Shown in pieces: positions 1 to 64,000 of a DNA stretch of 64,000 nt; positions within the stretch are counted from its first letter, which is position 1, and the number at the start of each line of letters is the position of its first letter. The stretch comes from Boothiomyces macroporosus (Eukaryota; Chytridiomycota; Chytridiomycetes; Rhizophydiales; Terramycetaceae), in NCBI GenBank assembly GCA_027604185.1, contig JADGKB010000066.1, positions 17,301 to 81,300 of the forward strand. The letters run 5' to 3'. Under the pieces are notes generated by a model. It ran no database searches and was not told the DNA's origin. It saw nothing but the letters and a program-made list of their open reading frames with translations. The translations under genes and the position numbers were made by a program.

Positions 1-1
1 A

Positions 2-428
2 GCTTCGTTTTCTTATTTGATGCAGTTTTTAGGGATTTTGAATTGTATGGGGTGTTTGGATAGGCTACATAAATATTGCAAGGCTCGGTACTTGAGACGG
101 AATACTATTCTTGGATTACTTGCTTTATCTTGTACTTTATATTAACTCAGGTTGTATTTCTAGTTTTTATTGTACCGTGCTTCTTATTGAAACAGATATA
201 TACCTTGCTGAATCCAATACATCCACGGGTAGTTTGTACGGAACGACTTACTGGATGTTTAACCCTACTCTGCTCAATAATAGCAGGCTAATTGGTGATC
301 TGCAGAGCTGGAGTGTTATAAATGCAGTTAGAGGAAGCTTGGGCATAATCGGTTATTTATTGATGCGTATGATGAAACGGCCAGCCTTGGAAATCAAGAA
401 ATCCAATTCAACTGTTAATGAAGTATAA
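2..428 (+). CDS. Orphan multi-pass membrane protein, 3' part only
   Basis: The reading frame is already open at the window edge, so only the C-terminal part of this gene is present. A 19-nt intron (132-150, GTAC...CTCAG) joins the upstream frame to a second exon that encodes a hydrophobic helix, a Thr/Asn-rich loop, a last helix and a basic tail ending at TAA 426-428. The short polar tail after the last helix resembles the 7TM proteins at 30.3 and 46.7 kb, so I place it in the same orphan seven-helix group. It ends 8 nt from the stop of the convergent nucleotidyltransferase-like gene. No function can be given. A start at the internal ATG of position 111 would place the intron inside the coding sequence and is rejected. 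Confidence 0.55.
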
Positions 429-436
429 TCAATATA

Positions 437-1330
437 TTATGACAAGTCTAGTGATTTGAAAGCATTTATAATAGCTTCATTGATTTGTTGTTCAGAGAGA
501 CCAATAAGTGTATCTTGATTGATTGATTTTAGCACTCTGCCAACAGCTTTGCCAGGTGGAATACCGAGTACTTTGATTACTCGATCGCCATCAACCAACT
601 TGCTAATTTGAGGCTTTGCCAATAGTTTCTGCTCAATCACGTCTTGTTTTTTAAAGTAATCAACACAATGCTTTGCCAAATCTGTCGTTTCATCCGTTTC
701 GAGTTCACTAGTGTATGCCTGGTAAAAAGAGAGAAACCTGCTAAACATGCCTCTCTTTTTTTCTTGCCTTCTCTGTGTGGTTTTCAACTCACCAACTTTC
801 CATTTGGTACCAAACCATTCAAACACTTGCTCTTCGTTTTCAAATCCGTACTTTTCAATGTCTAATCCGAAACAATCACAGATTGATTTCGGGTCGCTTG
901 ATAAATGGATTATTTCAAGAGTATTTGGAGAGGTGTACAGTTTGTAAACTAGACCGTTTTCGTTTAGTTTGAGATTATGCGGTTTTAAGAGGTAGCCGAA
1001 AATAATACCAAAGTCAGAGTACGATAAACAGAATTTGGATAGTTGGATATCTTTTGTATGTAGTAAATCTACCTGTACATTCTTGTATTCAAATGACAGG
1101 ATCGGGCCTTGCTTGTTTACTTGCGGCGGATTGAATACTTTCAAATCAATCGGTTTCTGGTCGGATACCAGGATGTCAATATCTCCATGGTCCAGTTTAG
1201 TTGGTAATTGGTCCAGTGTGTCTACTTGTGAGTAGTGCTGCTTTAGTATGGGAATTAGTTCATTAAGGATTTTGCGATATTCCTCTGTGGTTACTCTTCT
1301 TGTAGGGATATTGAATGCGTTTCCACCCAT
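437..1330 (-). CDS. Nucleotidyltransferase-like protein
   Basis: A single-exon protein of 297 residues. It begins with MGGNAF and carries DHGDIDILVSD near residues 47-57, the Gly/Asp pattern of the nucleotidyltransferase superfamily that places metal-binding aspartates (DxD) on a strand. The region after it (residues 60-180) looks like the rest of a polymerase-beta-type palm domain, and the C-terminal 100 residues are helical and may bind RNA or a partner. There is no signal peptide or membrane segment, so it should be cytosolic or nuclear. Its substrate cannot be told from sequence; tRNA, small-molecule or protein nucleotidylation are all possible. The start is the first ATG, which lies 93 nt from the stop of the next gene on the same strand. 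Confidence 0.6.
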   Translation of the reverse strand: MGGNAFNIPTRRVTTEEYRKILNELIPILKQHYSQVDTLDQLPTKLDHGDIDILVSDQKPIDLKVFNPPQVNKQGPILSFEYKNVQVDLLHTKDIQLSKFCLSYSDFGIIFGYLLKPHNLKLNENGLVYKLYTSPNTLEIIHLSSDPKSICDCFGLDIEKYGFENEEQVFEWFGTKWKVGELKTTQRRQEKKRGMFSRFLSFYQAYTSELETDETTDLAKHCVDYFKKQDVIEQKLLAKPQISKLVDGDRVIKVLGIPPGKAVGRVLKSINQDTLIGLSEQQINEAIINAFKSLDLS

Positions 1331-1423
1331 GGATACTTCAAGTTTCCATGATTTTTATGCTGGTGGTGACTCTGCCAACTCACTGTGGCGCAGTACAAAG
1401 TAATTCACAATAATAGAATGGTT

Positions 1424-2637
1424 TTATTCACCTTCTTCCATCTCATCACCATCCACTTCATCGACTTCATCCACATCATCCATTTCATCAACTTCGTCCA
1501 TGCCATCAAATTCAAACCCTTGTGCCTCTAGTGCCATGTGCTGTTCTTGCAGCAACTATATTAATATCGTATACCTGATGTGCACGTGTCTCTAAATCAC
1601 CACGAATGCTCAAAAATCTGCAATACTCTGTATTCCACATCCTGCTCTCACTATGACACTTCACTTTACGCACCCCTCCAACATATCCAAAATTAGGATT
1701 ATCCCAATTAATAATTTCTTTGGCAAATATGCTAGCTGTTACTGTATGCCAGATTGACTCTTCAGCGAAATGTGGAAATGCTACTGTTATGCCTTCGATT
1801 TCATCCTTGTACCTAACATTTGGTATTTCTATTCCGTTAGGATTGGGGTATTGCAGCCCTTGTACAAGGTAATTATTAATTACAAATCCTCTCCACCTTT
1901 TACTTAGATTTTGATTACCACGACCAAGAATCAAACTGTGATCTTCTCCATTGCACTTCAACTTCGTCTCCAATGCAAAATGCCGGTCTAGAATCACTTG
2001 ATAGTGGTATATCTTCTACATAGACTTGTCTAGGATGTCCCATCAGCTCTTGCGGACACTTTCTAATCCTCCATTTATCCACCATTTCATCTGGGTTTAT
2101 CACATGAACCATATTGTATTTATACTGCTGAATCAAATTTACATTCCAGCTAGTCTTGAATAGCTTTGTCTTTTTATCAAATGTAATTAGAGCAATTGAG
2201 AATGACATTTCAGTGAACAATTCCGTGTTTAGGATATTAACTATTGTTGAGTATCGTCCATCGTAAATTAGCTTGTAACTTTCTCGGTAGGAATCGGGCA
2301 GCCTGTGTATTTTAGTTTTACCTCGTTAGTTTGAACTTACCTAGATCAATTCAACAGTACGTTTGCATTTACACTCATTTTTACCAAAGCTATCTTTGAG
2401 GTACTGCACTACATTATCGGATAAGTGGGGAAGCTCGGCATTGATCTCTGGTTCGGCAATTGTAGGGCAGTAATCAAAAAAGAAAGCAAAGTCAATTAGT
2501 GACCGAGCTTTCCACATATATTCGTCTAGCGATAGCAAGTAATTTGCTCTGTTTGTCATTGATAAGTGAATGACTGATTTGGTATCCAGATAGTCGCATA
2601 TTTTTTTAAAAGACAGTTGATCCATTTCTGATTTCAA
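1424..2637 (-). CDS. F-box protein of the plant At2g26850/At2g32560-like type
   Basis: Splicing four introns (2341-2360, 2303-2321, 1897-1918, 1556-1574; 20, 19, 22 and 19 nt) gives a 377-residue protein. An F-box (LSFKKICDYLD...) occupies residues 5-45. The rest follows a family I know from plants: GDEVEVQWRRS, then WW, a hydrophobic strand, a SIW motif and GYVGGVRK near the end of the conserved domain. The tail is very acidic (Asp/Glu/Met repeats). F-box proteins recruit substrates to SCF ubiquitin ligases; the target is unknown. Between introns 1 and 2 lies an exon of only 19 nt (2322-2340). Without this splicing pattern the frame meets a TAG at 2341-2343. The spliced length is a whole number of codons, which supports the model. 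Confidence 0.72.
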
Positions 2638-3570
2638 AAAAGTTGCAAACCAAATTTAAACGTTGAGTCATCAGGAAATAATTCGGAATGTATTATAATT
2701 GTAGTATAATTTGGAATGTATTATAATTGTAGTATAATTCGGAATGTATTATAATTGTAGTATAATTCGGGCTCTGGATTAATACTGCTCCTATAAAAAT
2801 CTAGTTTATAGAATTGCAAGAGTCAATTGTAATTTTGATGCTTAGAGAGAGTAGAAAGCTTTCTCACTTGATTATCTACGACGAGAAAGAGTATGTTAAA
2901 TCCAGCCAGCTGGTTCAGTAAAAGTGGCTTTCACCTTATGAAACACCACCAACTAATGGTTTTGTAACAGAGCGTTAATTACCAACAAGAGTGATACTCT
3001 AAATTAAGATAGGACCCAGTTACTTGTTGTTGGTGTTTATAAACCAAATAGCTGGCCATTAAGCCCGCAATGTCCAAATAGAGTCTCTGAATATCGAATA
3101 AATTATATTTTCATTCCAGTTGCTAAAGAATGTAAATTAATTAGCGATTATCTTTCGCTTTTCCTTTTTCTGAATTTTCCAAAACTAAACGATAAAAATT
3201 GGTAAGTCGGTGGATATCCCCGGAAAGTATATCACAATCAATTAACAAGTATCCGAATGAATACTAGATTATGATTTTCCATAGTAATGGGAATATTTTG
3301 CTAAACCCACTCCCTGACTGAAAAAAAGAGGTACCAGAAAAAACACAGCCATAAATTAAAAAGGTGGAAATTAACCAAATTAAATGATGAAAACAATATT
3401 TCAATTGGTTGAAACACCTGTTTGTTTACAGTGCTCGATTAATTATTTCTTTTTTAATATTCCCCTGATTCAAGTGTACGACACAATGAGGTAACCAGAG
3501 CCCAGATAAAAGCATTAGGTCCGAGCTCTCCAGCCTGGATAAAAAGGACAAGCAAATTAAAAAGACTTTC
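2638..3570. other. Intergenic spacer between divergent genes
   Basis: Upstream region shared by the F-box gene (minus) and the first LicD gene (plus). It holds a short tandem repeat at 2680-2770. I see no conserved reading frame in the rest. The last 40 nt before the LicD start are A-rich, as expected for a fungal 5' leader. Confidence 0.5.
2680..2770. repeat. 28-bp minisatellite, three copies plus a partial
   Basis: Copies start at 2680, 2708 and 2736 and are identical except for one C/T difference in the second; a partial copy begins at 2764. The unit is AT-rich and contains GTATTATAATTGTAGTAT. It lies just upstream of the F-box gene start. A polymorphic spacer repeat is the simplest reading. 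Confidence 0.9.
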
Positions 3571-4533
3571 ATGTTTCTGCGCAAGTCGAGGCTAGCTTTT
3601 GTTGTTCCTGTAGTCCTAGTAAACATATTCCTGCTCTTCTGTCTATTCTATACTGAATCTGATCATGAAGTTAGCTCAATGTCTGTTCAACAACCGTTAA
3701 AAAGACAAATTTTTACCAATGACATTACTTGGAATGGCTGCCAAACTTGTGAAGGATGTCGATCAAACTGCTCTGTCGATTTTCAAATTGTAAATACCAA
3801 CCAAAAGAAAATCAAATGGGAAAAGGGATATAGTGATATCGTTGCTGAAGGAACTGGTTTGCTTCCAACAAAGGAAAGCTTAGGGATACCCCAAACGAAT
3901 AGATATGAATACAATTCGCTAAAGTTCTTTTACGAATCACCTAGAGCCGGGCACCTGGATATTCGCTTTGCAAAGATGCTCAACAAGACAGATCAGTTGC
4001 TGGTAATCAAAGAAATGTTTAAAGAATTCGCTGCTTTCTGTGATTCAATTGAATTGCCCTATTGGATTATGCACGGCTCGCTACTGGGCTGGAAATTTGG
4101 GGGTAAAACTATGCCGTTTGATGATGACATTGACGTCCAGGTCATTGCAAACAATCTGTTTGACTTGGAAAAGTACAAGAACCAAACTATTGGTGGACAC
4201 TATATCCTCGAAGTCAATCCTCATCATGTAGTTAGAACCAAACAAATGGAGAATGTAATTGATGCTCGTTTCATTGATACCCGTAATGGACACTTTATTG
4301 ATATCACTGGTGTGACGCAGTTAGGGAACTATGTAACTTGCAAATCGCCGCATTATTACAAGTACGATGAATTGTTTCCACTTGTGCGAACGGTATTTGA
4401 AGGTGTACCCACGTGGCGTCCCAACAACTACGAAAGGCTGCTCAGCTACGAGTACAAAAGCACTAGCATCTATTACAAGCACTATAGATTTAATGATGAA
4501 AATGGTGAATGGGAACTTTATCCAATAAACTAG
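3571..4533 (+). CDS. LicD-family phosphotransferase, type II membrane protein
   Basis: A single-exon protein of 320 residues. A basic N-terminus and one hydrophobic helix (about residues 9-27) predict a Golgi-type signal anchor with a lumenal catalytic domain. The LicD signature is complete: PYWIMHGSLLGW at 163-174, followed by MPFDDDIDVQ at 181-190, whose aspartates bind metal in fukutin-type enzymes. Later conserved blocks are DARFIDTRNGHFIDITGV and a Cys followed by the FPLVRT...GVPTWRPN motif. Members of this family transfer phosphocholine, ribitol-phosphate or a related phospho-alcohol to surface glycans; which one applies here is unknown. The N-terminal part has a cluster of Cys residues (57-67) that the neighbours share in simpler form (CGPDC/CGPNC). 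Confidence 0.88.
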   Translation: MFLRKSRLAFVVPVVLVNIFLLFCLFYTESDHEVSSMSVQQPLKRQIFTNDITWNGCQTCEGCRSNCSVDFQIVNTNQKKIKWEKGYSDIVAEGTGLLPTKESLGIPQTNRYEYNSLKFFYESPRAGHLDIRFAKMLNKTDQLLVIKEMFKEFAAFCDSIELPYWIMHGSLLGWKFGGKTMPFDDDIDVQVIANNLFDLEKYKNQTIGGHYILEVNPHHVVRTKQMENVIDARFIDTRNGHFIDITGVTQLGNYVTCKSPHYYKYDELFPLVRTVFEGVPTWRPNNYERLLSYEYKSTSIYYKHYRFNDENGEWELYPIN

Positions 4534-4691
4534 CATGATTTATTTTATACAAGATATTTGATGATGTTGTCGAATAGGACTGAAATGAGGGATAGAATGA
4601 TTAAACCATCTATTATGTATTTTATGGCATCTTCGATTTTCTCCATGGATGTTTGAGATTTTAGTAAAAAACATATGGCCCGCCAAGCCGA

Positions 4692-5682
4692 TTACCACAA
4701 GCCTCTCGTTCCTTTTTTATACCATCTCCCGCTACTCTGATCGAATCGCCATTCCTATGTTAGCAATAATTACGTTGAAATAAGGCCTGTTTTCGTATTC
4801 TTGACTGAGGAGCATTTTGTACCTGTTTGGCCGCCAAGTCGGGATTCCTTCATGGGTGGTTCTAAAAAGTGGGAATATATCCTGTTCTCTATAGAAATGC
4901 GGAGTCTTGCACATTACGTAATCAATGCCGTCAAATTTGCTAACACCAGTAATATCAATGAAATGGCCAGTTGTGGTATCTATAAATCGGGCATCAATGA
5001 TATTTCTTTCTTGTTTTCTTCTTACCACATGGTTGGGGTTAACTTCCAAGAGAAAATGGCCGGCTATGATTTGCCTGTGGTACTTTTCTAAATCATAGAG
5101 ATTGTTTGATAGTACTTGAATATCAATGTCGTCATCAAACGGCATTGTCTTTCCACCCCAATGCCATCCCAACAAGGTTCCATGCATGATCCAATATGGC
5201 ATTTCAATGGAATCAGCAAACAGAGCCCAATGTTTAAACACCTGATGAATGTTTTCAAACTTTGTTTCTTCGCTCTTATTGCCAATAGAGTACCTGTGGT
5301 CCAGATGGTGGTACTGATCGTCTTCATAAAAGTACTTTTTATCTTCATTTTTAATAATATCTCTGGGCGACCTGAAACTGCCTTCAGAAGGAGCAAGTTG
5401 GGTTCCTAAAGGTATTTGATACGGATAATTCTTTGGAATCTCCTTCTCATATCTGGCTTTTTTGTATTTGTTTGGTTTCTCTATTTGTAATTCAACTACG
5501 CAATCAGGACCACAGCCGGTGAACACAACCTTGTCTTTGAAAATCTCTACCATTGGCTGTTGCGAGAAGGATTCGAATACTGGTTCAGGTTGAGAGTCGG
5601 TGGAAATGGTGGCAACAAAGTACAGGATGACGAAAAATAATATGGATATACAGATTCTTGATCTTCGATGGATAAAAGGCAT
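4692..5682 (-). CDS. LicD-family phosphotransferase, type II membrane protein
   Basis: 323 residues after removing one 19-nt intron (4755-4773). The intron restores the C-terminal block (EWRFDQSSGRWY), which lines up with the ends of the other LicD proteins here; without it the protein would end in unrelated residues. A signal anchor spans about residues 9-26. The Cys pair in GCGPDC (56-61), the motif PYWIMHGTLLGW (162-173) and the acidic motif PFDDDIDIQV (181-190) are intact, so it should be active as a glycan phosphotransferase in the Golgi. It converges with the LicD gene at 3571-4533, and its start lies about 520 nt from the divergent lectin-like gene. Confidence 0.87.
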
Positions 5683-6199
5683 GCAGTTTTTTTAGAACAA
5701 GAAATCATTCTACCTTATATGAAAAAATGGTGGCTGTACAGCAAAGTCAGACATTCGGTTTTGATAAATTGCTCCGCGATATTAAATATTAAATCACGAT
5801 GATCCCAAAGATGTTTGGATTGCTCCATTACGTGATTTCGTGGTTTATTGCTGTGCGGTAATTTTTGTGGTTGCAAGTGCACATTAACAAAGTGATTGAA
5901 ATCAAATGAATATTTTCATGCCGATAATAGAAGCAAATAAGTGATCTTAGTTTGAAATATTCAGGACCAAAAAGCACGGATATGATGATTATCAAGATTC
6001 TATAATTTCGGCAACCTGCGATTCATTTGTGCTGTAACTTTTCAACTAGTTAATTGGCGTGGATGGCGGGTCCAATTTGGTGGTAAAAATAAGATCCTCA
6101 TGGTGGACTTGGGTGCGTACCAGACCTGGGTCCAATGAACCTTGTTGACCCACAGAAAACCATAAAAATCACCAGCAAACTCCCGTACACAAACTACAA
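5683..6199. other. Intergenic spacer between divergent LicD and lectin-like genes
   Basis: A likely shared promoter region. I see no conserved frame and no clear repeat. Its position between a glycan-modifying enzyme and a secreted repeat protein allows co-regulation, but no motif shows this. Confidence 0.4.
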
Positions 6200-8643
6200 A
6201 TGTTTAGTATCCTTCTGTTTGCTGCATTGGCGGTGGCAGACCCTGATAAATGTGCAATCCAAACTCAGAGCATCCTCTCCAAATCGGTGCAGCGTATAAT
6301 AAATCTAACATAGAACAAATAAATGTGCCAGTAAACTTTTCCGTATCGTTTACGATTACTCCTCAAGGAACGCTTTCTCCCTGGTCAAACATTCTTCACT
6401 TCTCTACTGATAATCAAGATATGGCAACAGCAGGAAGCAGACTGCTGGGAATTTGGTTTTCACCAGGAACAACTCAGCTTTATATTAGAATGGGCTGCTC
6501 ATCTTCTCCAAATGGTGGGATCTCCTCGTCCCCACTGCCACCCAATCAACCATCAAACATTGAACTGCAATTCTTGGGCAATACGGCATACTTGTCCGTT
6601 AACAAAACTATAACTCAAATATATCCATTCCCTAGTGACAGACCATCCGGAGCGTCATATTTCTACATGTCTGACCCTTGGTATGTACCGTCAAACGCTC
6701 TTATTTCAAACTACAAAATGAAGGAAATTGATTCAATTAGACATTTAAGAAAGCCTCACGGCACTTTCCAGCTTGCTCAAGAATTTAGGGGACAGGTAGA
6801 TGTACCAGCGAACTATTCAATCACGTTTGAATTCACTCCTATCAATGCAATTCCTACTTGGGGATCAATTGCTCACTACACTTCCGATAACAATGACATG
6901 GCAACGGCAGGTAGCCGTATGCCAGGTATTTGGACTACCCCTGGAACTTCACAACTTTATTTTAGATTTGGAACAACAGCTGATAGCAACGGAGGTTTCA
7001 CAACTGCAGCTTTGCCATTTAACCAAACCTCCAAAGTCAGATTGCAAGTATTAGGAAACAATGCCTTTTACTCTGTTAATGGAACAGTTACCCAAGTATA
7101 CATCCTAAATGGAGTTCGCTCATCCGGCCTGGCATATTTTTATCTGTCTGATCCTTGGTATACCCCTGCAAATGCACTGGTTGGGCATTACCATCTCAAA
7201 GAAATTGACCACTTGCGTGATCTGAATATGCCCACAGGGTCTTTCCAACTTTCGGAAGGATACCGAGGACAAGTAGATGTGCCAACAAACTTTGCAGTCT
7301 CATTTGACATTACGCCTCTGGGAACTGTTGCTCCATGGAGTTCAATTGCTCACTACACTGTTGACGACAATGATATGGCGACTCCCGGGAGTAGAATGCT
7401 TGGAATATGGTTTGTTCCTGGAACTACTCAACTTTACATTCGAATGGGCAGCACTGGAGACTCCAATGGCGGTATCAGCACTGCAGCACTCCCTTTGAAC
7501 CAGAAATCATCTATCGAAATCCAAATAATGGATCAAACAGCTTATTATTCATGCAACGGATCAATTATTCAAGTGTATTCGTTCCCTGGTACGAGACCAA
7601 GTGGCCTTGCTTACTTTTACATGTCTGATCCTTGGTATATTCCTGCGAACGCTGTCGTCTCAAATTACAAGCTGAAAGAATTAAAGTCTTTAGATAATGT
7701 TGGAATACCAAAGGGACCATTCCAGCTTACTCAGGGTTACAGAGGTACCGTAAACGTTCCGGTAAATTTCGCCATCACATTTGAGTATACTCCTGTTGCA
7801 ACTATTCCATCTTGGGGTTCGATTGCTCACTATACAGCAGACAATACCGATCTTTCTACTTCAGGCAGTAGAATGCCAGGTATTTGGGTATATCCGGGAA
7901 CAACACAATTATACATTAGAATTGGAAGTTCTACCAATAATGATGGAGGTATTACTACATCGCCACTTCCACTCAACCAGGTTTCGTCTATCGGTATTCA
8001 AATTATTGGTTCTACCCTGTATTATTCAGTCAATGGAACAGTTACACAAATCTATCTTATTCAAGGAACACGACCATCCGGAGCGTCATATTTCTACATG
8101 TCTGATCCATGGTACAGTCCAGCAAATGGTATTATCAACAATTACAAAATGGTGCAAGCAGATACGCTTATCTGGGACACTTCTATTCCATCTGGTGCAT
8201 TCCAACTGTCCACATCTTATAGAGGTCAAGTAAATGTACCGGCAGATTATAATTTGCAATTTGCAATTACTCCTAAAGGAACTGTTAGCCCATGGTCCAG
8301 TATCGCACACTTTACTGCAGATAACGCGGATATGTCAACTGCCGGCTCTCGAATGCCTGGTATTTGGTTCCAACCAGGTACTACATCATTATACATCCGT
8401 GTTGGGTCAGACCAGTCTTCAAATGGAGGGTTGACTACTACTTCATTACCCATCAACTCTAAAACACTATTCAAAATGACTGCACAAGGAAATACTATTA
8501 ACGTATACTTGAATGGCACACTTGCATCTACATATGCTGCCCCAGGTACTAGAGCTAGTGGCAGTGCGTACTTGTTCATTTCAGATCCATGGTACGTTCC
8601 TGCAAATGCCATTTTAGAAAACTTTGCATTTTCTCCGCAATAA
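6200..8643 (+). CDS. Secreted protein of five lectin-like repeats
   Basis: The start is ATG 6200, which gives a signal peptide (MFSILLFAALAVA). A 20-nt intron (6294-6313) then joins this frame to the long downstream frame; a start at 6250 would be in the wrong frame for the signal peptide. The mature protein is five repeats of about 155-160 residues. Each contains a VPVNF/VPANY strand, SIAHYTxDNxDMxTxGSRMxGIW, PGTTQLYIR, NGGI and DPWYxPANA. The all-beta, aromatic-rich pattern suggests a concanavalin A/laminin-G-like jelly roll, so carbohydrate binding at the cell surface or outside is likely, but I cannot name the family. The total is 807 residues. It sits inside the LicD block. Confidence 0.75.
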
Positions 8644-8690
8644 ACAAATATTGATTATTATTCTATTTTCTATATTAAACAAGATCTTTT

Positions 8691-10712
8691 TCAGGAATGC
8701 AAAGGAACACCGATCCAGGCTTGGAGAGAGCTATGGTACTTGTAAGAACGGAACTGCCCTGCTTTCCACCATGGCGCATCTACATCTAAAAGTGCTTTGT
8801 AATTATTTGGTCTCCAAGTAGGTATTCCCTCAAAACTAGTTCTAACAAGTGGGAATATATCACTGAACGTGTATGGCGAGCCACTCTTGTCTTTGACTTG
8901 CCCGTCAATATTCGATACACCTCTAATTTCAATGGAAACCCCAGAAGTGGTATTTACAAACTTTGCATCGATAGCGTTGTTACTTTGATTAGTTCTGATG
9001 ACAAAGTGAGGGTTTAGTTGCACTTCCAAATCACCCATTTTCAAACTAGGAATGTTCAAAAGCTGGTAAAACACGTTTGCGTGTGTATGGACAGTTAGTT
9101 TTTTGCTCCATGGCAATGCTCTGCTTCCAAAATGCATCCCAGCTAATGTTTCACGGGAGATCCAATAAGGGAATTGAAGAGCATCAGCCCAGATCGCAAA
9201 TGCTCTAAACAATTCTGTCAATTCTGCTCCGATAGGAATACCAACACTTTTTTCATTGAAAAAAGCCTTGTCTTGCTGAAGTTGATTTGCCAAGTCTGTG
9301 TCTACCGTCCAAATCACTGCCAAAGAAGATTCTTCAGCGTACAACAGAGTCCCAGGTTTGACATTGTATGGATAATCTGGTGTAATTTTCTCAAGTTCAG
9401 TAAGTCCCAAAGAAGTAGAAGTGGGCTGCTTGGGGGTAAAGGTTAGGGTGTAATTGAATTCGGGGTATTTCGCAAAGGTGAACGGCTCCTTGAAAACTTC
9501 TTTTCCCAACACAGTCTTGGTAGCCTTTTGGGGCTTTTCTTGGGAGAATTCTTTTTTTGGTTTAGAACTAGCTACTTTATCCCAATTTCCTGTTTGATCA
9601 TTGAATCTGTAGTTCTAAAATTACCAATAATTTACCTTGTACGTATTCTTGTTTTTGTACTCCTTGTTCAGTAGCTGTAGCACTTTGTTTGGTCTCCAAG
9701 TTGGCACGCCTTCATAAGTGGTTCGAACTAGCGGAAATAGCGCATCATAAGAGTAGATGTGCGGAGATTTGCACATGATCCGGCCTCTTACGTTGCTGAC
9801 ACCAGTAATATCTATGAAATGCCCGTTATCCATATCAATAAATCTGGCATCAATGACATTTCTGGCTTGTTTAACTCTAACGACATGGTTAGGATTCACT
9901 TCTAGTAAATACTAAAATCAATAACAAAGTACCTTTCCAAATATTAAAGTATCGTGATATTGTTCCAAATCAAAAAGGTTATTGGACAACACTTGAATAT
10001 CCATATCGTCATCAAACGGCATAGTCTTGCCACCCCAATACCATCCCAACAAAGTTCCATGCATGATCCAATATGGAATCTCTACCATATCACTAAACTC
10101 TGCCCAGGCTCTAAACAAGTCATGAATAGCATTCAGGCTTTGATTCTTTGGTAAAAATACCCCGAATCTAGCGTCCAAATGCTGATGCTTTGGAGCTTCT
10201 CTAAAAAACTTGCTGTCCTTGTTGCGCTTTAGATTCCTAGGGGATTGATCAAGAGATAATTTTGAGGGAGTCAAGGTAGACACCAATCCGATTTTGTAAG
10301 GATAATCAACAGGGTTTTCTTTCAACTCCCACTTTGATAAATCAACATTCTCTTTAGGTTGAATAGTAAACTTGGTTTCACAATCCGGTCCGCAACCAGC
10401 AAGCGTAAATGAAGATTGGTATTTTGGCAATGGCTTTGATTCATGCTGGATTTCTCTTCTGTGAAATTCATACTTGTTTTGCTTTTCCTGAACTTGTTCC
10501 TCTTTATTCTTTTGTAATGCCTTTGCAGTTTCCACAAGTTCACTAGTCTTGCTGAGAGTGTATTTCGGTTCCAAAGGCTCATTTGGTTGAATGAGTGGTT
10601 GCTGAACCGACAGTGCTTCCAGGGGAATGTCAACATTTCCGCCGTTACTGTACCATAGAAAGGCTAATATTACAATGATTGACAGTAGTAGTACCTGCCT
10701 GGACCGTCGCAT
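8691..10712 (-). CDS. Tandem LicD protein: intact domain fused to a degenerate one
   Basis: Two 21-nt introns (9912-9932, 9615-9635), both with in-frame stops, join three exons into 659 residues. A signal anchor (about 7-22) is followed by a Gln/Glu/Lys-rich stem. The first LicD domain has CGPDC, PYWIMHGTLLGW and MPFDDDMDIQ (231-240). A short linker leads to a second LicD-like domain with PYWISRETLAGMHFG, but the acidic motif has become LPWSKKLTVHT (about 519-529), so no metal-binding aspartates remain. The later FPLVRTSFEGIPTWRPNNY block is kept. The second half is therefore probably a pseudoenzyme with a structural, regulatory or acceptor-binding role. The frame between the halves is open with no stop, so the fusion is well supported. 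Confidence 0.82.
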
Positions 10713-10986
10713 TATTAAAAAAACCTCTAGTGTTTTACATTTAAATCTGGTCCCAGAGAACCCGAATTGGATCGAATCGGCAGGGAACTCAACACGGATA
10801 AAGCGTTGAAAGAAATATTAGAAAAATATTCTGGTTGTGCTGCATTTATTAACAATAGGTTTCAGATCAGTTGGGTTACCATCATTCTTTCTTTGTGTTT
10901 AATATTGGTTGGCCCAATTATCAGGTCCAAGCTACCCTCGCACTCCTGAAACAGTACCACACAGATGATATTGAATTTCAGAGCAA

Positions 10987-11961
10987 CTAGTGCATCTTTT
11001 TTCTATGAAACTTTGGAATCCATTCACCACTAGACTCTGAAAACCAATAATTAACATGTCTTGGAACATTCCAGCTCTTGTATTCTTGCTTTAGAATCTT
11101 TTCAAAATTGTTTGGCCGCCAAGCGGGAACTCCTTCAAAACTAGTTCTGACTAGCGGGAAAATGTCATCTATCTGGTAGCTGTGAGGGGTTTTACAAGCG
11201 ATTGTATCGTTTATAAGAGACACGCCAGTGATATCGATAAAGTATCCATTGCGTGTATCTATAAATCTTGCGTCTATCTTGTTTTGTTTTTGAGGAGTTC
11301 TGATACGGAAATGCGGGTTGATTTCAAACAAGTATTTGCCAAATGTTTCGTTTGGTGATCTGGATAATTCATAGAGTGTATTTGCATGAATCTGTATGTC
11401 TATATCATCGTCAAACGACATTGTTTTTCCACCCCAGTACCATCCCAACAGTGATCCATGCATTACCCAGTAGGGTATCTCTTTAGAATCAGCAAAGATA
11501 GCCCAGGCTTTGAATAGTCTAGTCAAAACCTTTTGTCGAGCTTTTCGCCCCAACTTTACAGCAAACCTCTCGTCCAAATGCTGATACTTTTTGTGCTCCT
11601 TGTAATATTTCAAATCGCTCTTTAATATATCCGGGATATCGTTACTGTAGTTGATGAATGAGTCCTTATTTACATAGAGTTTGGCACCAATCGGTACAAG
11701 AAAAGGATAACTGTTTGGAATCCTATCCATTTCCCACTTGTGCAGTTTAGCCCTAGTTCTAGACTCTCTAGGAGTGAATTCTACAGTGCAATTTGGTCCA
11801 CAAGAGCCAAACACTATCCTGTCTTTGAAAATTGGCTTTTGCTTTAGCTGGTACATTGTCATTGGAATATCATCTTCATTTTCTGGGGTAAATAGGGCTG
11901 AAAATAAGTAAATTATCATGGCGGACGTTACTATAATCAGTATCCTTGATTTTCTTAGCAT
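10987..11961 (-). CDS. LicD-family phosphotransferase, type II membrane protein
   Basis: A single-exon protein of 324 residues, parallel to the tandem LicD gene and upstream of it (about 270 nt between them). It has a signal anchor (about 7-24), CGPNC at 54-58, PYWVMHGSLLGW at 163-174 and MSFDDDIDIQ at 181-190. The catalytic aspartates are present; Pro before the Phe is replaced by Ser, which should be tolerated. The C-terminus (FSESSGEWIP) matches the family end without an intron, unlike the two paralogues that carry a micro-intron at this place. It should act on secreted or surface glycans; the donor is unknown. Confidence 0.87.
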   Translation of the reverse strand: MLRKSRILIIVTSAMIIYLFSALFTPENEDDIPMTMYQLKQKPIFKDRIVFGSCGPNCTVEFTPRESRTRAKLHKWEMDRIPNSYPFLVPIGAKLYVNKDSFINYSNDIPDILKSDLKYYKEHKKYQHLDERFAVKLGRKARQKVLTRLFKAWAIFADSKEIPYWVMHGSLLGWYWGGKTMSFDDDIDIQIHANTLYELSRSPNETFGKYLFEINPHFRIRTPQKQNKIDARFIDTRNGYFIDITGVSLINDTIACKTPHSYQIDDIFPLVRTSFEGVPAWRPNNFEKILKQEYKSWNVPRHVNYWFSESSGEWIPKFHRKKMH

Positions 11962-12248
11962 TTTTGAGGCAAAAAGGTTGCGGCTTAAAACATGGATTAG
12001 ACGGCCCTCTGAGTTTAATGACTACACTATCTATAGATCAGACTCCCGCTACTCAGATTTCTTTTGAATGGCTGAGACTCCCACTACTCAGGTTCCTCTT
12101 GCTAGCCAATAGCAACTCTGAGTTTACCGTAAACAAAATGGGCCTATCGGAGCCAGATCTCCCACAACTTAGCCTTTCAAAAACAATTAAACAGGAGCAA
12201 GAACAAGAATAAAAATCATGAAAACAAATGGTTCTATTGAGTAAGCAA

Positions 12249-12891
12249 CTACATTAAAACACACTTTTTGGTTTTTTTCTTGATTTCAGGAGGAATTAAA
12301 ACAGCGCGGATGGCTTCGTCAAACACATTCTTGAGACCTTTTTGAGTCAAAGCGGAACATTCGAGGTATTTGACTGCATTAATTTCCTTCATCATTTGCG
12401 TTCCTTGTGGATAAGTAATTGGTGCCATTCTCTTTTCTCGTAGTTTTTCAATAGTGTCCCTGTCTTCTCTCAAATCGAGTTTGGTTCCTACAAGGATGCT
12501 TGGTGTAGAAGGAGCATGATGGGATATTTCTGGGAACCACTACATTAGCAAGACTTACTTTTGTTCTAACGTTCTCGAATGATGGTGGTGATACTAGCGA
12601 AAAGCAAATCAAAAATACGTCGGTTTGAGGGTAAGAAAGTGGACGTAGACGATCATAATCTTCTTGACCTGCTGTATCCCATAATCCTAAATTGATTGGC
12701 TTTCCATCAACCATTACATTAGCGGAATAATTGTCAAATCTATTGTAAATTATTTGGATTACACTGTAGGAATGTATTCACCAGGGAACGCATTTGTGGT
12801 GTAACTAATTAATAAGCATGTTTTCCCGACGGCACTAGACGTTAATATGCGCTTACCCATCACCGACAACTACACATTTTATAGCTTGCAT
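12249..12891 (-). CDS. RAC1: Rac-type Rho GTPase
   Basis: Three micro-introns (12835-12856, 12740-12762, 12540-12558; 22, 23 and 19 nt) give exactly 192 residues, the length of animal Rac1. G1 is GDGAVGKT (10-17), the effector loop is [14 protein letters not shown]3 is DTAGQED (57-63), G4 is TKLD (115-118) and the SAL motif (G5) is present. A polybasic stretch (KKKTKK) precedes the CaaX box CVLM. A terminal Met often favours farnesylation, where many Rac proteins end in Leu. It controls actin and polarity at the plasma membrane. TYPQG in the insert region and [11 protein letters not shown] at the start fit Rac better than Cdc42 or Rho, but I cannot fully exclude Cdc42. Confidence 0.92.
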
Positions 12892-13193
12892 TTTCTGGTT
12901 TGATTCAAACTCTTTCTCGAGAAAAAGCGGCAAGGAGAGGTGGAGAAGCCTCATTAGTCACGTGATTAATTGAATCGTGGATGGAATAGAGGATAATAAT
13001 AGATTAGATACCGCTGTGGGTCTGCGACTGCCTTTCTTTGTTTCGCTTTTGTTCTGTATTTTAAATACCGGATATCCTGGCCAAATCTTTTACTTTTTGA
13101 TTTTTGAAATTTTGAGGGGATTATCAACAATCAACAGTAGACCGTTCTGGAAACGTCAAAGGGCCCTCATAGAAAATGCCATTGATGGGTTTA
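12892..13193. other. Intergenic spacer
   Basis: Lies between the Rac start and the UTP21 stop, both minus strand. A plus-strand open frame here shows no family features and overlaps the 3' end of UTP21. It should hold the Rac promoter and UTP21 terminator. I see no motif I can name. Confidence 0.4.
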
Positions 13194-15804
13194 TTAGTGT
13201 AAAACAAATTCTACGAGACACTGAGCGTACATTATCCTATCTTCCAAACTTTCCCATCCTTCTTTGACGACAGTTTTCAGCCCTTCTGCATCCAGGTTAT
13301 GGACCAAGTCTCCATGGATCTTTAAATAGGCACATAGAATGGCATTTACAAATTCATAGTCTGTCTTCTTTTCCAACAGTTCTTGAATGTGTGATATGAA
13401 TCTAGAATGTACTTTCAAGTCAATTTCAACTGGCAGTTGACGCAACTCCAGATCTATCTGGCTAGGAGACAGGTTCATTAGATGGTGGAGCAAATCACTA
13501 CTGCTCTTGTTCAGGATTAGGTTTGATAATTCTGTTTGATTGGTTGACATTAATTCTTTTGGTAATATTTTAGACTCAATCTGTGGTGCTTCAAACGTGG
13601 GAATGCTACCGCTAATAGTGGGCAAGAAGAATGGTGCCTTTTCTGGCTGTTTAGGTGGTTCAATTGGCTTGTTTCGTTCCTGATATTAATGAAAAAGTAC
13701 CTTGATTGAATCCAAATTCAGCAAGTTTTGCCATCGAGATTTTGGAAGAGCACTAAATGTAATCATACCTTCCTCAACAGGAATATATTCTTCATCCGGC
13801 ACTATTTCTGGCTCTGAGCTTTCTTCATCTTCCAATGATACACCATTGGTGGTTGGAAGCAACAAGGAAGCAACATCATCGCCCGAAATACTCTTGAGCG
13901 GAATATGAGTGTATTGAGATTTGTTTGCCCACAAGAATATGCCAACATGGCCGACGTGAGTTGTTGCAATAAAATCGCCAATTGGGGAAAATGAGAGAGA
14001 GGTACAAATTTGTTCAGTCTTGAATACATCAATCAAGAATCCAGTTGGTAAATCCCAAGTTCTAATTGTAGTGTCCAAACTGGAACTAACCAGCCAGCGT
14101 CCATCTGGTGAAAAGTCCAGACAAGTAATTCTGTTACTGTGCCCGACAAACTCTCTCACGATTTTGAATGTATCTATGTCAACCACCCTGATAATTCGGT
14201 CATCAGTAACAACCGCCAGCAATCTGCTTTCGTTGTGTAGTTTAAAGAATGAAATTGAGCTTTCCAAATCAATACTGCTTAGCAAAGTGGACTTGTTGAA
14301 ATCCCAAAACTGAATTAGGAGGATAATACCTTTAGTTTATGATCCAAAGAAGCAGAAATCAAGATTTTGTTTACGTTGTCCGACCCTAAACAGGTAATCG
14401 CGCTGTCATGAGCCTGTATAGTCTGTCTAAAAAGACCACTCTGGATATTGTACTTGTCAATATTTCCTTGAGATGTGGCCAAGAAACAAAAGTTACCGCA
14501 AGCACTGATCAATACCGCTTTGATTGCAGAGTTATCTTTTGCAGACAATACATGCTTTCCAATTGCTTTTCTTTGGAAGCTCCAGGTTCTGGCTTTAGAA
14601 TCTCCAGAATGGCAAGTTACAATGTTATCCCACTCTTTTTGTTTCATTTCATCTATCGTTAAAATTCATATACTGGAATCAAACTGAATTATATTTGGTA
14701 GTCGGAGATTATTCAAACTTGTCTTGAATTGCTTTGATTTCTTTTCCAAAGATCCTTGAGACAATTCGGTATTTTGAGAATCCCTGATGATAGAAAACAG
14801 ACGTAAAGATTGATCTTGGCCGCTGGATAAAATGTAATGGCCAAGTTGATCATAGTATTTGATGCTGGAAGGAGGTTTAAAATGGCCTGATCTTGACTTA
14901 AGTAGTCTTGGGGTTCCGTCTAAACTGTCAAATATCCATTGCTTGATTGAGTTATCACTTCCAGCGGTAACTAATAATGGCATTCCATTAAAGAAAAAGC
15001 AAGTATGAATACTAGACAAATGGCAATTTGTCATCAAATGTACAAGTCTTTTTTCACCAAGATCCCATAGTGCCAAGTCGCCAGCCATGGAGCCTGTAGC
15101 CATAATAGTTTGGCCATCGGTACGGAATGAAATTGAAGTGACTTTTCCTTCCTGGTTGAAGCGCATGATTTCTTTATCCATTTTAATATTGTGCAGGATA
15201 ATAGTCCCATCTAGGAGACCAAACGCAATAACATCAATAGACGGAGATTGAGTCATGCAAGTTACCGGACTGTTGAATTTAAACTCGTACAATTTAGATA
15301 CTGTTCTGATGTTCCACAGTTGAACTTTGTTGTCGAATACCAACAAAATCTTGTTTAAATAAGTCGATGGATGTAACAAATGAGTAACTGGCTCCCCAAT
15401 TTCAATTTCATTTTGATATTCGCTCGTAATATAATTGTAAATATAAATACCAGATTCATGAGCTGCAATACAAAAGTCTCCAAATACCATCAACTCTAGT
15501 ATTTGCGATTCAGTATCTATGGTGCTAATGATTTTCTGTCTGTTGTAAATGATTATTTTTGTATCCGCTGAAACGATAGTATAATCCTTGATGGACTGAA
15601 TACTAGTGATGGTTGAATCTATTGAATCACCGACAATCAACAAAGACATTTTTTCACCCTAGGATTAATGTTGGTTACATCTAGAATTTGAAATGAAGAC
15701 CCAATCGAAGAAGTAATGAAATAGTGCTGACCGCGAGCTTGAATTGCCAACGGAATGGAGCCTGTGATGTAACCAAGAGCTCTAAATGGTGCAAACAATC
15801 CCAT
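13194..15804 (-). CDS. UTP21: U3 snoRNP-associated WD-repeat protein Utp21 (WDR36)
   Basis: Four micro-introns (15659-15678, 14653-14673, 14310-14329, 13680-13700; 20, 21, 20, 21 nt) connect five exons into 842 residues. The start MGLFAPFRALGY is the typical Utp21 N-terminus. Two seven-bladed WD propellers follow (WDLPTGFL and DHKLKFWDF style repeats), with the Utp21 signature EWDNIVTCH...ARTWS between blades. The protein ends with the Utp21 C-terminal helical domain (APFFLPT onward, ending LEDRIMYAQCLVEF). It is a subunit of the UTP-B part of the small-subunit processome, acting in nucleolar 18S rRNA maturation. Each splice restores conserved residues, so this gene is the strongest proof of the micro-introns. 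Confidence 0.93.
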
Positions 15805-15862
15805 ATGTTTTTTTGTTTTTTCAAAAAAAATTATCAAGCCACAAGATTAACCTACAGCAGCA

Positions 15863-16234
15863 ATGATCTCACCGCCTGGTACACCACAGTTGAAGAGGAA
15901 TCGGTACATACAAATCAAAGATACAACACCGGTAACAAAGCACAAGATGATTAAAACAAAGCTGATTAAATATTTCGGGTTTCTGGAAGGAAAACACCAG
16001 TATTTGATTGGAGACAAGACTGGGGTTGCTATTCTGCTGTTGGACGAAGAGTTGGAAGTCGGGTTTTGGTACGAATTCAAGAATTTGAAAACAATTATGA
16101 TGGGCGGGTTTATCAGACTCGTTTTATTGCCAATGGAATTTGAGATGATTGAACCAGAAGATCCAGTTACTGATCAAAAAATTAACTTTGTATTTAATGT
16201 ATCTAATGTGGAATATGAACAGATATTTGAATAA
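15863..16234 (+). CDS. Small OB-fold-like protein, possibly SOSS-B related
   Basis: 123 residues, divergent from UTP21 with 58 nt between the starts. The pattern GDKTGVAILLLDEE, followed by YEFKN and GGFIRLVL, resembles the strand order of single-stranded DNA-binding OB folds such as the SOSS complex B subunit, which acts in DNA damage signalling. The similarity is weak and read by eye. There is no signal peptide. An upstream exon cannot be excluded, because the N-terminus (MISPPGTPQLKRN) is not typical. It could equally be a fungus-specific small protein. Confidence 0.4.
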   Translation: MISPPGTPQLKRNRYIQIKDTTPVTKHKMIKTKLIKYFGFLEGKHQYLIGDKTGVAILLLDEELEVGFWYEFKNLKTIMMGGFIRLVLLPMEFEMIEPEDPVTDQKINFVFNVSNVEYEQIFE

Positions 16235-16541
16235 ACCAATCTATTTTGTATTGTTGGGTCAATTTGTCCGCATCCTTCACGAATGAAAAGTTGGATTGGC
16301 TAGAAACCTGCTTGTCCGCCAATAGAACAGAGTCAAGGTGTTATTCGCGGTACAAAGTGCCGTCACAATTGAGCCATACTCCGTAAATCCTCAGAAATAC
16401 ACCAAAAATGAAATACCAAATGTAGGTTTAAAAGTGCAAGTGATTAAACTATACACTGTAGATTTTATTTCCTGAAATCATCTCCTTTAAAGATGACCAG
16501 AATACAGAAGCCAAACAATGTATAGTATATAAAATTACAAC
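16235..16541. other. Intergenic spacer between convergent genes
   Basis: Lies between the stop of the OB-fold-like gene and the stop of ribosomal protein eS19. I see no open frame with family features and no repeat; probably 3' untranslated regions. Confidence 0.45.
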
Positions 16542-17009
16542 TTAAAACAAAGCAGCGCCGCCAGCTTCAACGATTTGTTGAGCGATACGGTCCAAATCCT
16601 TTTGTCCATCAGCAGAGATTTGTCTTCCACTACAATTAATGATAATTTACCCGTTTGGATCAGCTTCAAGTACAGAAATCTTTTCAAGAGCTTGGACTAC
16701 TTTGCGGGCAACACTTCCACTTCCGTCTCTGTGCTTGGATGGGCGGACACCTCTGTTGACGGATCCACCATAGTTCTTTTTCAAACCACCGATACCGGTA
16801 CCCTTTCTAAGGTAAATGTGACGAGCAATTGAAGCAGCTCTGACATAGAACCAATCTGGATCATATGGAGCAAGGTCCTTGTGTGGTCCAGTCTTGACAA
16901 GGTCAACCCACTTTGGAACTTCCAAACGACCAGTTCTCTTCAAGTAAGCAGAGTATGCTTTAACGAATGCTTGTGCTGAAACGTCCTTTACTGTAACTCC
17001 AGAACCCAT
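16542..17009 (-). CDS. RPS19: 40S ribosomal protein eS19
   Basis: 148 residues after removal of a 21-nt intron (16630-16650). It starts MGSGVTVKDVSAQ and follows the eS19 family throughout: PKWVDLVKTGPHKDLAPYD, WFYVRAASIARHIYLR, GGSVNRGVRPSKH, ARKVVQALE. After the intron comes the conserved end GGRQISADGQKDLDRIA. It is a structural part of the small subunit head, needed for 18S rRNA 3' maturation. Length matches the family. The intron contains an in-frame stop, so unspliced mRNA would lose the last 30 residues. Confidence 0.97.
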
Positions 17010-17469
17010 TTTGTAAAAAGTAAGGATTTTTTAGATTTTTTTTTACAAAGTGGCGAATTGCATGTGGCTTGGAAAAGTTGAACTTGTCTCTTTTTGAAAG
17101 TGTAGTACTGAAGATATTCATGCCGTTGAATTCAACAAAGTTCAAATATTCATGGTTTTCAAATCAAATCTAAATATGCCTCGCATCTCTGAAAAATCCA
17201 TATCTTTTGATTGCAATATCTTGCGATTCCAGGTGTTCGCATATTATGTGTAGAACGGGTAAATGTCGGTACTCTGACAATTCAATCCTAAACTAGTGTA
17301 GTATATTCCGAATGAAAAGGCTTTTAAAACTGGAATGGCTAAATTCTAGTGCGCATTCTCCATTAGCCTGATTGTACATCCCAAAACGCTTTGGAAAAGT
17401 GTTTTTAGCCGAAAAGTCGCCGGTGCTGAAAGAATATAAATTTACAGACTATTGTTTCCATACTCCAAA
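17010..17469. other. Intergenic spacer between divergent eS19 and S41 genes
   Basis: A bidirectional promoter region. A T-rich tract (about 17030-17045) sits just upstream of the eS19 start, as is usual for ribosomal protein promoters and leaders. I see no other gene. Confidence 0.4.
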
Positions 17470-19761
17470 ATGACTATCGAATTACTATCCGCTCTTCGTA
17501 ACCGCTTGGTATACTTGCCATACTCTTCTCAAGAAAAGACTGACTTGGCGCTGTCAATTTTGAATGGAATGAAAGTTTACGTCAATCGCGAATCCAAAAT
17601 CAATCATCATTCAGCTGAATATCCTGATATTGATCCAATTCCAAGAGCTCAGTTATTATTCGAAGAAGCGCACTTGCTTTCGGACAATGAATTCCATTCC
17701 AAAGCACTGGATTTGTTTTTCTCGCTCCGAGATTTACAGTAAACATCAATTAACGATAGCACTACCTACAATAGGCCAGGTACTTTTTGCAACACAGTTA
17801 TTACTACTGCTTTAGTCTTTGAGCTTATTGATTCCGACGATTTAATTCGAAACCCACGAGTAGTTGTATCTGGATTCAGTAGCTACAAGAAAGTCTTTGC
17901 TCTCTCTCCTGTGGACGGAATTTCACTTGGAGATGAGCTATTAAGTGTAAATGGATTATCATTCAAACAGTTTTATGAAGCGAATAAGTGGAAGACTGGA
18001 GGAGCTAACGAATATGGAGGAATGAGAAGAGCGCTCACATACTTGGTGGAACGAAAACTTGGACGCACTCCAGTCCCAGACGCAGATGTAATGGAATACT
18101 CGTTGAAGCGACCTGATGGGGCAATCTACACTGTCCAGCTTCCATGGTTTGCTCGATACGATCCAAAGGATTTTGAAACCTGTAATCAAATATTCCAAGA
18201 GTTGGAGTTACCATTATTAGAGTTTACTAGTGAACAAGACGAAATGATAAATGAATCCAAAGTTGAATCTTCTGGATTTAAGCTATCCGACACTTCAGTT
18301 AAGCAAATTAAATGGGGGATATATAAACCAGATACTTTCAACATGGGTGTAATTGCAATCGAAGATTTTACATTTAGAGGGGATCTTGGCAGAAACTTGA
18401 TAATCAATTTATTACAAACAGAACTAAAGGATACCAATTGCTTATTAATCGACTTGAGGAATAATGGTGGTGGAAATGGGTATATTTCCGGTATCCTTGT
18501 AAAACTTTTGAAGGGTGGTTTTGTAAAAGTGCACCAGTGTAGAGTTATGGCAAATGAAATATCACAAACCTTCCTGTCCAGTCAATATCCTGATGCCAAG
18601 TGGAAAGATGCTACTCTATGTTCTCCAATTGATATGATGGGTCAACCTGATGAAGGACAAGAGTATTTCAAACCTGCTGGTTTGTTTACAAATGCCGCAT
18701 GCTATTCAGCCTGTGAATCTGTTTGCTCAACACTTCAGAATAATGATGCTGTAATAGTGTTTGGTGAAGATGGTCAAACTGGAGGTGGTGCAGCTAGGAA
18801 ACTAGACGATAGGTATTTGAGCCAATTCCAAGATTTCACTGCGATGCCTTATAGTAAAAATTACCCATCAGTTAGTGGAAGATTCTTCATAGGTATACAT
18901 CAAACTGTCAGGAGTGGCAAATACGCTGGTCAAACTTGGGAGGATGATGGTGTCAAATCAGATTATATCTTCCGTCCAAAAAAAGGTGATATTATTAAAA
19001 GAAACAATTATGCCAGGTATGAAGATATTGCAAAGATCCTGAATCAAGTATCTATCGACAAGAACCTGTTTGGAGTTTCATTTTCTACCGTTCCTTCAGG
19101 TTCGTTAACTACAGAATTGGAAAAAGATGTAATATATGAAGTAGAAGTGAGTGGAATATCGAATTTGGTGATCAAAAAGGGCACTAAAGTATTACACACT
19201 TACAATATCGAACCAGTGGAAGTCAAAAAGAAACTCAAGGTTACAATCAAAGAGCACAATATTAAACCAGGCTATTACGACTACAATTTCATTGGTTTGA
19301 ATTCTAAAGGAGATAAGGTGATTGATTCTGTTAGGAAAGTGCGATTCGTTCCTAAAACAAATGGTTTGGTATGTGTAGACAACTTTTTCGTTGAAAATCA
19401 AAGCGAGTCAGAAAGCAATCCATTAGCACAATGGAAGGTTGCTGGTTCTGGTTGGGCAGTTGGCCCCAAATTATTCAACAACTGCAACACATCACTTGTC
19501 TTGCTAGCCAACCCTTCAGATTCGGTAGTCTTAAAGTTGAAATACACACTTAACTGTGAAGCCTTGTTTAAAATATCTGTTATCGACCAAGAACAAACCA
19601 AGTGCCTGAAATTCACTGATGATCCAATTGATGCTGAGGAAGAATATTGGTTTACTCCGATAGGCAAATGGGAATTGCGAATTGATTTCTGTTGTTGGGA
19701 AAATAACAAAGATGCATTCATGGCGATCCAGTATTTAGATATTCGTACCGTTTCTGAATAA
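17470..19761 (+). CDS. S41-type (CPAF/C-terminal processing-like) serine peptidase
   Basis: 756 residues after removing a 21-nt intron (17739-17759), which restores DLHTTYNRPG, a conserved block of fungal and CPAF-like S41 peptidases. A PDZ-like region follows (ISLGDELLSVNGLSF), then the core: LLIDLRNNGGGNGYIS, and TNAACYSACE with the likely nucleophile at Ser 406, then VFGEDGQTGGGAA. A beta-rich C-terminal domain of about 230 residues has no family I recognise. No signal peptide is visible from the ATG at 17470, so it is probably intracellular, which is unusual for this group, many members of which are secreted. The substrate is unknown. Confidence 0.8.
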
Positions 19762-20111
19762 AACTTGCAAAGATAGCTTGAATCATATACTAATGAGCAC
19801 CGACCTTGAATACCGTCGCCACCATTAACCGCTTAGGGAATTTAATATACATGAATCAACATGTGGAACTATGAGTAAACAATGAATTGCGCCACCTTTC
19901 CTGCAGACGAGAAAATCTACTCTGATATACAACGGTATGGATGCATTCAATTTGCTAAACCATACTGTATCACAAGCCGCTTATCAAGGCTCTCCAATGG
20001 TCATCCACAGACAATTTTCGTTTTTTGCATAAACCTGAAGTATCATTACTCATTATTACATGGGAACAATGAAAAAAGTATAAATAGATACAAGTGAAAG
20101 CAAGATCCAAA
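19762..20111. other. Intergenic spacer
   Basis: Lies between the peptidase stop and the universal stress protein start on the same strand. The 71-codon plus-strand frame starting at 19882 has no family features. I see no repeats. Confidence 0.4.
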
Positions 20112-20543
20112 ATGAAAGTCTTAGTTTTAATTCCAGAAACCGACTACAGAAAGACCATGGATTTTGTGAAATCCAATATTTCTACTGATAACGAACTTGT
20201 TTTGCTCCATGCGTATCCATACGTTAACGATACTGTTGCAACGCCATTGTCGCTCTCAATTTATCGTAAAGAGATTGATGCTATTCAAGAAGAAAGGAAA
20301 AAGAAGGCTACTGATCTCATTACTCCCCTCGTTGTTGAATTGCGAGATGTGGGATACAAAGCCCAAGGATTTGTTTCGTCCGGTGCTAGCAAGCTAGTTA
20401 TAGATGTTGAAGTAAAGAAGATCCAACCTGATTTGATTGTGATGGGAAAGAGAGGATTAGGTGTGGTTGCGCAAGCTGTCTTGGGCTCGGTTAGCAACCA
20501 CGTATTGCATACTCACAATGTACCGACAGTGGTTGTTGCTTAA
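20112..20543 (+). CDS. Universal stress protein (UspA family)
   Basis: 143 residues, single exon. The alpha/beta Usp fold is clear: MKVLVLIPETD at the start, DLIVMGKRGLGV near residue 111 and the ATP-binding G-x2-G-x9-G-S type motif (MGKRGLG...LGSVSNHVLH), ending in VPTVVVA. This is the ATP-binding subclass. Such proteins respond to starvation or oxidative stress in the cytosol; the partner is unknown. The start is the ATG at 20112, not an upstream in-frame GTG. Confidence 0.9.
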   Translation: MKVLVLIPETDYRKTMDFVKSNISTDNELVLLHAYPYVNDTVATPLSLSIYRKEIDAIQEERKKKATDLITPLVVELRDVGYKAQGFVSSGASKLVIDVEVKKIQPDLIVMGKRGLGVVAQAVLGSVSNHVLHTHNVPTVVVA

Positions 20544-20641
20544 TTGTTAATAAAAATCATTTTGTATTCCTTGATCTGAATATCTTTTGCGTTGAGAGTA
20601 GCAGACTATTAAAAGACACGTTCAAAAGTGAATAACAAATA

Positions 20642-21441
20642 TTATAAAGTAACATCTTTGGACAAATCAACTCCATCCAAATGGGTATTAGTCATCTTGA
20701 ACCTAGAATTCTTTTTCTTTTTCTTTTTACCAGAAGCAGTAGCAATATTCCTCTTTTGTAAATCAACTTGCATTGCTTTCAACCCAGCTTTGTCCAGCTC
20801 TTTAAGTAAATCTATTTTCGACGGTACTTGAATATCATGCTGAGTTAGTATAGGTTACCCATTGCTGTTTGAATTCATCATCTATATCTATCGAAGAGTC
20901 CTTGTAGTATATAAACAGTGGAGAGTTGTCCTTTAGACTCCTGACACAGAATATTTGTTTTTCATTGTAGAGCTCTTCAATCAGCGGCACTACTCCTCCA
21001 TATGAATTTTGTAATTCTTTGACTTCCATTGCACAAATGTTCTTGTTTTTTTTAACCAGGGCCAGCAAATCTTGCTTTGTTTTAATATTGTAAGCAGGCT
21101 ACATTAACATCAAATACTTTGAATTCAAACTTTCCATTTTCGTATTTGATTCGATCATTTTCCAGTACTTTTTTAAACAGCTCTTCGGTCCCTTCAACAT
21201 CTATTGCTGTTTTTCTAATCAATTCCTTATTGTCAATTGGGTGTAACTCATTCTTTAGACACTGTATAACTTCAAAAAGCTGTCTTCCAATTGGTACGGT
21301 TTGGTTTGAATACAAGACGGGAGTGATTTGCTTTGTGGGAAGAACATAGTCGTTATGCGGCTGAGATAAATCTTGCTTTTTTATTATTGGCTGATTCAGC
21401 TGCTGTCTTCTAAAGTTTGCCTGTTGTTTTTCAAAAGACAT
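20642..21441 (-). CDS. TFA2: Transcription initiation factor TFIIE subunit beta
   Basis: Two 19-nt introns (21099-21117, 20840-20858) give 253 residues. The core has the two winged helices of TFIIE beta (LFEVIQCLKN...HPIDNKELI; PAYNIKTKQDLLALVKKN). The C-terminus is lysine-rich (seven Lys) followed by FKMTNTHLDGVDLSKD, a signature of this subunit. It binds TFIIE alpha and helps TFIIH loading at RNA polymerase II promoters. It is shorter than most homologues mainly at the N-terminus, which is Gln-rich. Both splices restore family residues. Confidence 0.9.
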
Positions 21442-21673
21442 TTTTTAGATTGCAAGACTTGAAGTTTGCTCTTTAATTAAACTTTATAGAGTTTGATGAT
21501 CACTTTAACTGTAGAATCTGATGTAGCATTAAAGCTTCTTATGATACAGAATAGAGTTTCTTATCAACTACAGAAGAGTTTCTTATCAGTTAAACTCTAA
21601 ATACAATGAACTCTAATTACAATAAACTCTAATAAAGTCAACAAACTTGAAACTTTAGAATATAATGCTTTTA

Positions 21674-22049
21674 TTACATTGCATTCTTGTTTGCATAAAC
21701 CTATTATTAAAAAGAAATACTTTTTCAACAGCTTGTCTAGGAGTGAAAATCTCTTCAGCATCACGATCGCTAATTTCAATATTGAATTCATCTTCAAGAG
21801 CCATTGTAATTTCAACTTGATCGAGTGAATCTAATCCGAGATCGTTCACAAAGTGGGCATCCAAAGCAAGCTAATTTAGAACGAAAATACTTTTTGTTGT
21901 TGAACTTTGTCAAAGTCTTTCAAGAGGTTGAGGACTCTGTCTTCGATATCTTGGATTGTGAGTGGAGGTGGTCCGGCGGAAAAGTATCTGAATGAAAGTG
22001 GTTTAATTAGTGTTGGTTTGAATGAAATTCTTTTAACAAGTCTGAACAT
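21674..22049 (-). CDS. ACP1: Mitochondrial acyl carrier protein
   Basis: Two 20-nt introns (21871-21890, 21701-21720) give 111 residues. The N-terminus ([20 protein letters not shown]) is a basic, amphipathic mitochondrial presequence ending near RYFSAG. The carrier domain has [15 protein letters not shown], where the Ser of DSL receives phosphopantetheine. It serves mitochondrial fatty acid and lipoate synthesis and is also a subunit of complex I and of the Fe-S assembly complex. The last intron replaces an unlikely end (FLFNNRF) by the normal VYANKNAM. Confidence 0.95.
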
Positions 22050-22270
22050 TTTGAGATGGAAAAAAAAAGGTTGACTTTGTTTTGTGGCGTTTAATTTGTT
22101 TGTGGCTGGGCATTTTTCCCTCTATGAATGACTGTATGGATCTAAAGTGCTTGAAATAAATAATGGAAATATCACGTGAATTAGAATTAGAGTCTGTCAT
22201 GGATACGTAAAACCCTGGCTCATTCGTGGAATATAAAAAGATAAGTTAACCTTTTATTTTATAACTGGTT

Positions 22271-24733
22271 TTACAATACTAAAGCAACAAGGGAAACAAA
22301 GAACCCAAAGAATGAGATGGCAGATGCACCGCTGACAATAGGTCCACTTCCACCATAAGCTGGAGCAGTAGTGGCAACAGGAATATCAGTAGCGCATGGG
22401 GTTGCAGTTACTTGTGGAATGCTTTCTTCGCAAGGAGTGGTAGTAACAGCTGGTACTTTAGGAATATCTCCATTACCATAGCCAGCTGGAGTTGTAGGGG
22501 TGTTACCGTTTCCATTGGTAGCTGGAACTTTAGGAATATTGCCGTTTCCATAGCCAGTTGGTACTTTAGGAATATCGCCGCTTGGGGTATTGGTGTATAC
22601 TGGAGAAGGAGCAGATGGAGAGTTTCCATTGTAACCTGGGGCTGGGGAAGGAACCACTGGAGAGTCAGTGGTTGCAACAGTGGTTTCGCATGGAGTGGTG
22701 GTAGTTTGAACTTTAGGAGAGTCAGTGGTGGTTGCAACAGTGGTTTCGCATGGAGTAGTTTGAACCTTTGGAGAATCAGTGGTTGCAGCAGCAGTAGTTT
22801 CGCATGGAGTGGTGGTAGTTTGAACTTTAGGAGAGTCAGTGGTGGTTTCGCATGGAGTGGTGGTTGCAGCAGCAGTAGTATCGCATGGAGTAGTTTGAAC
22901 TTTTGGAGAATCAGTGGTGGTTGCAGCAGCAGTAGTGTCGCATGGAGTGGTGGTAGTTTGAACTTTAGGAGAGTCAGTGGTGGTTGCAGCAGCAGTAGTT
23001 TCGCATGGAGTGGTGGTAGTTTGAACTTTAGGAGAGTCAGTGGTGGTTACAGCAGCAGTAGTATCGCATGGAGTAGTGGTAGTTTGAACCTTTGGAGAGT
23101 CAGTGGTGGTTGCAGCAGCAGTAGTGTCGCATGGAGTGGTGGTAGTTTGAACCTTTGGAGAGTCAGTGGTGGTTGCAGCAGCAGTAGTGTCGCATGGAGT
23201 GGTGGTTGCAGCAGCAGTGGTGTCGCATGGAGTAGTGGTAGTTTGAACTGCAGGTGCTTGGGTAGTAGTAGTAATTACAACAGGAATATCAGAGGTAATA
23301 ACAGCGGTAGTAGTTGGTACAACAGTGGTGGTAGTTGCAACAGCTACAGTAGTTTGAGTGGTAGTTGCAACAGCGGTAGTCTTGATTCTGTTAATGGTAG
23401 TAGTTTCTGGTTTGGCTTTGCAGTTGGTCCACAAAGTCTTTTGGTAGGACCACAAGTTGTATTCTTCACGCAAGAGCAATTGTTTAGCATAGAGGTTGAT
23501 ATCAATTTCTTCGTAGAGTCTGATACCCAATTCATTGGTTTTGCAAAAGTTGAATGAACCAGTGTCAAATTCGAGGCCGATTTGGTTGTCCATTTCAACA
23601 CCGAGTTGGAAAGCATCTCCACCAAAGATGTGAGCACCAATATCAATTATAGGAATAAGGTGAGCAGCGACTTGAATTTGGTATTCCTTGTCATAAGTGT
23701 ATGGGTGAGCATTGTAGACACCAGGGGTAACAGCAGAGATGGTAGGCTTGCTAAGAAGACCATTGTCAGATTTAACAGTGAAATCGTAATTCATGGTGTA
23801 GTCAAATCCAAACTTAAGATGAGCAATTTCGTGTTCATAGTAAGAAATAGCAGCGTCAAGTTGAACTTCAGGTCCAACAGTGAATACTCCTGGAACACCA
23901 ATGTTCAAGAATGGAATGTCAAGCAAGTTCTTGCGGAATTCAATCTTTCCTGCAACGTTGATAAAGAGTTCTACATCCATGTTTACTTTAAAGTCACCAA
24001 ACAAGTCGATTTCATATGATTCAATGGCGAGAGCACTACCTTTGAAAACAGTGTGGATACCACTCTTTCCTGAAGCATAACATTCGGTACAGAAGAACTT
24101 GTTTGAGTTGGAGACAGCAAATTGAATTGGGGATTGAATTGCTTTGCCAGTGTTGGCGTCATAGTTGAATTCATAAGTGTGGACATCAGTGTTTTCCTTG
24201 GACCAGTTGAGCCAGTCCAAGAGACCTCTTTTGGAAACAGCAGGTGAACCTTTAGTTTGAACAACTTCCAAAGTAAAAGTGTCAACAACAGAAGCGACTG
24301 GGATAGGTTCAAAGTCAACAAGCATCTTGAGCCCTTCAACATCAATCTTCTTGACAGAGTATGAAGCCATACCATCATTTCCATGACATTTGTTTTCATG
24401 TGGAACCAACAAAGTCAAATCGCTGGTAGTTGACCATTCATCATGCGCTTCTTTCAGGTGAGCTGCATCATCGAAAACGATTTGAATTTCATTGTCAAGA
24501 CAAGTGATTTCTGATACATGTTCAAAGTTGGCAAGGTTGAGAGTTGGTTTAGTAGTTTTCATTGTCAATCCTGCAATTGCTGATTGCCCATTAGTTTCCG
24601 GAAGTTGGAAAGCAGCATTGATACTGGTCAAAGCTGTATAAGCGTCTCTAGGAACTGACACAGAGTTCATAACATTCAACTCAGAAACAGCGGCAACTGC
24701 CAATGCCAAGTATGAGATGGTTACAAACTTCAT
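22271..24733 (-). CDS. Secreted Thr-rich wall protein, probably GPI-anchored
   Basis: 820 residues, single exon. A signal peptide (MKFVTISYLALAVAAVS) precedes a globular region of about 430 residues, with LANFEHVSEITCLDNEIQIVF early and GVPGVFTVGPEVQLDAA later, which I think matches the fungal DUF7029/DUF7223 pair. The next 300 residues are repeats of about 20 residues rich in Thr, Ala and Ser with a recurring TTTPC(D/E)TT and TDSPKVQ, an expected O-mannosylated stalk. After a Gly/Asn/Pro repeat section, the end is a hydrophobic GPI-type tail (GASAISFFGFFVSLVALVL). It should be attached to the membrane or wall of the spore or thallus. Long antisense open frames across the repeats are shadows. 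Confidence 0.8.
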   Translation of the reverse strand: MKFVTISYLALAVAAVSELNVMNSVSVPRDAYTALTSINAAFQLPETNGQSAIAGLTMKTTKPTLNLANFEHVSEITCLDNEIQIVFDDAAHLKEAHDEWSTTSDLTLLVPHENKCHGNDGMASYSVKKIDVEGLKMLVDFEPIPVASVVDTFTLEVVQTKGSPAVSKRGLLDWLNWSKENTDVHTYEFNYDANTGKAIQSPIQFAVSNSNKFFCTECYASGKSGIHTVFKGSALAIESYEIDLFGDFKVNMDVELFINVAGKIEFRKNLLDIPFLNIGVPGVFTVGPEVQLDAAISYYEHEIAHLKFGFDYTMNYDFTVKSDNGLLSKPTISAVTPGVYNAHPYTYDKEYQIQVAAHLIPIIDIGAHIFGGDAFQLGVEMDNQIGLEFDTGSFNFCKTNELGIRLYEEIDINLYAKQLLLREEYNLWSYQKTLWTNCKAKPETTTINRIKTTAVATTTQTTVAVATTTTVVPTTTAVITSDIPVVITTTTQAPAVQTTTTPCDTTAAATTTPCDTTAAATTTDSPKVQTTTTPCDTTAAATTTDSPKVQTTTTPCDTTAAVTTTDSPKVQTTTTPCETTAAATTTDSPKVQTTTTPCDTTAAATTTDSPKVQTTPCDTTAAATTTPCETTTDSPKVQTTTTPCETTAAATTDSPKVQTTPCETTVATTTDSPKVQTTTTPCETTVATTDSPVVPSPAPGYNGNSPSAPSPVYTNTPSGDIPKVPTGYGNGNIPKVPATNGNGNTPTTPAGYGNGDIPKVPAVTTTPCEESIPQVTATPCATDIPVATTAPAYGGSGPIVSGASAISFFGFFVSLVALVL

Positions 24734-25628
24734 CTTTCTAATTGGTGATTCATCCGTTCATTTTCCTATTTATAATCTTCTGGAACGTGAAAGCGGTGTT
24801 TCTGTCGATCAAAGCGCAGACGACCGAACCTAAATTTGGCATCCAAAGGCGTGGAACAAGAGACCCAAAAAATAAAATAAAGAATTGGAGGAAAAGAAAC
24901 TGTCATTTGCGGATAAAAATGAAAACTTGAATGGTGATTATTTTTTTGAATGTATAGAGAGGTTGAAGCCAAATTCTCGAGTGGGTATCATTCGTTGAGC
25001 GTTTGGAAGGACAGTGTTACCGCTCGGGGACCTGATTAATCACACAAAGAGAAAACTTAAGGGTATGAAGAAAATGGAGATTTGAACACAAAATGAAAGA
25101 TGAGCAATTAACCCGGACTGGATTCAGGCCGAGATGCATACATGTCCTACTTTTTGATATTATCGAATAATACTGTATTCATGACAAACCTCGAAGTTCC
25201 CTTGAAAATGATTTGAAATTGGTCAAACGACAGCTTGTAGCGATTCTAATCGGTATAGCAGATTTCATGTCTGATGTTTGAATTGGCAAAACAGTTGGAC
25301 TACATGAATGGGTAGTCAATGGGCTCAGTGGACTGTCAAAAGCAGTGCTCACCTGCTTTATGTTGCACAGGTTGGCAAGATTGGCGAAACAGTTGAATCT
25401 AAAGACTTTTTCTTTTGGTGTGTGATTGTAAGGATAATTTATGAGGAGAATAATTGTTGGGATCAAATAGTGTTAGAAACTATACCGTTGTTCAATTATA
25501 CAGATGATTAATATATAGATAGAAGGAAACCCTCGCTGTAAGTTAACCAGATAGCTGTGATTCAGAAATTCAATTCTGGTGAATACTCTAATCAAATATT
25601 TAAAAAGGAATTCAAGTTACAAATATAT
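24734..25628. other. Intergenic spacer between the two Thr-rich protein genes
   Basis: The promoter of the 820-residue wall protein lies here, and downstream sequence of a region with no recognisable gene. Short open frames on both strands show no family features. I see no repeats beyond A/T runs. Confidence 0.4.
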
Positions 25629-27431
25629 TTAGTAGTAATAACCGTGGTGAGCTGCAGTTGTTGTAACTGGAACAGTAGTAGTTGGGGCAACTGTAGTAGT
25701 GATCTTTGGGATATCAGTGGTTACAGGAGCAGTGGTGGTTGTAGGTGGAGCAGTGGTAATTACTGGCTTTTTGTAACCATCAGTAGTGGTTGGATTTGCA
25801 GTTGTAGTAGCTTGAGCAGCAGTAGTGGTTGGATTTGCAGTGGTAGTTGCTTGAGCAGCAGTGGTGGTTGGATTTGCAGTTGTAGTAGCTTGAGCAGCAG
25901 TGGTGGTTGCTTGTACTGTAGTAGGTGCAGCAGTAGTAGTAGATGGAACAGTGGTGGTAGCTGGAATGGTAGGAACGGTTTTAATTTTACCGCTGTCGGT
26001 GGTAGTGGAAGGAGGGATTGTTGGAACTTTTGGTTTGGCACAGTTGGTCCATAAATTGGTGTGGAAGGTAAAGACATTGAATGTTTGCTTGGATGACAGT
26101 TCCTTGGCATACAAGTTGATGTCTGTCTGTTCGAATAAAGCAACATTGAGGCCATTGGTAGGGCAGAAACGGAAGGCTCCAGTATCAAATTCGAAGCCAA
26201 GCTGGTTATCAAACTCAACTCCAAGTTGAACTGCATTCAATGTGAGCACTTTGAGGGAAAGGTCAATAATTGGAATCAAATGAGCAGCAATCTTAACTTG
26301 AATATCCTTGGACATCTTGAATGGATGTTCATGGAAGGTAGACTTTGCAACTGAAGTGATGGTTGGCTTTCCAAAGAGACCATTGTTGGAAGCAATAGTG
26401 AATTGCATTGGAAGATCATAGTCAAATCCAAAAGAAAATTCAATATCTTCAGTGACATCGTAAGAGACAGCAGCATCGAGTTGAACTTCTGGGCCAAAGG
26501 TGAAAAGACCAGGAACACCAACTGCAGTGAATTGATATCCAAACAGGTTTCTTCTGTATTCAAAGTGGCCGGATTTGATGGTCATGTCCATATCAAGGTT
26601 AGTCTTGACTTCTCCAAACAAGTCCAATTCATAAGATTCGATTTTAAGGAAAATCCCCTTTACAGTCGCATGAATACCAGCAGATCCCATACCGAAGCAG
26701 TTGACACAGTCTACTTCAGCAAATTGGTTGGATAGGAATTGGATTCTCTGTTGAACAGCAGTTTGGGTAGCTGGGTTGTAGTTGAGATCGTATTCCTTTG
26801 AGAAACCAGCATCTTTTGACCAAGTTAAGGCATCTTTGATAGAGTCGCCAATCTTCTTGAAAGGAGCAGCAATAGTATCCCAAAAGTTTCTCTTTGTAAG
26901 AGTTCCAGTGTTGTTTTTGGATTGGATAACTTCCAAAGTGTAGTTTTGCATAAGAGTATTGATATCCAATGGAAGGAAATCAATGTTCAAAGTCAATCCA
27001 TGGACGGAGAGTTTGGATACGTGGTAAGTGCTAACGCCATTGGTGCCATGGCATTGAGTTTCGTGGGAAAGGAAAAGGGCAAGATCTGCAGTGTTGGACC
27101 ATTCATTGAATGCTTCTTGAATGTGTGCATCATCGTCAAACTTTACTTGGATTTCATCTGGAAGACAAGATACTCCGACAATGTGTGGAAAGTTGGCAAG
27201 ATTGACAGTTGGTCTGGTGGTTTCGATATTCATACCGGCAACAGCAACATGGTCGGATGCAGCTGGCAGCTTGTAAGCAGCCTTGATAGTAGTATGTGCA
27301 GTATAGTCGGTTCTTGGAACTGGGATAGTGTCAAGTACGGCAACTGGCTTTTCTTGTGCCTTGTAAGAATTTTTACATTTGGATTTTGAATATACGGACA
27401 ATACCAAAGTTGAGACAACCAAAAAGTTCAT
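25629..27431 (-). CDS. Secreted Thr-rich wall protein, paralogue of the 22.3-24.7 kb gene
   Basis: 600 residues, single exon. The signal peptide, the globular region (LANFPHIVGVSCLPDEIQVKF; GVPGLFTFGPEVQLDAAVSY) and the cysteine positions follow its neighbour, so the two arose by duplication. The stalk is shorter, with three TTTAAQATTTANP units in a Thr/Ala/Pro-rich stretch. Unlike the neighbour it ends in HHGYYY with no GPI signal, so it is probably released or bound to the wall by other means. Both genes point the same way. Confidence 0.78.
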   Translation of the reverse strand: MNFLVVSTLVLSVYSKSKCKNSYKAQEKPVAVLDTIPVPRTDYTAHTTIKAAYKLPAASDHVAVAGMNIETTRPTVNLANFPHIVGVSCLPDEIQVKFDDDAHIQEAFNEWSNTADLALFLSHETQCHGTNGVSTYHVSKLSVHGLTLNIDFLPLDINTLMQNYTLEVIQSKNNTGTLTKRNFWDTIAAPFKKIGDSIKDALTWSKDAGFSKEYDLNYNPATQTAVQQRIQFLSNQFAEVDCVNCFGMGSAGIHATVKGIFLKIESYELDLFGEVKTNLDMDMTIKSGHFEYRRNLFGYQFTAVGVPGLFTFGPEVQLDAAVSYDVTEDIEFSFGFDYDLPMQFTIASNNGLFGKPTITSVAKSTFHEHPFKMSKDIQVKIAAHLIPIIDLSLKVLTLNAVQLGVEFDNQLGFEFDTGAFRFCPTNGLNVALFEQTDINLYAKELSSKQTFNVFTFHTNLWTNCAKPKVPTIPPSTTTDSGKIKTVPTIPATTTVPSTTTAAPTTVQATTTAAQATTTANPTTTAAQATTTANPTTTAAQATTTANPTTTDGYKKPVITTAPPTTTTAPVTTDIPKITTTVAPTTTVPVTTTAAHHGYYY

Positions 27432-28669
27432 CTTTCTATTTTAAGTTTGTTGGTGCAAATATGCCCACAGTTTTATATGTTTGAATACATTTTCGACTGC
27501 GGTAGCCGTTTCTATATTTGGAACGTAAAGTCACTGTTCCGAAAACGAGATTTACGGATTTCATAGTAAAGTCTAGCAAAAAAAATGGACCGCGTAGCAA
27601 TCAAGTTCAAAATCAGAGACGAAATTTGTTTTTCTTTATTCGAACACTATTCTTGCTGATTCTATTCCTATTTTTCTCTCTTGGAGTGTGCCTCCATTTG
27701 AGCGCCATGTTTCATTTGGGGGGAGAAAACGTGACTTTAGGACACAACAGAAAAACCACAGATGGTGATTATTCAATTCTATTTAACCCATGCGAACGCG
27801 GTATTGGTACTTGCAAGCACTCAACTTTTAGCTCATTGATCTTTATTTATTTCAATGATGTTTGGATGTTACCGATATTTTGATTTTTGATAACAGTTGG
27901 AGATGAGCCTTTAGTTTCACCGCTATATTTTGCCTAAAAAGTTAACGGAAAGGAGGTAACAGACATTGTCATTAGAGCGCCAGGTCAAATGTCAGACGCT
28001 TGGCATTACTCTCTAATTTACTCATAAGTTCATCGCGCTCTCAACTCGGTAACAAGCTTCTTTAGATTGGATGGCCACCATCAAAGAATATTTAAAGCGT
28101 CTGTTGAAATGTGTGACCCTATTCTAAATAAACACAAGGTCAGTTTATTCGAAGCATGTGTTTTCCTCATAGTACAAGAAAAGAGTGCTAATCGGCCGGT
28201 GCAATCCAATACTTTCAAGCTATATGAGGGACTTAAAAGGACTATGCTGCAGCACTTGAAGATGATCCCTCAATCATAGTTCTATTGATTTCATGAGCGC
28301 ATCCTTGTGTGGCATCAAAACAAAGAGATAATTTACTGAAAAAAAGTACAATTGAAAGGATTTAATGCACAGTTCTACAGCAGTTTGCACTAAATTTCCC
28401 CACTACAGTTCGATTATTCTGCCTACTCTGCGAAAAATACAATAAAAAAGGACACCTAGATTGACAAGTACTGTTTCAATGAATCAACTCAGCTCGTTAC
28501 TCGTAGTATGGAATTAAAACTCATGTCTGTTTAATCACCATAGCCAGTGTGGCTGTGAAATGGTTGGTTCTGAAACAAATTTTTACCAAATTGAGAGCAG
28601 GACAGCCATTCACTTCTAAAATGAGAAGACCCTGTTTATCCCTACGAGGCCGAATTTTTTTTGTGAAAA
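27432..28669. other. Long intergenic region with one unexplained open frame
   Basis: Most of this region shows nothing. A plus-strand frame runs through about 28030-28279 and ends TAG/TGA-clean at 28279 (HHQRIFKASVEMCDPILNK...), without a good ATG at its start. It could be the last exon of a gene whose earlier exons I could not assemble, since splice-like GTAACA...ATTAG (27956-27975) lies upstream. No family is recognised. Confidence 0.25.
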
Positions 28670-30283
28670 ATGATATGCTGGCTGCCCAAGGAGATGCAGG
28701 ATATGATTGTCAGTCGCCTGGATGGAGATGCCATAATTAATCTGTCATTTGCAAACAAGTACTACTACCAGCTACTGGGACCTATTCGAAGCGTATTAGA
28801 AATTATCCCAAACTCCTGGCCAATACTGGATTTAACCTTTGGAGATATGGAGTATTTTGATTTGTGTTTTGAGCAACTAAAGCAGCTGAAAGGATGCAGA
28901 TTCAAGTTCAGACACATCCAAATTTCGTCAGTGGAATTCAATTATCTTTCAAACTACCTTCCACCAACCCAAACCATGACTTTGGACTTTTCGAACGAAC
29001 CAATTCACTATATTCGTTATAAAGAACTGGAGTGTGCAGATTATTCAAAGATCACAACATTAGAAGTATCCACAGAGTGCAAAGGCGTGGATAAACTCTT
29101 TCCGTACTTGGGGAAAATGAAAAAATTGGATACGCTAGTAGTGAATTCTGGGAATAAGATGGATAATTTAGTAGATTGGAGCTGTATGTTTGAAAATATT
29201 CCCTCTTCAACCCTAAGACAGTTGGAGATTTACTCAAACAGCGCATGTCTAGAGTCATTTTGTACACTATGCAGTCAACTAGGAAATACAAATATTGAAT
29301 CAATAACCATTCACCAGAGCAAATTCAGTGATTCTCACCTGATTGCTTTGTCTGACATTCTTTCTAAATGCAAATTACAGGAATTGATACTGGAAGAAAC
29401 GAACCTCACGGATTTTGGTATAACCGCTCTTGCTAGCGTAATATCTTTTTCGAATCTTTCAAAATTAGTTGTACGAGGGTTGAATATTACTGTAGATGGG
29501 CTTCGAGCGATTTCAAACGGGATCAGAGGCTCAACTTTAAAGACTCTTGATATTTACAGTGATAAAATTAAAATTGGTGATTGGCATCACTTGTACGAAC
29601 ACTTGGAAAGTACTTTGATCGAATCTGTAGGCATTTATTTCCTGGATGCAAAGGCAAGCGATGCACTTGTTAAAGTACTCCCCAAATCAAATTTAACACA
29701 TCTAGTGATTCCCGCAGATACCCCTAATATTGAAAAATTATTGATTGCTTCTAGTAACTCAAAAATCCTGGGAATTCAAATATGTATCAAATTCAATCAT
29801 GAAGCAATCATGAAAACAGTAGAGCGACATTTGAAATATATCACTGCCGATACGCTTTATATTGACTACTATAATAGCAGATATCCATCATCTTCCAGAT
29901 TGTTTAGTGAAATCGAAAAGTCGCAAATTAGATATTTAACGCTATCGAATGTTACTTTTAATCACCAATTAATGTTGAATATTTCGAATCAGCTACCAAA
30001 CTCAAACCTTTTGTCATTGACACTGACTGCAACAAACTTGGATGACGAGCTACTACGACTGTTATCCAATGGCGTGATGAACTCTGAATTAAGATATATT
30101 GATCTGTCCAGCAACCGCGATATCACAAGTAGAGGGATTATATACTTTGTTGGTATAGTCAGATACTCTACAAAGCTCACTAAACTGGACTTTAGATCAA
30201 TACTAGACATTGACGAAATTCCAGGGTTGAGGAAGTTCTTAAAAAAGGCGCTGGGATCTACGTCCTTTAGAATTCTGCTTTGA
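28670..30283 (+). CDS. F-box/LRR protein
   Basis: 537 residues, single exon. The N-terminus is F-box-like (LPKEMQDMIVSRLDGDAIINLSFANKYYY). The rest is leucine-rich repeats of the RI/SCF type, with units such as LSKLVVRGLNITVDGLRAIS and LRYIDLSSNRDITSRGI, and it ends in a short helix plus strand. SCF adaptor with unknown substrate. It belongs to a local paralogue family at 32.7, 34.7, 39.5, 41.5, 43.4 and 47.7 kb, but is one of the more divergent members. It converges with the 7TM gene at 30306 (22 nt between stops). Confidence 0.75.
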   Translation: MICWLPKEMQDMIVSRLDGDAIINLSFANKYYYQLLGPIRSVLEIIPNSWPILDLTFGDMEYFDLCFEQLKQLKGCRFKFRHIQISSVEFNYLSNYLPPTQTMTLDFSNEPIHYIRYKELECADYSKITTLEVSTECKGVDKLFPYLGKMKKLDTLVVNSGNKMDNLVDWSCMFENIPSSTLRQLEIYSNSACLESFCTLCSQLGNTNIESITIHQSKFSDSHLIALSDILSKCKLQELILEETNLTDFGITALASVISFSNLSKLVVRGLNITVDGLRAISNGIRGSTLKTLDIYSDKIKIGDWHHLYEHLESTLIESVGIYFLDAKASDALVKVLPKSNLTHLVIPADTPNIEKLLIASSNSKILGIQICIKFNHEAIMKTVERHLKYITADTLYIDYYNSRYPSSSRLFSEIEKSQIRYLTLSNVTFNHQLMLNISNQLPNSNLLSLTLTATNLDDELLRLLSNGVMNSELRYIDLSSNRDITSRGIIYFVGIVRYSTKLTKLDFRSILDIDEIPGLRKFLKKALGSTSFRILL

Positions 30284-30305
30284 AAAAATAAATCGTAATC
30301 TTTAT

Positions 30306-31333
30306 CTAATAGTAATAAATCAAATATTCAAAATCATCAATGTCATTGTTGTCTGCCAGAGTAGCCGTTGTCGGTACATTACTTACTGGGGAATCTCCAA
30401 GGACAATAGGTGAATGGGCTTGGTTTCGAGAGGCTACTCTAGTTGGTATAACAATATCACTCTGAATTGTATGTTTGGGAGTACTTTCGCCTTTCCGCAA
30501 CATTGTCTGTTCTATGATAGCCTTAGTAGTCACATAGCTATGCTTTAAAAAAGAGTGCAACTGAATCGAATACACTGTCAGCGGCAGGAAATTGACCACC
30601 CGGGTAATATGATTGAGATGGCCATTCTGGTACCATACCATAGTTCCAAAAATAACAGTAACCATGTAAAGTCCAAATAGCTGGATGAAATCAAATATTT
30701 GGCTTTTGAATATCCGATATTTTAGAATATCCGATAATCGTTTTCCAAGTTTATCGTCGACTGCATTGAAAAAGATCAACCCGCTGCATGTAAAGAATAT
30801 GGCTTCTAAAAACTGTCCAATTGCGAGGTAGAACAGGATATACTTGTATAGCGGGTGTCTTTCAAAATCCAATACGTTCTGCATGCAAATATCAAGTCCA
30901 ACTACTAACCCATATATGGAAGCAACTCCTTTCAAAACAATCGTTAGCGTAAACAACACCCCAAGAATCAAATGGACTTTGGAAAATTGCTAAGTCAATT
31001 CAAACTTACCGCATAGAATATCCTTATACGAATCATATCCATCAGTGCTATGCCAAAACTAGTCCAGTAAAACAGGAAAAAGTTTAGCATCAATAGGTAT
31101 CCGAAAAAAGTACTGGAAATTCCGTAAGGATTAGCCAGAAAGTCCAACAGCATGAATTGAAATAGATAGAACAAGGCAAGACACACCCAAGTGGCAGTTG
31201 CAGCCCTCCAAATAGCAGTCTTGTATGCGGTTGAAGATTTTGACATCAAGAGATACAGAGATCGCATAATATCCCATAGTGCCATTCCTAAAAATATCCC
31301 AGCTGGCGTGCAGAATGCATTATATTGTCTCAT
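30306..31333 (-). CDS. Orphan seven-helix membrane protein
   Basis: One 20-nt intron (30990-31009) gives 335 residues. Seven hydrophobic helices can be counted, followed by a cytosolic Thr/Ser-rich tail of about 70 residues ending in EYLIYYY. The architecture is GPCR-like (N-terminus short and outside), but I see no DRY, NPxxY or other class motif. It belongs to the same loose group as the 7TM genes at 46.7 and 50.1 kb. Chytrids have expanded orphan 7TM families, so a sensing role is possible but not shown. Confidence 0.65.
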
Positions 31334-31763
31334 TAAGGATTGGTAAAATTTTGTGCGATTTATAGTTCATTTGTGTAACCTGATTGTTTCATTCAAGGGA
31401 ACTCAACAATGCTGAATACAAATGAAGCGCTTATTCCGTGGCGAAATAATGATGGATACGTTTCCTTTTTGAGATTGGCATACCATATTCACCAAGAGCG
31501 GTTGAATAACATCAAGTTGCTCTATTGATTATGATTGCCAACCCGATTTGGAAAGCCCCAAGAAAACAATATTGCGTGTGGTTCAGTGACCCTTTTTTAA
31601 ACCCTTTCAGATTTATCGGAATATAAAAAGCTTTCGAGGGAAAGTTTATTCCTCTACGTAATTCACAAAGTCATCGTCATTGGGCGGTAGTGGGCAAGTA
31701 ATTGGCTAAATGAGTGACATAGGTATAGTGCCCGTTGTTTCTCCAAGAATCAATATAGGATTT
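31334..31763. other. Intergenic spacer
   Basis: Upstream of the 7TM gene and downstream of the PAN-type gene, both minus strand. I see no gene or repeat in it. Confidence 0.4.
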
Positions 31764-32635
31764 TTATTGTCGTTTCAATTGCTTGATGTCCAGCAAAGGT
31801 GGTTGATATTTATCATTGTCTGTAACTGCCGAAAGTGCTTTTGGAGACTGCGGAACTGCATCATCAAACTCTGTAAAGTGCCTATTAGGATCTGTGCCGA
31901 CTATTATTGGAGGCATCACGTCACTGAATGCTATTGAAGGATTTCTATTGATTTGCTGATGCTCTGGTGGACTCCATGCCAATGGCTTGCTATTCAATGG
32001 ACTTTTTGTCATTTGCTTTATCCTCTGTCTGTATTTGAACAATACTATTCCCAAAATTAAAATTATGGCTGCGCTTGCAATAACCACTCCAATCAGGATT
32101 CCAGTTCTTGCTGAGGTAGCTGAACCAGTGTTGGACATTGAACTAATGTCGCTTGGATTGTTGGAAACCGTTGCAATTGGACTAAATTAACACAGAATTA
32201 CTTTATCACAGTGGTTGTTGCTTGATTGCTAGAATTAGAAGATTAACTTGCCTTTTACACAAATAGTCGGACCCTTGAATGAAGCAGTCAGGGCCATTCC
32301 TAGATAAACTCAACCCACAAGCAAATGCAACCCCGTTATTAACAGTGTTATTTGTGCTAATGGTATCGGAATATACCTTTTTGGAAAACAAGTTGCAAGT
32401 AAAGATACTGGAATCATAGCTGAAATGGGTGCAAAGTGAATTATTCAGACAGCTGTTTCCACATCCAGTGTTTCCTTCTTGGATACGCTGAATTATTTGG
32501 CCTGTTGGAAAGTCACAAAAATTTGTGTACAAGGCATCACCGTCCCTGAGTTAATGGTAGTTACTGGGTCATCTTGAATCCTTGGTAGTTTATTTGGCCA
32601 TAAATACCTGCTATGAATATGCTTGGCTTTAGCAT
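31764..32635 (-). CDS. PAN/Apple-like single-pass membrane protein
   Basis: Three introns (32546-32564, 32229-32251, 32182-32201; 19, 23, 20 nt) give 269 residues. The second is GC-AG (donor GCAAGT); with a GT donor 4 nt further in, the frame fails, while the GC donor gives an open Thr-rich stretch. The N-terminus is hydrophobic (MLKPSIFIAGIYG). The outer part has a Cys pattern of PAN/Apple modules (TGCGNSCLNNSLCTHFSYD...CNLFSKK). A single TM helix (GILIGVVIASAAIILILGIVLF) and a basic-start cytosolic tail of about 100 residues follow. Such proteins bind sugars or proteins at the surface. Confidence 0.62.
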
Positions 32636-32725
32636 TTAGTAAAGAATCTCAATTAGGCGCAGTGGGCTGATGAACCATCTAAAAGGAAAGGTGATAGAAA
32701 TGGTTTATTGCTAAAATAATGTGGT

Positions 32726-34441
32726 CTAATACTCCATGCGATCTTCCTTGCTCTTTTGCACTGTGACTTTTAATTTTGAATTATCTCCAAGTATTTTTCG
32801 TAGTGCGCGATAATCTTCCTTTGGCAAAGGCCACTCATTAGGTGCAAACTTTAGTTCTTTGAGAGAATCTTTTACGCCGTCCACAAAACGTAAAAATCCT
32901 TTGGTAGTAATGTCCGAGTTGCAGCTGAAATTAAAGTCCAAAATCCTGATACTCGATTCGATTACCCCAGGTATTAAGTTAATCAGATGGCTATCGTTTA
33001 GATTTGAGCAGCAACAGCCAAGATAGTTTAAATTGGTATTTTTCAAATGTGCGGATATTCTTTGGATATCATTATCAGTAAACTCAAATTCACTGATGTG
33101 CAGCTCTGTCAAAGTACTGTCTTTGTCTAGCCCTTCAAAGATTGACCAGCAATTAGTAATTTTAATCTCTGGGTCGTCGCAGTTGTCCGTCAGGTATATG
33201 GTTTCAACAGTACTGAACTTTAAATGCTTTCCAAGAATTTCAATTTGATCATCAACATCGTCTCCAAATTCAAACTCGATAGTTTTGAGCTTCGATCCTT
33301 TAGTAGCAACTATAAATTTACCCAAATTCTTCATCGAAAGTGGAATCGAGATTTCTCTTAAATTTGACCGATTGATATTATTGATCAGGGCTTCCTCTGC
33401 TTTTTTTGATAGTTCATGAATAGCGAATGATTCCAGTTTGGTATTTGGTAAATTTTCAATAAGAATGTGAAAGTAGTGCTCTTTAAAGTTATTATACATG
33501 ATGTTGAACTTGCAAAGTTTCGATTGTGATAGCTGTTCTGATAGCAGTTTTAATCCTGGAACTCCAATGCGATTGTAGCTTAAATTCAGGATTTTCAAGT
33601 TACAGTTGGGAAGGGTCTCTGCAATCGCTTTTGCCCCTCTATCAGTAACAACGTTTTCCTCCAGTTCAAGGGAGTGTATTAAGCAATTGGGTAGCTCCGC
33701 AGCAATTGCTGCAACCATATCATCATTTACATTACATTTACGGAGTGATAATTTCGTTAACTGAGTCTTTGAGACAATCGACGCAAACAGAGGGGTGCAT
33801 TGATTAAATAAACTGTAATTGAGGATTTCTAGCCGATTAATTGCTAGCTGCGGCATCATTTTAAACACCTTTTGCCAATCATCAAAGGCAGCGGCGTTTG
33901 TCTGGTCACCGACATTGAATTCGCTTTCAGCACCATCAGATTCACTTTTAACCGTCAGTGATTGCAACCCTGACATGAGATCTAGTATATCAGTAACATT
34001 GCGCAGATAAAAATCAGTGATATGGAGATTAGTGATTTTTTGCAAGTTGGATTGATCGATTTCCTTCCAATTGATATCAGATACATTATCACTGATCAAT
34101 TTTAAATTAATTGTATAAGCACTTGGAAGGTGAGCATGCAGCCGGGCAAATGCTCTTGGTTCCAAACTGAAGCTGTTAAATTTGAACACACTCTTCTTGA
34201 ACAATTTTAGTCTTTCAAAGCAGTCAGTTTGAGGTCCACTATCGTAATTCAAACCATGTTCCAAATCGTCGGATAAATAGACATTTCTGGAGTCATATTC
34301 AACTTGATGGGAAAGAGCTCTACAGAAATGCAGTAGTTTATAATAGTATTTGCAAGTGAGTGATAGGTATGGAATATCGTACAAATCTAGGTAATTGATG
34401 ATCCTGAACTGCAGTTCCGAGGGAAGTTGAATCAAATCCAT
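32726..34441 (-). CDS. F-box/LRR protein
   Basis: 571 residues, single exon. The F-box is LPSELQFRIINYLDLYDIPYLSLTCKYYYKLL at residues 6-37. At least ten leucine-rich repeats follow, the clearest being LELEENVVTDRGAKAIAETL and LNLSYNRIGVPGLKLLS (about 255-305). The end (DYRALRKILGDNSKLKV) matches the paralogues at 39.5, 41.5 and 47.7 kb. It probably selects a substrate for SCF ubiquitin ligase. No intron is needed. Confidence 0.8.
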   Translation of the reverse strand: MDLIQLPSELQFRIINYLDLYDIPYLSLTCKYYYKLLHFCRALSHQVEYDSRNVYLSDDLEHGLNYDSGPQTDCFERLKLFKKSVFKFNSFSLEPRAFARLHAHLPSAYTINLKLISDNVSDINWKEIDQSNLQKITNLHITDFYLRNVTDILDLMSGLQSLTVKSESDGAESEFNVGDQTNAAAFDDWQKVFKMMPQLAINRLEILNYSLFNQCTPLFASIVSKTQLTKLSLRKCNVNDDMVAAIAAELPNCLIHSLELEENVVTDRGAKAIAETLPNCNLKILNLSYNRIGVPGLKLLSEQLSQSKLCKFNIMYNNFKEHYFHILIENLPNTKLESFAIHELSKKAEEALINNINRSNLREISIPLSMKNLGKFIVATKGSKLKTIEFEFGDDVDDQIEILGKHLKFSTVETIYLTDNCDDPEIKITNCWSIFEGLDKDSTLTELHISEFEFTDNDIQRISAHLKNTNLNYLGCCCSNLNDSHLINLIPGVIESSIRILDFNFSCNSDITTKGFLRFVDGVKDSLKELKFAPNEWPLPKEDYRALRKILGDNSKLKVTVQKSKEDRMEY

Positions 34442-34737
34442 TGCCTGGAAATAAAGTTGGGAAAAGCAAGAAAAAATGGTGGCAACACATCCTTGGATTT
34501 CTAAATCAGGAAGGAGTTAGATTGATAATACTCTTTGATCTCCATATCCGCATCTCGTACAGTGAAACGAGTGTAGTCTCTAACTTTTTATGCCCAAGAA
34601 AATGTCTTATGTAATCGTCTATCTCCAGAGTTCTTTCCAACTAAAGGTTAATAGAAAAGATAAATTAAAACGAGAAATGAAATGTATAGCAAAGTGGAAG
34701 CGTTTACTCCCTCTTGCGGATAACAGATACCAGACGT

Positions 34738-36252
34738 TTATTCAAAGAAAAATTCCAACTTTTGGTTTTTAGGTATGCTAAACGGAAGTAGGCGAACAGC
34801 TCTATCTACTAACGTTTGGTCCATCAGACATCCTTTAAATTTGGCAGTACTCAAATTTGACTTTTTAACAGCAGCGGCAAACGTTAGGATATCATCAACA
34901 TCTATATCTGGATTAAATGAAAAATCCACATAGGCTAATTTGGATTTGGCTATCCCAGTTTGAAGTATTGTCAAAATTTGTGGAGATAGATTGGCATGGG
35001 TAATGGACAGGGAAGAGAAATTAGTCGTCCTAAGTGATTCTGAAAATAATGTCGCTGCCTCGATAGAAAGCTGGATATTGGAAAGTTCCAGGTATTGATC
35101 ATCAGCGATCCTTTTTGACGCCAGCATTGCAAGAAATTTCCCGTCATTCAGAATTACATTGGTAAATGATTTGATTTGTAAAGAATAAGCTGAATTGATT
35201 GTACGATTAGGAGTTGATCTTGCAAACATATTTACAACATTTTTCCTATCCCTTATACACTTTGTGAAACACTCAAATGCTAATTCCGGACTACCTTCAA
35301 ACCAAATTTCCCAAAAATTGAAAACTCGTCCACTAATTGTTTCATCTAACAACCAATTCCAATTATCTTGCTCTATATACACCCCTATTCTGTTTCTGAA
35401 TTCATTTGAGCGGTCAGAGTAAGGCAATTTGTCAACATATAGTTCTCCTAGACCACTTTTCAGCTTATCATAAAATCTAGTAAATAGAAATGCCTTCGTA
35501 GTATCCAGTGTTTCAATTAAATGAATTAGTGAAGCTGATTGGAATAAACCAACATCAATTATCTGTAAATTCGGAAACAAATTCTTTTCTGGAAAACGCG
35601 GTAAAAGAAAGTCTTCAAAAAAGTCTCCACCATGAAATCCGATGAGTTTGATTGACTTTAGTCTAGCGCTGAAATCCTTGTTAAAGAATACTTGTAGTGG
35701 TAGGTGCCGGGTGAGCTGTATTGCCAGATATTCGATTCTTGAATGTTCTAAAACCTGAGAAAGTAGGTCCCAAGAACCACTTGGCATAACCCCCTGTAGT
35801 TTAATGTGCGTCAATGAATCCAACTGAAATTTCCTCTCGAATAACCCAATCTGTTCTAAAAATTCTAATTGCAGCTCCAATCCTGTAACTTTAGATAAAT
35901 TGAACGACAGTCGATCCAATTCATTCTTATTGATGAGAAATAACTCGAACGTAGGTGGTAGATCCTTTTCCAATGCAATGAATCGATCAATTGGAATGAT
36001 AATCTTTTTAAACTGAAACTTGAATCCCGATGTTTGATATGCTTTGATTGCGGCACTTTCTCCTTGTCGAAGATCCAGTATCGGCCATATACACTCTGTG
36101 GGTGTCTGACCAACCATCTTGCCAAATGCAGAGAGTAAATCGTCCTTGGCTGTAAATGACAACTGTAGCATTTCCCTTGTATTTAAATGGTGAAAGACAA
36201 TTTGTAGGACATCGAATGGCAAATCTTGCACTAGCATATTTGAATGGGGCAT
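34738..36252 (-). CDS. F-box/LRR protein, divergent
   Basis: 504 residues, single exon. F-box-like start (LPFDVLQIVFHHLNTREMLQLSFTAKDDL). The leucine-rich repeats are recognisable mainly in the last third (YVDFSFNPDIDVDDILTFAA). It lacks the common RxILGD end of the close paralogues. Same strand as the previous LRR gene, 296 nt from it. Role as an SCF adaptor is inferred from the family. Confidence 0.7.
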   Translation of the reverse strand: MPHSNMLVQDLPFDVLQIVFHHLNTREMLQLSFTAKDDLLSAFGKMVGQTPTECIWPILDLRQGESAAIKAYQTSGFKFQFKKIIIPIDRFIALEKDLPPTFELFLINKNELDRLSFNLSKVTGLELQLEFLEQIGLFERKFQLDSLTHIKLQGVMPSGSWDLLSQVLEHSRIEYLAIQLTRHLPLQVFFNKDFSARLKSIKLIGFHGGDFFEDFLLPRFPEKNLFPNLQIIDVGLFQSASLIHLIETLDTTKAFLFTRFYDKLKSGLGELYVDKLPYSDRSNEFRNRIGVYIEQDNWNWLLDETISGRVFNFWEIWFEGSPELAFECFTKCIRDRKNVVNMFARSTPNRTINSAYSLQIKSFTNVILNDGKFLAMLASKRIADDQYLELSNIQLSIEAATLFSESLRTTNFSSLSITHANLSPQILTILQTGIAKSKLAYVDFSFNPDIDVDDILTFAAAVKKSNLSTAKFKGCLMDQTLVDRAVRLLPFSIPKNQKLEFFFE

Positions 36253-36334
36253 GATTTTTCGAAAAGCACGAAATTTGAATTGTACTCGTGGCGTTAAATA
36301 GGATGAACTACAAATAACCCAAAAGTCTGGGTGA

Positions 36335-37192
36335 TTAATTTATTGATAAATTTACAATTCCCGGAATAGAATAGAAATTGTCGCTTCCATAGTCCTGAAC
36401 CCTAGGATCTTCAAGAAGGACTTTGACTACTTTAAAGTGCTTGTTGAGTGAAGCATACCGTACTGCAAATTGGTTATCCGCGCTTGGGTCCACTCGAGGA
36501 TCTTTTAATAGCAATTTGACAATATCCAAATGTCCGTTTTTAGCTGCCATTCTAATTGGGCAGTTGTTTGAGACTGCAGGATCTACCCGGCTATCATTCA
36601 ACAAAAGTTCTAGCATATCGAGATATCCATTGTACGCTGCTGCTGTTATTGCACGATTACGCGCATAAGTTGGGTCAACTAGTGGAGATTGCAATAAATA
36701 CTTTGCAGAGAGATAATAACCGAGGAAACAACTTCTAAGGAATACAAAATCCCTATTTTCTAGCTGTGCCAAATCTAAACTTTGCAATACCATTAGACTG
36801 GCCTCGTCTCCTAATTTGGTTTGTAAGATATATGATTTAGTTTTGCAAGACACAAGATTCCAATCGATTCTTTCCAGTTCCTTATATTGCCGCAAATGAG
36901 CTAATTGAAGAGCGGTGTAATCCCAGTCATTGACTACTCGGTTCAATTTCATATACATTGAATAGTCTACCGCGGAATACTTTTCCAGTGATTTCTGATA
37001 AAGCCAGTCTTTGGCATCAATCGCCCGTATGGGATCGTATGGCCAATCCCCATAAATAGACTGGAAATAATATATGGAGTTGATTGTTGGAACAAATGCA
37101 AGTGTTGATTGAAATGCAAAATAGAGCAAATAATATTCATGTAAAGTCAAGTAGTTTGATATTAGTAAAAGCTCGTTTTCTATCCTGTTCAT
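36335..37192 (-). CDS. Ankyrin-repeat protein
   Basis: 285 residues from the ATG at 37192. An upstream in-frame GTG is not used. The N-terminal 40 residues (IENELLLISNYLTLHEYYLLYFAF) look like a weak F-box-type helix bundle. The C-terminal half has three to four ankyrin-like repeats (AAYNGYLDMLELLLNDSRVDP, AAKNGHLDIVKLLLKDPRVDP). This DPRVDP-type ankyrin repeat is common in large families of amoebae, giant viruses and chytrids. A protein-binding adaptor, perhaps for ubiquitin ligases as with its LRR neighbours. Starts of this gene and DNAAF3 are about 145 nt apart and divergent. Confidence 0.75.
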   Translation of the reverse strand: MNRIENELLLISNYLTLHEYYLLYFAFQSTLAFVPTINSIYYFQSIYGDWPYDPIRAIDAKDWLYQKSLEKYSAVDYSMYMKLNRVVNDWDYTALQLAHLRQYKELERIDWNLVSCKTKSYILQTKLGDEASLMVLQSLDLAQLENRDFVFLRSCFLGYYLSAKYLLQSPLVDPTYARNRAITAAAYNGYLDMLELLLNDSRVDPAVSNNCPIRMAAKNGHLDIVKLLLKDPRVDPSADNQFAVRYASLNKHFKVVKVLLEDPRVQDYGSDNFYSIPGIVNLSIN

Positions 37193-37336
37193 TTGAAGGG
37201 AAAAATGAAAAAGTGTGGCCACTGATTAACCCAACACTGAATCAAAATACCTAGAGTATAGTGCGTATAAAGCGACAAGAACACTCCAGAATTCAGACTA
37301 ACGCGTGAAAACAAACAAACCGTGTTTACTTTTCTC

Positions 37337-38790
37337 ATGAACAAACTGCAAGGAATTGGATCAACATCTCTTTATGGATTCACTCCAGCAATTAATTTGA
37401 TTGATAAAACCCCGCAAGGACCTGTCAACATCCTACTAGCAAATACTAGTGATATTCGACACGTTTATCCAACCATTGCAGCAAACCCGCAATCTGAAAT
37501 CAATTTCTATATAATAGAGCCGCAATCGACAGTCAACTGCCGCAACTTGTTGCTTTTTAATCTCTTTGTGACTGAAGATGAAATATCTGTACAAGGTACA
37601 TAGTATTAACCCAGAACAAGTGGAAATGTTTCTCGATCTATACAATAATACCTCAATCAGCGAGCGCACTTTTGACTACATTATCAGCGCTTCCAAATCA
37701 CTCATCAAAACCATCACAGATAGCAAAGGGATCCTTCACGACATGATATCTCTATCATATCTGAAATATCGCGAAAGAGACGATTTGGAATTTGTTTTAA
37801 AGTTTTACCTTTCAAAACCATTTGAAGTTTCTACTCTATGGGATACCAGATTACGAACTTTGTTGCGTTCAAGGTACGATTCAAGGGACAATGTGTTTGA
37901 CTGGGACTACAATATGAAGCTTTTAGATTCAGATCCAAGGAAAAAGTATATACACAAGAAACAGTATTGTAAGTGGAGAAATACAGGGTCTTGGTATTTG
38001 CTCCGATCTAATCAAACCAAAGTAAATAAAACTATGGCTACAGTGGATATAATGAAAATCGATGGAGTAGGTGTAGCCAAGTATGGTGTATTCAGCGATA
38101 TAGTACTAGGACCATTTCAATGTTTTGGCATTGAAACTGAAAACCAAAAACTGCTCAAGCTGGAAAATGATAGACCTACTCAAGTAATATCCACTAATCT
38201 AGACTGTTCAAGAAATTATGGAATGGAACATCAGAGATTGGATTTGTAAAACGAGGGGAATTTCTGTTGTTGGTAAATTGTTTTTAAATGTTGAACCTGA
38301 AGAAAAGATTGTGGAGGAAAAGAGTGGGGAAATGAATGATGAAAAGATTGTGGAAATAACGGGTGAGATGGAAGCGAATAAAATAGCTGAAAATGAAATT
38401 GGCCCAGAAAATGGCACTGTTGATCAACCAGAATCAATTCCACTTGAAGATAATTCGATTGCCCTTCAAAACCAAGAACAGGGAACCACACAGTACAACA
38501 AACCACCAGTAAAGCTGCATCTTCTTCCTTGCGATCCAGCGGCTACATTCAACAAACCGAAAACACTAAAATTTGACGTAATTTATCTTGGTTCCAGTAT
38601 CGCCCATAGGCTGCAAGATGTAAACAAAATCAAAAAAGGAGATTCCAAGGTCTATGTAGAGTTGATCGATGGTGTGTTTGAAATCGGTAAAGAAGAAAGA
38701 AAAATGTACAAGGACAAGATAATTGATATTGGCAAGGCACAAGGGTTGAACATTGTGAAAGAAACAAAAGATTATCTTTTATTCCAATAA
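37337..38790 (+). CDS. DNAAF3: Dynein axonemal assembly factor 3
   Basis: Two 19-nt introns (37596-37614, 38184-38202) give 471 residues. The N-terminal block (GSTSLYGFTPAINL; VNILLANTSDIRHVYPTIA; INFYIIE) and the central block (RLRTLLRSRYDSRDNVFDWDYNMKL; KKQYCKWRNTGSW; YGVFSDIVLGPFQCFGIE) match DNAAF3. An acidic low-complexity insert of about 100 residues follows, then a conserved end (FDVIYLGSSIAHRL...VELIDGVFEIGKEERK). It acts in the cytosol to preassemble inner and outer dynein arms. Its presence means the organism builds a motile flagellum. Confidence 0.88.
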
Positions 38791-39095
38791 AGTATTGATG
38801 AGTGACTAGGATATAGTATTGCTCTGTTCACCAACGATTTAATACTTGTAAACTACAAAGAACACTCTATTCAATTAGTGACCAGATGAAACTAAATACT
38901 CAACCCTGCAGATAAATGACTATGGTAGATTTAGAGACCACTAGCCTGATTATAGAGGAGCTTCTAAAAGAATTTGAATTTCCAAATAATCGGAAATTTT
39001 TCAAAGCTTAGCCAACCGATTTCAATTAACGCAAGTACTCTATAAAGCAATATAATAGTCTGATATTTTAGCAACGCTTTTGAGTTGCAAAATAA
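38791..39095. other. Intergenic spacer
   Basis: Holds only short open frames (a 31-codon one at about 38917). I see no gene or repeat. Confidence 0.4.
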
Positions 39096-39179
39096 GTGAT
39101 TATTATCCAAATTAGAATAGCTTTGGTGAATCTAAAAAGTATAGAATCGAAAGCAAGACGGGCTTTGATGTTCAAAGTA

Positions 39180-39438
39180 TACCGCGATAATCTTGATTCT
39201 GTTTTTGTATACTCTAAGCGTGGTGTTAAAGCAAGCATCTTGTGTACACTATCGGCTGTATTTCTCATTGTGGTTCAAATCATTTCCACCAGTTGATTGT
39301 AGAGGCAGAGCCGTGACACTGTACATATTTTCGTATCTAAGCCAAGTTTGCTTGGATATCTACCAGATAATCAAGATTTCTATCCTATCGCTGCTGCTGG
39401 AAGTTCAATTGCCAAAATCACGAAATATTTTCTGTTAA
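39180..39438 (+). pseudogene. Frameshifted fragment of an orphan 7TM gene
   Basis: Residues LDSVFVYSKRGVKASILCT and VQIIS in one frame, and then CRGRAVTLYIFSYLSQVCLDIYQ in another, match the 7TM protein at 46.7 kb (LDSIFVYSKKG...; CKGRSLTLYIFSYSSQLCLDIYQ). The frame changes near 39285-39292, where about six residues present in the intact copy are missing. Only the second to fourth helices remain; the rest of the gene is absent. It is a dead paralogue. Confidence 0.8.
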
Positions 39439-39536
39439 GGTATTATGCGTCTAACCTTAGGATGGCTTAACTTTTATGATTTGCTTTGGCACTCGGTTCA
39501 AAAGTATTTGTACCAGTGGATTTTGAAGATTTTTTC

Positions 39537-41225
39537 ATGAATCTTGCAAACTTGCCAACAGAAATTCAGGAACAGATTATCAATTATTTGAATATCAATG
39601 ACCTAGCTTTTTTATCACTCGTCAACAAGTACTACAACACTCTGTTGGGCCGCTACCGATTTCTTCAGTTAAAGGATCTGTCGCAATTCCTCTTTCTCCG
39701 CAATTTACAATTATTACTGGCAGAGGATAAATACTCTATGAATGCAGGGGGAATTAGTCCTGCTGAAGATCTCCTACTACAACACATGGATTATCTTCGA
39801 CAGTTGACGACAGGCATTTTCAAATTTCACCTAATAGCAATGGGAGGAATATTGTTTGAAAAGTTACACAACCATCTGCCGAATTCGAAGTGGATATCTT
39901 TAGTTTTGAACACCCATTCTTCAGGTGTTATCCCTTGGGATAATATAGACGGAAAAGGTTTGAAGAAAATAATGAAACTGCATCTTTATACAAATAGCCA
40001 ATTATTTCACGGCGCATTAACGAATCTACACAGATTCACTGGATTACAGGAATTAATACTGGATCGGTCTATGTGGGGTCCAGCATATTTAATCGACTGG
40101 GCAACAATTTTTCATTCAGTTATTGAAAATAGCATTGACCAATTATCGATACTGGGAAGAAACTTATTCGGCAACGCAGCAGTAATATTTGCGAGCTTCG
40201 TGGGAAAATCAAATTTGACAACACTGAATATTTCAAACTGTGCAGTTAATGATCCTATAGTGATGGAATTGTCAAAAAACCTGTCGGAAACGAAGTTGGA
40301 GAAATTAAAACTAAATGGAAACAATATAACTGATAGTGGTGCAATCGCATTGGCAAAAGGTCTAGCTCATTCAAAGTTGAATCACTTGGATTTGAGCTAC
40401 AACCGAATTGGAAGAGAAGGGCTATGCAAACTTTCGGAAGCCATTCCACTGTCCAAACTAAATTATTTTGAAATAGAGGCAAATGACCATCAACCGGATG
40501 ATCTTGCAGAGCTATACAAAGTTCTTGACAATTCATGTTTAGTTGAGCTAAAAGTACCTGAAGGCGGACCGTTATCGGAAAACGCATTAATTAATTCAAT
40601 TAATAGGTCCAAAGTAGAAGAACTGGAAGTCAACATCTCGCCAGATAATTTAGGTGCTCTCTTTGTTGCACTACAAGGCTCAGCTGTCAAGAAATTAACA
40701 TTAGCCTTTGAAGATGCTATTGTGGAGAGAATCGATATAGTGTCACAGTTCCTCGGTACGTGTACAGTAAAGGAGCTGTATTTTAATACCAATTTTACTT
40801 ACAGTTCGGATGAGGTATCTTGCTCGAAATTATTTGTCAACCAAAGCAAGACTGGATCTTTGACGTTGTTGGACATTTCCGATATTGCACTTGATGGAAA
40901 AGAATTTAACATGATTGCAAATCAATTACCAAATACCAACCTGGAAGCGTTGGAAATACTTTACCCAGATATCTCAGATGCTGACCTTTATAATTTGGGG
41001 GTTAATATTGCTCAGTCAGCACTAGTGTCTTTTACTCTCTGTGCTACAGCATATACAAACTACAGGCTTACCTCTGAAGGTGTAATTGAATTCATAAAAA
41101 CCGTCAATGGTACTCGATTGCGACATCTTGAATTCAGTAGCTCTAACCTTTCCAAACAAGACCACCGAAAGATTAGGGACATACTAGGAAACTCGCCTTC
41201 TTTAGTAATATATTTTGGAAGTTAA
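39537..41225 (+). CDS. F-box/LRR protein
   Basis: 562 residues from ATG 39537. F-box LPTEIQEQIINYLNINDLAFLSLVNKYYNTLL at residues 6-37. Leucine-rich repeats include LKLNGNNITDSGAIALAKGL and LDLSYNRIGREGLCKLSEA. It ends with HRKIRDILGNSPSLVIYF. It forms a tight paralogue set with the genes at 41.5 and 47.7 kb, with the same order of insertions, so tandem duplication is likely. SCF adaptor by family. No intron. Confidence 0.82.
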   Translation: MNLANLPTEIQEQIINYLNINDLAFLSLVNKYYNTLLGRYRFLQLKDLSQFLFLRNLQLLLAEDKYSMNAGGISPAEDLLLQHMDYLRQLTTGIFKFHLIAMGGILFEKLHNHLPNSKWISLVLNTHSSGVIPWDNIDGKGLKKIMKLHLYTNSQLFHGALTNLHRFTGLQELILDRSMWGPAYLIDWATIFHSVIENSIDQLSILGRNLFGNAAVIFASFVGKSNLTTLNISNCAVNDPIVMELSKNLSETKLEKLKLNGNNITDSGAIALAKGLAHSKLNHLDLSYNRIGREGLCKLSEAIPLSKLNYFEIEANDHQPDDLAELYKVLDNSCLVELKVPEGGPLSENALINSINRSKVEELEVNISPDNLGALFVALQGSAVKKLTLAFEDAIVERIDIVSQFLGTCTVKELYFNTNFTYSSDEVSCSKLFVNQSKTGSLTLLDISDIALDGKEFNMIANQLPNTNLEALEILYPDISDADLYNLGVNIAQSALVSFTLCATAYTNYRLTSEGVIEFIKTVNGTRLRHLEFSSSNLSKQDHRKIRDILGNSPSLVIYFGS

Positions 41226-41528
41226 TTATTATACCTAGTGCTTGAAAAAAAAGTGTGTAAGAATACTACCAAGCAGTTCCTAATTCTCAATATTGAAATA
41301 GGCTATACATTAGAACCAACCAATTTGTGGATATTTATTCGTGAGGTATCAATCTAATTGATGAGTCTTTCATGGTCGCGCTCAAAATCTCTTTGTACAT
41401 ACAACTGTGCGAGCTATACGCCTAGATGCCTATTTTGAACCTCAGATCGTAATGTATATCCCTAATCCAATTTGCTCGTAAAATCCCACATTGAGTAATG
41501 TGGCTTGTCAAAAAAATTCTTTCTCAAA

Positions 41529-43199
41529 ATGATATTACTACTACCCTATGATATACAACTAAAGGTGTTTAATTACTTGGACGTAATCGACCTGCCATTC
41601 ATATCACTCGCCAACAAATATTATTACGATTTATTATCTGCTTACAGAGTATTTGGACGATCCAACGTTTTTCTAATGGGAAACCGTCTTGATTTACAAC
41701 TGGCAGAAGATTGGGATAACTATCGACCTGCTCCAACGGAATCGCATCTAGTAAGAGACAAAATTAAAGTTCAATTGGCATCCCAACTTGAGCCTTTGGT
41801 GAAAGGGATCTATAAATTTCAAGATGTTGCAATAGGCGGTGAACTGTTTGCAAAGTTGCACAAATATTTACCGCAATCAGTACGGATGGAGTTGAATATC
41901 ACTTGTAAATCTAAAGCCAGGATTAATTGGGATGCAGTGAGCGACAGCGCAATGGAAAAAATTACTTATCTAAAGCTGATTGGACAAAGCAGGAATGGAA
42001 CGAATATACTAAAACACTTGAATAGGATGACCAACTTGAAAGATGTACTAGTCGATGGAGTATTAGAATCACATGATCTTAAAACTCTGTGGGATGTGAT
42101 TTTCAACGTGTTGCGAAATACTCAAGCGACAGCCCTAGAGATTTTAAATAATCCACATATAAATCAATGTGCGCAGTTATTGGCTTCAATGATCCCTTCA
42201 TCAAATTTACAAGACTTGACTGTGTGTTGCTGTGATATTGAAGATGAATTTGTACAGACAATAGCCAAAACATTGCCAGATTCGAAATTAAAGATATTGA
42301 ATTTTCAGGATAACGAAACGATCACGGATATTGGCTATACAGCTCTCGCTGAGATGCTGCCCAAATCAAAAGTAAAGACATTAAATCTCGCTAGCAATAC
42401 GCTGATCGTAGAAGATGTTGAAATACTGAGCGAGGCACTGCAGCATTCACAAGTGACAGAATTATATATGAGCTCAGACTATGATGATGTTCTATCACCA
42501 TTGTACGAGAATCTACATAATCTGAAAATTCAATGGTTGGATATATCCATCCCCGGGACTGCATCAGAAGAATCATTGATCAATTCTATAGCGCAATCTC
42601 ATTTGGAATCCATAGATATAGATATTGATGTGGATAATTTGGATGAGTTCTTGAAAGAAGCAACCAAATCTAAATTGCAGGAAATCAGATTTATTGCTTC
42701 AGTAGATGTACAAGAACGAGTAGATATAATTGCTACACATATTAAAGATACCCCGCTAAAGAAACTTGGAATTTACCAAGGATGCGGTGTGGAAAAGACT
42801 CTGGTTGATTGCTTTTCACTATTGAGCAATTTAACCAAGGAAACTCCACTAACAGAATTGGATTTATCAGGGTTAATTGTAAAAAGAGAAGATATCACCC
42901 TGATATTCCTTCAGCTACCGTTTACAAATCTGACACTGTTTAAAATCTATTGCCCCGAAATGACAGATAAGGAATTGGATAATTTAATACCAGCAATCAA
43001 CCTGTCGTCCTTGAAGTATTTATTAATAGGTGGAAGACCAAAAGTGTCTGGACCCGCAGTAGTTAGATTTATTTCTAGATTGAATAATCGCATGTTTAGG
43101 AAACTGATAATGGAAGGTGTGATACTGACCAAGGAGGAAAAACGGAGCATAAGAAAAGTGCTGGGAGACTATCCCAAGTTTACTGTGACTTTTACCTAG
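41529..43199 (+). CDS. F-box/LRR protein
   Basis: 556 residues from ATG 41529; an upstream in-frame TTG is not a start. F-box LLPYDIQLKVFNYLDVIDLPFISLANKYYYDLL. Leucine-rich repeats include LNFQDNETITDIGYTALAEML and LNLASNTLIVEDVEILSEAL. End KRSIRKVLGDYPKFTVTF. Direct neighbour of, and in tandem with, the LRR gene at 39.5 kb. Confidence 0.82.
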   Translation: MILLLPYDIQLKVFNYLDVIDLPFISLANKYYYDLLSAYRVFGRSNVFLMGNRLDLQLAEDWDNYRPAPTESHLVRDKIKVQLASQLEPLVKGIYKFQDVAIGGELFAKLHKYLPQSVRMELNITCKSKARINWDAVSDSAMEKITYLKLIGQSRNGTNILKHLNRMTNLKDVLVDGVLESHDLKTLWDVIFNVLRNTQATALEILNNPHINQCAQLLASMIPSSNLQDLTVCCCDIEDEFVQTIAKTLPDSKLKILNFQDNETITDIGYTALAEMLPKSKVKTLNLASNTLIVEDVEILSEALQHSQVTELYMSSDYDDVLSPLYENLHNLKIQWLDISIPGTASEESLINSIAQSHLESIDIDIDVDNLDEFLKEATKSKLQEIRFIASVDVQERVDIIATHIKDTPLKKLGIYQGCGVEKTLVDCFSLLSNLTKETPLTELDLSGLIVKREDITLIFLQLPFTNLTLFKIYCPEMTDKELDNLIPAINLSSLKYLLIGGRPKVSGPAVVRFISRLNNRMFRKLIMEGVILTKEEKRSIRKVLGDYPKFTVTFT

Positions 43200-43438
43200 A
43201 TATCAATATAATTGCTGTAAAATTACAAGTTATATTTGACTTTTTGAAGTTGAAGCTAATGAGGAAATTGTTTTCTACCTTGCTTGAGTGTGGAATGTGT
43301 TCAACGCGTATCTATTACTTGAATGGTAGTCAGGTAATTAGTCTTGATATTAACCAGCGATCCCAAAGTCAAATCAATTTACACTACAGTTAAGGTGGTA
43401 AATATTTGGATAAGAAATTGAAATAATTCTTTCCCAAA

Positions 43439-44020
43439 ATGAAAAATTTGGTGGATCTTCCGTTTGACGTTAAAGTGCTGATCATCAACTATTTGGAAAT
43501 AGCAGATTTAGCCTATTTGTCACTAGTGAATAGATTCTTTTCCTCACTTCTGTCGAACTACCGGTTCTTTGGGAAATTCAAAAATATTGGAAAGAAGCCT
43601 GGATTGTATTTGCTGATACCCGAAGATTCAATGGATTACGGGTATTCGGGCTACAGTAAAGAAACTGAAGAGGTAATGCGACTACTAGCGGATGACTCCT
43701 TGATGAATGCGTTGAAAGGAATTTATACATTTAGGAATATCATGTTTGGAATGGATTCATTTGAAAAACTGCACCCTTATATATCATTGCCAACTCGCAG
43801 CGAGTTAGTAGTGAGTATCAGCAGCTCCGGGTCAATCAACTGGAGTGCAGTAAATGTAGCTGCACTAAAAACAATAGTAACTCTGATTATTAGCAAGACT
43901 GACGTATTTGGCCTCATCTTTCCTCAACACTTTGACAACATCACTCACATTTTGTCTTTCAAATATTTAAAAAATAGTGACTCAACTGTTCTTTCAACAT
44001 GCTATTATCATCAAGCATAA
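43439..44020 (+). pseudogene. 5' part of a broken F-box/LRR gene
   Basis: 193 codons, with F-box LPFDVKVLIINYLEIADLAYLSLVNRFF and the first part of the repeat region as in the paralogues (SLMNALKGIYTFRNIMFGMDSFEKLH; SGSINWSAVNVAALKTIVTLII). The frame stops at about the point where the paralogues have 370 more residues. A fragment matching the paralogue C-terminus lies at 46146-46418 on the same strand, beyond 2.1 kb of unrelated sequence. The gene therefore seems to have been split by an insertion, with its middle lost. A short F-box-only protein could still be made. Confidence 0.78.
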
Positions 44021-44055
44021 TTATACTATTTACTTACAATGCGATTTATTTAATA

Positions 44056-45006
44056 TTATTCATTTAACTTCACAATTGAAGAATTAGGCGTTGGAGTGGG
44101 TGTGCATGCTTCGAAACAACATTTTACAATATAGTAAAGGAATTGATAGATGGGCAAGATTTGGTCTTCTTTATAAGAACGAATATTGAGCAAAAAATCG
44201 TTTGAGCGCCATAGCTTTCCATCTTCATCAATGTAAATGAATTTCCAAGTAGTTGCATTTGAAAGCACTCCCCAAACACTACATTTTTCTTTGTTTGCGT
44301 CTTTTCTTGACTTGTAAAGTGTTGCTGTCTCTGCCACACACTGCCACAAGTCTTTTTCGCCAAACTCGGTTTTAGCTTCGAAAGCAACCAAATGCAATTC
44401 CCGTGGAGGAGTATTGTCAAAAATATCCAGTTTTTTCCCAGAACTATTTTTTGCAAACCCTACGGTGTAGTCTGTTTTCCCATTGAGTTTGCGTTTCTTT
44501 TGTCCTTGGGTCTCAACAGACATTTCTATTTCTGGGAAAATTCGAAGCAATCTGTTGAATTCTGGCAAGAGCACAATATCCAAAAGAAACAAATTGAGAA
44601 ATATTCTTCGTCCTGCTTCATTATACATATGGAATCCTTCTGATATGTCCTCAAATTTTTCTTTGAATCCTGAAGTAGGGACGACACTTTTATCCAGTTT
44701 TGTATGATATGAAGTCCACTCTCGGTATTCTGTATCGATTCCAGTAACACTTGCTATCCAATCAGCATCAGCTTCTTTAAATGATTTTGAAATCTGTTCT
44801 GGTGCATTTTCTTTGTCGACTTGCCCTTGCCAGAACTTCTGTTGACCTTTAAGTTCAGTGAGTAGTTCATTGATGCCTTCCAGTTCTATTTCTTCCTCTG
44901 CAGTAATTTCTTCATTGTGTTCTTTTTTCTTGAGTTTATTTTTGTTCTTTACCAACTCTTTGATTTCCTGTTGTATTGCTTCCAAGTTTTTAACATATGC
45001 ACTCAT
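44056..45006 (-). CDS. PD-(D/E)XK nuclease-type protein, probably of a mobile or Crinkler-like family
   Basis: 316 residues, single exon. The N-terminal 60 residues form a Lys/Glu-rich coiled coil. The C-terminal half has the nuclease-fold pattern: Asp 179 (GKTDYTVGF), Glu 210-x-Lys 212 (LVAFEAKTEF) and Gln 222 in LWQCVAETATLYKSRK, followed by VWGVLSNATTWKFIYID. In fungi and oomycetes such domains occur in large families of effector- or transposon-derived genes, including the C-termini of Crinkler proteins. It lies on the opposite strand inside the block that splits the LRR gene, which suggests it arrived with that block. No header domain is present. Confidence 0.65.
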   Translation of the reverse strand: MSAYVKNLEAIQQEIKELVKNKNKLKKKEHNEEITAEEEIELEGINELLTELKGQQKFWQGQVDKENAPEQISKSFKEADADWIASVTGIDTEYREWTSYHTKLDKSVVPTSGFKEKFEDISEGFHMYNEAGRRIFLNLFLLDIVLLPEFNRLLRIFPEIEMSVETQGQKKRKLNGKTDYTVGFAKNSSGKKLDIFDNTPPRELHLVAFEAKTEFGEKDLWQCVAETATLYKSRKDANKEKCSVWGVLSNATTWKFIYIDEDGKLWRSNDFLLNIRSYKEDQILPIYQFLYYIVKCCFEACTPTPTPNSSIVKLNE

Positions 45007-45133
45007 TATCGATTGAAAGTGAAATTTTTATGGTGGCGCACAATTAGTAACCCTAAACTGAAACAAATTAGAAAATGTGTCAATGTCAAAAAACCTGCAG
45101 ACTTCGACTACATTGAGCTCACTCACAATAAAC

Positions 45134-45474
45134 TTATTTTTTAAAATACCTTCTGTATGATTTTAATTGGCTTTCTACATAATCTGCTGGACCTTCAGGT
45201 GGGATTTTTCTACTTTTTTCTCTAACCATCTTTAATTTCTCTAAATACTCATCTCCAAGTGTTTTGTAAATATGCTTAAATAATCTATCCCAATCTTCAT
45301 CATCTAATAAATATATATTGGGGTAACTATCTACCCTTATATTCTGATTCCAATAAAGAAAAAAATCTGGTGCAATAGCTAAAACCGTTGTAGAAATAAT
45401 CCAAAATAACCCTACATTCCAAAGTATTAGAAAAAATTTACATAAAACAAGCCTGAGCCACCGGAGTTTACATT
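45134..45474 (-). pseudogene. C-terminal fragment of a membrane protein
   Basis: An open minus-strand frame without any ATG: a hydrophobic helix pair (VGLFWIISTTVLAIAPDFFLYW) followed by a polar tail (DDEDWDRLFKHIYKTLGDEYLEKL...). It stops at TAA 45134-45136. The frame begins close to where the plus-strand fibre-like gene starts, as if two foreign pieces had been joined here. No family recognised. Confidence 0.45.
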
Positions 45475-46078
45475 CTTAAACTTTATCTTTTAGGTAATGA
45501 TAATCCAATTGTATTTTATCCAGTTCCAACAGAAAAAGTAAGATTTAAAAGTAGTAGAAATGTTGGTATTAATCAGAGCAATCCACAATATTTATTAGAT
45601 GTCAATGGTTTGTTTAATTCAAATACTGCAAATATAACTACTTCAACAATTACAAATTTATTAAATACAAATTCAACAACGATAAATTTAAATAATGTAA
45701 ATTTAGTAAATACTAATACAACTTCAACTAATGTTAATATAACAATTTTAACAGTATCTAATATCTCATTGTCGACGATAAATTTGACAACATGTACAAT
45801 AACCAATTTAATAAACACAAATACAACTACAACGAATTTAATTGGGTGTAATGGAAGTTTTATAAATAGCACTATAGCAAATATCACCAACGAATATTAA
45901 TGTAACTAATCAACTTGTCACAAATTTAACAACAAATTTAGTAAATACAAATCTAATCAATACAAACTCGACGATAACAAATTTAAATTTAACAAATGCT
46001 TCAATTAGCAATGTGTTTATTTCTGGATTAAATAGTAAATTCAATTCAAATACAATTGGAAACATATTGTTAAAATAG
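45457..46078 (+). pseudogene. Decayed Asn/Thr-rich fibre-like gene of giant-virus style
   Basis: The frame is open from 45457. It first reads GNDNPIVFYPVPTEKV and NVGINQSNPQYLLDVNG, a motif typical of trimeric fibre or tail proteins of large DNA viruses and phages, then a long run of five- to ten-residue repeats built from TN(L/I) and Asn/Thr, a triple-beta-helix pattern. The frame breaks near 45890 and continues in another to TAG 46076-46078, ending FNSNTIGNILLK. There is no start codon and no 5' part. Likely an inserted viral or virus-like remnant; host adhesins can look similar. Confidence 0.6.
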
Positions 46079-46145
46079 CTTATTTTGATTGGATGTTACA
46101 GAGGATAAAAGAAAGGTAATACGAGAAATGTGTTAAGAGTAATGG

Positions 46146-46418
46146 ATGAGAACAGCGTGCGTCAAGCGGCATTACAAAATATACATATTTGCCAGCATTA
46201 TGGAAAATTTGGCCACTTTTATAAATCAAAACTATATCAAGAAACTTGATTTGCCAATCTACCACAATTTTTCTGAGCCCGCATTTATCAGTTTTATTGA
46301 TAGAGTAAAGAATAACCTGAAAATACTGAAGCATTCTTGGAGAATTTCGAAAGATGGTAAACGGGAAATCAGAAGAATCCTTGGAGACTTGCCGTCTTTA
46401 AAGATCTTGACTTTGTGA
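46146..46418 (+). pseudogene. 3' fragment of an F-box/LRR gene
   Basis: From about 46200 the frame encodes a last leucine-rich repeat and the family end (FISFIDRVKNNLKILKHSW; KREIRRILGDLPSLKIL), matching the C-termini of the 39.5, 41.5 and 47.7 kb proteins. There is no F-box or upstream repeat. It is best read as the other half of the broken gene at 43439-44020. Confidence 0.75.
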
Positions 46419-46695
46419 TTGACAGTTAATACAAGATTCATTCATCTATAATGGGTTACATGAGCTCTTGGATTGAAATTTATTTATGAATTTCTGCTGG
46501 GTCTATAGATCAATATTTCCATAAACCGAAACGAACCGGAACACTTGTCACAATGATATTGACAATCAATTCTGTAGCACATTTTTCTGCAAGTTTTAAA
46601 AGTCGAGCTCTATTTAAAATCTGTGTTGACGTAACTTTATTGGGTGACGATTGTGTACCCTATAATCTTTACTAACTTACCAAAAGCTACATCCG

Positions 46696-47543
46696 ATGAC
46701 TACTAGCTATACCCTCTCTAATGTATTGGCCAACATTCTACGCGCTATTGGGTTTGGATTTGGCGGGACAGTGTTTTTGGATTCAATTTTCGTATACTCC
46801 AAGAAAGGGCTGCGGGGCAGTATTATCTGTACCATATCTGCGGTCTGCCTAATGATGGTACAAATTATATCAATATCATACGACCTTGCCGCACCTGTCG
46901 AATGTAAAGGAAGGTCTCTGACACTGTACATATTCTCATACTCTAGTCAACTATGCCTAGATATATATCAAGTGTACAAAATCCGAATCTTATGCAGATA
47001 CCACAAAAGCTTACGCATCGTTTCCTTGCTAACGTTTAGTGTACGAGCTATGTCGCTGTTACTTAATTTGTGCTTCTATTATGATATCGTTGGAGCTAAT
47101 TTGGTATGTGCTACTGGATTTCCTTTGGTGAATTTGATTGCTGAAAAAGTCATATTGATATTTTACAATTTGATTAATCTGGGAATACTGTATTGGATAA
47201 CTATCGCCAATACCCCAATAGCGAGTATCACCCAGCAGTTCCTGTTTAAAGTCAGTTTCTATTTAACGATAGGACGGACTGACATTCTTCACCTGCCTAT
47301 TACTTGAGCTGTTGTTTGTAATCACAGTTGGTGTGTTTCCTTCTGGTTATATCTACAGCATATCTGCGGCGGTAGGTGAGTGATTATTAAAGTAAAGGTA
47401 ACGGAATTGGGCTATTTGCGCTGTATCTGCAAAATACTCTGGTAGTTGATTACAGTCTACCAAATAATGCGGGAAAAGGTCCCCAAGATTCAAAAGCAGT
47501 CGCGACTGCGAACAAGAGTAGGCAATCCGTAAACAATTTATAG
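46696..47543 (+). CDS. Orphan seven-helix membrane protein
   Basis: Two 22-nt introns (47251-47272, 47376-47397) extend the first exon to 267 residues. Hydrophobic helices are easily seen, including IICTISAVCLMMVQIISISY and LTFFTCLLLELLFVITVGVF (restored by splicing). A polar tail of about 35 residues ends the protein. There are no class-specific GPCR motifs. A frameshifted paralogue lies at 39.2-39.4 kb. Confidence 0.65.
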
Positions 47544-47740
47544 ATTTCCAGAGTTCCAGGATATTCCTAGGACCACTGCCCTAAGACCAATTAATCTAGT
47601 ACATTACAGCCCTATATATTGCGATCAGCATCAATATCTCTTTGTTGTCCAATGGTATTCCTCTACTTGCTTTACGGACCCAGTTTCCTACTTGAGCTCC
47701 CACACTTTAAAAACTTTTTTCTCAAATCCACCTTGTTGAA

Positions 47741-49393
47741 ATGAAACTTGATGATATTCCCGTAGAAATCCAAATAAAGATATTCAATTTTTTGGATGTA
47801 ATGGATTTGCCGTATCTGTCGCTCACCAATCACTTTTACTACAAGCTTTTGTCACCATACCGCCTCTTTGCAACGGGGATTTTTCACGACTTGCTTCACG
47901 AGAAGGAGCTGGAAATGAAACTGGAGGAAGATAAAACACTATATTATCATGGAACCACAACCCTATCTGACAATGACAGGATTGTAATGGCGAATATTGA
48001 TCGGCTGAAAGAATTAAAGGACAGTGTCATCAAGTTCAAGGATATCGACATTGGAACATTTCATTTTTCCAAACTGTATGATTACTTGCCGTCATCGTAC
48101 GACGTTTGGCTATCAGCGCATCCAAGTGATCATGCAACGATAGATTGGGAGTCAATCGATGGATCCGTGTTGCACAGAATTACCAAACTAAGCTTGTCGG
48201 TTGTCCAAGATACTCTTACTATTGTTCATCAACTGGGAAGGTTAACTGGATTAAAGTCATTGATTATTCAGTTCGGTAACCCCTATGATTGGCAGCAAGT
48301 AATGTTTGCCATTCAAAATAGCAAAGTAGAGTATTTGCAGATTGATGGACATGCAGTAAACTGCAAAGTATTTGCACACAACTTGCATTTGACTGGACTA
48401 CATACCCTTAGATTAAATAATTGTCACATCAATGATGATATGGTGGTTTACCTCGCGAATGCTTTGCCAGATAGTACGCTTAAAATATTTGAACTGGCAG
48501 ATAACAACATTGCCGATAGGGGTGCTGCCACCTTGGCCAGTATGGTTCGTAAATCCAAGCTTTCTTCTCTGAATCTAAATGGAAACGATATTACCGCGGT
48601 AGGTCTTCATAGTCTATGTGATTCCTTGCCGTTCTGCACTTTAAAAGAATTGCAAATAGGGGGAAATCGTTTTGAAGAAGAAGAAATGTATTATTTCTAC
48701 GAAAAGCTACCAAACTCTCAAATCGATTATATAATGTTTAGAAATCTAAAAGCTGTACCCAAAGAGGCACTAATTGCAAATATTGGCAAGTCCAATGTTC
48801 AAAGAATGAATGTTTCGATTTCTTTGAAAAATATGGGGAGATTACTTCAAGCCATTCAAGGTTCCAAAGTGAAATCTCTTTTATTGCGGTTTGAAAAGGA
48901 TGTAGATACTGGTATGGAAATTCTCTCTCGCTATTTACCTTCCTGCACTTTGGAAGAACTACTAATTGAAAACGCTCTAGGAATAGGCATCACCAACTCG
49001 TCATTGATATTCACTAGTCTATCAGGAAACAAATACTTGAAATTTTTGGCAATATGTGAAGTGGAGTTTTGTAGAAACCAAGTGCAAGTCATTTCCGATT
49101 ATCTACAGTATACCAATTTGACTAGCCTGCGAATTTGTTCCACCAATATATCCGATGAAGAATTAGAAGTGTTAATCCCTGGTATTCTCTCTTCATCTCT
49201 CATGAATTTGAATCTCAGTGGCAACTATGAAATTACTCTTCCAGGAATCAGCCATTTCATTGAAGGTATTAAACATTCCAAGCTGCGGAATTTGGCTGTT
49301 CCAAACCAATTTGAAATAATGGCAAAGGAGTTTAATCGTGAAGTTAGAGAAATCCTAGGAGACCATTCTTTATTGAGAGTAGAAGTCCACTAA
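47741..49393 (+). CDS. F-box/LRR protein
   Basis: 550 residues, single exon. F-box DIPVEIQIKIFNFLDVMDLPYLSLTNHFYYKLL at residues 5-37. Leucine-rich repeats include LRLNNCHINDDMVVYLANAL and LNLNGNDITAVGLHSLCDSL. End REVREILGDHSLLRVEV. Close paralogue of the genes at 32.7, 39.5 and 41.5 kb. SCF adaptor by family. Confidence 0.82.
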   Translation: MKLDDIPVEIQIKIFNFLDVMDLPYLSLTNHFYYKLLSPYRLFATGIFHDLLHEKELEMKLEEDKTLYYHGTTTLSDNDRIVMANIDRLKELKDSVIKFKDIDIGTFHFSKLYDYLPSSYDVWLSAHPSDHATIDWESIDGSVLHRITKLSLSVVQDTLTIVHQLGRLTGLKSLIIQFGNPYDWQQVMFAIQNSKVEYLQIDGHAVNCKVFAHNLHLTGLHTLRLNNCHINDDMVVYLANALPDSTLKIFELADNNIADRGAATLASMVRKSKLSSLNLNGNDITAVGLHSLCDSLPFCTLKELQIGGNRFEEEEMYYFYEKLPNSQIDYIMFRNLKAVPKEALIANIGKSNVQRMNVSISLKNMGRLLQAIQGSKVKSLLLRFEKDVDTGMEILSRYLPSCTLEELLIENALGIGITNSSLIFTSLSGNKYLKFLAICEVEFCRNQVQVISDYLQYTNLTSLRICSTNISDEELEVLIPGILSSSLMNLNLSGNYEITLPGISHFIEGIKHSKLRNLAVPNQFEIMAKEFNREVREILGDHSLLRVEVH

Positions 49394-49506
49394 ATGGCAG
49401 TCAAGACTGTCTAGCATAGATGTTGCAATCCATTAACTTTCCGACTTAATAAAGTGTTTCTAGTTTGAGATATTGCATTCAGTAACTTCTATTGCTTTGT
49501 CCTTAT

Positions 49507-49737
49507 TACGGTATTACACTTTGCAATGAATACCAAAAGGAAATACGTGCTGAATCCAATAAACAAACCAAATGTTTTGTACTTGTTTTGGCGGGTAGTT
49601 GTAGCGACAATAGTTGCCAAGTCAGTCAGCAGAGTGACAGCTAGTAAAAGTTCTGCCAATCGGTCCTATGCAATATCCTCGGCAGCAGCTGCCCGATTCT
49701 GGATACGAATAGTACTTTCATAAACTGCTGAAATCAT
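49507..49737 (-). pseudogene. Truncated copy of the adjacent 7TM gene, with an in-frame stop
   Basis: Reading minus strand from ATG 49735-49737: MISAVYES..., then EDIA, TAG (49666-49668), then DRLAELLLAVTLLTDLATIV and TTRQNKYKTFGLF in the same frame. The intact gene at 50093-50944 reads MISSAYHR...QDIAYDRIGELLLVLTLLTDLITTA...TSRQSRFKAVGLF. The Tyr codon of the intact copy has become TAG. Homology fades after the second helix, so only the 5' quarter is present. Confidence 0.88.
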
Positions 49738-50092
49738 TGCCAAACCGTTGGTGAAGCTAGATACTATTGCGTTTGTCACTTTATAAAAGTCTGCCGTCAT
49801 GAATTTGATTGCATGAGATAGTAGCATTTCTAAATCGCCTTTAGTATTAGTATAGAGAATAGCCGAATATATCTACTGCTCGAAACAGGCAGGTACTTGA
49901 TGAGTTTACAGTACTTTCCAACAAAAGATTGATTCAATTACAAATATTGTGTTTATCAAATCTAGATTCCAAAATGCATACTATATTCCAATTGGCAACA
50001 TTTATTAATAGCACAAACAAGATAACGTTGATTACACAAACTCAAAAGGAGATGGCTGTCTACAGAAATTATAATCTAGAGTTCTTTATGGT
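49738..50092. other. Intergenic spacer
   Basis: Between the truncated 7TM copy and the stop of the intact 7TM gene. I see no further homology to either and no other gene. Confidence 0.4.
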
Positions 50093-50944
50093 TTAATTCA
50101 CAGAGTTCTTTATAGTTGCTGGAATTGCAGATTGTCTATTAGATTCAAAATTGTCTGGTGGTTTGGCGGGTAATAAATCAGAAGCAAGCATTTTACATAT
50201 CGCGTAGTGTAACATTATCAGTTCGATACAGCCAGCCAAGCTAACAAACCGACTGTCAAACCCCAAATCGCTAAACATAATCACCAACCCAACCAGCCCA
50301 TCCATCATTTGGAACCCAGATATTCCAAGATAGTTCATTCCCAAAGTTCTTACTAGACCGTCACTGATCTTTGAAATATCCTTGACTACATAGAGCATCC
50401 AAATAGTTGAAAACATTCTGGGAATACAAACAGCGCTTTGGATCAAATTTACTAAAACTAGAGAGCCAAACATTGGCGGTAGTGGGATATATGGCGACAA
50501 GTAGTCCAAGTTTAAAAATATGCCATCTATTACAAGTGCGATAGTAATAACGACTCTTGCTCCTTCAGCTATGTAGGTATGAGCAGGTCTTAGTGATTTC
50601 ACAATTGCAGTAAATTGTGTAAATTCATAATAGGCTATTGCAGCTCCACCAAATCCCCAAAAGAATGAAGCAACTAAACAAAGGGCATTGCTTACATTAG
50701 TGGGTACATTGTTGCAGTGAGCGATAAATACAAACAAATAGTAAGTGCTGTAAGCGGCAAACAGCCCTACTGCCTTAAATCTACTCTGTCTGCTTGTTGT
50801 TGCAGCTGTTGTAATCAAATCTGTCAACAAAGTCAGCACCAGGAGCAATTCCCCAATTCTATCATATGCTATATCCTGATTAAACAGATTAGTAGATTGT
50901 CGAGTGTGCAGATGGTTGTATCTATGATAGGCGGATGAAATCAT
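50093..50944 (-). CDS. Orphan seven-helix membrane protein
   Basis: 283 residues, single exon. Seven hydrophobic helices are separated by short loops, after an N-terminal stretch of about 30 polar residues; the tail of about 30 residues is polar. Charged residues occur at loop edges (FTAIVKSLRPAHTYIAEGARVV). GPCR-like layout without known motifs. A truncated copy lies 355 nt downstream on the same strand. Confidence 0.68.
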   Translation of the reverse strand: MISSAYHRYNHLHTRQSTNLFNQDIAYDRIGELLLVLTLLTDLITTAATTSRQSRFKAVGLFAAYSTYYLFVFIAHCNNVPTNVSNALCLVASFFWGFGGAAIAYYEFTQFTAIVKSLRPAHTYIAEGARVVITIALVIDGIFLNLDYLSPYIPLPPMFGSLVLVNLIQSAVCIPRMFSTIWMLYVVKDISKISDGLVRTLGMNYLGISGFQMMDGLVGLVIMFSDLGFDSRFVSLAGCIELIMLHYAICKMLASDLLPAKPPDNFESNRQSAIPATIKNSVN

Positions 50945-51239
50945 TGTACGTTAAGGAATGCTTATCTGCGGCAAAAATTTGATTGACACATTGATTTGAC
51001 AGGGTGACGTATTGCTTGCCATTGTATCGGAAAATTGTATCTGAAAATGGTATTTTTGTTGGCTCTGTAATCAGAGTCTTGACTTTCATATCCTATCAGC
51101 ACTTATAGATTAATTGGGAATCTGCTGGATTGACAGCCTGGTACTGGTGTAATATTCTATCCCACTTTTAGCATGCGTAAAATAATTGATCTTGGCTGCC
51201 AATATGTGGATTTGAATTTGCAATTTAAAGTTTCGCCGC

Positions 51240-52670
51240 ATGCATCTCCAACTTTTCATAAACAGGTTTGGAATTTACTACACAGTCAAGATACTAGTCT
51301 CTTTTTTGAGAAACAGAAAAAAGGGACTCAAGCTGGTGGATTCGTCCAATTCTAGATTCGCGTTGATGTTGGCTGGATTTGCAACGTACCCATCGCTAGT
51401 GGAAGTATTCCCCTCCAACAAGTACAAGCATTTTATTGCTGGATGCATATCCGCCTTGTGGTTGCTGGTTGATAACGATCCCAAGCGCACTGCTACAATA
51501 TCACAAATTGTCTTTATTAGGACAGTCTATTTCGTAATTAGAGCTTGGGTATACAAAGGGGCAAAAGAATCTGGACTACAGGAATTACCGGATAGTAAAA
51601 ACAATCATGAAAGTGATTCGCATCACAGGGAACTAGAATTAAGAATGTCAAATTCGCCAATAGTAAACAATTTGAAAAAATTGATTCATTTACATGGAGA
51701 TCATATCGTTTGGGCCTCTTCAGCGTTCCATATATGCTTTACCGCGTTCAATTTCTCTGAATACCTCTCCAAATCATACTTCAAGTCACTTGTGTACATT
51801 ACCGGGTCTTATGAAAGATTTGGACCAGACGCGGCAAATATTATTATAGGGATGAGCAATATCATCAAATACGGAACTAGACATCCTGAAAAACTACCAG
51901 ACATTCCAGCAGGAAAATCTACAATTGAATACTTGAATGTGTTTGAAAAGAGTCTACCCACAACAGAAGAGGGTAATGCATTTAAAAAGAGTGTAGATGC
52001 AATTAAAGGAGCCTTACCTCCAAACGTTCATCATACAAAGTTCATTTGCGCGATGCAACATCCAGAAACTGCAAGTTGCACAATAGCAGCACTGCATACA
52101 TGTAATAACAGTTAATATTAGGTAGAGACGTAGTGCGCAGACTCATCAAGATTTATATTCTCCTGAACTTGGTTAGTTTATCAGTTTCATTTGGTTCATT
52201 AGCCCATAGCAAATACAAAAAGAAAACCACTAAAAAAACTGCATCGTTCATCATAAAAAGCGCGATTGTTAATACTATTAGGTCCTGCTTAATGGTTGCT
52301 GGATTCGTTGGGGGCTTTTCACTTTCGCTATGTACTCTAAGAAAACTGTTTGGGAGAGAATACTTGGTTAGTTGGGGACTAGCAGGAGTAATGGCAACCC
52401 CGTCAATTCTGATTGATAAACCAGGTAGATTACTTGAAATGAATACTTTTAGTGCAACAAAGACTTTTGAGTCGCTAGTATTGTTTTTGCATCACCACAA
52501 GATTCAGAGTTACAACAGGTACACTTTTTTAACATAGGTTTGTTGAAATGGGTGTAATGATACCTACTATTGGTGTGCTTTGTACGATCATGAATGAATA
52601 CCCGTATGCTATGAATGGATACATGACTGGTATATTTAAATGGATATTTAATATAAAATCGCATTCGTAG
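51240..52670 (+). CDS. TMEM135-like membrane protein
   Basis: Introns of 20 and 19 nt (52102-52121, 52519-52537) give 463 residues. Two halves resemble each other, as in TMEM135: LMLAGFATYPSLVEVF...AGCISALWLLVDNDPKRT in the first, and CLMVAGFVGGFSLSLCTLRKLF...AGVMATPSILIDKPGR in the second. Between them lies a Cys/His segment (KFICAMQHPETASC). Four or more TM helices. In animals TMEM135 acts at peroxisomes, lipid droplets and mitochondria in lipid and sterol handling. The ATG at 51240 is chosen because the paralogue begins at the equivalent place. Confidence 0.66.
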
Positions 52671-52737
52671 ACTATTTTCGGATCGGATAAAGTATTCAAA
52701 CTTGACTATTCTGATCTTGGAATTCTTTATTCAGCAA

Positions 52738-54155
52738 CTAGTACTTTTCTTCATGGAATATCATTTTCAATGGCGGAACAACAAATCCTCTCAAAGCATG
52801 TTTATGCTCAGCCATAATGGTAGTCAAAGTAAATACAGTCGGAATCATCACCAAAGTCTCAAATAACCTACTATTAAAGTATAGTACCTAGTATATCTAA
52901 ATCCATACTGCTGGAAATATAGAATTATAGTGTCAAATACTTTGACAAAACAGTACGCGTTCATTTCAACCATTCGTCCAGGTTTATCTAGTAAAATTGC
53001 CGGTGTAGCACACAGTCCGCCCAAGAAGTGAAAAATCAAGTGTTCCTTTTTAAACATCCTTCTAAAAGTACATGAAGAGACATTGAATAACCCAACAAAT
53101 ACTGAAATCATTAAACACATTTTCAGTGTATCGATTAGTAATCTGTAGGCTTTGTGAGGCAAGCTTTTCCTATTCTTGTAGAGTGATATTAATGTTGAAA
53201 CCAAGTTGTATAAAAAATATGTTTTTGCCATTGATTTAGATATATTCCATGCTGAGTTAGTAAGATAAACCTATGCTTAGTGCACTAATGTAGCAATTAT
53301 CCTGTTGTGGATGGTGAAGCATGCAACAGAACCTAGTGTGGTTTGCGGTAGCAGGCACAAGCCATTTAAATATTTCAACCGTCTTTTCTAAATCAATATT
53401 GGATTTCAAGTTTGACAAATATTCTAGTGAAGTAGTTCCAGATGGTATAGCTTGATCCACACCATTTGCAATATAATACTTTGTAGCTTTAGACACTTGC
53501 TCAACTACTGGTTCGTATTTGGATCCATATCTGTTTGACACTGCCATCAATTTTAATATAGTATTATAGTAACCTTTCTCTAGTTAACAAAGAGTACCTC
53601 CATGAGTTCAGGATAAGGGTACTGCAGAGTACACGCATGCACTGAATTAGCAACCCAAATAATCCAGTGTCCATAATAGTGAATATAGTTCAACAGGTAT
53701 TGCAAGTACTTGTTTTGTACAGTTCTGACTTTAGATTGATGGTCATGCAAAACTTGTTCTTGATGCTCACTCTGTTTTTCTCCTGTAGGCTCTACATACA
53801 CTGCAGCCCTAATCAAAAAGTAGAGAGTGCGTACAAATACCAGACTGGATATTGTCCTTGTTCGTTTGCTATCCCTATCCGCCAACAACCACAGGGAAGA
53901 CACTCCTCCTGCTAACCCTGGACAAAAATCTGGATTTATTCCCAGCTTCCTAAATATGTAAAGAAGCAAGGGATAAAAGCTAGATACACCAGCCAACGAT
54001 ATGGCAAATTGAGCATTGGAAATATTAATCAAAATTGACTTCAGACTTTTCTTTCTGTTTTTTAATAATCCGGCAAGTGATAGTAATGTCTTTAGCGCAT
54101 ATATAAGCGCAAATCTTTTTGAAAATATTTCTGCTGTTCGTTTCGCCAGATTCAT
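52738..54155 (-). CDS. TMEM135-like membrane protein, paralogue of the convergent neighbour
   Basis: Introns of 20, 19 and 20 nt (53578-53597, 53252-53270, 52868-52887) give 452 residues. The first uses an AG two bases beyond CTAG (ends CTAGAG); the nearer AG gives a stop. The layout equals the gene at 51.2 kb: LAGGVSSLWLLADRDSKRT, RFCCMLHHPQQDNC and ATPAILLDKPGRMVEMNAY. The start is ATG 54155 (an upstream in-frame GTG is not used). Stops of the pair are 67 nt apart, so the duplication was inverted. Confidence 0.66.
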
Positions 54156-54860
54156 TTTGTTCACAAGACCAAATCCACCACATGAAAAACCAGGCAGTTC
54201 AGTTCAGTGGGGCTGGAATGGACTTGAATAGATACATTCATCCAGTCCGCATAGTTTAAGGGATAATGTTTAATAGATTTGACCAAGATTATTATTCTCA
54301 CCGCTATATTAGCAGTAGCCGTTTAATGGTATCCAGTAAAATTATAGAATGGTAAGCAAATACCCATTACATCAACGAATATACCGCGATTACTAATCTA
54401 AAATTCAAAAACGAATGGTGTGGAAACCTAGTGGTTTCCACACCATTGCCCTCCAAGCCTACTACCAGCAATCTCGTACTAGCTAAAGCGCCTTTCGGAA
54501 TTATAATACCTTTAGCTCTGGGTACTGGTATTTCGTAATATCAATTTGTTTCGCCAATAATTCCCTTCCAATTATTTTATGATTAATTTGGTTCTTCATA
54601 GGCTGTTACTCTACAAAGAACCATTCACTGGTCAATTTCTAGTACAAAAGATTAAAGCCTCTCACAATACTAATGTATGTATGATCTGGAACTTCAGATT
54701 ACTTTTATAGATAGAAATTCGAATTTACAAGGTATGAGCAGGTCATTGACAAGCAATATTTACAGCTTTGTTATACCCTGTATATCCCTAACAATATATA
54801 AGAATCAAAACTTTTATTTAAGCACCATTAAAACCCATTGGGAAAGGTATACCTATCACA
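54156..54860. other. Intergenic spacer with a hairpin
   Basis: Upstream of the TMEM135-like gene and downstream of the Cys-rich surface protein. Apart from the perfect hairpin at 54415-54446, I see only short open frames. Confidence 0.4.
54415..54446. repeat. Perfect 14-bp inverted repeat (hairpin)
   Basis: The arm ATGGTGTGGAAACC (54415-54428) is followed by a 4-nt loop and its exact complement (54433-54446). It is intergenic, without a T-run after it. It could be a structured RNA element or the remains of a small mobile element; I cannot decide. Confidence 0.75.
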
Positions 54861-55763
54861 TTAAAGAATTAGTATGACAGTTGAAATTACCGCAATAAAT
54901 GCAAATCGATCATTCGAAGCTGATTCACTTGGCTTATTATTGGAAGTTGACCCTGAGTTAGACCCTCCAGTTGAATTACAGGAGGAAGCACCAGCCGAAG
55001 AAGTAGATCCTGCTGGACACGAAGAGCATGAAGAAGACCCACTAGTTGAGTAAGTTCCGGCAGAGCATGTTGTGCAGGCTGATGATCCTGATGTTGAGTA
55101 AGTTCCGGCAGGACACGTTGAACAGGATGATGATCCAGAAGTGGAATATGTCCCAGGGGAGCATGAATAGCACAAAGATGACCCTGATGTTGAATAAGTT
55201 CCAGCAGAGCAATATGAGCAATATAAAGATCCAGCGGAAGAGTATTCTCCAGCAGAGCAAGTTAAACAGGATCCAGAAGATCCATAATATCCACCTGAGC
55301 ATACATAACTTGCCAAGCTTCCTGATGAAGTGGTTGAGTAAAAATTAGGATTCCCAATCACCAAGGAATACGTTTGAGAAGTGTCCACAATACATGTGGA
55401 GGAACAATATGAGGTCCCAGTACACGAACACCCAGTTAGGTAAGTACAAGTGTAGATAAGATTTTGTGTACATGCAGCAACATTGCTAGAATACATAAAA
55501 TAGTAGTTTAGGGGGTAACCAGATGAACTTGAAAGAGAATAGTCCACTTCTTCAGTGACAGCATTAAAATTAATAGTGTAAGAGCTTCCACCACCAATTG
55601 AATAGGACACAGATCCTCTTTTGTAGTAAGTCAAATTGCTTAAGTCAGTAATATTTACAACAGGCCCCACGGTAGTCCAATTTCCCGTTATAGTTGTAGT
55701 TTCGTTTTGCGTGACCCGAACAGCATTGACAGTCTGGAGATAGACAGTAGCCAAAAAAATCAA
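54861..55763 (-). CDS. Cys-rich repeat surface protein, probably GPI-anchored
   Basis: About 300 residues. A Ser/Tyr/Thr-rich N-terminal domain with N-glycosylation sites and paired Cys leads to seven or so repeats of about 15 residues of the form AGTYSTSGSSSC-xx-C, like the GCC2/GCC3 or ephrin-receptor-like repeats (CPAGTYS) of many protists and fungi. After a Ser/Gly-rich linker it ends in a hydrophobic tail (FAFIAVISTVILIL) typical of GPI signals. A hydrophobic signal-like segment (IFLATVYLQTVNA) begins the frame, but no ATG lies in frame before it, so a first short exon upstream is probably missing from my model. Confidence 0.65.
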   Translation of the reverse strand: MIFLATVYLQTVNAVRVTQNETTTITGNWTTVGPVVNITDLSNLTYYKRGSVSYSIGGGSSYTINFNAVTEEVDYSLSSSSGYPLNYYFMYSSNVAACTQNLIYTCTYLTGCSCTGTSYCSSTCIVDTSQTYSLVIGNPNFYSTTSSGSLASYVCSGGYYGSSGSCLTCSAGEYSSAGSLYCSYCSAGTYSTSGSSLCYSCSPGTYSTSGSSSCSTCPAGTYSTSGSSACTTCSAGTYSTSGSSSCSSCPAGSTSSAGASSCNSTGGSNSGSTSNNKPSESASNDRFAFIAVISTVILIL

Positions 55764-56845
55764 AGAAGCAGTAATTCTTTGTAGTATAGAAGAAAGTTGA
55801 CGTACAACGCGTTATTTATATGAATGAATAAGCCACGGCAGTAATTACAAGCAAGACATAATACTTTCAGGTGTCTTAAGACTGGCTTTCTCACACAATT
55901 CATGAACTTGGAGGATGGGGAGGCTCCGGAAAGTAATGCGATGTCTACATACAATTAGCCTGAAAAAAGAACGGTGAAAAATGAGCAATTTGAATAATTA
56001 AAATAGAGAATGGATGGAGCATTCAAGAATGCAGAACTATAATTCTGGTGTGTCCTTAAACTAAACAGCTCCTCCTATCTTGCCAGATTCTTTGTTCATT
56101 TAATAACTGATTATGGAACTATATCACAATGCGTAATTGACAGTAATGTGTCAAACTAGCAAGTACACGACGTTTATTATTCTATCAGGCTTGATTTATC
56201 AAATAGGAAACCATTCCCAACTAGGAGACTGGAAAGAATGAATGAAAAATGCTCAACCAGATGAGTTATTTCTAATTCGCCAAAAGATGCAACAAAAGGA
56301 CATTGGTTCGATCATACATGACAATATCATAATTTGATTTTGCGGATTGCTAGCTTTCCATAATATCGGCTGTGGTTTATAAAACGCTTTGCATACATTG
56401 AGAATTTGTTTGCTTACCTTCTATTCTCCCTTATATTCATTAATAGCTAACTTTCCTACAAGTTTTCATTGTTAATGGTTGATTCCTACGAAATATGTGT
56501 TTTTTGAAAATCCACGGCAACACGAGAAGAACGCGCAATGAAAAAATAGTTTTGTGGCTGACAATTTTTAGTTTTTTGTCACAGCTAAAAATGGGGGTTT
56601 CAAAACGCAAAATTTTATTAGATGTACATCCAGAAAAATGTCAGCCACCATCCAAAATTTTTGACTATTGCAAAAGGGCGTTCAAAACTGAATGAAAATG
56701 TTTGTTATTGTCACGTGGAAATAATCTGAATTCATAATTTTGAATGATCAATGCCACGTGATAATATGGATATTCAACGTTAAACAAATTTTAATTTGTA
56801 AGAAAAATATTTGTGGTTTATAATCCCCAAATATTTTTCGTTGAT
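55764..56845. other. Intergenic region with inverted repeats at the compositional boundary
   Basis: No gene recognised. GTGGCTGACA (from 56551) recurs inverted near 56639-56648, and a perfect 12-bp inverted repeat (GAAAAATATTTG, 56802-56813 and 56828-56839) lies just after the stop of the coiled-coil gene. From here on the sequence is noticeably more AT-rich. Confidence 0.4.
56802..56839. terminator. AT-rich hairpin next to the coiled-coil gene's 3' end
   Basis: Twelve-base perfect arms with a 14-nt loop, 7 nt beyond the stop of the minus-strand gene at 56846. The position suggests a 3'-end signal, but fungal 3' ends do not need hairpins, so it may be a remnant of a mobile element instead. 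Confidence 0.3.
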
Positions 56846-57829
56846 TTATTTAAAATCTAAGAAATTCCCAGCTGGATTATCACTATCGGTTCTTGCACCA
56901 TTGTTCCACATATGTTTAAGTATTCTATATTGAACACCATTTAAATCATTTTGGGTTACTATCATTTTAGTAATTGGCATTTTCGGACGATGAATGTCAG
57001 CTGATATTGCACTATAAACCTTCGCTAAATCTTTTTTATCATGATCTCTATTAAAATACATATTAACGTACTGTTGAAGAGCATCTGTAGCATTAAGGGT
57101 TGGAAATTGTTTTTTTACAACTATTTCAAGCATAGAACGGCAGAGTGTCTGATATTAATTATAATAAACTTTTCTAACATAATCTTCATATTCATTCTTG
57201 GAATATTTTACATATTCATTTTTTAATCTTTCAATTTTGTTATCTATACAACCTAAATTGTCTGCATCTGGGAATTTAATACAAAATTCATTGTTGATTT
57301 CCTTTTCACATTTTGAAATTTCTTTTAATTTTGTTTTAATTTTATCATTCATTATAGTCTCCAATTCACTATTGACAAAATATAGTAAAGATGCAATAAT
57401 TCTTTCTAAAAATATATCATAGTCCGATGTAATAATACCCTTCCAATCCCCTTCTATCCCCATTTCACCAAGAAGTATAGCTTCAATTTTATAAATAAAT
57501 TTCAAAAAATCGTTTTGAATTTTGTTAAATTTTGTTGTCTTTTCTCTTATTTTAAAATTTTGTCTCTTTTCCCTTAACACTTTAAGAACAGCCTTATTTT
57601 TTTGATTATTTTCATCTTTACAGGATTGTTCAATATTTTTAATTTTATCTAAAAGTTTTTCGTATTCTTGTTGAGCATTTTTAATATTATTGAATTCTGC
57701 AATACGTTCTTCATTTTCAGTTCTCCAGCTTTTAACTTTTTTGTACACATCTGTGTTTTTAATTTCATTGTTGAGTTCATTTTTCAATAACTCCCATTGA
57801 GTTACTAATGCTTCCACCTTTGCATCCAT
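56846..57829 (-). CDS. Coiled-coil protein of unknown function
   Basis: A 21-nt intron (57149-57169, with in-frame stop) joins two exons into 320 residues. Residues 1-110 are strongly helical and charged (WELLKNELNNEIKNTDVYKK...), and the rest is Lys/Glu/Ile/Asn-rich without membrane segments. The short second exon ends GNFLDFK. Very high A+T in codon use (AAA, GAA, AAT, ATT), unlike genes before 55 kb. I recognise no family. Confidence 0.6.
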
Positions 57830-58159
57830 TTATCTTTAATATAATATATTAAAATTTTTTTAAATACGTTATTTGAACTCTATACTTATATTCACGTGTA
57901 AAAGTCACCTGCTTTAACTTTATTTGGATAATTTTTTGTGTAACAACCAGATAAGGGGTTAAGTGGCTATGCTATATCAGATTTAGTCAATAATGTTTGT
58001 TGTGTCACGAAGATAAATAAAACTTGTTTGTTAAATAGACCAATCAAAATAAACTGTCACATTTGTGTAATATATGAAATTTTATAATTTTTCCGCACAT
58101 AGATAAAGGCGTGTGTATATACTAAAAATTACTTAGCCTAAATAACGAGTTAATTAATA
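57830..58159. other. Intergenic spacer between divergent genes
   Basis: AT-rich; no gene or repeat recognised. Confidence 0.4.
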
Positions 58160-59101
58160 ATGGATGAATATAGGATAGAAACAAAAGATGGTGTATTTGT
58201 CGGAAAAATATTACTAAAACAACATCAGAGAAATGAAAAAGAACAACGTTCTTTATCTCTATTAAAAACACAAATAAAGTTATGTATCGATAACCGGAAC
58301 AGAATATTAGCTAAAGGAGATTTAATACATTATGAACATAATATGCACGCCTTTAACAATAATTTCAATGTATCTGATGCTTCAATATGTGATGAAAATT
58401 GTACTCGAGAAATGTGTAAAGGGATACGTACAAAATTGTTACCAAAAATACAAATTGATGCAGATGGCATCAAATCCTTACATCTTAGATGGTGGACTAG
58501 ATATGTATATTGTTTCACGTTTTTAGTATTTCTAGCAATACCTGTCGTTGCCGCAATCATTGATATTAAACAATACTTTCCTGTTCAAATAGCTACAGTT
58601 ATATCACTCATAATAACATTCTTTATAGCCAAGACTGCAGAACAATCGTGTCAATATTTTTTTAAGAATGATCATATAGTAGATTTGCTCAAAGAAAGAC
58701 GGGTGTTTACTAGTATCAAGTTATTCTCAAAATACGCTGGTTACCCTGAAGACGAGATTGTAAGATTATTATGGGCTAAAGATGGGAGACGCGGAGCTTT
58801 TATAGGATCAAATGGATGTGCTTTCATGGACAAAGAAAATGGAAAGTTGGAATTAACACACGGTGTTCCTATAGACATGTTACGATTTCGAAGCTGGTAT
58901 ATATGTAGATCACAGACCAACAATCATGTTTTGGCAAGAGTGACATATGAAGGAGAAATTAAAGAAAGAGGAACTTCATTAGAAGTATATTATTGTAATG
59001 TAACTAATCAATACCCATTGATACTTCATACTCAATGGGAAAGATATAGGATTTCCGATGAAGAAGAATGGCACGAAGTAGTACATGGTTACTTAGTTTA
59101 A
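58160..59101 (+). CDS. Two-TM protein of unknown function
   Basis: 313 residues, single exon. Two adjacent hydrophobic helices (about 115-157) lie between a charged N-terminal half with a Cys pair (CDENCTREMC) and a C-terminal domain of about 150 residues (GAFIGSNGCAFMDKENGKLEL...). Codon use is AT-rich like the neighbours. No family recognised; such proteins are common beside transposons in early fungi. Confidence 0.55.
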   Translation: MDEYRIETKDGVFVGKILLKQHQRNEKEQRSLSLLKTQIKLCIDNRNRILAKGDLIHYEHNMHAFNNNFNVSDASICDENCTREMCKGIRTKLLPKIQIDADGIKSLHLRWWTRYVYCFTFLVFLAIPVVAAIIDIKQYFPVQIATVISLIITFFIAKTAEQSCQYFFKNDHIVDLLKERRVFTSIKLFSKYAGYPEDEIVRLLWAKDGRRGAFIGSNGCAFMDKENGKLELTHGVPIDMLRFRSWYICRSQTNNHVLARVTYEGEIKERGTSLEVYYCNVTNQYPLILHTQWERYRISDEEEWHEVVHGYLV

Positions 59102-59274
59102 ACTATTAAAATTCCTGTTTTACAATTTTATGTTAATGTAAAAGGAGAATAAAGTACAAAAATATTTTGATATTCTAGTTTTCCAAAAGCTACTTCAATT
59201 TTGATTGGCTGATTTTCATACAAAATTATAAATGCTGCACCTTATTTTTTTTTCAAATTCAAAATAAATCAAGA

Positions 59275-60336
59275 ATGCCAAAAGTTTCAACAAGAAAACT
59301 TACTCTTGAACAAATTGACAAACTTCTTTTTCATTTGATTTTATTCAACAATTCAAATGAAAATGATACTGAAATAGAGGAATTAATGGAACTCAAAGCT
59401 CATATTTTATCATATCGTTACTTCGGTCCTTCTGTTTCAATCCCTAAATCATTAGAACATCGGGTTCTACTTCTCACTTTGCCAACTGATGAATTCCGAC
59501 AAGCTTTTCATATGAACAAGGATACTTTCAACTTCATACTAAGTAGAATTGAAGACCACCTCATTTTTAGGACCGATAATTTTCACAAACAACAACCTGT
59601 TTGGGTTCAGTTATTACTTGCATTGGAAAGATTTGGATTTGATGGTAATGCTTGTTCTGTTGGTAAAGTTGCTAGGAATATGGGAATTGCAAATGGTACT
59701 GTTATCCTGTATACAAATCGTGTGATAGAAGCATTGATGTCATTAGAAACTACTTATATTAAATGGCCTTCAGTAGCTAAACGGAAAAGAACAAGTGATT
59801 ATTTTGAAGAACATCACAATTTCAAAGGATGTGTTGGTGTAGTTGATGGAACGTTGGTTAATTTATGTCAGAAACCTTCTATAGATCCAGAAACTTATTG
59901 GTCTAGGAAACAAAGATATTCAATGAATGTTCAAATTGTATGTAATCATAAACGTGAAATTATTTATTATCAAGTTGGATATCCTGGTTCTTGTCATGAT
60001 GCAATGTGTTTTGGAAATACTAATCTATGTAAATATCCAGAAAGATATCTATCAAATGGAGAATACCTTATGGCAGATGGAGGATATTCATTAAGTCCAA
60101 ATCTATTGGTGCCATATAGAAATCCTGAAGGAGAAGAAGAATTGGAATTTAATGCAAAGTTATCATCAGCAAGAATAATAGTGGAACATGTAATGGGGTT
60201 ATTGAAAGGGAGATGGAGTTCATTAAGAGGACTTAGAGTGCAATTACAAAAGAAAGAAGACACAAAAAGGATTAATAGATGGATAGTGTCATGTTTAATA
60301 CTACATAATATGGTGATGAAGTTTAGAGACAATTAG
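59275..60336 (+). mobile_element. PIF/Harbinger-type DDE transposase
   Basis: 353 residues. A helix-turn-helix-type region (SVGKVARNMGIANGTVILYTNRVIEAL, about 128-154) precedes the DDE_Tnp_4 domain: Asp 191 (VVDGTLV), Asp 268 (MADGGYSL) and Glu 304 (IIVEHVMGLLKGRW), with GSCHDAM between. All three catalytic residues are present. It stops at TAG 60334-60336, but the same frame stays open and acidic for another 43 codons, so the usual Harbinger tail may have been cut by a stop. The second Harbinger protein (Myb-like) is not seen nearby. It moves DNA by cut and paste with a 3-bp target duplication; I did not find its ends. Confidence 0.88.
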
Positions 60337-60641
60337 GAAGAAGAAATTACAGAAGATGAGGATGAAGATACTTTGGAAAATAGAGATAAGGACAGAGACT
60401 GGTGCAGAATTGAGAGAAAGGATAAGAGAAATGGTGATTTAGAAGACTGCCTAAAGCTGATAGTCTAGTGTATTTTCAAAGTCATTTAATATCATAAATT
60501 TATCCTATCAGTAACCTTTAAAAATAAGTTTAATCATACTTTTAGTTTTTCCGCGATTTACGTAATCATATCATATGATATGAATCATTTATTTTTCCGA
60601 AATTAAATTTTAAAAAGGAATTTTTTTCTCTACCTATAAAA

Positions 60642-61825
60642 ATGAATACAGAACACATCAAGAAGCCTCGATATAAATGCAGCTGTTGCAAAAAGATTGG
60701 TCACAATATTACTACATGTCCTGAAAAAAGTGATTTTAATCCCACCATTGATCAAAAATTAATTGAAAATATTCTTAGACTACCAAATGTATGGAAAGTA
60801 TTTCCTACTGTAGGTAAGATAAAAAAGAAATCTATGTTAGTTTATGAAGTTTATATGGATACAACAAAAATGAAAAAACGAGATGACCAGTTTAGTATAC
60901 TTCAGGGCGAAAATATAAAAATTATCGATTCAAGAGGATTTAAAACTACATATGATTGTATAAGCTATGGATCTACGATATATAATGTAGATGGAATAGA
61001 GAATAAACCTATAGGGACAATAGGGTTTTTCGTCAGTGACAAAATGGAAAATCATTATGGAGTAACATGTTCTCATGTGGTGGAAGAAATGAAAGGCGAA
61101 GTCAAGTTATCAAATTCTTCGTCTATAGCATATTTAGTTAATGATGATAATGAATCTACAAAAAATCCAAAAGTTTCGCTTTATAAGGCATAGCAAGATG
61201 TTGACATAGCTCTTGTAAAATTGGATAATAACATTGATCAAATATGTTGTTCATTGGATGGATTATCTTTTAGAACTTTAGATGATATTAAAACGATGAT
61301 AAATATTTCAGAGAATCCAGATGAAACATCGAATGATGCTTCTTTTTCAGATAAACTTCTTTACCTTCAGGAAAATTTACTACAAAACGATAAATATCTA
61401 AAAGTATACAAGAAAGGATCTACTACTGGATTAACTATGGGAATATTTCATAGTATAACTAATGAAAATGAACCAGAAGTGAAATTAATTCCAAAACAAA
61501 AATTATTGTTATAAAATGGATTTCAGAAATTGTCTCGTATGAGATGGAATGGGATAATTTTGATGAAGAAACATCTACAAAAAAGGAAATAGTTCATAAA
61601 ATCAGAAGAAAAATGGTTCCTTTTGCGAGACCAGGTGATTCTGGATCTTTGTATTATATTATCGATGAAATATCCAGAAAGTTAATTCCTATAGGAATAC
61701 ATTTTAAATCTGATAGTGATCCAGATAATCGGAATTTCTCATATGGAATACAAATTGATTTTGTTTTGGAAGCAATTAAAGGATTTAACATGTGTCCATG
61801 TGATTGTGACTATTTTTCATTATAA
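60642..61825 (+). pseudogene. CCHC zinc-knuckle plus trypsin-fold protein, copy 1, with a frameshift
   Basis: The start MNTEHIKKPRYKCSCCKK leads into a zinc knuckle (CX2CX4HX4C). A trypsin-like domain follows, with the catalytic His in GVTCSHVVEE, Asp in DVDIALVKLD and Ser in RPGDSGSLYY. Two breaks occur. A TAG at 61191-61193 can be removed by a 21-nt GT...AG segment (61173-61193) that keeps the frame, so it may be an intron. Near 61500 a real one-base frameshift in an A-run separates LIPKQK from KWISEIVSYE. Without it the protein would be about 390 residues. Such proteins are common repeat-associated genes in Mucoromycota and other early fungi. Confidence 0.7.
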
Positions 61826-62013
61826 TAAACATTTTTTAAGTATATTTATGTTGAAAATAATAACCCGAGCATCTCTAGACTTTAGTATGATAATAGTAGG
61901 ATGCATAATACGAAAAAATTTTATCGTTTAAAACTATTCAATTTATATATAAATTTTGGAGAGAGGTTAATAATAACTAAATAATTAAAAACCAAATTAC
62001 AAATAAAAAGACT

Positions 62014-62178
62014 TTATTGAAAATCAACAACTTTAACCCTCGTCCTCATCTTCCGATACATGTATTTCTTTGGAATATGTTTTTTGGGAGACACTTCATC
62101 TGCTACATAAGGAATTTTGAAAACCAGCCATCCTTCATTTGTACCATCAATGTTCAAGATTTCATATGCATCTCTTGC
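62014..62178 (-). other. Coding-like minus-strand stretch at the unit end
   Basis: Reads ARDAYEILNIDGTNEGWLVF then IPYVADEVSPKKHIPKKY and stops at TAA 62014-62016. The start vaguely resembles the first part of ADF-H/coactosin domains. In unit 2 (63837-64000) the same stretch has Ile for Val, Asn for Lys and a frame change after VAD. There is no start codon before the unit junction, so it is a 3' fragment at best. Confidence 0.3.
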
Positions 62179-64000
62179 ATGAGGATGAAGATACTTTGGA
62201 AAATAGAGATAAGGACAGAGACTGGTGCAGAATTGAGAGAAAGGATAAGAGAAATGGTGATTTAGAAGACTGCCTAAAGCTGATAGTCTAGTGTATTTTC
62301 AAAGTCATTTAATATCATAAATTTATCCTATCAGTAACCTTTAAAAATAAGTTTAATCATACTTTTAGTTTTTCCGCGATTTACGTAATCATATCATATG
62401 ATATGAATCATTTATTTTTCCGAAATTAAATTTTAAAAAGGAATTTTTTTCTCTACCTATAAAAATGAATACAGAACACATCAAGAAGCCTCGATATAAA
62501 TGCAGCTGTTGCAAAAAGATTGGTCACAATATTACTACATGTCCTGAAAAAAGTGATTTTAATCCCACCATTGATCAAAAATTAATTGAAAATATTCTTA
62601 GACTACCAAATGTATGGAAAGTATTTCCTACTGTAGGTAAGATAAAAAAGAAATCTATGTTAGTTTATGAAGTTTATATGGATACAACAAAAATGAAAAA
62701 ACGAGATGACCAGTTTAGTATACTTCAGGGCGAAAATATAAAAATTATCGATTCAAGAGGATTTAAAACTACATATGATTGTATAAGCTATGGATCTACG
62801 ATATATAATGTAGATGGAATAGAGAATAAACCTATAGGGACAATAGGGTTTTTCGTCAGTGACAAAATGGAAAATCATTATGGAGTAACATGTTCTCATG
62901 TGGTGGAAGAAATGAAAGGCGAAGTCAAGTTATCAAATTCTTCGTCTATAGCATATTTAGTTAATGATGATAATGAATCTACAAAAAATCCAAAAGTTTC
63001 GCTTTATAAGGCATAGCAAGATGTTGACATAGCTCTTGTAAAATTGGATAATAACATTGATCAAATATGTTGTTCATTGGATGGATTATCTTTTAGAACT
63101 TTAGATGATATTAAAACGATGATAAATATTTCAGAGAATCCAGATGAAACATCGAATGATGCTTCTTTTTCAGATAAACTTCTTTACCTTCAGGAAAATT
63201 TACTACAAAACGATAAATATCTAAAAGTATACAAGAAAGGATCTACTACTGGATTAACTATGGGAATATTTCATAGTATAACTAATGAAAATGAACCAGA
63301 AGTGAAATTAATTCCAAAACAAAAATTATTGTTATAAAATGGATTTCAGAAATTGTCTCGTATGAGATGGAATGGGATAATTTTGATGAAGAAACATCTA
63401 CAAAAAAGGAAATAGTTCATAAAATCAGAAGAAAAATGGTTCCTTTTGCGAGACCAGGTGATTCTGGATCTTTGTATTATATTATCGATGAAATATCCAG
63501 AAAGTTAATTCCTATAGGAATACATTTTAAATCTGATAGTGATCCAGATAATCGGAATTTCTCATATGGAATACAAATTGATTTTGTTTTGGAAGCAATT
63601 AAAGGATTTAACATGTGTCCATGTGATTGTGACTATTTTTCATTATAATAAACATTTTTTAAGTATATTTATGTTGAAAATAATAACCCGAGCATCTCTA
63701 GACTTTAGTATGATAATAGTAGGATGCATAATACGAAAAAATTTTATCGTTTAAAACTATTCAATTTATATATAAATTTTGGAGAGAGGTTAATAATAAC
63801 TAAATAATTAAAAACCAAATTACAAATAAAAAGACTTTATTGAAAATCAACAACTTCAACCCTTTTCCTCATCTTCCGATACATGTATTTCTTTGGAATA
63901 TGTTTTTTGGGAGAAACTATCTGCTACATAAGGAATATTGAAAATCAGCCATCCTTCATTTGTACCATCAATGTTCAAGATTTCATATGCATCTCTTGCA
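62179..64000. repeat. Direct tandem repeat, unit 2
   Basis: The second unit repeats the first, and the coding part gives identical translations. Differences appear only in the last 160 bases (from about 63857), including a 2-base loss and several substitutions. The window ends exactly where a third unit would begin. Confidence 0.92.
62465..63648 (+). pseudogene. CCHC zinc-knuckle plus trypsin-fold protein, copy 2, same lesions
   Basis: Identical to copy 1 in all three partial frames, including the TAG (63014-63016) and the frameshift near 63323. The lesions therefore predate the duplication, or the frameshift is a systematic reading error in both. The 21-nt GT...AG segment that could remove the TAG is at 62996-63016. 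Confidence 0.7.

Follow-up and report, generated by a model that had tools for sequence, protein, structure and literature searches.

Uniform, tiny introns are known from nucleomorphs and from Paramecium, as here but in other lineages, and microsporidia, unlike the fungus studied here, combine few introns with a reduced spliceosome. Such introns are also found in ciliates (Stentor) and in reduced parasites (mikrocytids), where they occur with missing or few spliceosomal proteins: Stentor coeruleus has introns of 15–16 nt, and Slu7 and Prp18 are listed as not found (PMC9505925). Microsporidian introns are described as few and relatively short (PMC10245619). As for the distance from the branch to the 3' site, the shortest natural spacing in Saccharomyces cerevisiae is 10 nt, or 7 nt without Prp18, which is said to impose a spacing of at least 10 nt in yeast, and the spacings of Debaryomyces hansenii are mostly 7–8 nt (PMC10711555).

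Here, we analysed a stretch of 64,000 nt (the window) from the chytrid Boothiomyces macroporosus and extended the analysis to 245,611 of 15.2 million bases (1.6%), picked around gene families and non-random. Judging from the DNA, the major-class (U2-type) spliceosomal introns of its nuclear genome have very probably shrunk to a near-fixed 19–23 nt, with a mode of 20, and are apparently removed by the ordinary splicing machinery; we infer that its relative Terramyces has like introns. Our literature search found no description of such chytrid introns, though deposited proteins already imply some.

Introns in the genes of the window

Introns were sought with a spliced aligner, using a flat intron cost from 10 to 500–1500 nt and permitting GC donors (nine donor types in one Rac test), and with a similarity-free gene finder run on 246 kb; an AG acceptor was obligatory throughout, apart from four of the seven decoy signals used to control the gene finder. 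A finder based on codons only was dropped as it fused genes via long introns. The initial annotation had counted 36 introns of 19–23 nt in 18 genes of the window, a figure that we could not reproduce: restricted to 15–60 nt, the finder gave 26 of that size in 15 genes. The annotation's reading of the conserved genes held, as spliced alignments agree in UTP21, Rac, RPS19, TFIIE beta, acyl carrier protein and DNAAF3, and intron removal does restore the family residues. The four introns of UTP21 are:

15659..15678, minus strand: intron 1, 20 nt, GTAACCAACATTAATCCTAG; Terramyces orthologue and four others
14653..14673, minus strand: intron 2, 21 nt, GTATATGAATTTTAACGATAG; five orthologues and PDB alignment; deposited model implies 66 nt
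14310..14329, minus strand: intron 3, 20 nt, GTATTATCCTCCTAATTCAG; PDB alignment and orthologues; one of five queries gives 38 nt
13680..13700, minus strand: intron 4, 21 nt, GTACTTTTTCATTAATATCAG; PDB alignment and five orthologues

With the Terramyces protein, the introns come out as 20, 21, 20 and 21 nt, and the alignment is gapless, with 758 of 837 residues identical; three of four further orthologues give the identical four introns, and that of Batrachochytrium places 38 instead of 20 nt at one junction. From the deposited UTP21, lengths of 20, 20 and 21 nt follow for three of the four introns; the misplaced 66-nt intron has cost this protein 15 residues. In Rac, the PDB Rac1 query, which we take to be human, gives 22, 23 and 19 nt and aligns without a gap (155 of 176 residues identical):

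12835..12856, minus strand: intron 1, 22 nt, GTAAGCGCATATTAACGTCTAG; Rac1 alignment; read through in the Terramyces model
12740..12762, minus strand: intron 2, 23 nt, GTAATCCAAATAATTTACAATAG; Rac1 alignment
12540..12558, minus strand: intron 3, 19 nt, GTAAGTCTTGCTAATGTAG; Rac1 alignment

The Terramyces model makes the last of these 31 nt and is itself without four conserved residues there. The remaining conserved genes contain:

16630..16650, minus strand: RPS19 intron, 21 nt, GTAAATTATCATTAATTGTAG; spliced alignment
21099..21117, minus strand: TFIIE beta intron 1, 19 nt, GTATTTGATGTTAATGTAG; spliced alignment
20840..20858, minus strand: TFIIE beta intron 2, 19 nt, GTAACCTATACTAACTCAG; spliced alignment
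21871..21890, minus strand: acyl carrier protein intron 1, 20 nt, GTATTTTCGTTCTAAATTAG; spliced alignment
21701..21720, minus strand: acyl carrier protein intron 2, 20 nt; gene finder only
37596..37614, plus strand: DNAAF3 intron 1, 19 nt, GTACATAGTATTAACCCAG; alignment, implied by identical deposited protein
38184..38202, plus strand: DNAAF3 intron 2, 19 nt, GTAATATCCACTAATCTAG; alignment, implied by identical deposited protein

The DNAAF3 proteins of Boothiomyces sp. JEL0866 and Globomyces both give 19 and 19 nt, the latter with an extra 141-nt intron that we take as spurious; the shorter Terramyces model gives just a 10-nt artefact. Elsewhere in the window, the calls come from the gene finder, in two cases with paralogue residues matched by eye:

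4755..4773, minus strand: intron in LicD-family gene, 19 nt; finder and paralogue residues by eye
9912..9932, minus strand: intron in LicD-family gene, 21 nt; finder and paralogue residues by eye
9615..9635, minus strand: intron in LicD-family gene, 21 nt; finder only
17739..17759, plus strand: intron in the gene at 17470–19761, 21 nt; finder only
30990..31009, minus strand: intron in orphan gene, 20 nt; finder only
32546..32564, minus strand: intron in orphan gene, 19 nt; finder only
52102..52121, plus strand: intron in the first of two convergent genes, 20 nt; finder
53578..53597, minus strand: intron in the second convergent gene, 20 nt; finder
53252..53270, minus strand: intron in the second convergent gene, 19 nt; finder
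52868..52887, minus strand: intron in the second convergent gene, 20 nt; finder
57149..57169, minus strand: intron in the orphan at 56846–57829, 21 nt; finder
2322..2340, minus strand: intron in the orphan at 1424–2625, 19 nt; finder only, exon structure uncertain
1556..1574, minus strand: intron in the orphan at 1424–2625, 19 nt; finder only

Directly adjoining 2322..2340, the finder put a 32-nt intron. The two tail-to-tail genes look like paralogues, and by eye the place of 53252..53270 corresponds to 52102–52121 in the first of them.

Branch motif and spliceosomal parts

A catalogue of 198 introns was compiled, in part with a motif model derived from a motif-free finder run. TNAY is present in 187 of these and absent from 11; TAAY occurs in 156. 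The presumed branch A lies at position 14 in 98 and at position 15 in 67 of the 187, and is followed by 5 nt (86 introns) or 6 nt (76) to the intron end. The similarity-supported introns agree, with the A at 14 in 21 and at 15 in 23 of the 55 (among 57) that have the motif. Together with the GT...AG ends, the near-fixed TAAY and the restored families, complementary U1 and U2 genes support the spliceosomal nature claimed at the outset. The U1 5' end, AUACUUACCUG, is complementary to the introns' 5' site, and the branch-recognition stretch of U2, GUGUAGUAUC, to the branch motif. Both match the Rfam consensus, and at this level the change in U1 that the initial annotation had considered was not seen; nor was one in U2AF or SF1. 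The U1 gene scores 68.8 bits, just below Rfam's 69.5, and a U6 gene was found; a search for U12 snRNA gave no match here nor in any control genome. Self-splicing group I or II introns were dismissed on the length of about 20 nt and the lack of any Rfam match in the window at the gathering score.

The four proteins looked for, U2AF65, SF1, SLU7 and PRP18, were all found, which disposes of a loss of SLU7, PRP18 or U2AF, guessed from the 3' site adjoining the branch. SF1 has one domain hit. The exon-wise match of U2AF65 (230.7) is below the family cut-off of 310.3; the joined protein matches U2AF65 structures and appears complete. Seven residues that seemed to be inserted into the conserved part of PRP18 proved, by eye, to be a stop-free 21-nt intron (GTATTCCTGTTTTAACTGTAG) read through by the finder; without it, the protein reads WPIGVDSVGIHER, resembling WPIGVTSVGIHAR in the aligned PDB Prp18. 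At the place of this tiny intron, the deposited Terramyces Prp18 is without the conserved WPIG stretch.

On this evidence, U1 would pair with the GTAATT-like 5' site at positions 1–6 and U2 with YTAAY, which puts the branch A (placed from the motif) at 14 or 15. The loop of the lariat made in the first step would then measure about 14 nt, and the second step would use the AG ending 5–6 nt past the branch; between branch and AG, there is no space for a pyrimidine tract. Removal would thus take place at the RNA level, with recognition across the intron and the factors found acting on it, and deletion bias may have pressed the introns to the smallest size that the spliceosome tolerates.

Intron lengths and rival explanations

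The similarity-supported set comprises 57 distinct introns from the window, Ras-family and spliceosome genes, three of them judged by eye. All have GT-AG termini and 54 are 19–23 nt long, the remaining three being 24, 25 and 46 nt. The claim that none is longer therefore stands for the similarity-supported genes of the window and fails for the genome, where the 46-nt intron makes the size limit not absolute; 'genome-wide' rests on the small, non-random share of the bases that was sampled. The Ras loci gave 50 distinct introns, of which nine were omitted for weak flanks (16, 19, 19, 20, 20, 21, 22, 57 and 822 nt) and, by judgement, five of the 41 well-flanked ones: a 10-nt intron where the frame reads through, a 14-nt one replaced by a 20-nt alternative, and introns of 279, 539 and 763 nt, from three Ras alignments, in the C-terminal part with 2–5 of 12 flank residues identical. 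A genuine long intron may exist at one of these three places.

Breaks in reading frames left by frameshifts, pseudogenes or assembly errors could always be bridged by some GT..AG, both dinucleotides being common; moreover, when the window is loosely scanned for the motif, the excess is only modest (66 at 19–23 nt against about 47 expected). We nevertheless give this reading next to no credence: at 19–22 nt, the motif-free finder made 62 GT-AG calls on the 246 kb against 2–9 for seven decoy signals, Rac and UTP21 are restored gaplessly, and the branch position is near-fixed. At 10–14 nt, the 15 GT-AG calls against 5–13 for decoys are taken as noise. It is slightly less far-fetched, yet very improbable, that intron lengths are normal and the short ones a biased selection. 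In its favour are the 46-nt intron and a motif-aided run in which 80 of 284 calls exceeded 25 nt, a run made without decoy control. Against it, GT-AG calls of 26–300 nt in the motif-free run number 55 versus 80–105 for decoys, and introns that had been artificially lengthened were mostly still recovered: after lengthening by 20–150 nt, the finder called 44–53 of 62, as judged by call length, and the aligner, tried at 30, 60 and 150 nt on 26 loci after four overlapping ones had been set aside, missed none of 41. Of the similarity-supported introns, moreover, 54 of 57 fall within 19–23 nt. Removal at the DNA level, or bypassing by the ribosome, would dispense with splicing, and our evidence does come from DNA alone; the GT-AG ends and TAAY, however, fit the genome's own U1 and U2, and the majority of lengths are not divisible by three and would have to be matched individually by a bypassing ribosome, which leaves this reading hardly any probability.

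Tiny spliceosomal introns are the best-fitting reading. The nine other calls among the 35 that the finder made in the window at 15–60 nt are 16, 28, 30, 32, 48, 52, 55, 57 and 57 nt long; the 52-nt call is a 22-nt intron by homology (Rac1 alignment), and by eye those of 30 and 28 nt enclose nested alternatives of 19 and 20 nt. Allowed up to 400 nt, the finder made 31 calls in the window, 17 of 19–23 nt and 14 of 28–396 nt; as decoys yield at least as many long calls, we take these 14 as background, none being singly disproved.

In-frame stops occur in 10 of the 11 similarity-supported introns whose length is a multiple of three, a lead rather than proof; for comparison, the catalogue has 163 introns with a length of 19, 20, 22 or 23 nt, and 95 of them contain one when read on in the upstream frame. 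In Paramecium, stop-free introns of such lengths are under-represented. Gene-finder counts are useless for this question because stop-free introns of this class are hidden from the finder.

Comparison with known tiny-intron systems

The Boothiomyces chytrid is presumably free-living, and all seven parts sought (U1, U2, U6, SLU7, PRP18, U2AF65 and SF1) were found, so that in these seven parts its spliceosome does not show the reduction of the mikrocytid or microsporidian type; this suggests that shrinkage to 20 nt needs no loss from the spliceosome. Gene annotation of these chytrids suffers from the tiny introns, and with the deposited UTP21 and Terramyces Prp18 models faulty, family surveys can report false losses.

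In the sampled, non-random 1.6% of the genome, lengths are narrowly distributed below 25 nt, a feature shared with the Stentor and mikrocytid genomes. Mikrocytids have an exceptionally narrow range too (16–17 nt) and are reduced parasites with 17–19 spliceosomal proteins identified and 224 introns in Mikrocytos mackini (PMC10245619); Boothiomyces has 1.47 tiny introns per predicted gene (sample of 139 partly incomplete genes) and all four spliceosomal proteins sought. Microsporidia, relatives of fungi, resemble it in having short introns. Debaryomyces hansenii likewise shows a short branch-to-3' spacing in a fungus, mostly 7–8 nt (PMC10711555), as against 5–6 nt with PRP18 here. The spacing here is below the 10-nt minimum that Prp18 is said to set in budding yeast and even below the 7 nt seen there without Prp18; we incline, by a narrow margin of belief, to the view that a fungus keeping PRP18, SLU7, U2AF65 and SF1 splices what would by extrapolation be thousands of introns with the branch A at 14–15 and 5–6 nt to the 3' site, the Prp18 'ruler' being either loosened by alterations in other spliceosomal components or not general. 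The smallest spliceable intron thereby becomes an experimental question. Stentor coeruleus is alike in its near-fixed, tiny, AU-rich GU-AG introns with a 5-nt tail past the branch A, in its conserved U1 and U2 recognition sequences and in U2AF and SF1, listed as present; it differs in placing the branch A at 10–11 rather than 14–15 and in being a ciliate for which Slu7 and Prp18 are listed as not found (PMC9505925), against a fungus with both. Branching factors are also said to differ in Stentor. With the two factors undetected in one system and present in the other, the Prp18 spacing rule can be tested in Boothiomyces.

Tiny introns in conserved genes and comparison with relatives

Spliced protein alignment, in which GT-AG introns carried one flat cost between 10 nt and a limit of 500–1500 nt that varied by run, and GC-AG introns cost extra, reproduced the 19–23 nt introns proposed in the initial annotation for UTP21, Rac, RPS19, TFIIE beta, ACP and DNAAF3, and their removal restored family residues as had been claimed. 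Aligned to a Rac1 sequence from the PDB, which we take to be human, the Rac gene shows introns of 22, 23 and 19 nt, and the alignment is gapless, 155 of the 176 residues being identical. Boothiomyces macroporosus is a chytrid of the Rhizophydiales (Terramycetaceae), and the UTP21 of Terramyces sp. JEL0728, from the same order and family, matched the window gene at 90% identity (758/837 residues) across introns of 20, 21, 20 and 21 nt; the same four were found with the proteins of Entophlyctis, Gorgonomyces and S. pombe, and with that of Batrachochytrium dendrobatidis 38 nt replaced 20 nt at one junction. The alignments gave one intron of 21 nt for RPS19, two of 19 nt for TFIIE beta and one of 20 nt for ACP. 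For DNAAF3, the proteins of three relatives were aligned: two of them placed introns of 19 and 19 nt, with a 141 nt tail added in one case, and the third, the shorter Terramyces model, yielded a 10 nt artefact alone.

The window spans bases 17301–81300 of contig 66 in a 15.2 Mb assembly, and its UTP21 is nearly the same as the deposited B. macroporosus HK103_006266, and the DNAAF3 deposited for that species is identical to our 471-residue predicted splice product; since both deposited models fit tiny introns, the annotators' models already contain them. For UTP21, the deposited protein corresponds to introns of 20, 66, 20 and 21 nt; the 66 nt one results from a misplaced donor and costs 15 residues that Terramyces retains. 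The deposited Terramyces model fuses UTP21 and Rac, which are adjacent there too, and because a 16-residue stretch of it matches the read-through of the B. macroporosus 22 nt Rac intron letter for letter, Terramyces very probably shares this intron. The Terramyces Prp18 model lacks the NAAWPIGVDSVG stretch; in a protein of another source, 97% identical to PRP18, the 21 nt intron is read through with a Thr to Ile change, from which we infer TAAC to TAAT in the DNA, with the branch motif kept. These tiny introns are not described in the titles and abstract beginnings of the chytrid, fungal and Boothiomyces intron literature found, a set largely outside subscription journals, and intron length for this clade is absent from the available parts of PMC8371127, PMC12075339, PMC5364385, PMC13391722 and PMC6572847.

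Features of the window are as follows:
3571–12021, a LicD (fukutin-like) gene cluster, some genes seemingly fused head to tail; one was compared with Pfam
12249–15804, UTP21 and Rac
28667–49393, a cluster of long, intron-poor ORFs with a leucine-rich-repeat or F-box look by eye
59275–60336, a presumably transposase-like ORF
60579–63648, a tandem duplication (period 1823 bases) with two copies of one gene, in the AT-rich end beside that ORF; 1531 of 1599 positions are equal ungapped, plus 223 identical bases to the left

Length distribution and controls

A gene finder using codon scores only, with flat intron length from 10 to 300 nt, was run on the window and 51 merged segments (181,611 bases) picked around gene families, with GT-AG and then with each of seven decoy end-signal pairs. 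At 19–22 nt it called 62 GT-AG introns against 2–9 for the decoys; the corresponding numbers were 1 against 2–8 at 23–25 nt, 55 against 80–105 at 26–300 nt, and 15 against 5–13 at 10–14 nt, the last being taken as noise. A sharp population thus stands out at 19–22 nt, and a longer one is not indicated. After insertion of 20, 40, 80 or 150 random bases into the 62 introns, the finder still made 53, 45, 48 and 44 calls at the expected lengths, and the aligner recovered 41 of 41 lengthened introns (by 30, 60 and 150 bases; 26 loci). A splice-site-scored run up to 400 nt, made without a decoy run, placed 201 of 284 calls at 19–23 nt and 80 above 25 nt, five of which start or end with a complete short intron.

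Alignment across 30 Ras-family loci yielded 50 distinct introns. Flanks were good in 41, of which 35 measure 19–25 nt and the others 10, 14, 46, 279, 539 and 763 nt. A partly hand-compiled list of 57 distinct similarity-supported introns, from Ras loci, window genes and three spliceosome genes, left after some had been dropped or replaced and with three (two LicD, one PRP18) assigned by eye, has 12 of 19 nt, 23 of 20, 10 of 21, 5 of 22, 4 of 23 and single cases of 24, 25 and 46 nt. The claimed size range thus holds for 54 of the 57, but the accompanying statement that none is longer does not hold beyond the similarity-supported window genes. The 46 nt intron lies in a conserved stretch of a Rab-like gene on contig 110, with 8/12 and 6/12 flanking residues identical, and looks genuine from this comparison. 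A Ras-like gene on contig 7 has less typical introns of 22–25 nt with a weak-looking branch motif. Some matches come in pairs of identical score (contigs 166/189, contigs 19/39, and inside contigs 3 and 20), which suggests that the assembly contains haplotype sequence that is duplicated or was left uncollapsed.

Splicing machinery genes

The assembly has at least two U2, one U1 and one U6 gene, lower bounds from the best-scored candidates. The changes in U1, U2AF and SF1 envisaged in the initial annotation did not appear in what was checked: the U1 5' end, like the U2 branch-recognition stretch, agrees with the Rfam consensus, U2AF65 matches PDB structures of the two-RRM part and, at residues 343–438, of the C-terminal domain, and SF1 is represented by its helix-hairpin domain. 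SLU7 (E = 6e-125 to a PDB SLU7) and PRP18 are also present. Some of these genes carry tiny introns themselves: the U2AF65 model has five, of which the aligner confirmed two, SLU7 has two, both confirmed, and PRP18 has a stop-free 21 nt intron inside a highly conserved stretch. In the U1 and both U2 genes (contigs 80, 178 and 34), a common TATAAATA box is found about 28 bases upstream, and an identical ATTAAAATGAAA, resembling the snRNA 3' box, follows shortly 3' of the RNA; two of the three also have upstream TCACATGAC motifs.

Intron anatomy and known short-intron systems

The anatomy was described on 198 distinct introns of 17–24 nt (73% A+T), partly selected with a motif model that itself derives from a motif-free GT-AG finder run. 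As first noted, TAAY stands a few bases before AG, in 156 of them; TGAY occurs in 15 and some other TNAY in 16, and 11 have no such motif. Of the 187 with a motif, 98 have the presumed branch A at position 14 and 67 at position 15, and its distance to the intron end is 5 nt in 86 and 6 nt in 76; branch positions follow the same pattern in the 57 similarity-supported introns.

In the available parts of the sources, Stentor has introns of 15–16 nt with the branch A at position 10–11 and a 5 nt tail (PMC9505925), close to the 5–6 nt tail of B. macroporosus but with the branch A earlier than its 14–15; mikrocytids have introns of 16–17 nt and 17–19 identified spliceosomal proteins (PMC10245619). 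Slu7 and Prp18 are tabled as not found in Stentor (PMC9505925), whereas both genes are present in B. macroporosus. Prp18 of S. cerevisiae is said to set a 10 nt minimum from branch to 3' site, the shortest spacing without it being 7 nt, and Debaryomyces hansenii has mostly 7–8 nt, the available text counting to the intron end as we do (PMC10711555). Most surprising, against these values, is the 5–6 nt spacing presumed for B. macroporosus in the presence of a PRP18 gene, whose product may act on these introns.
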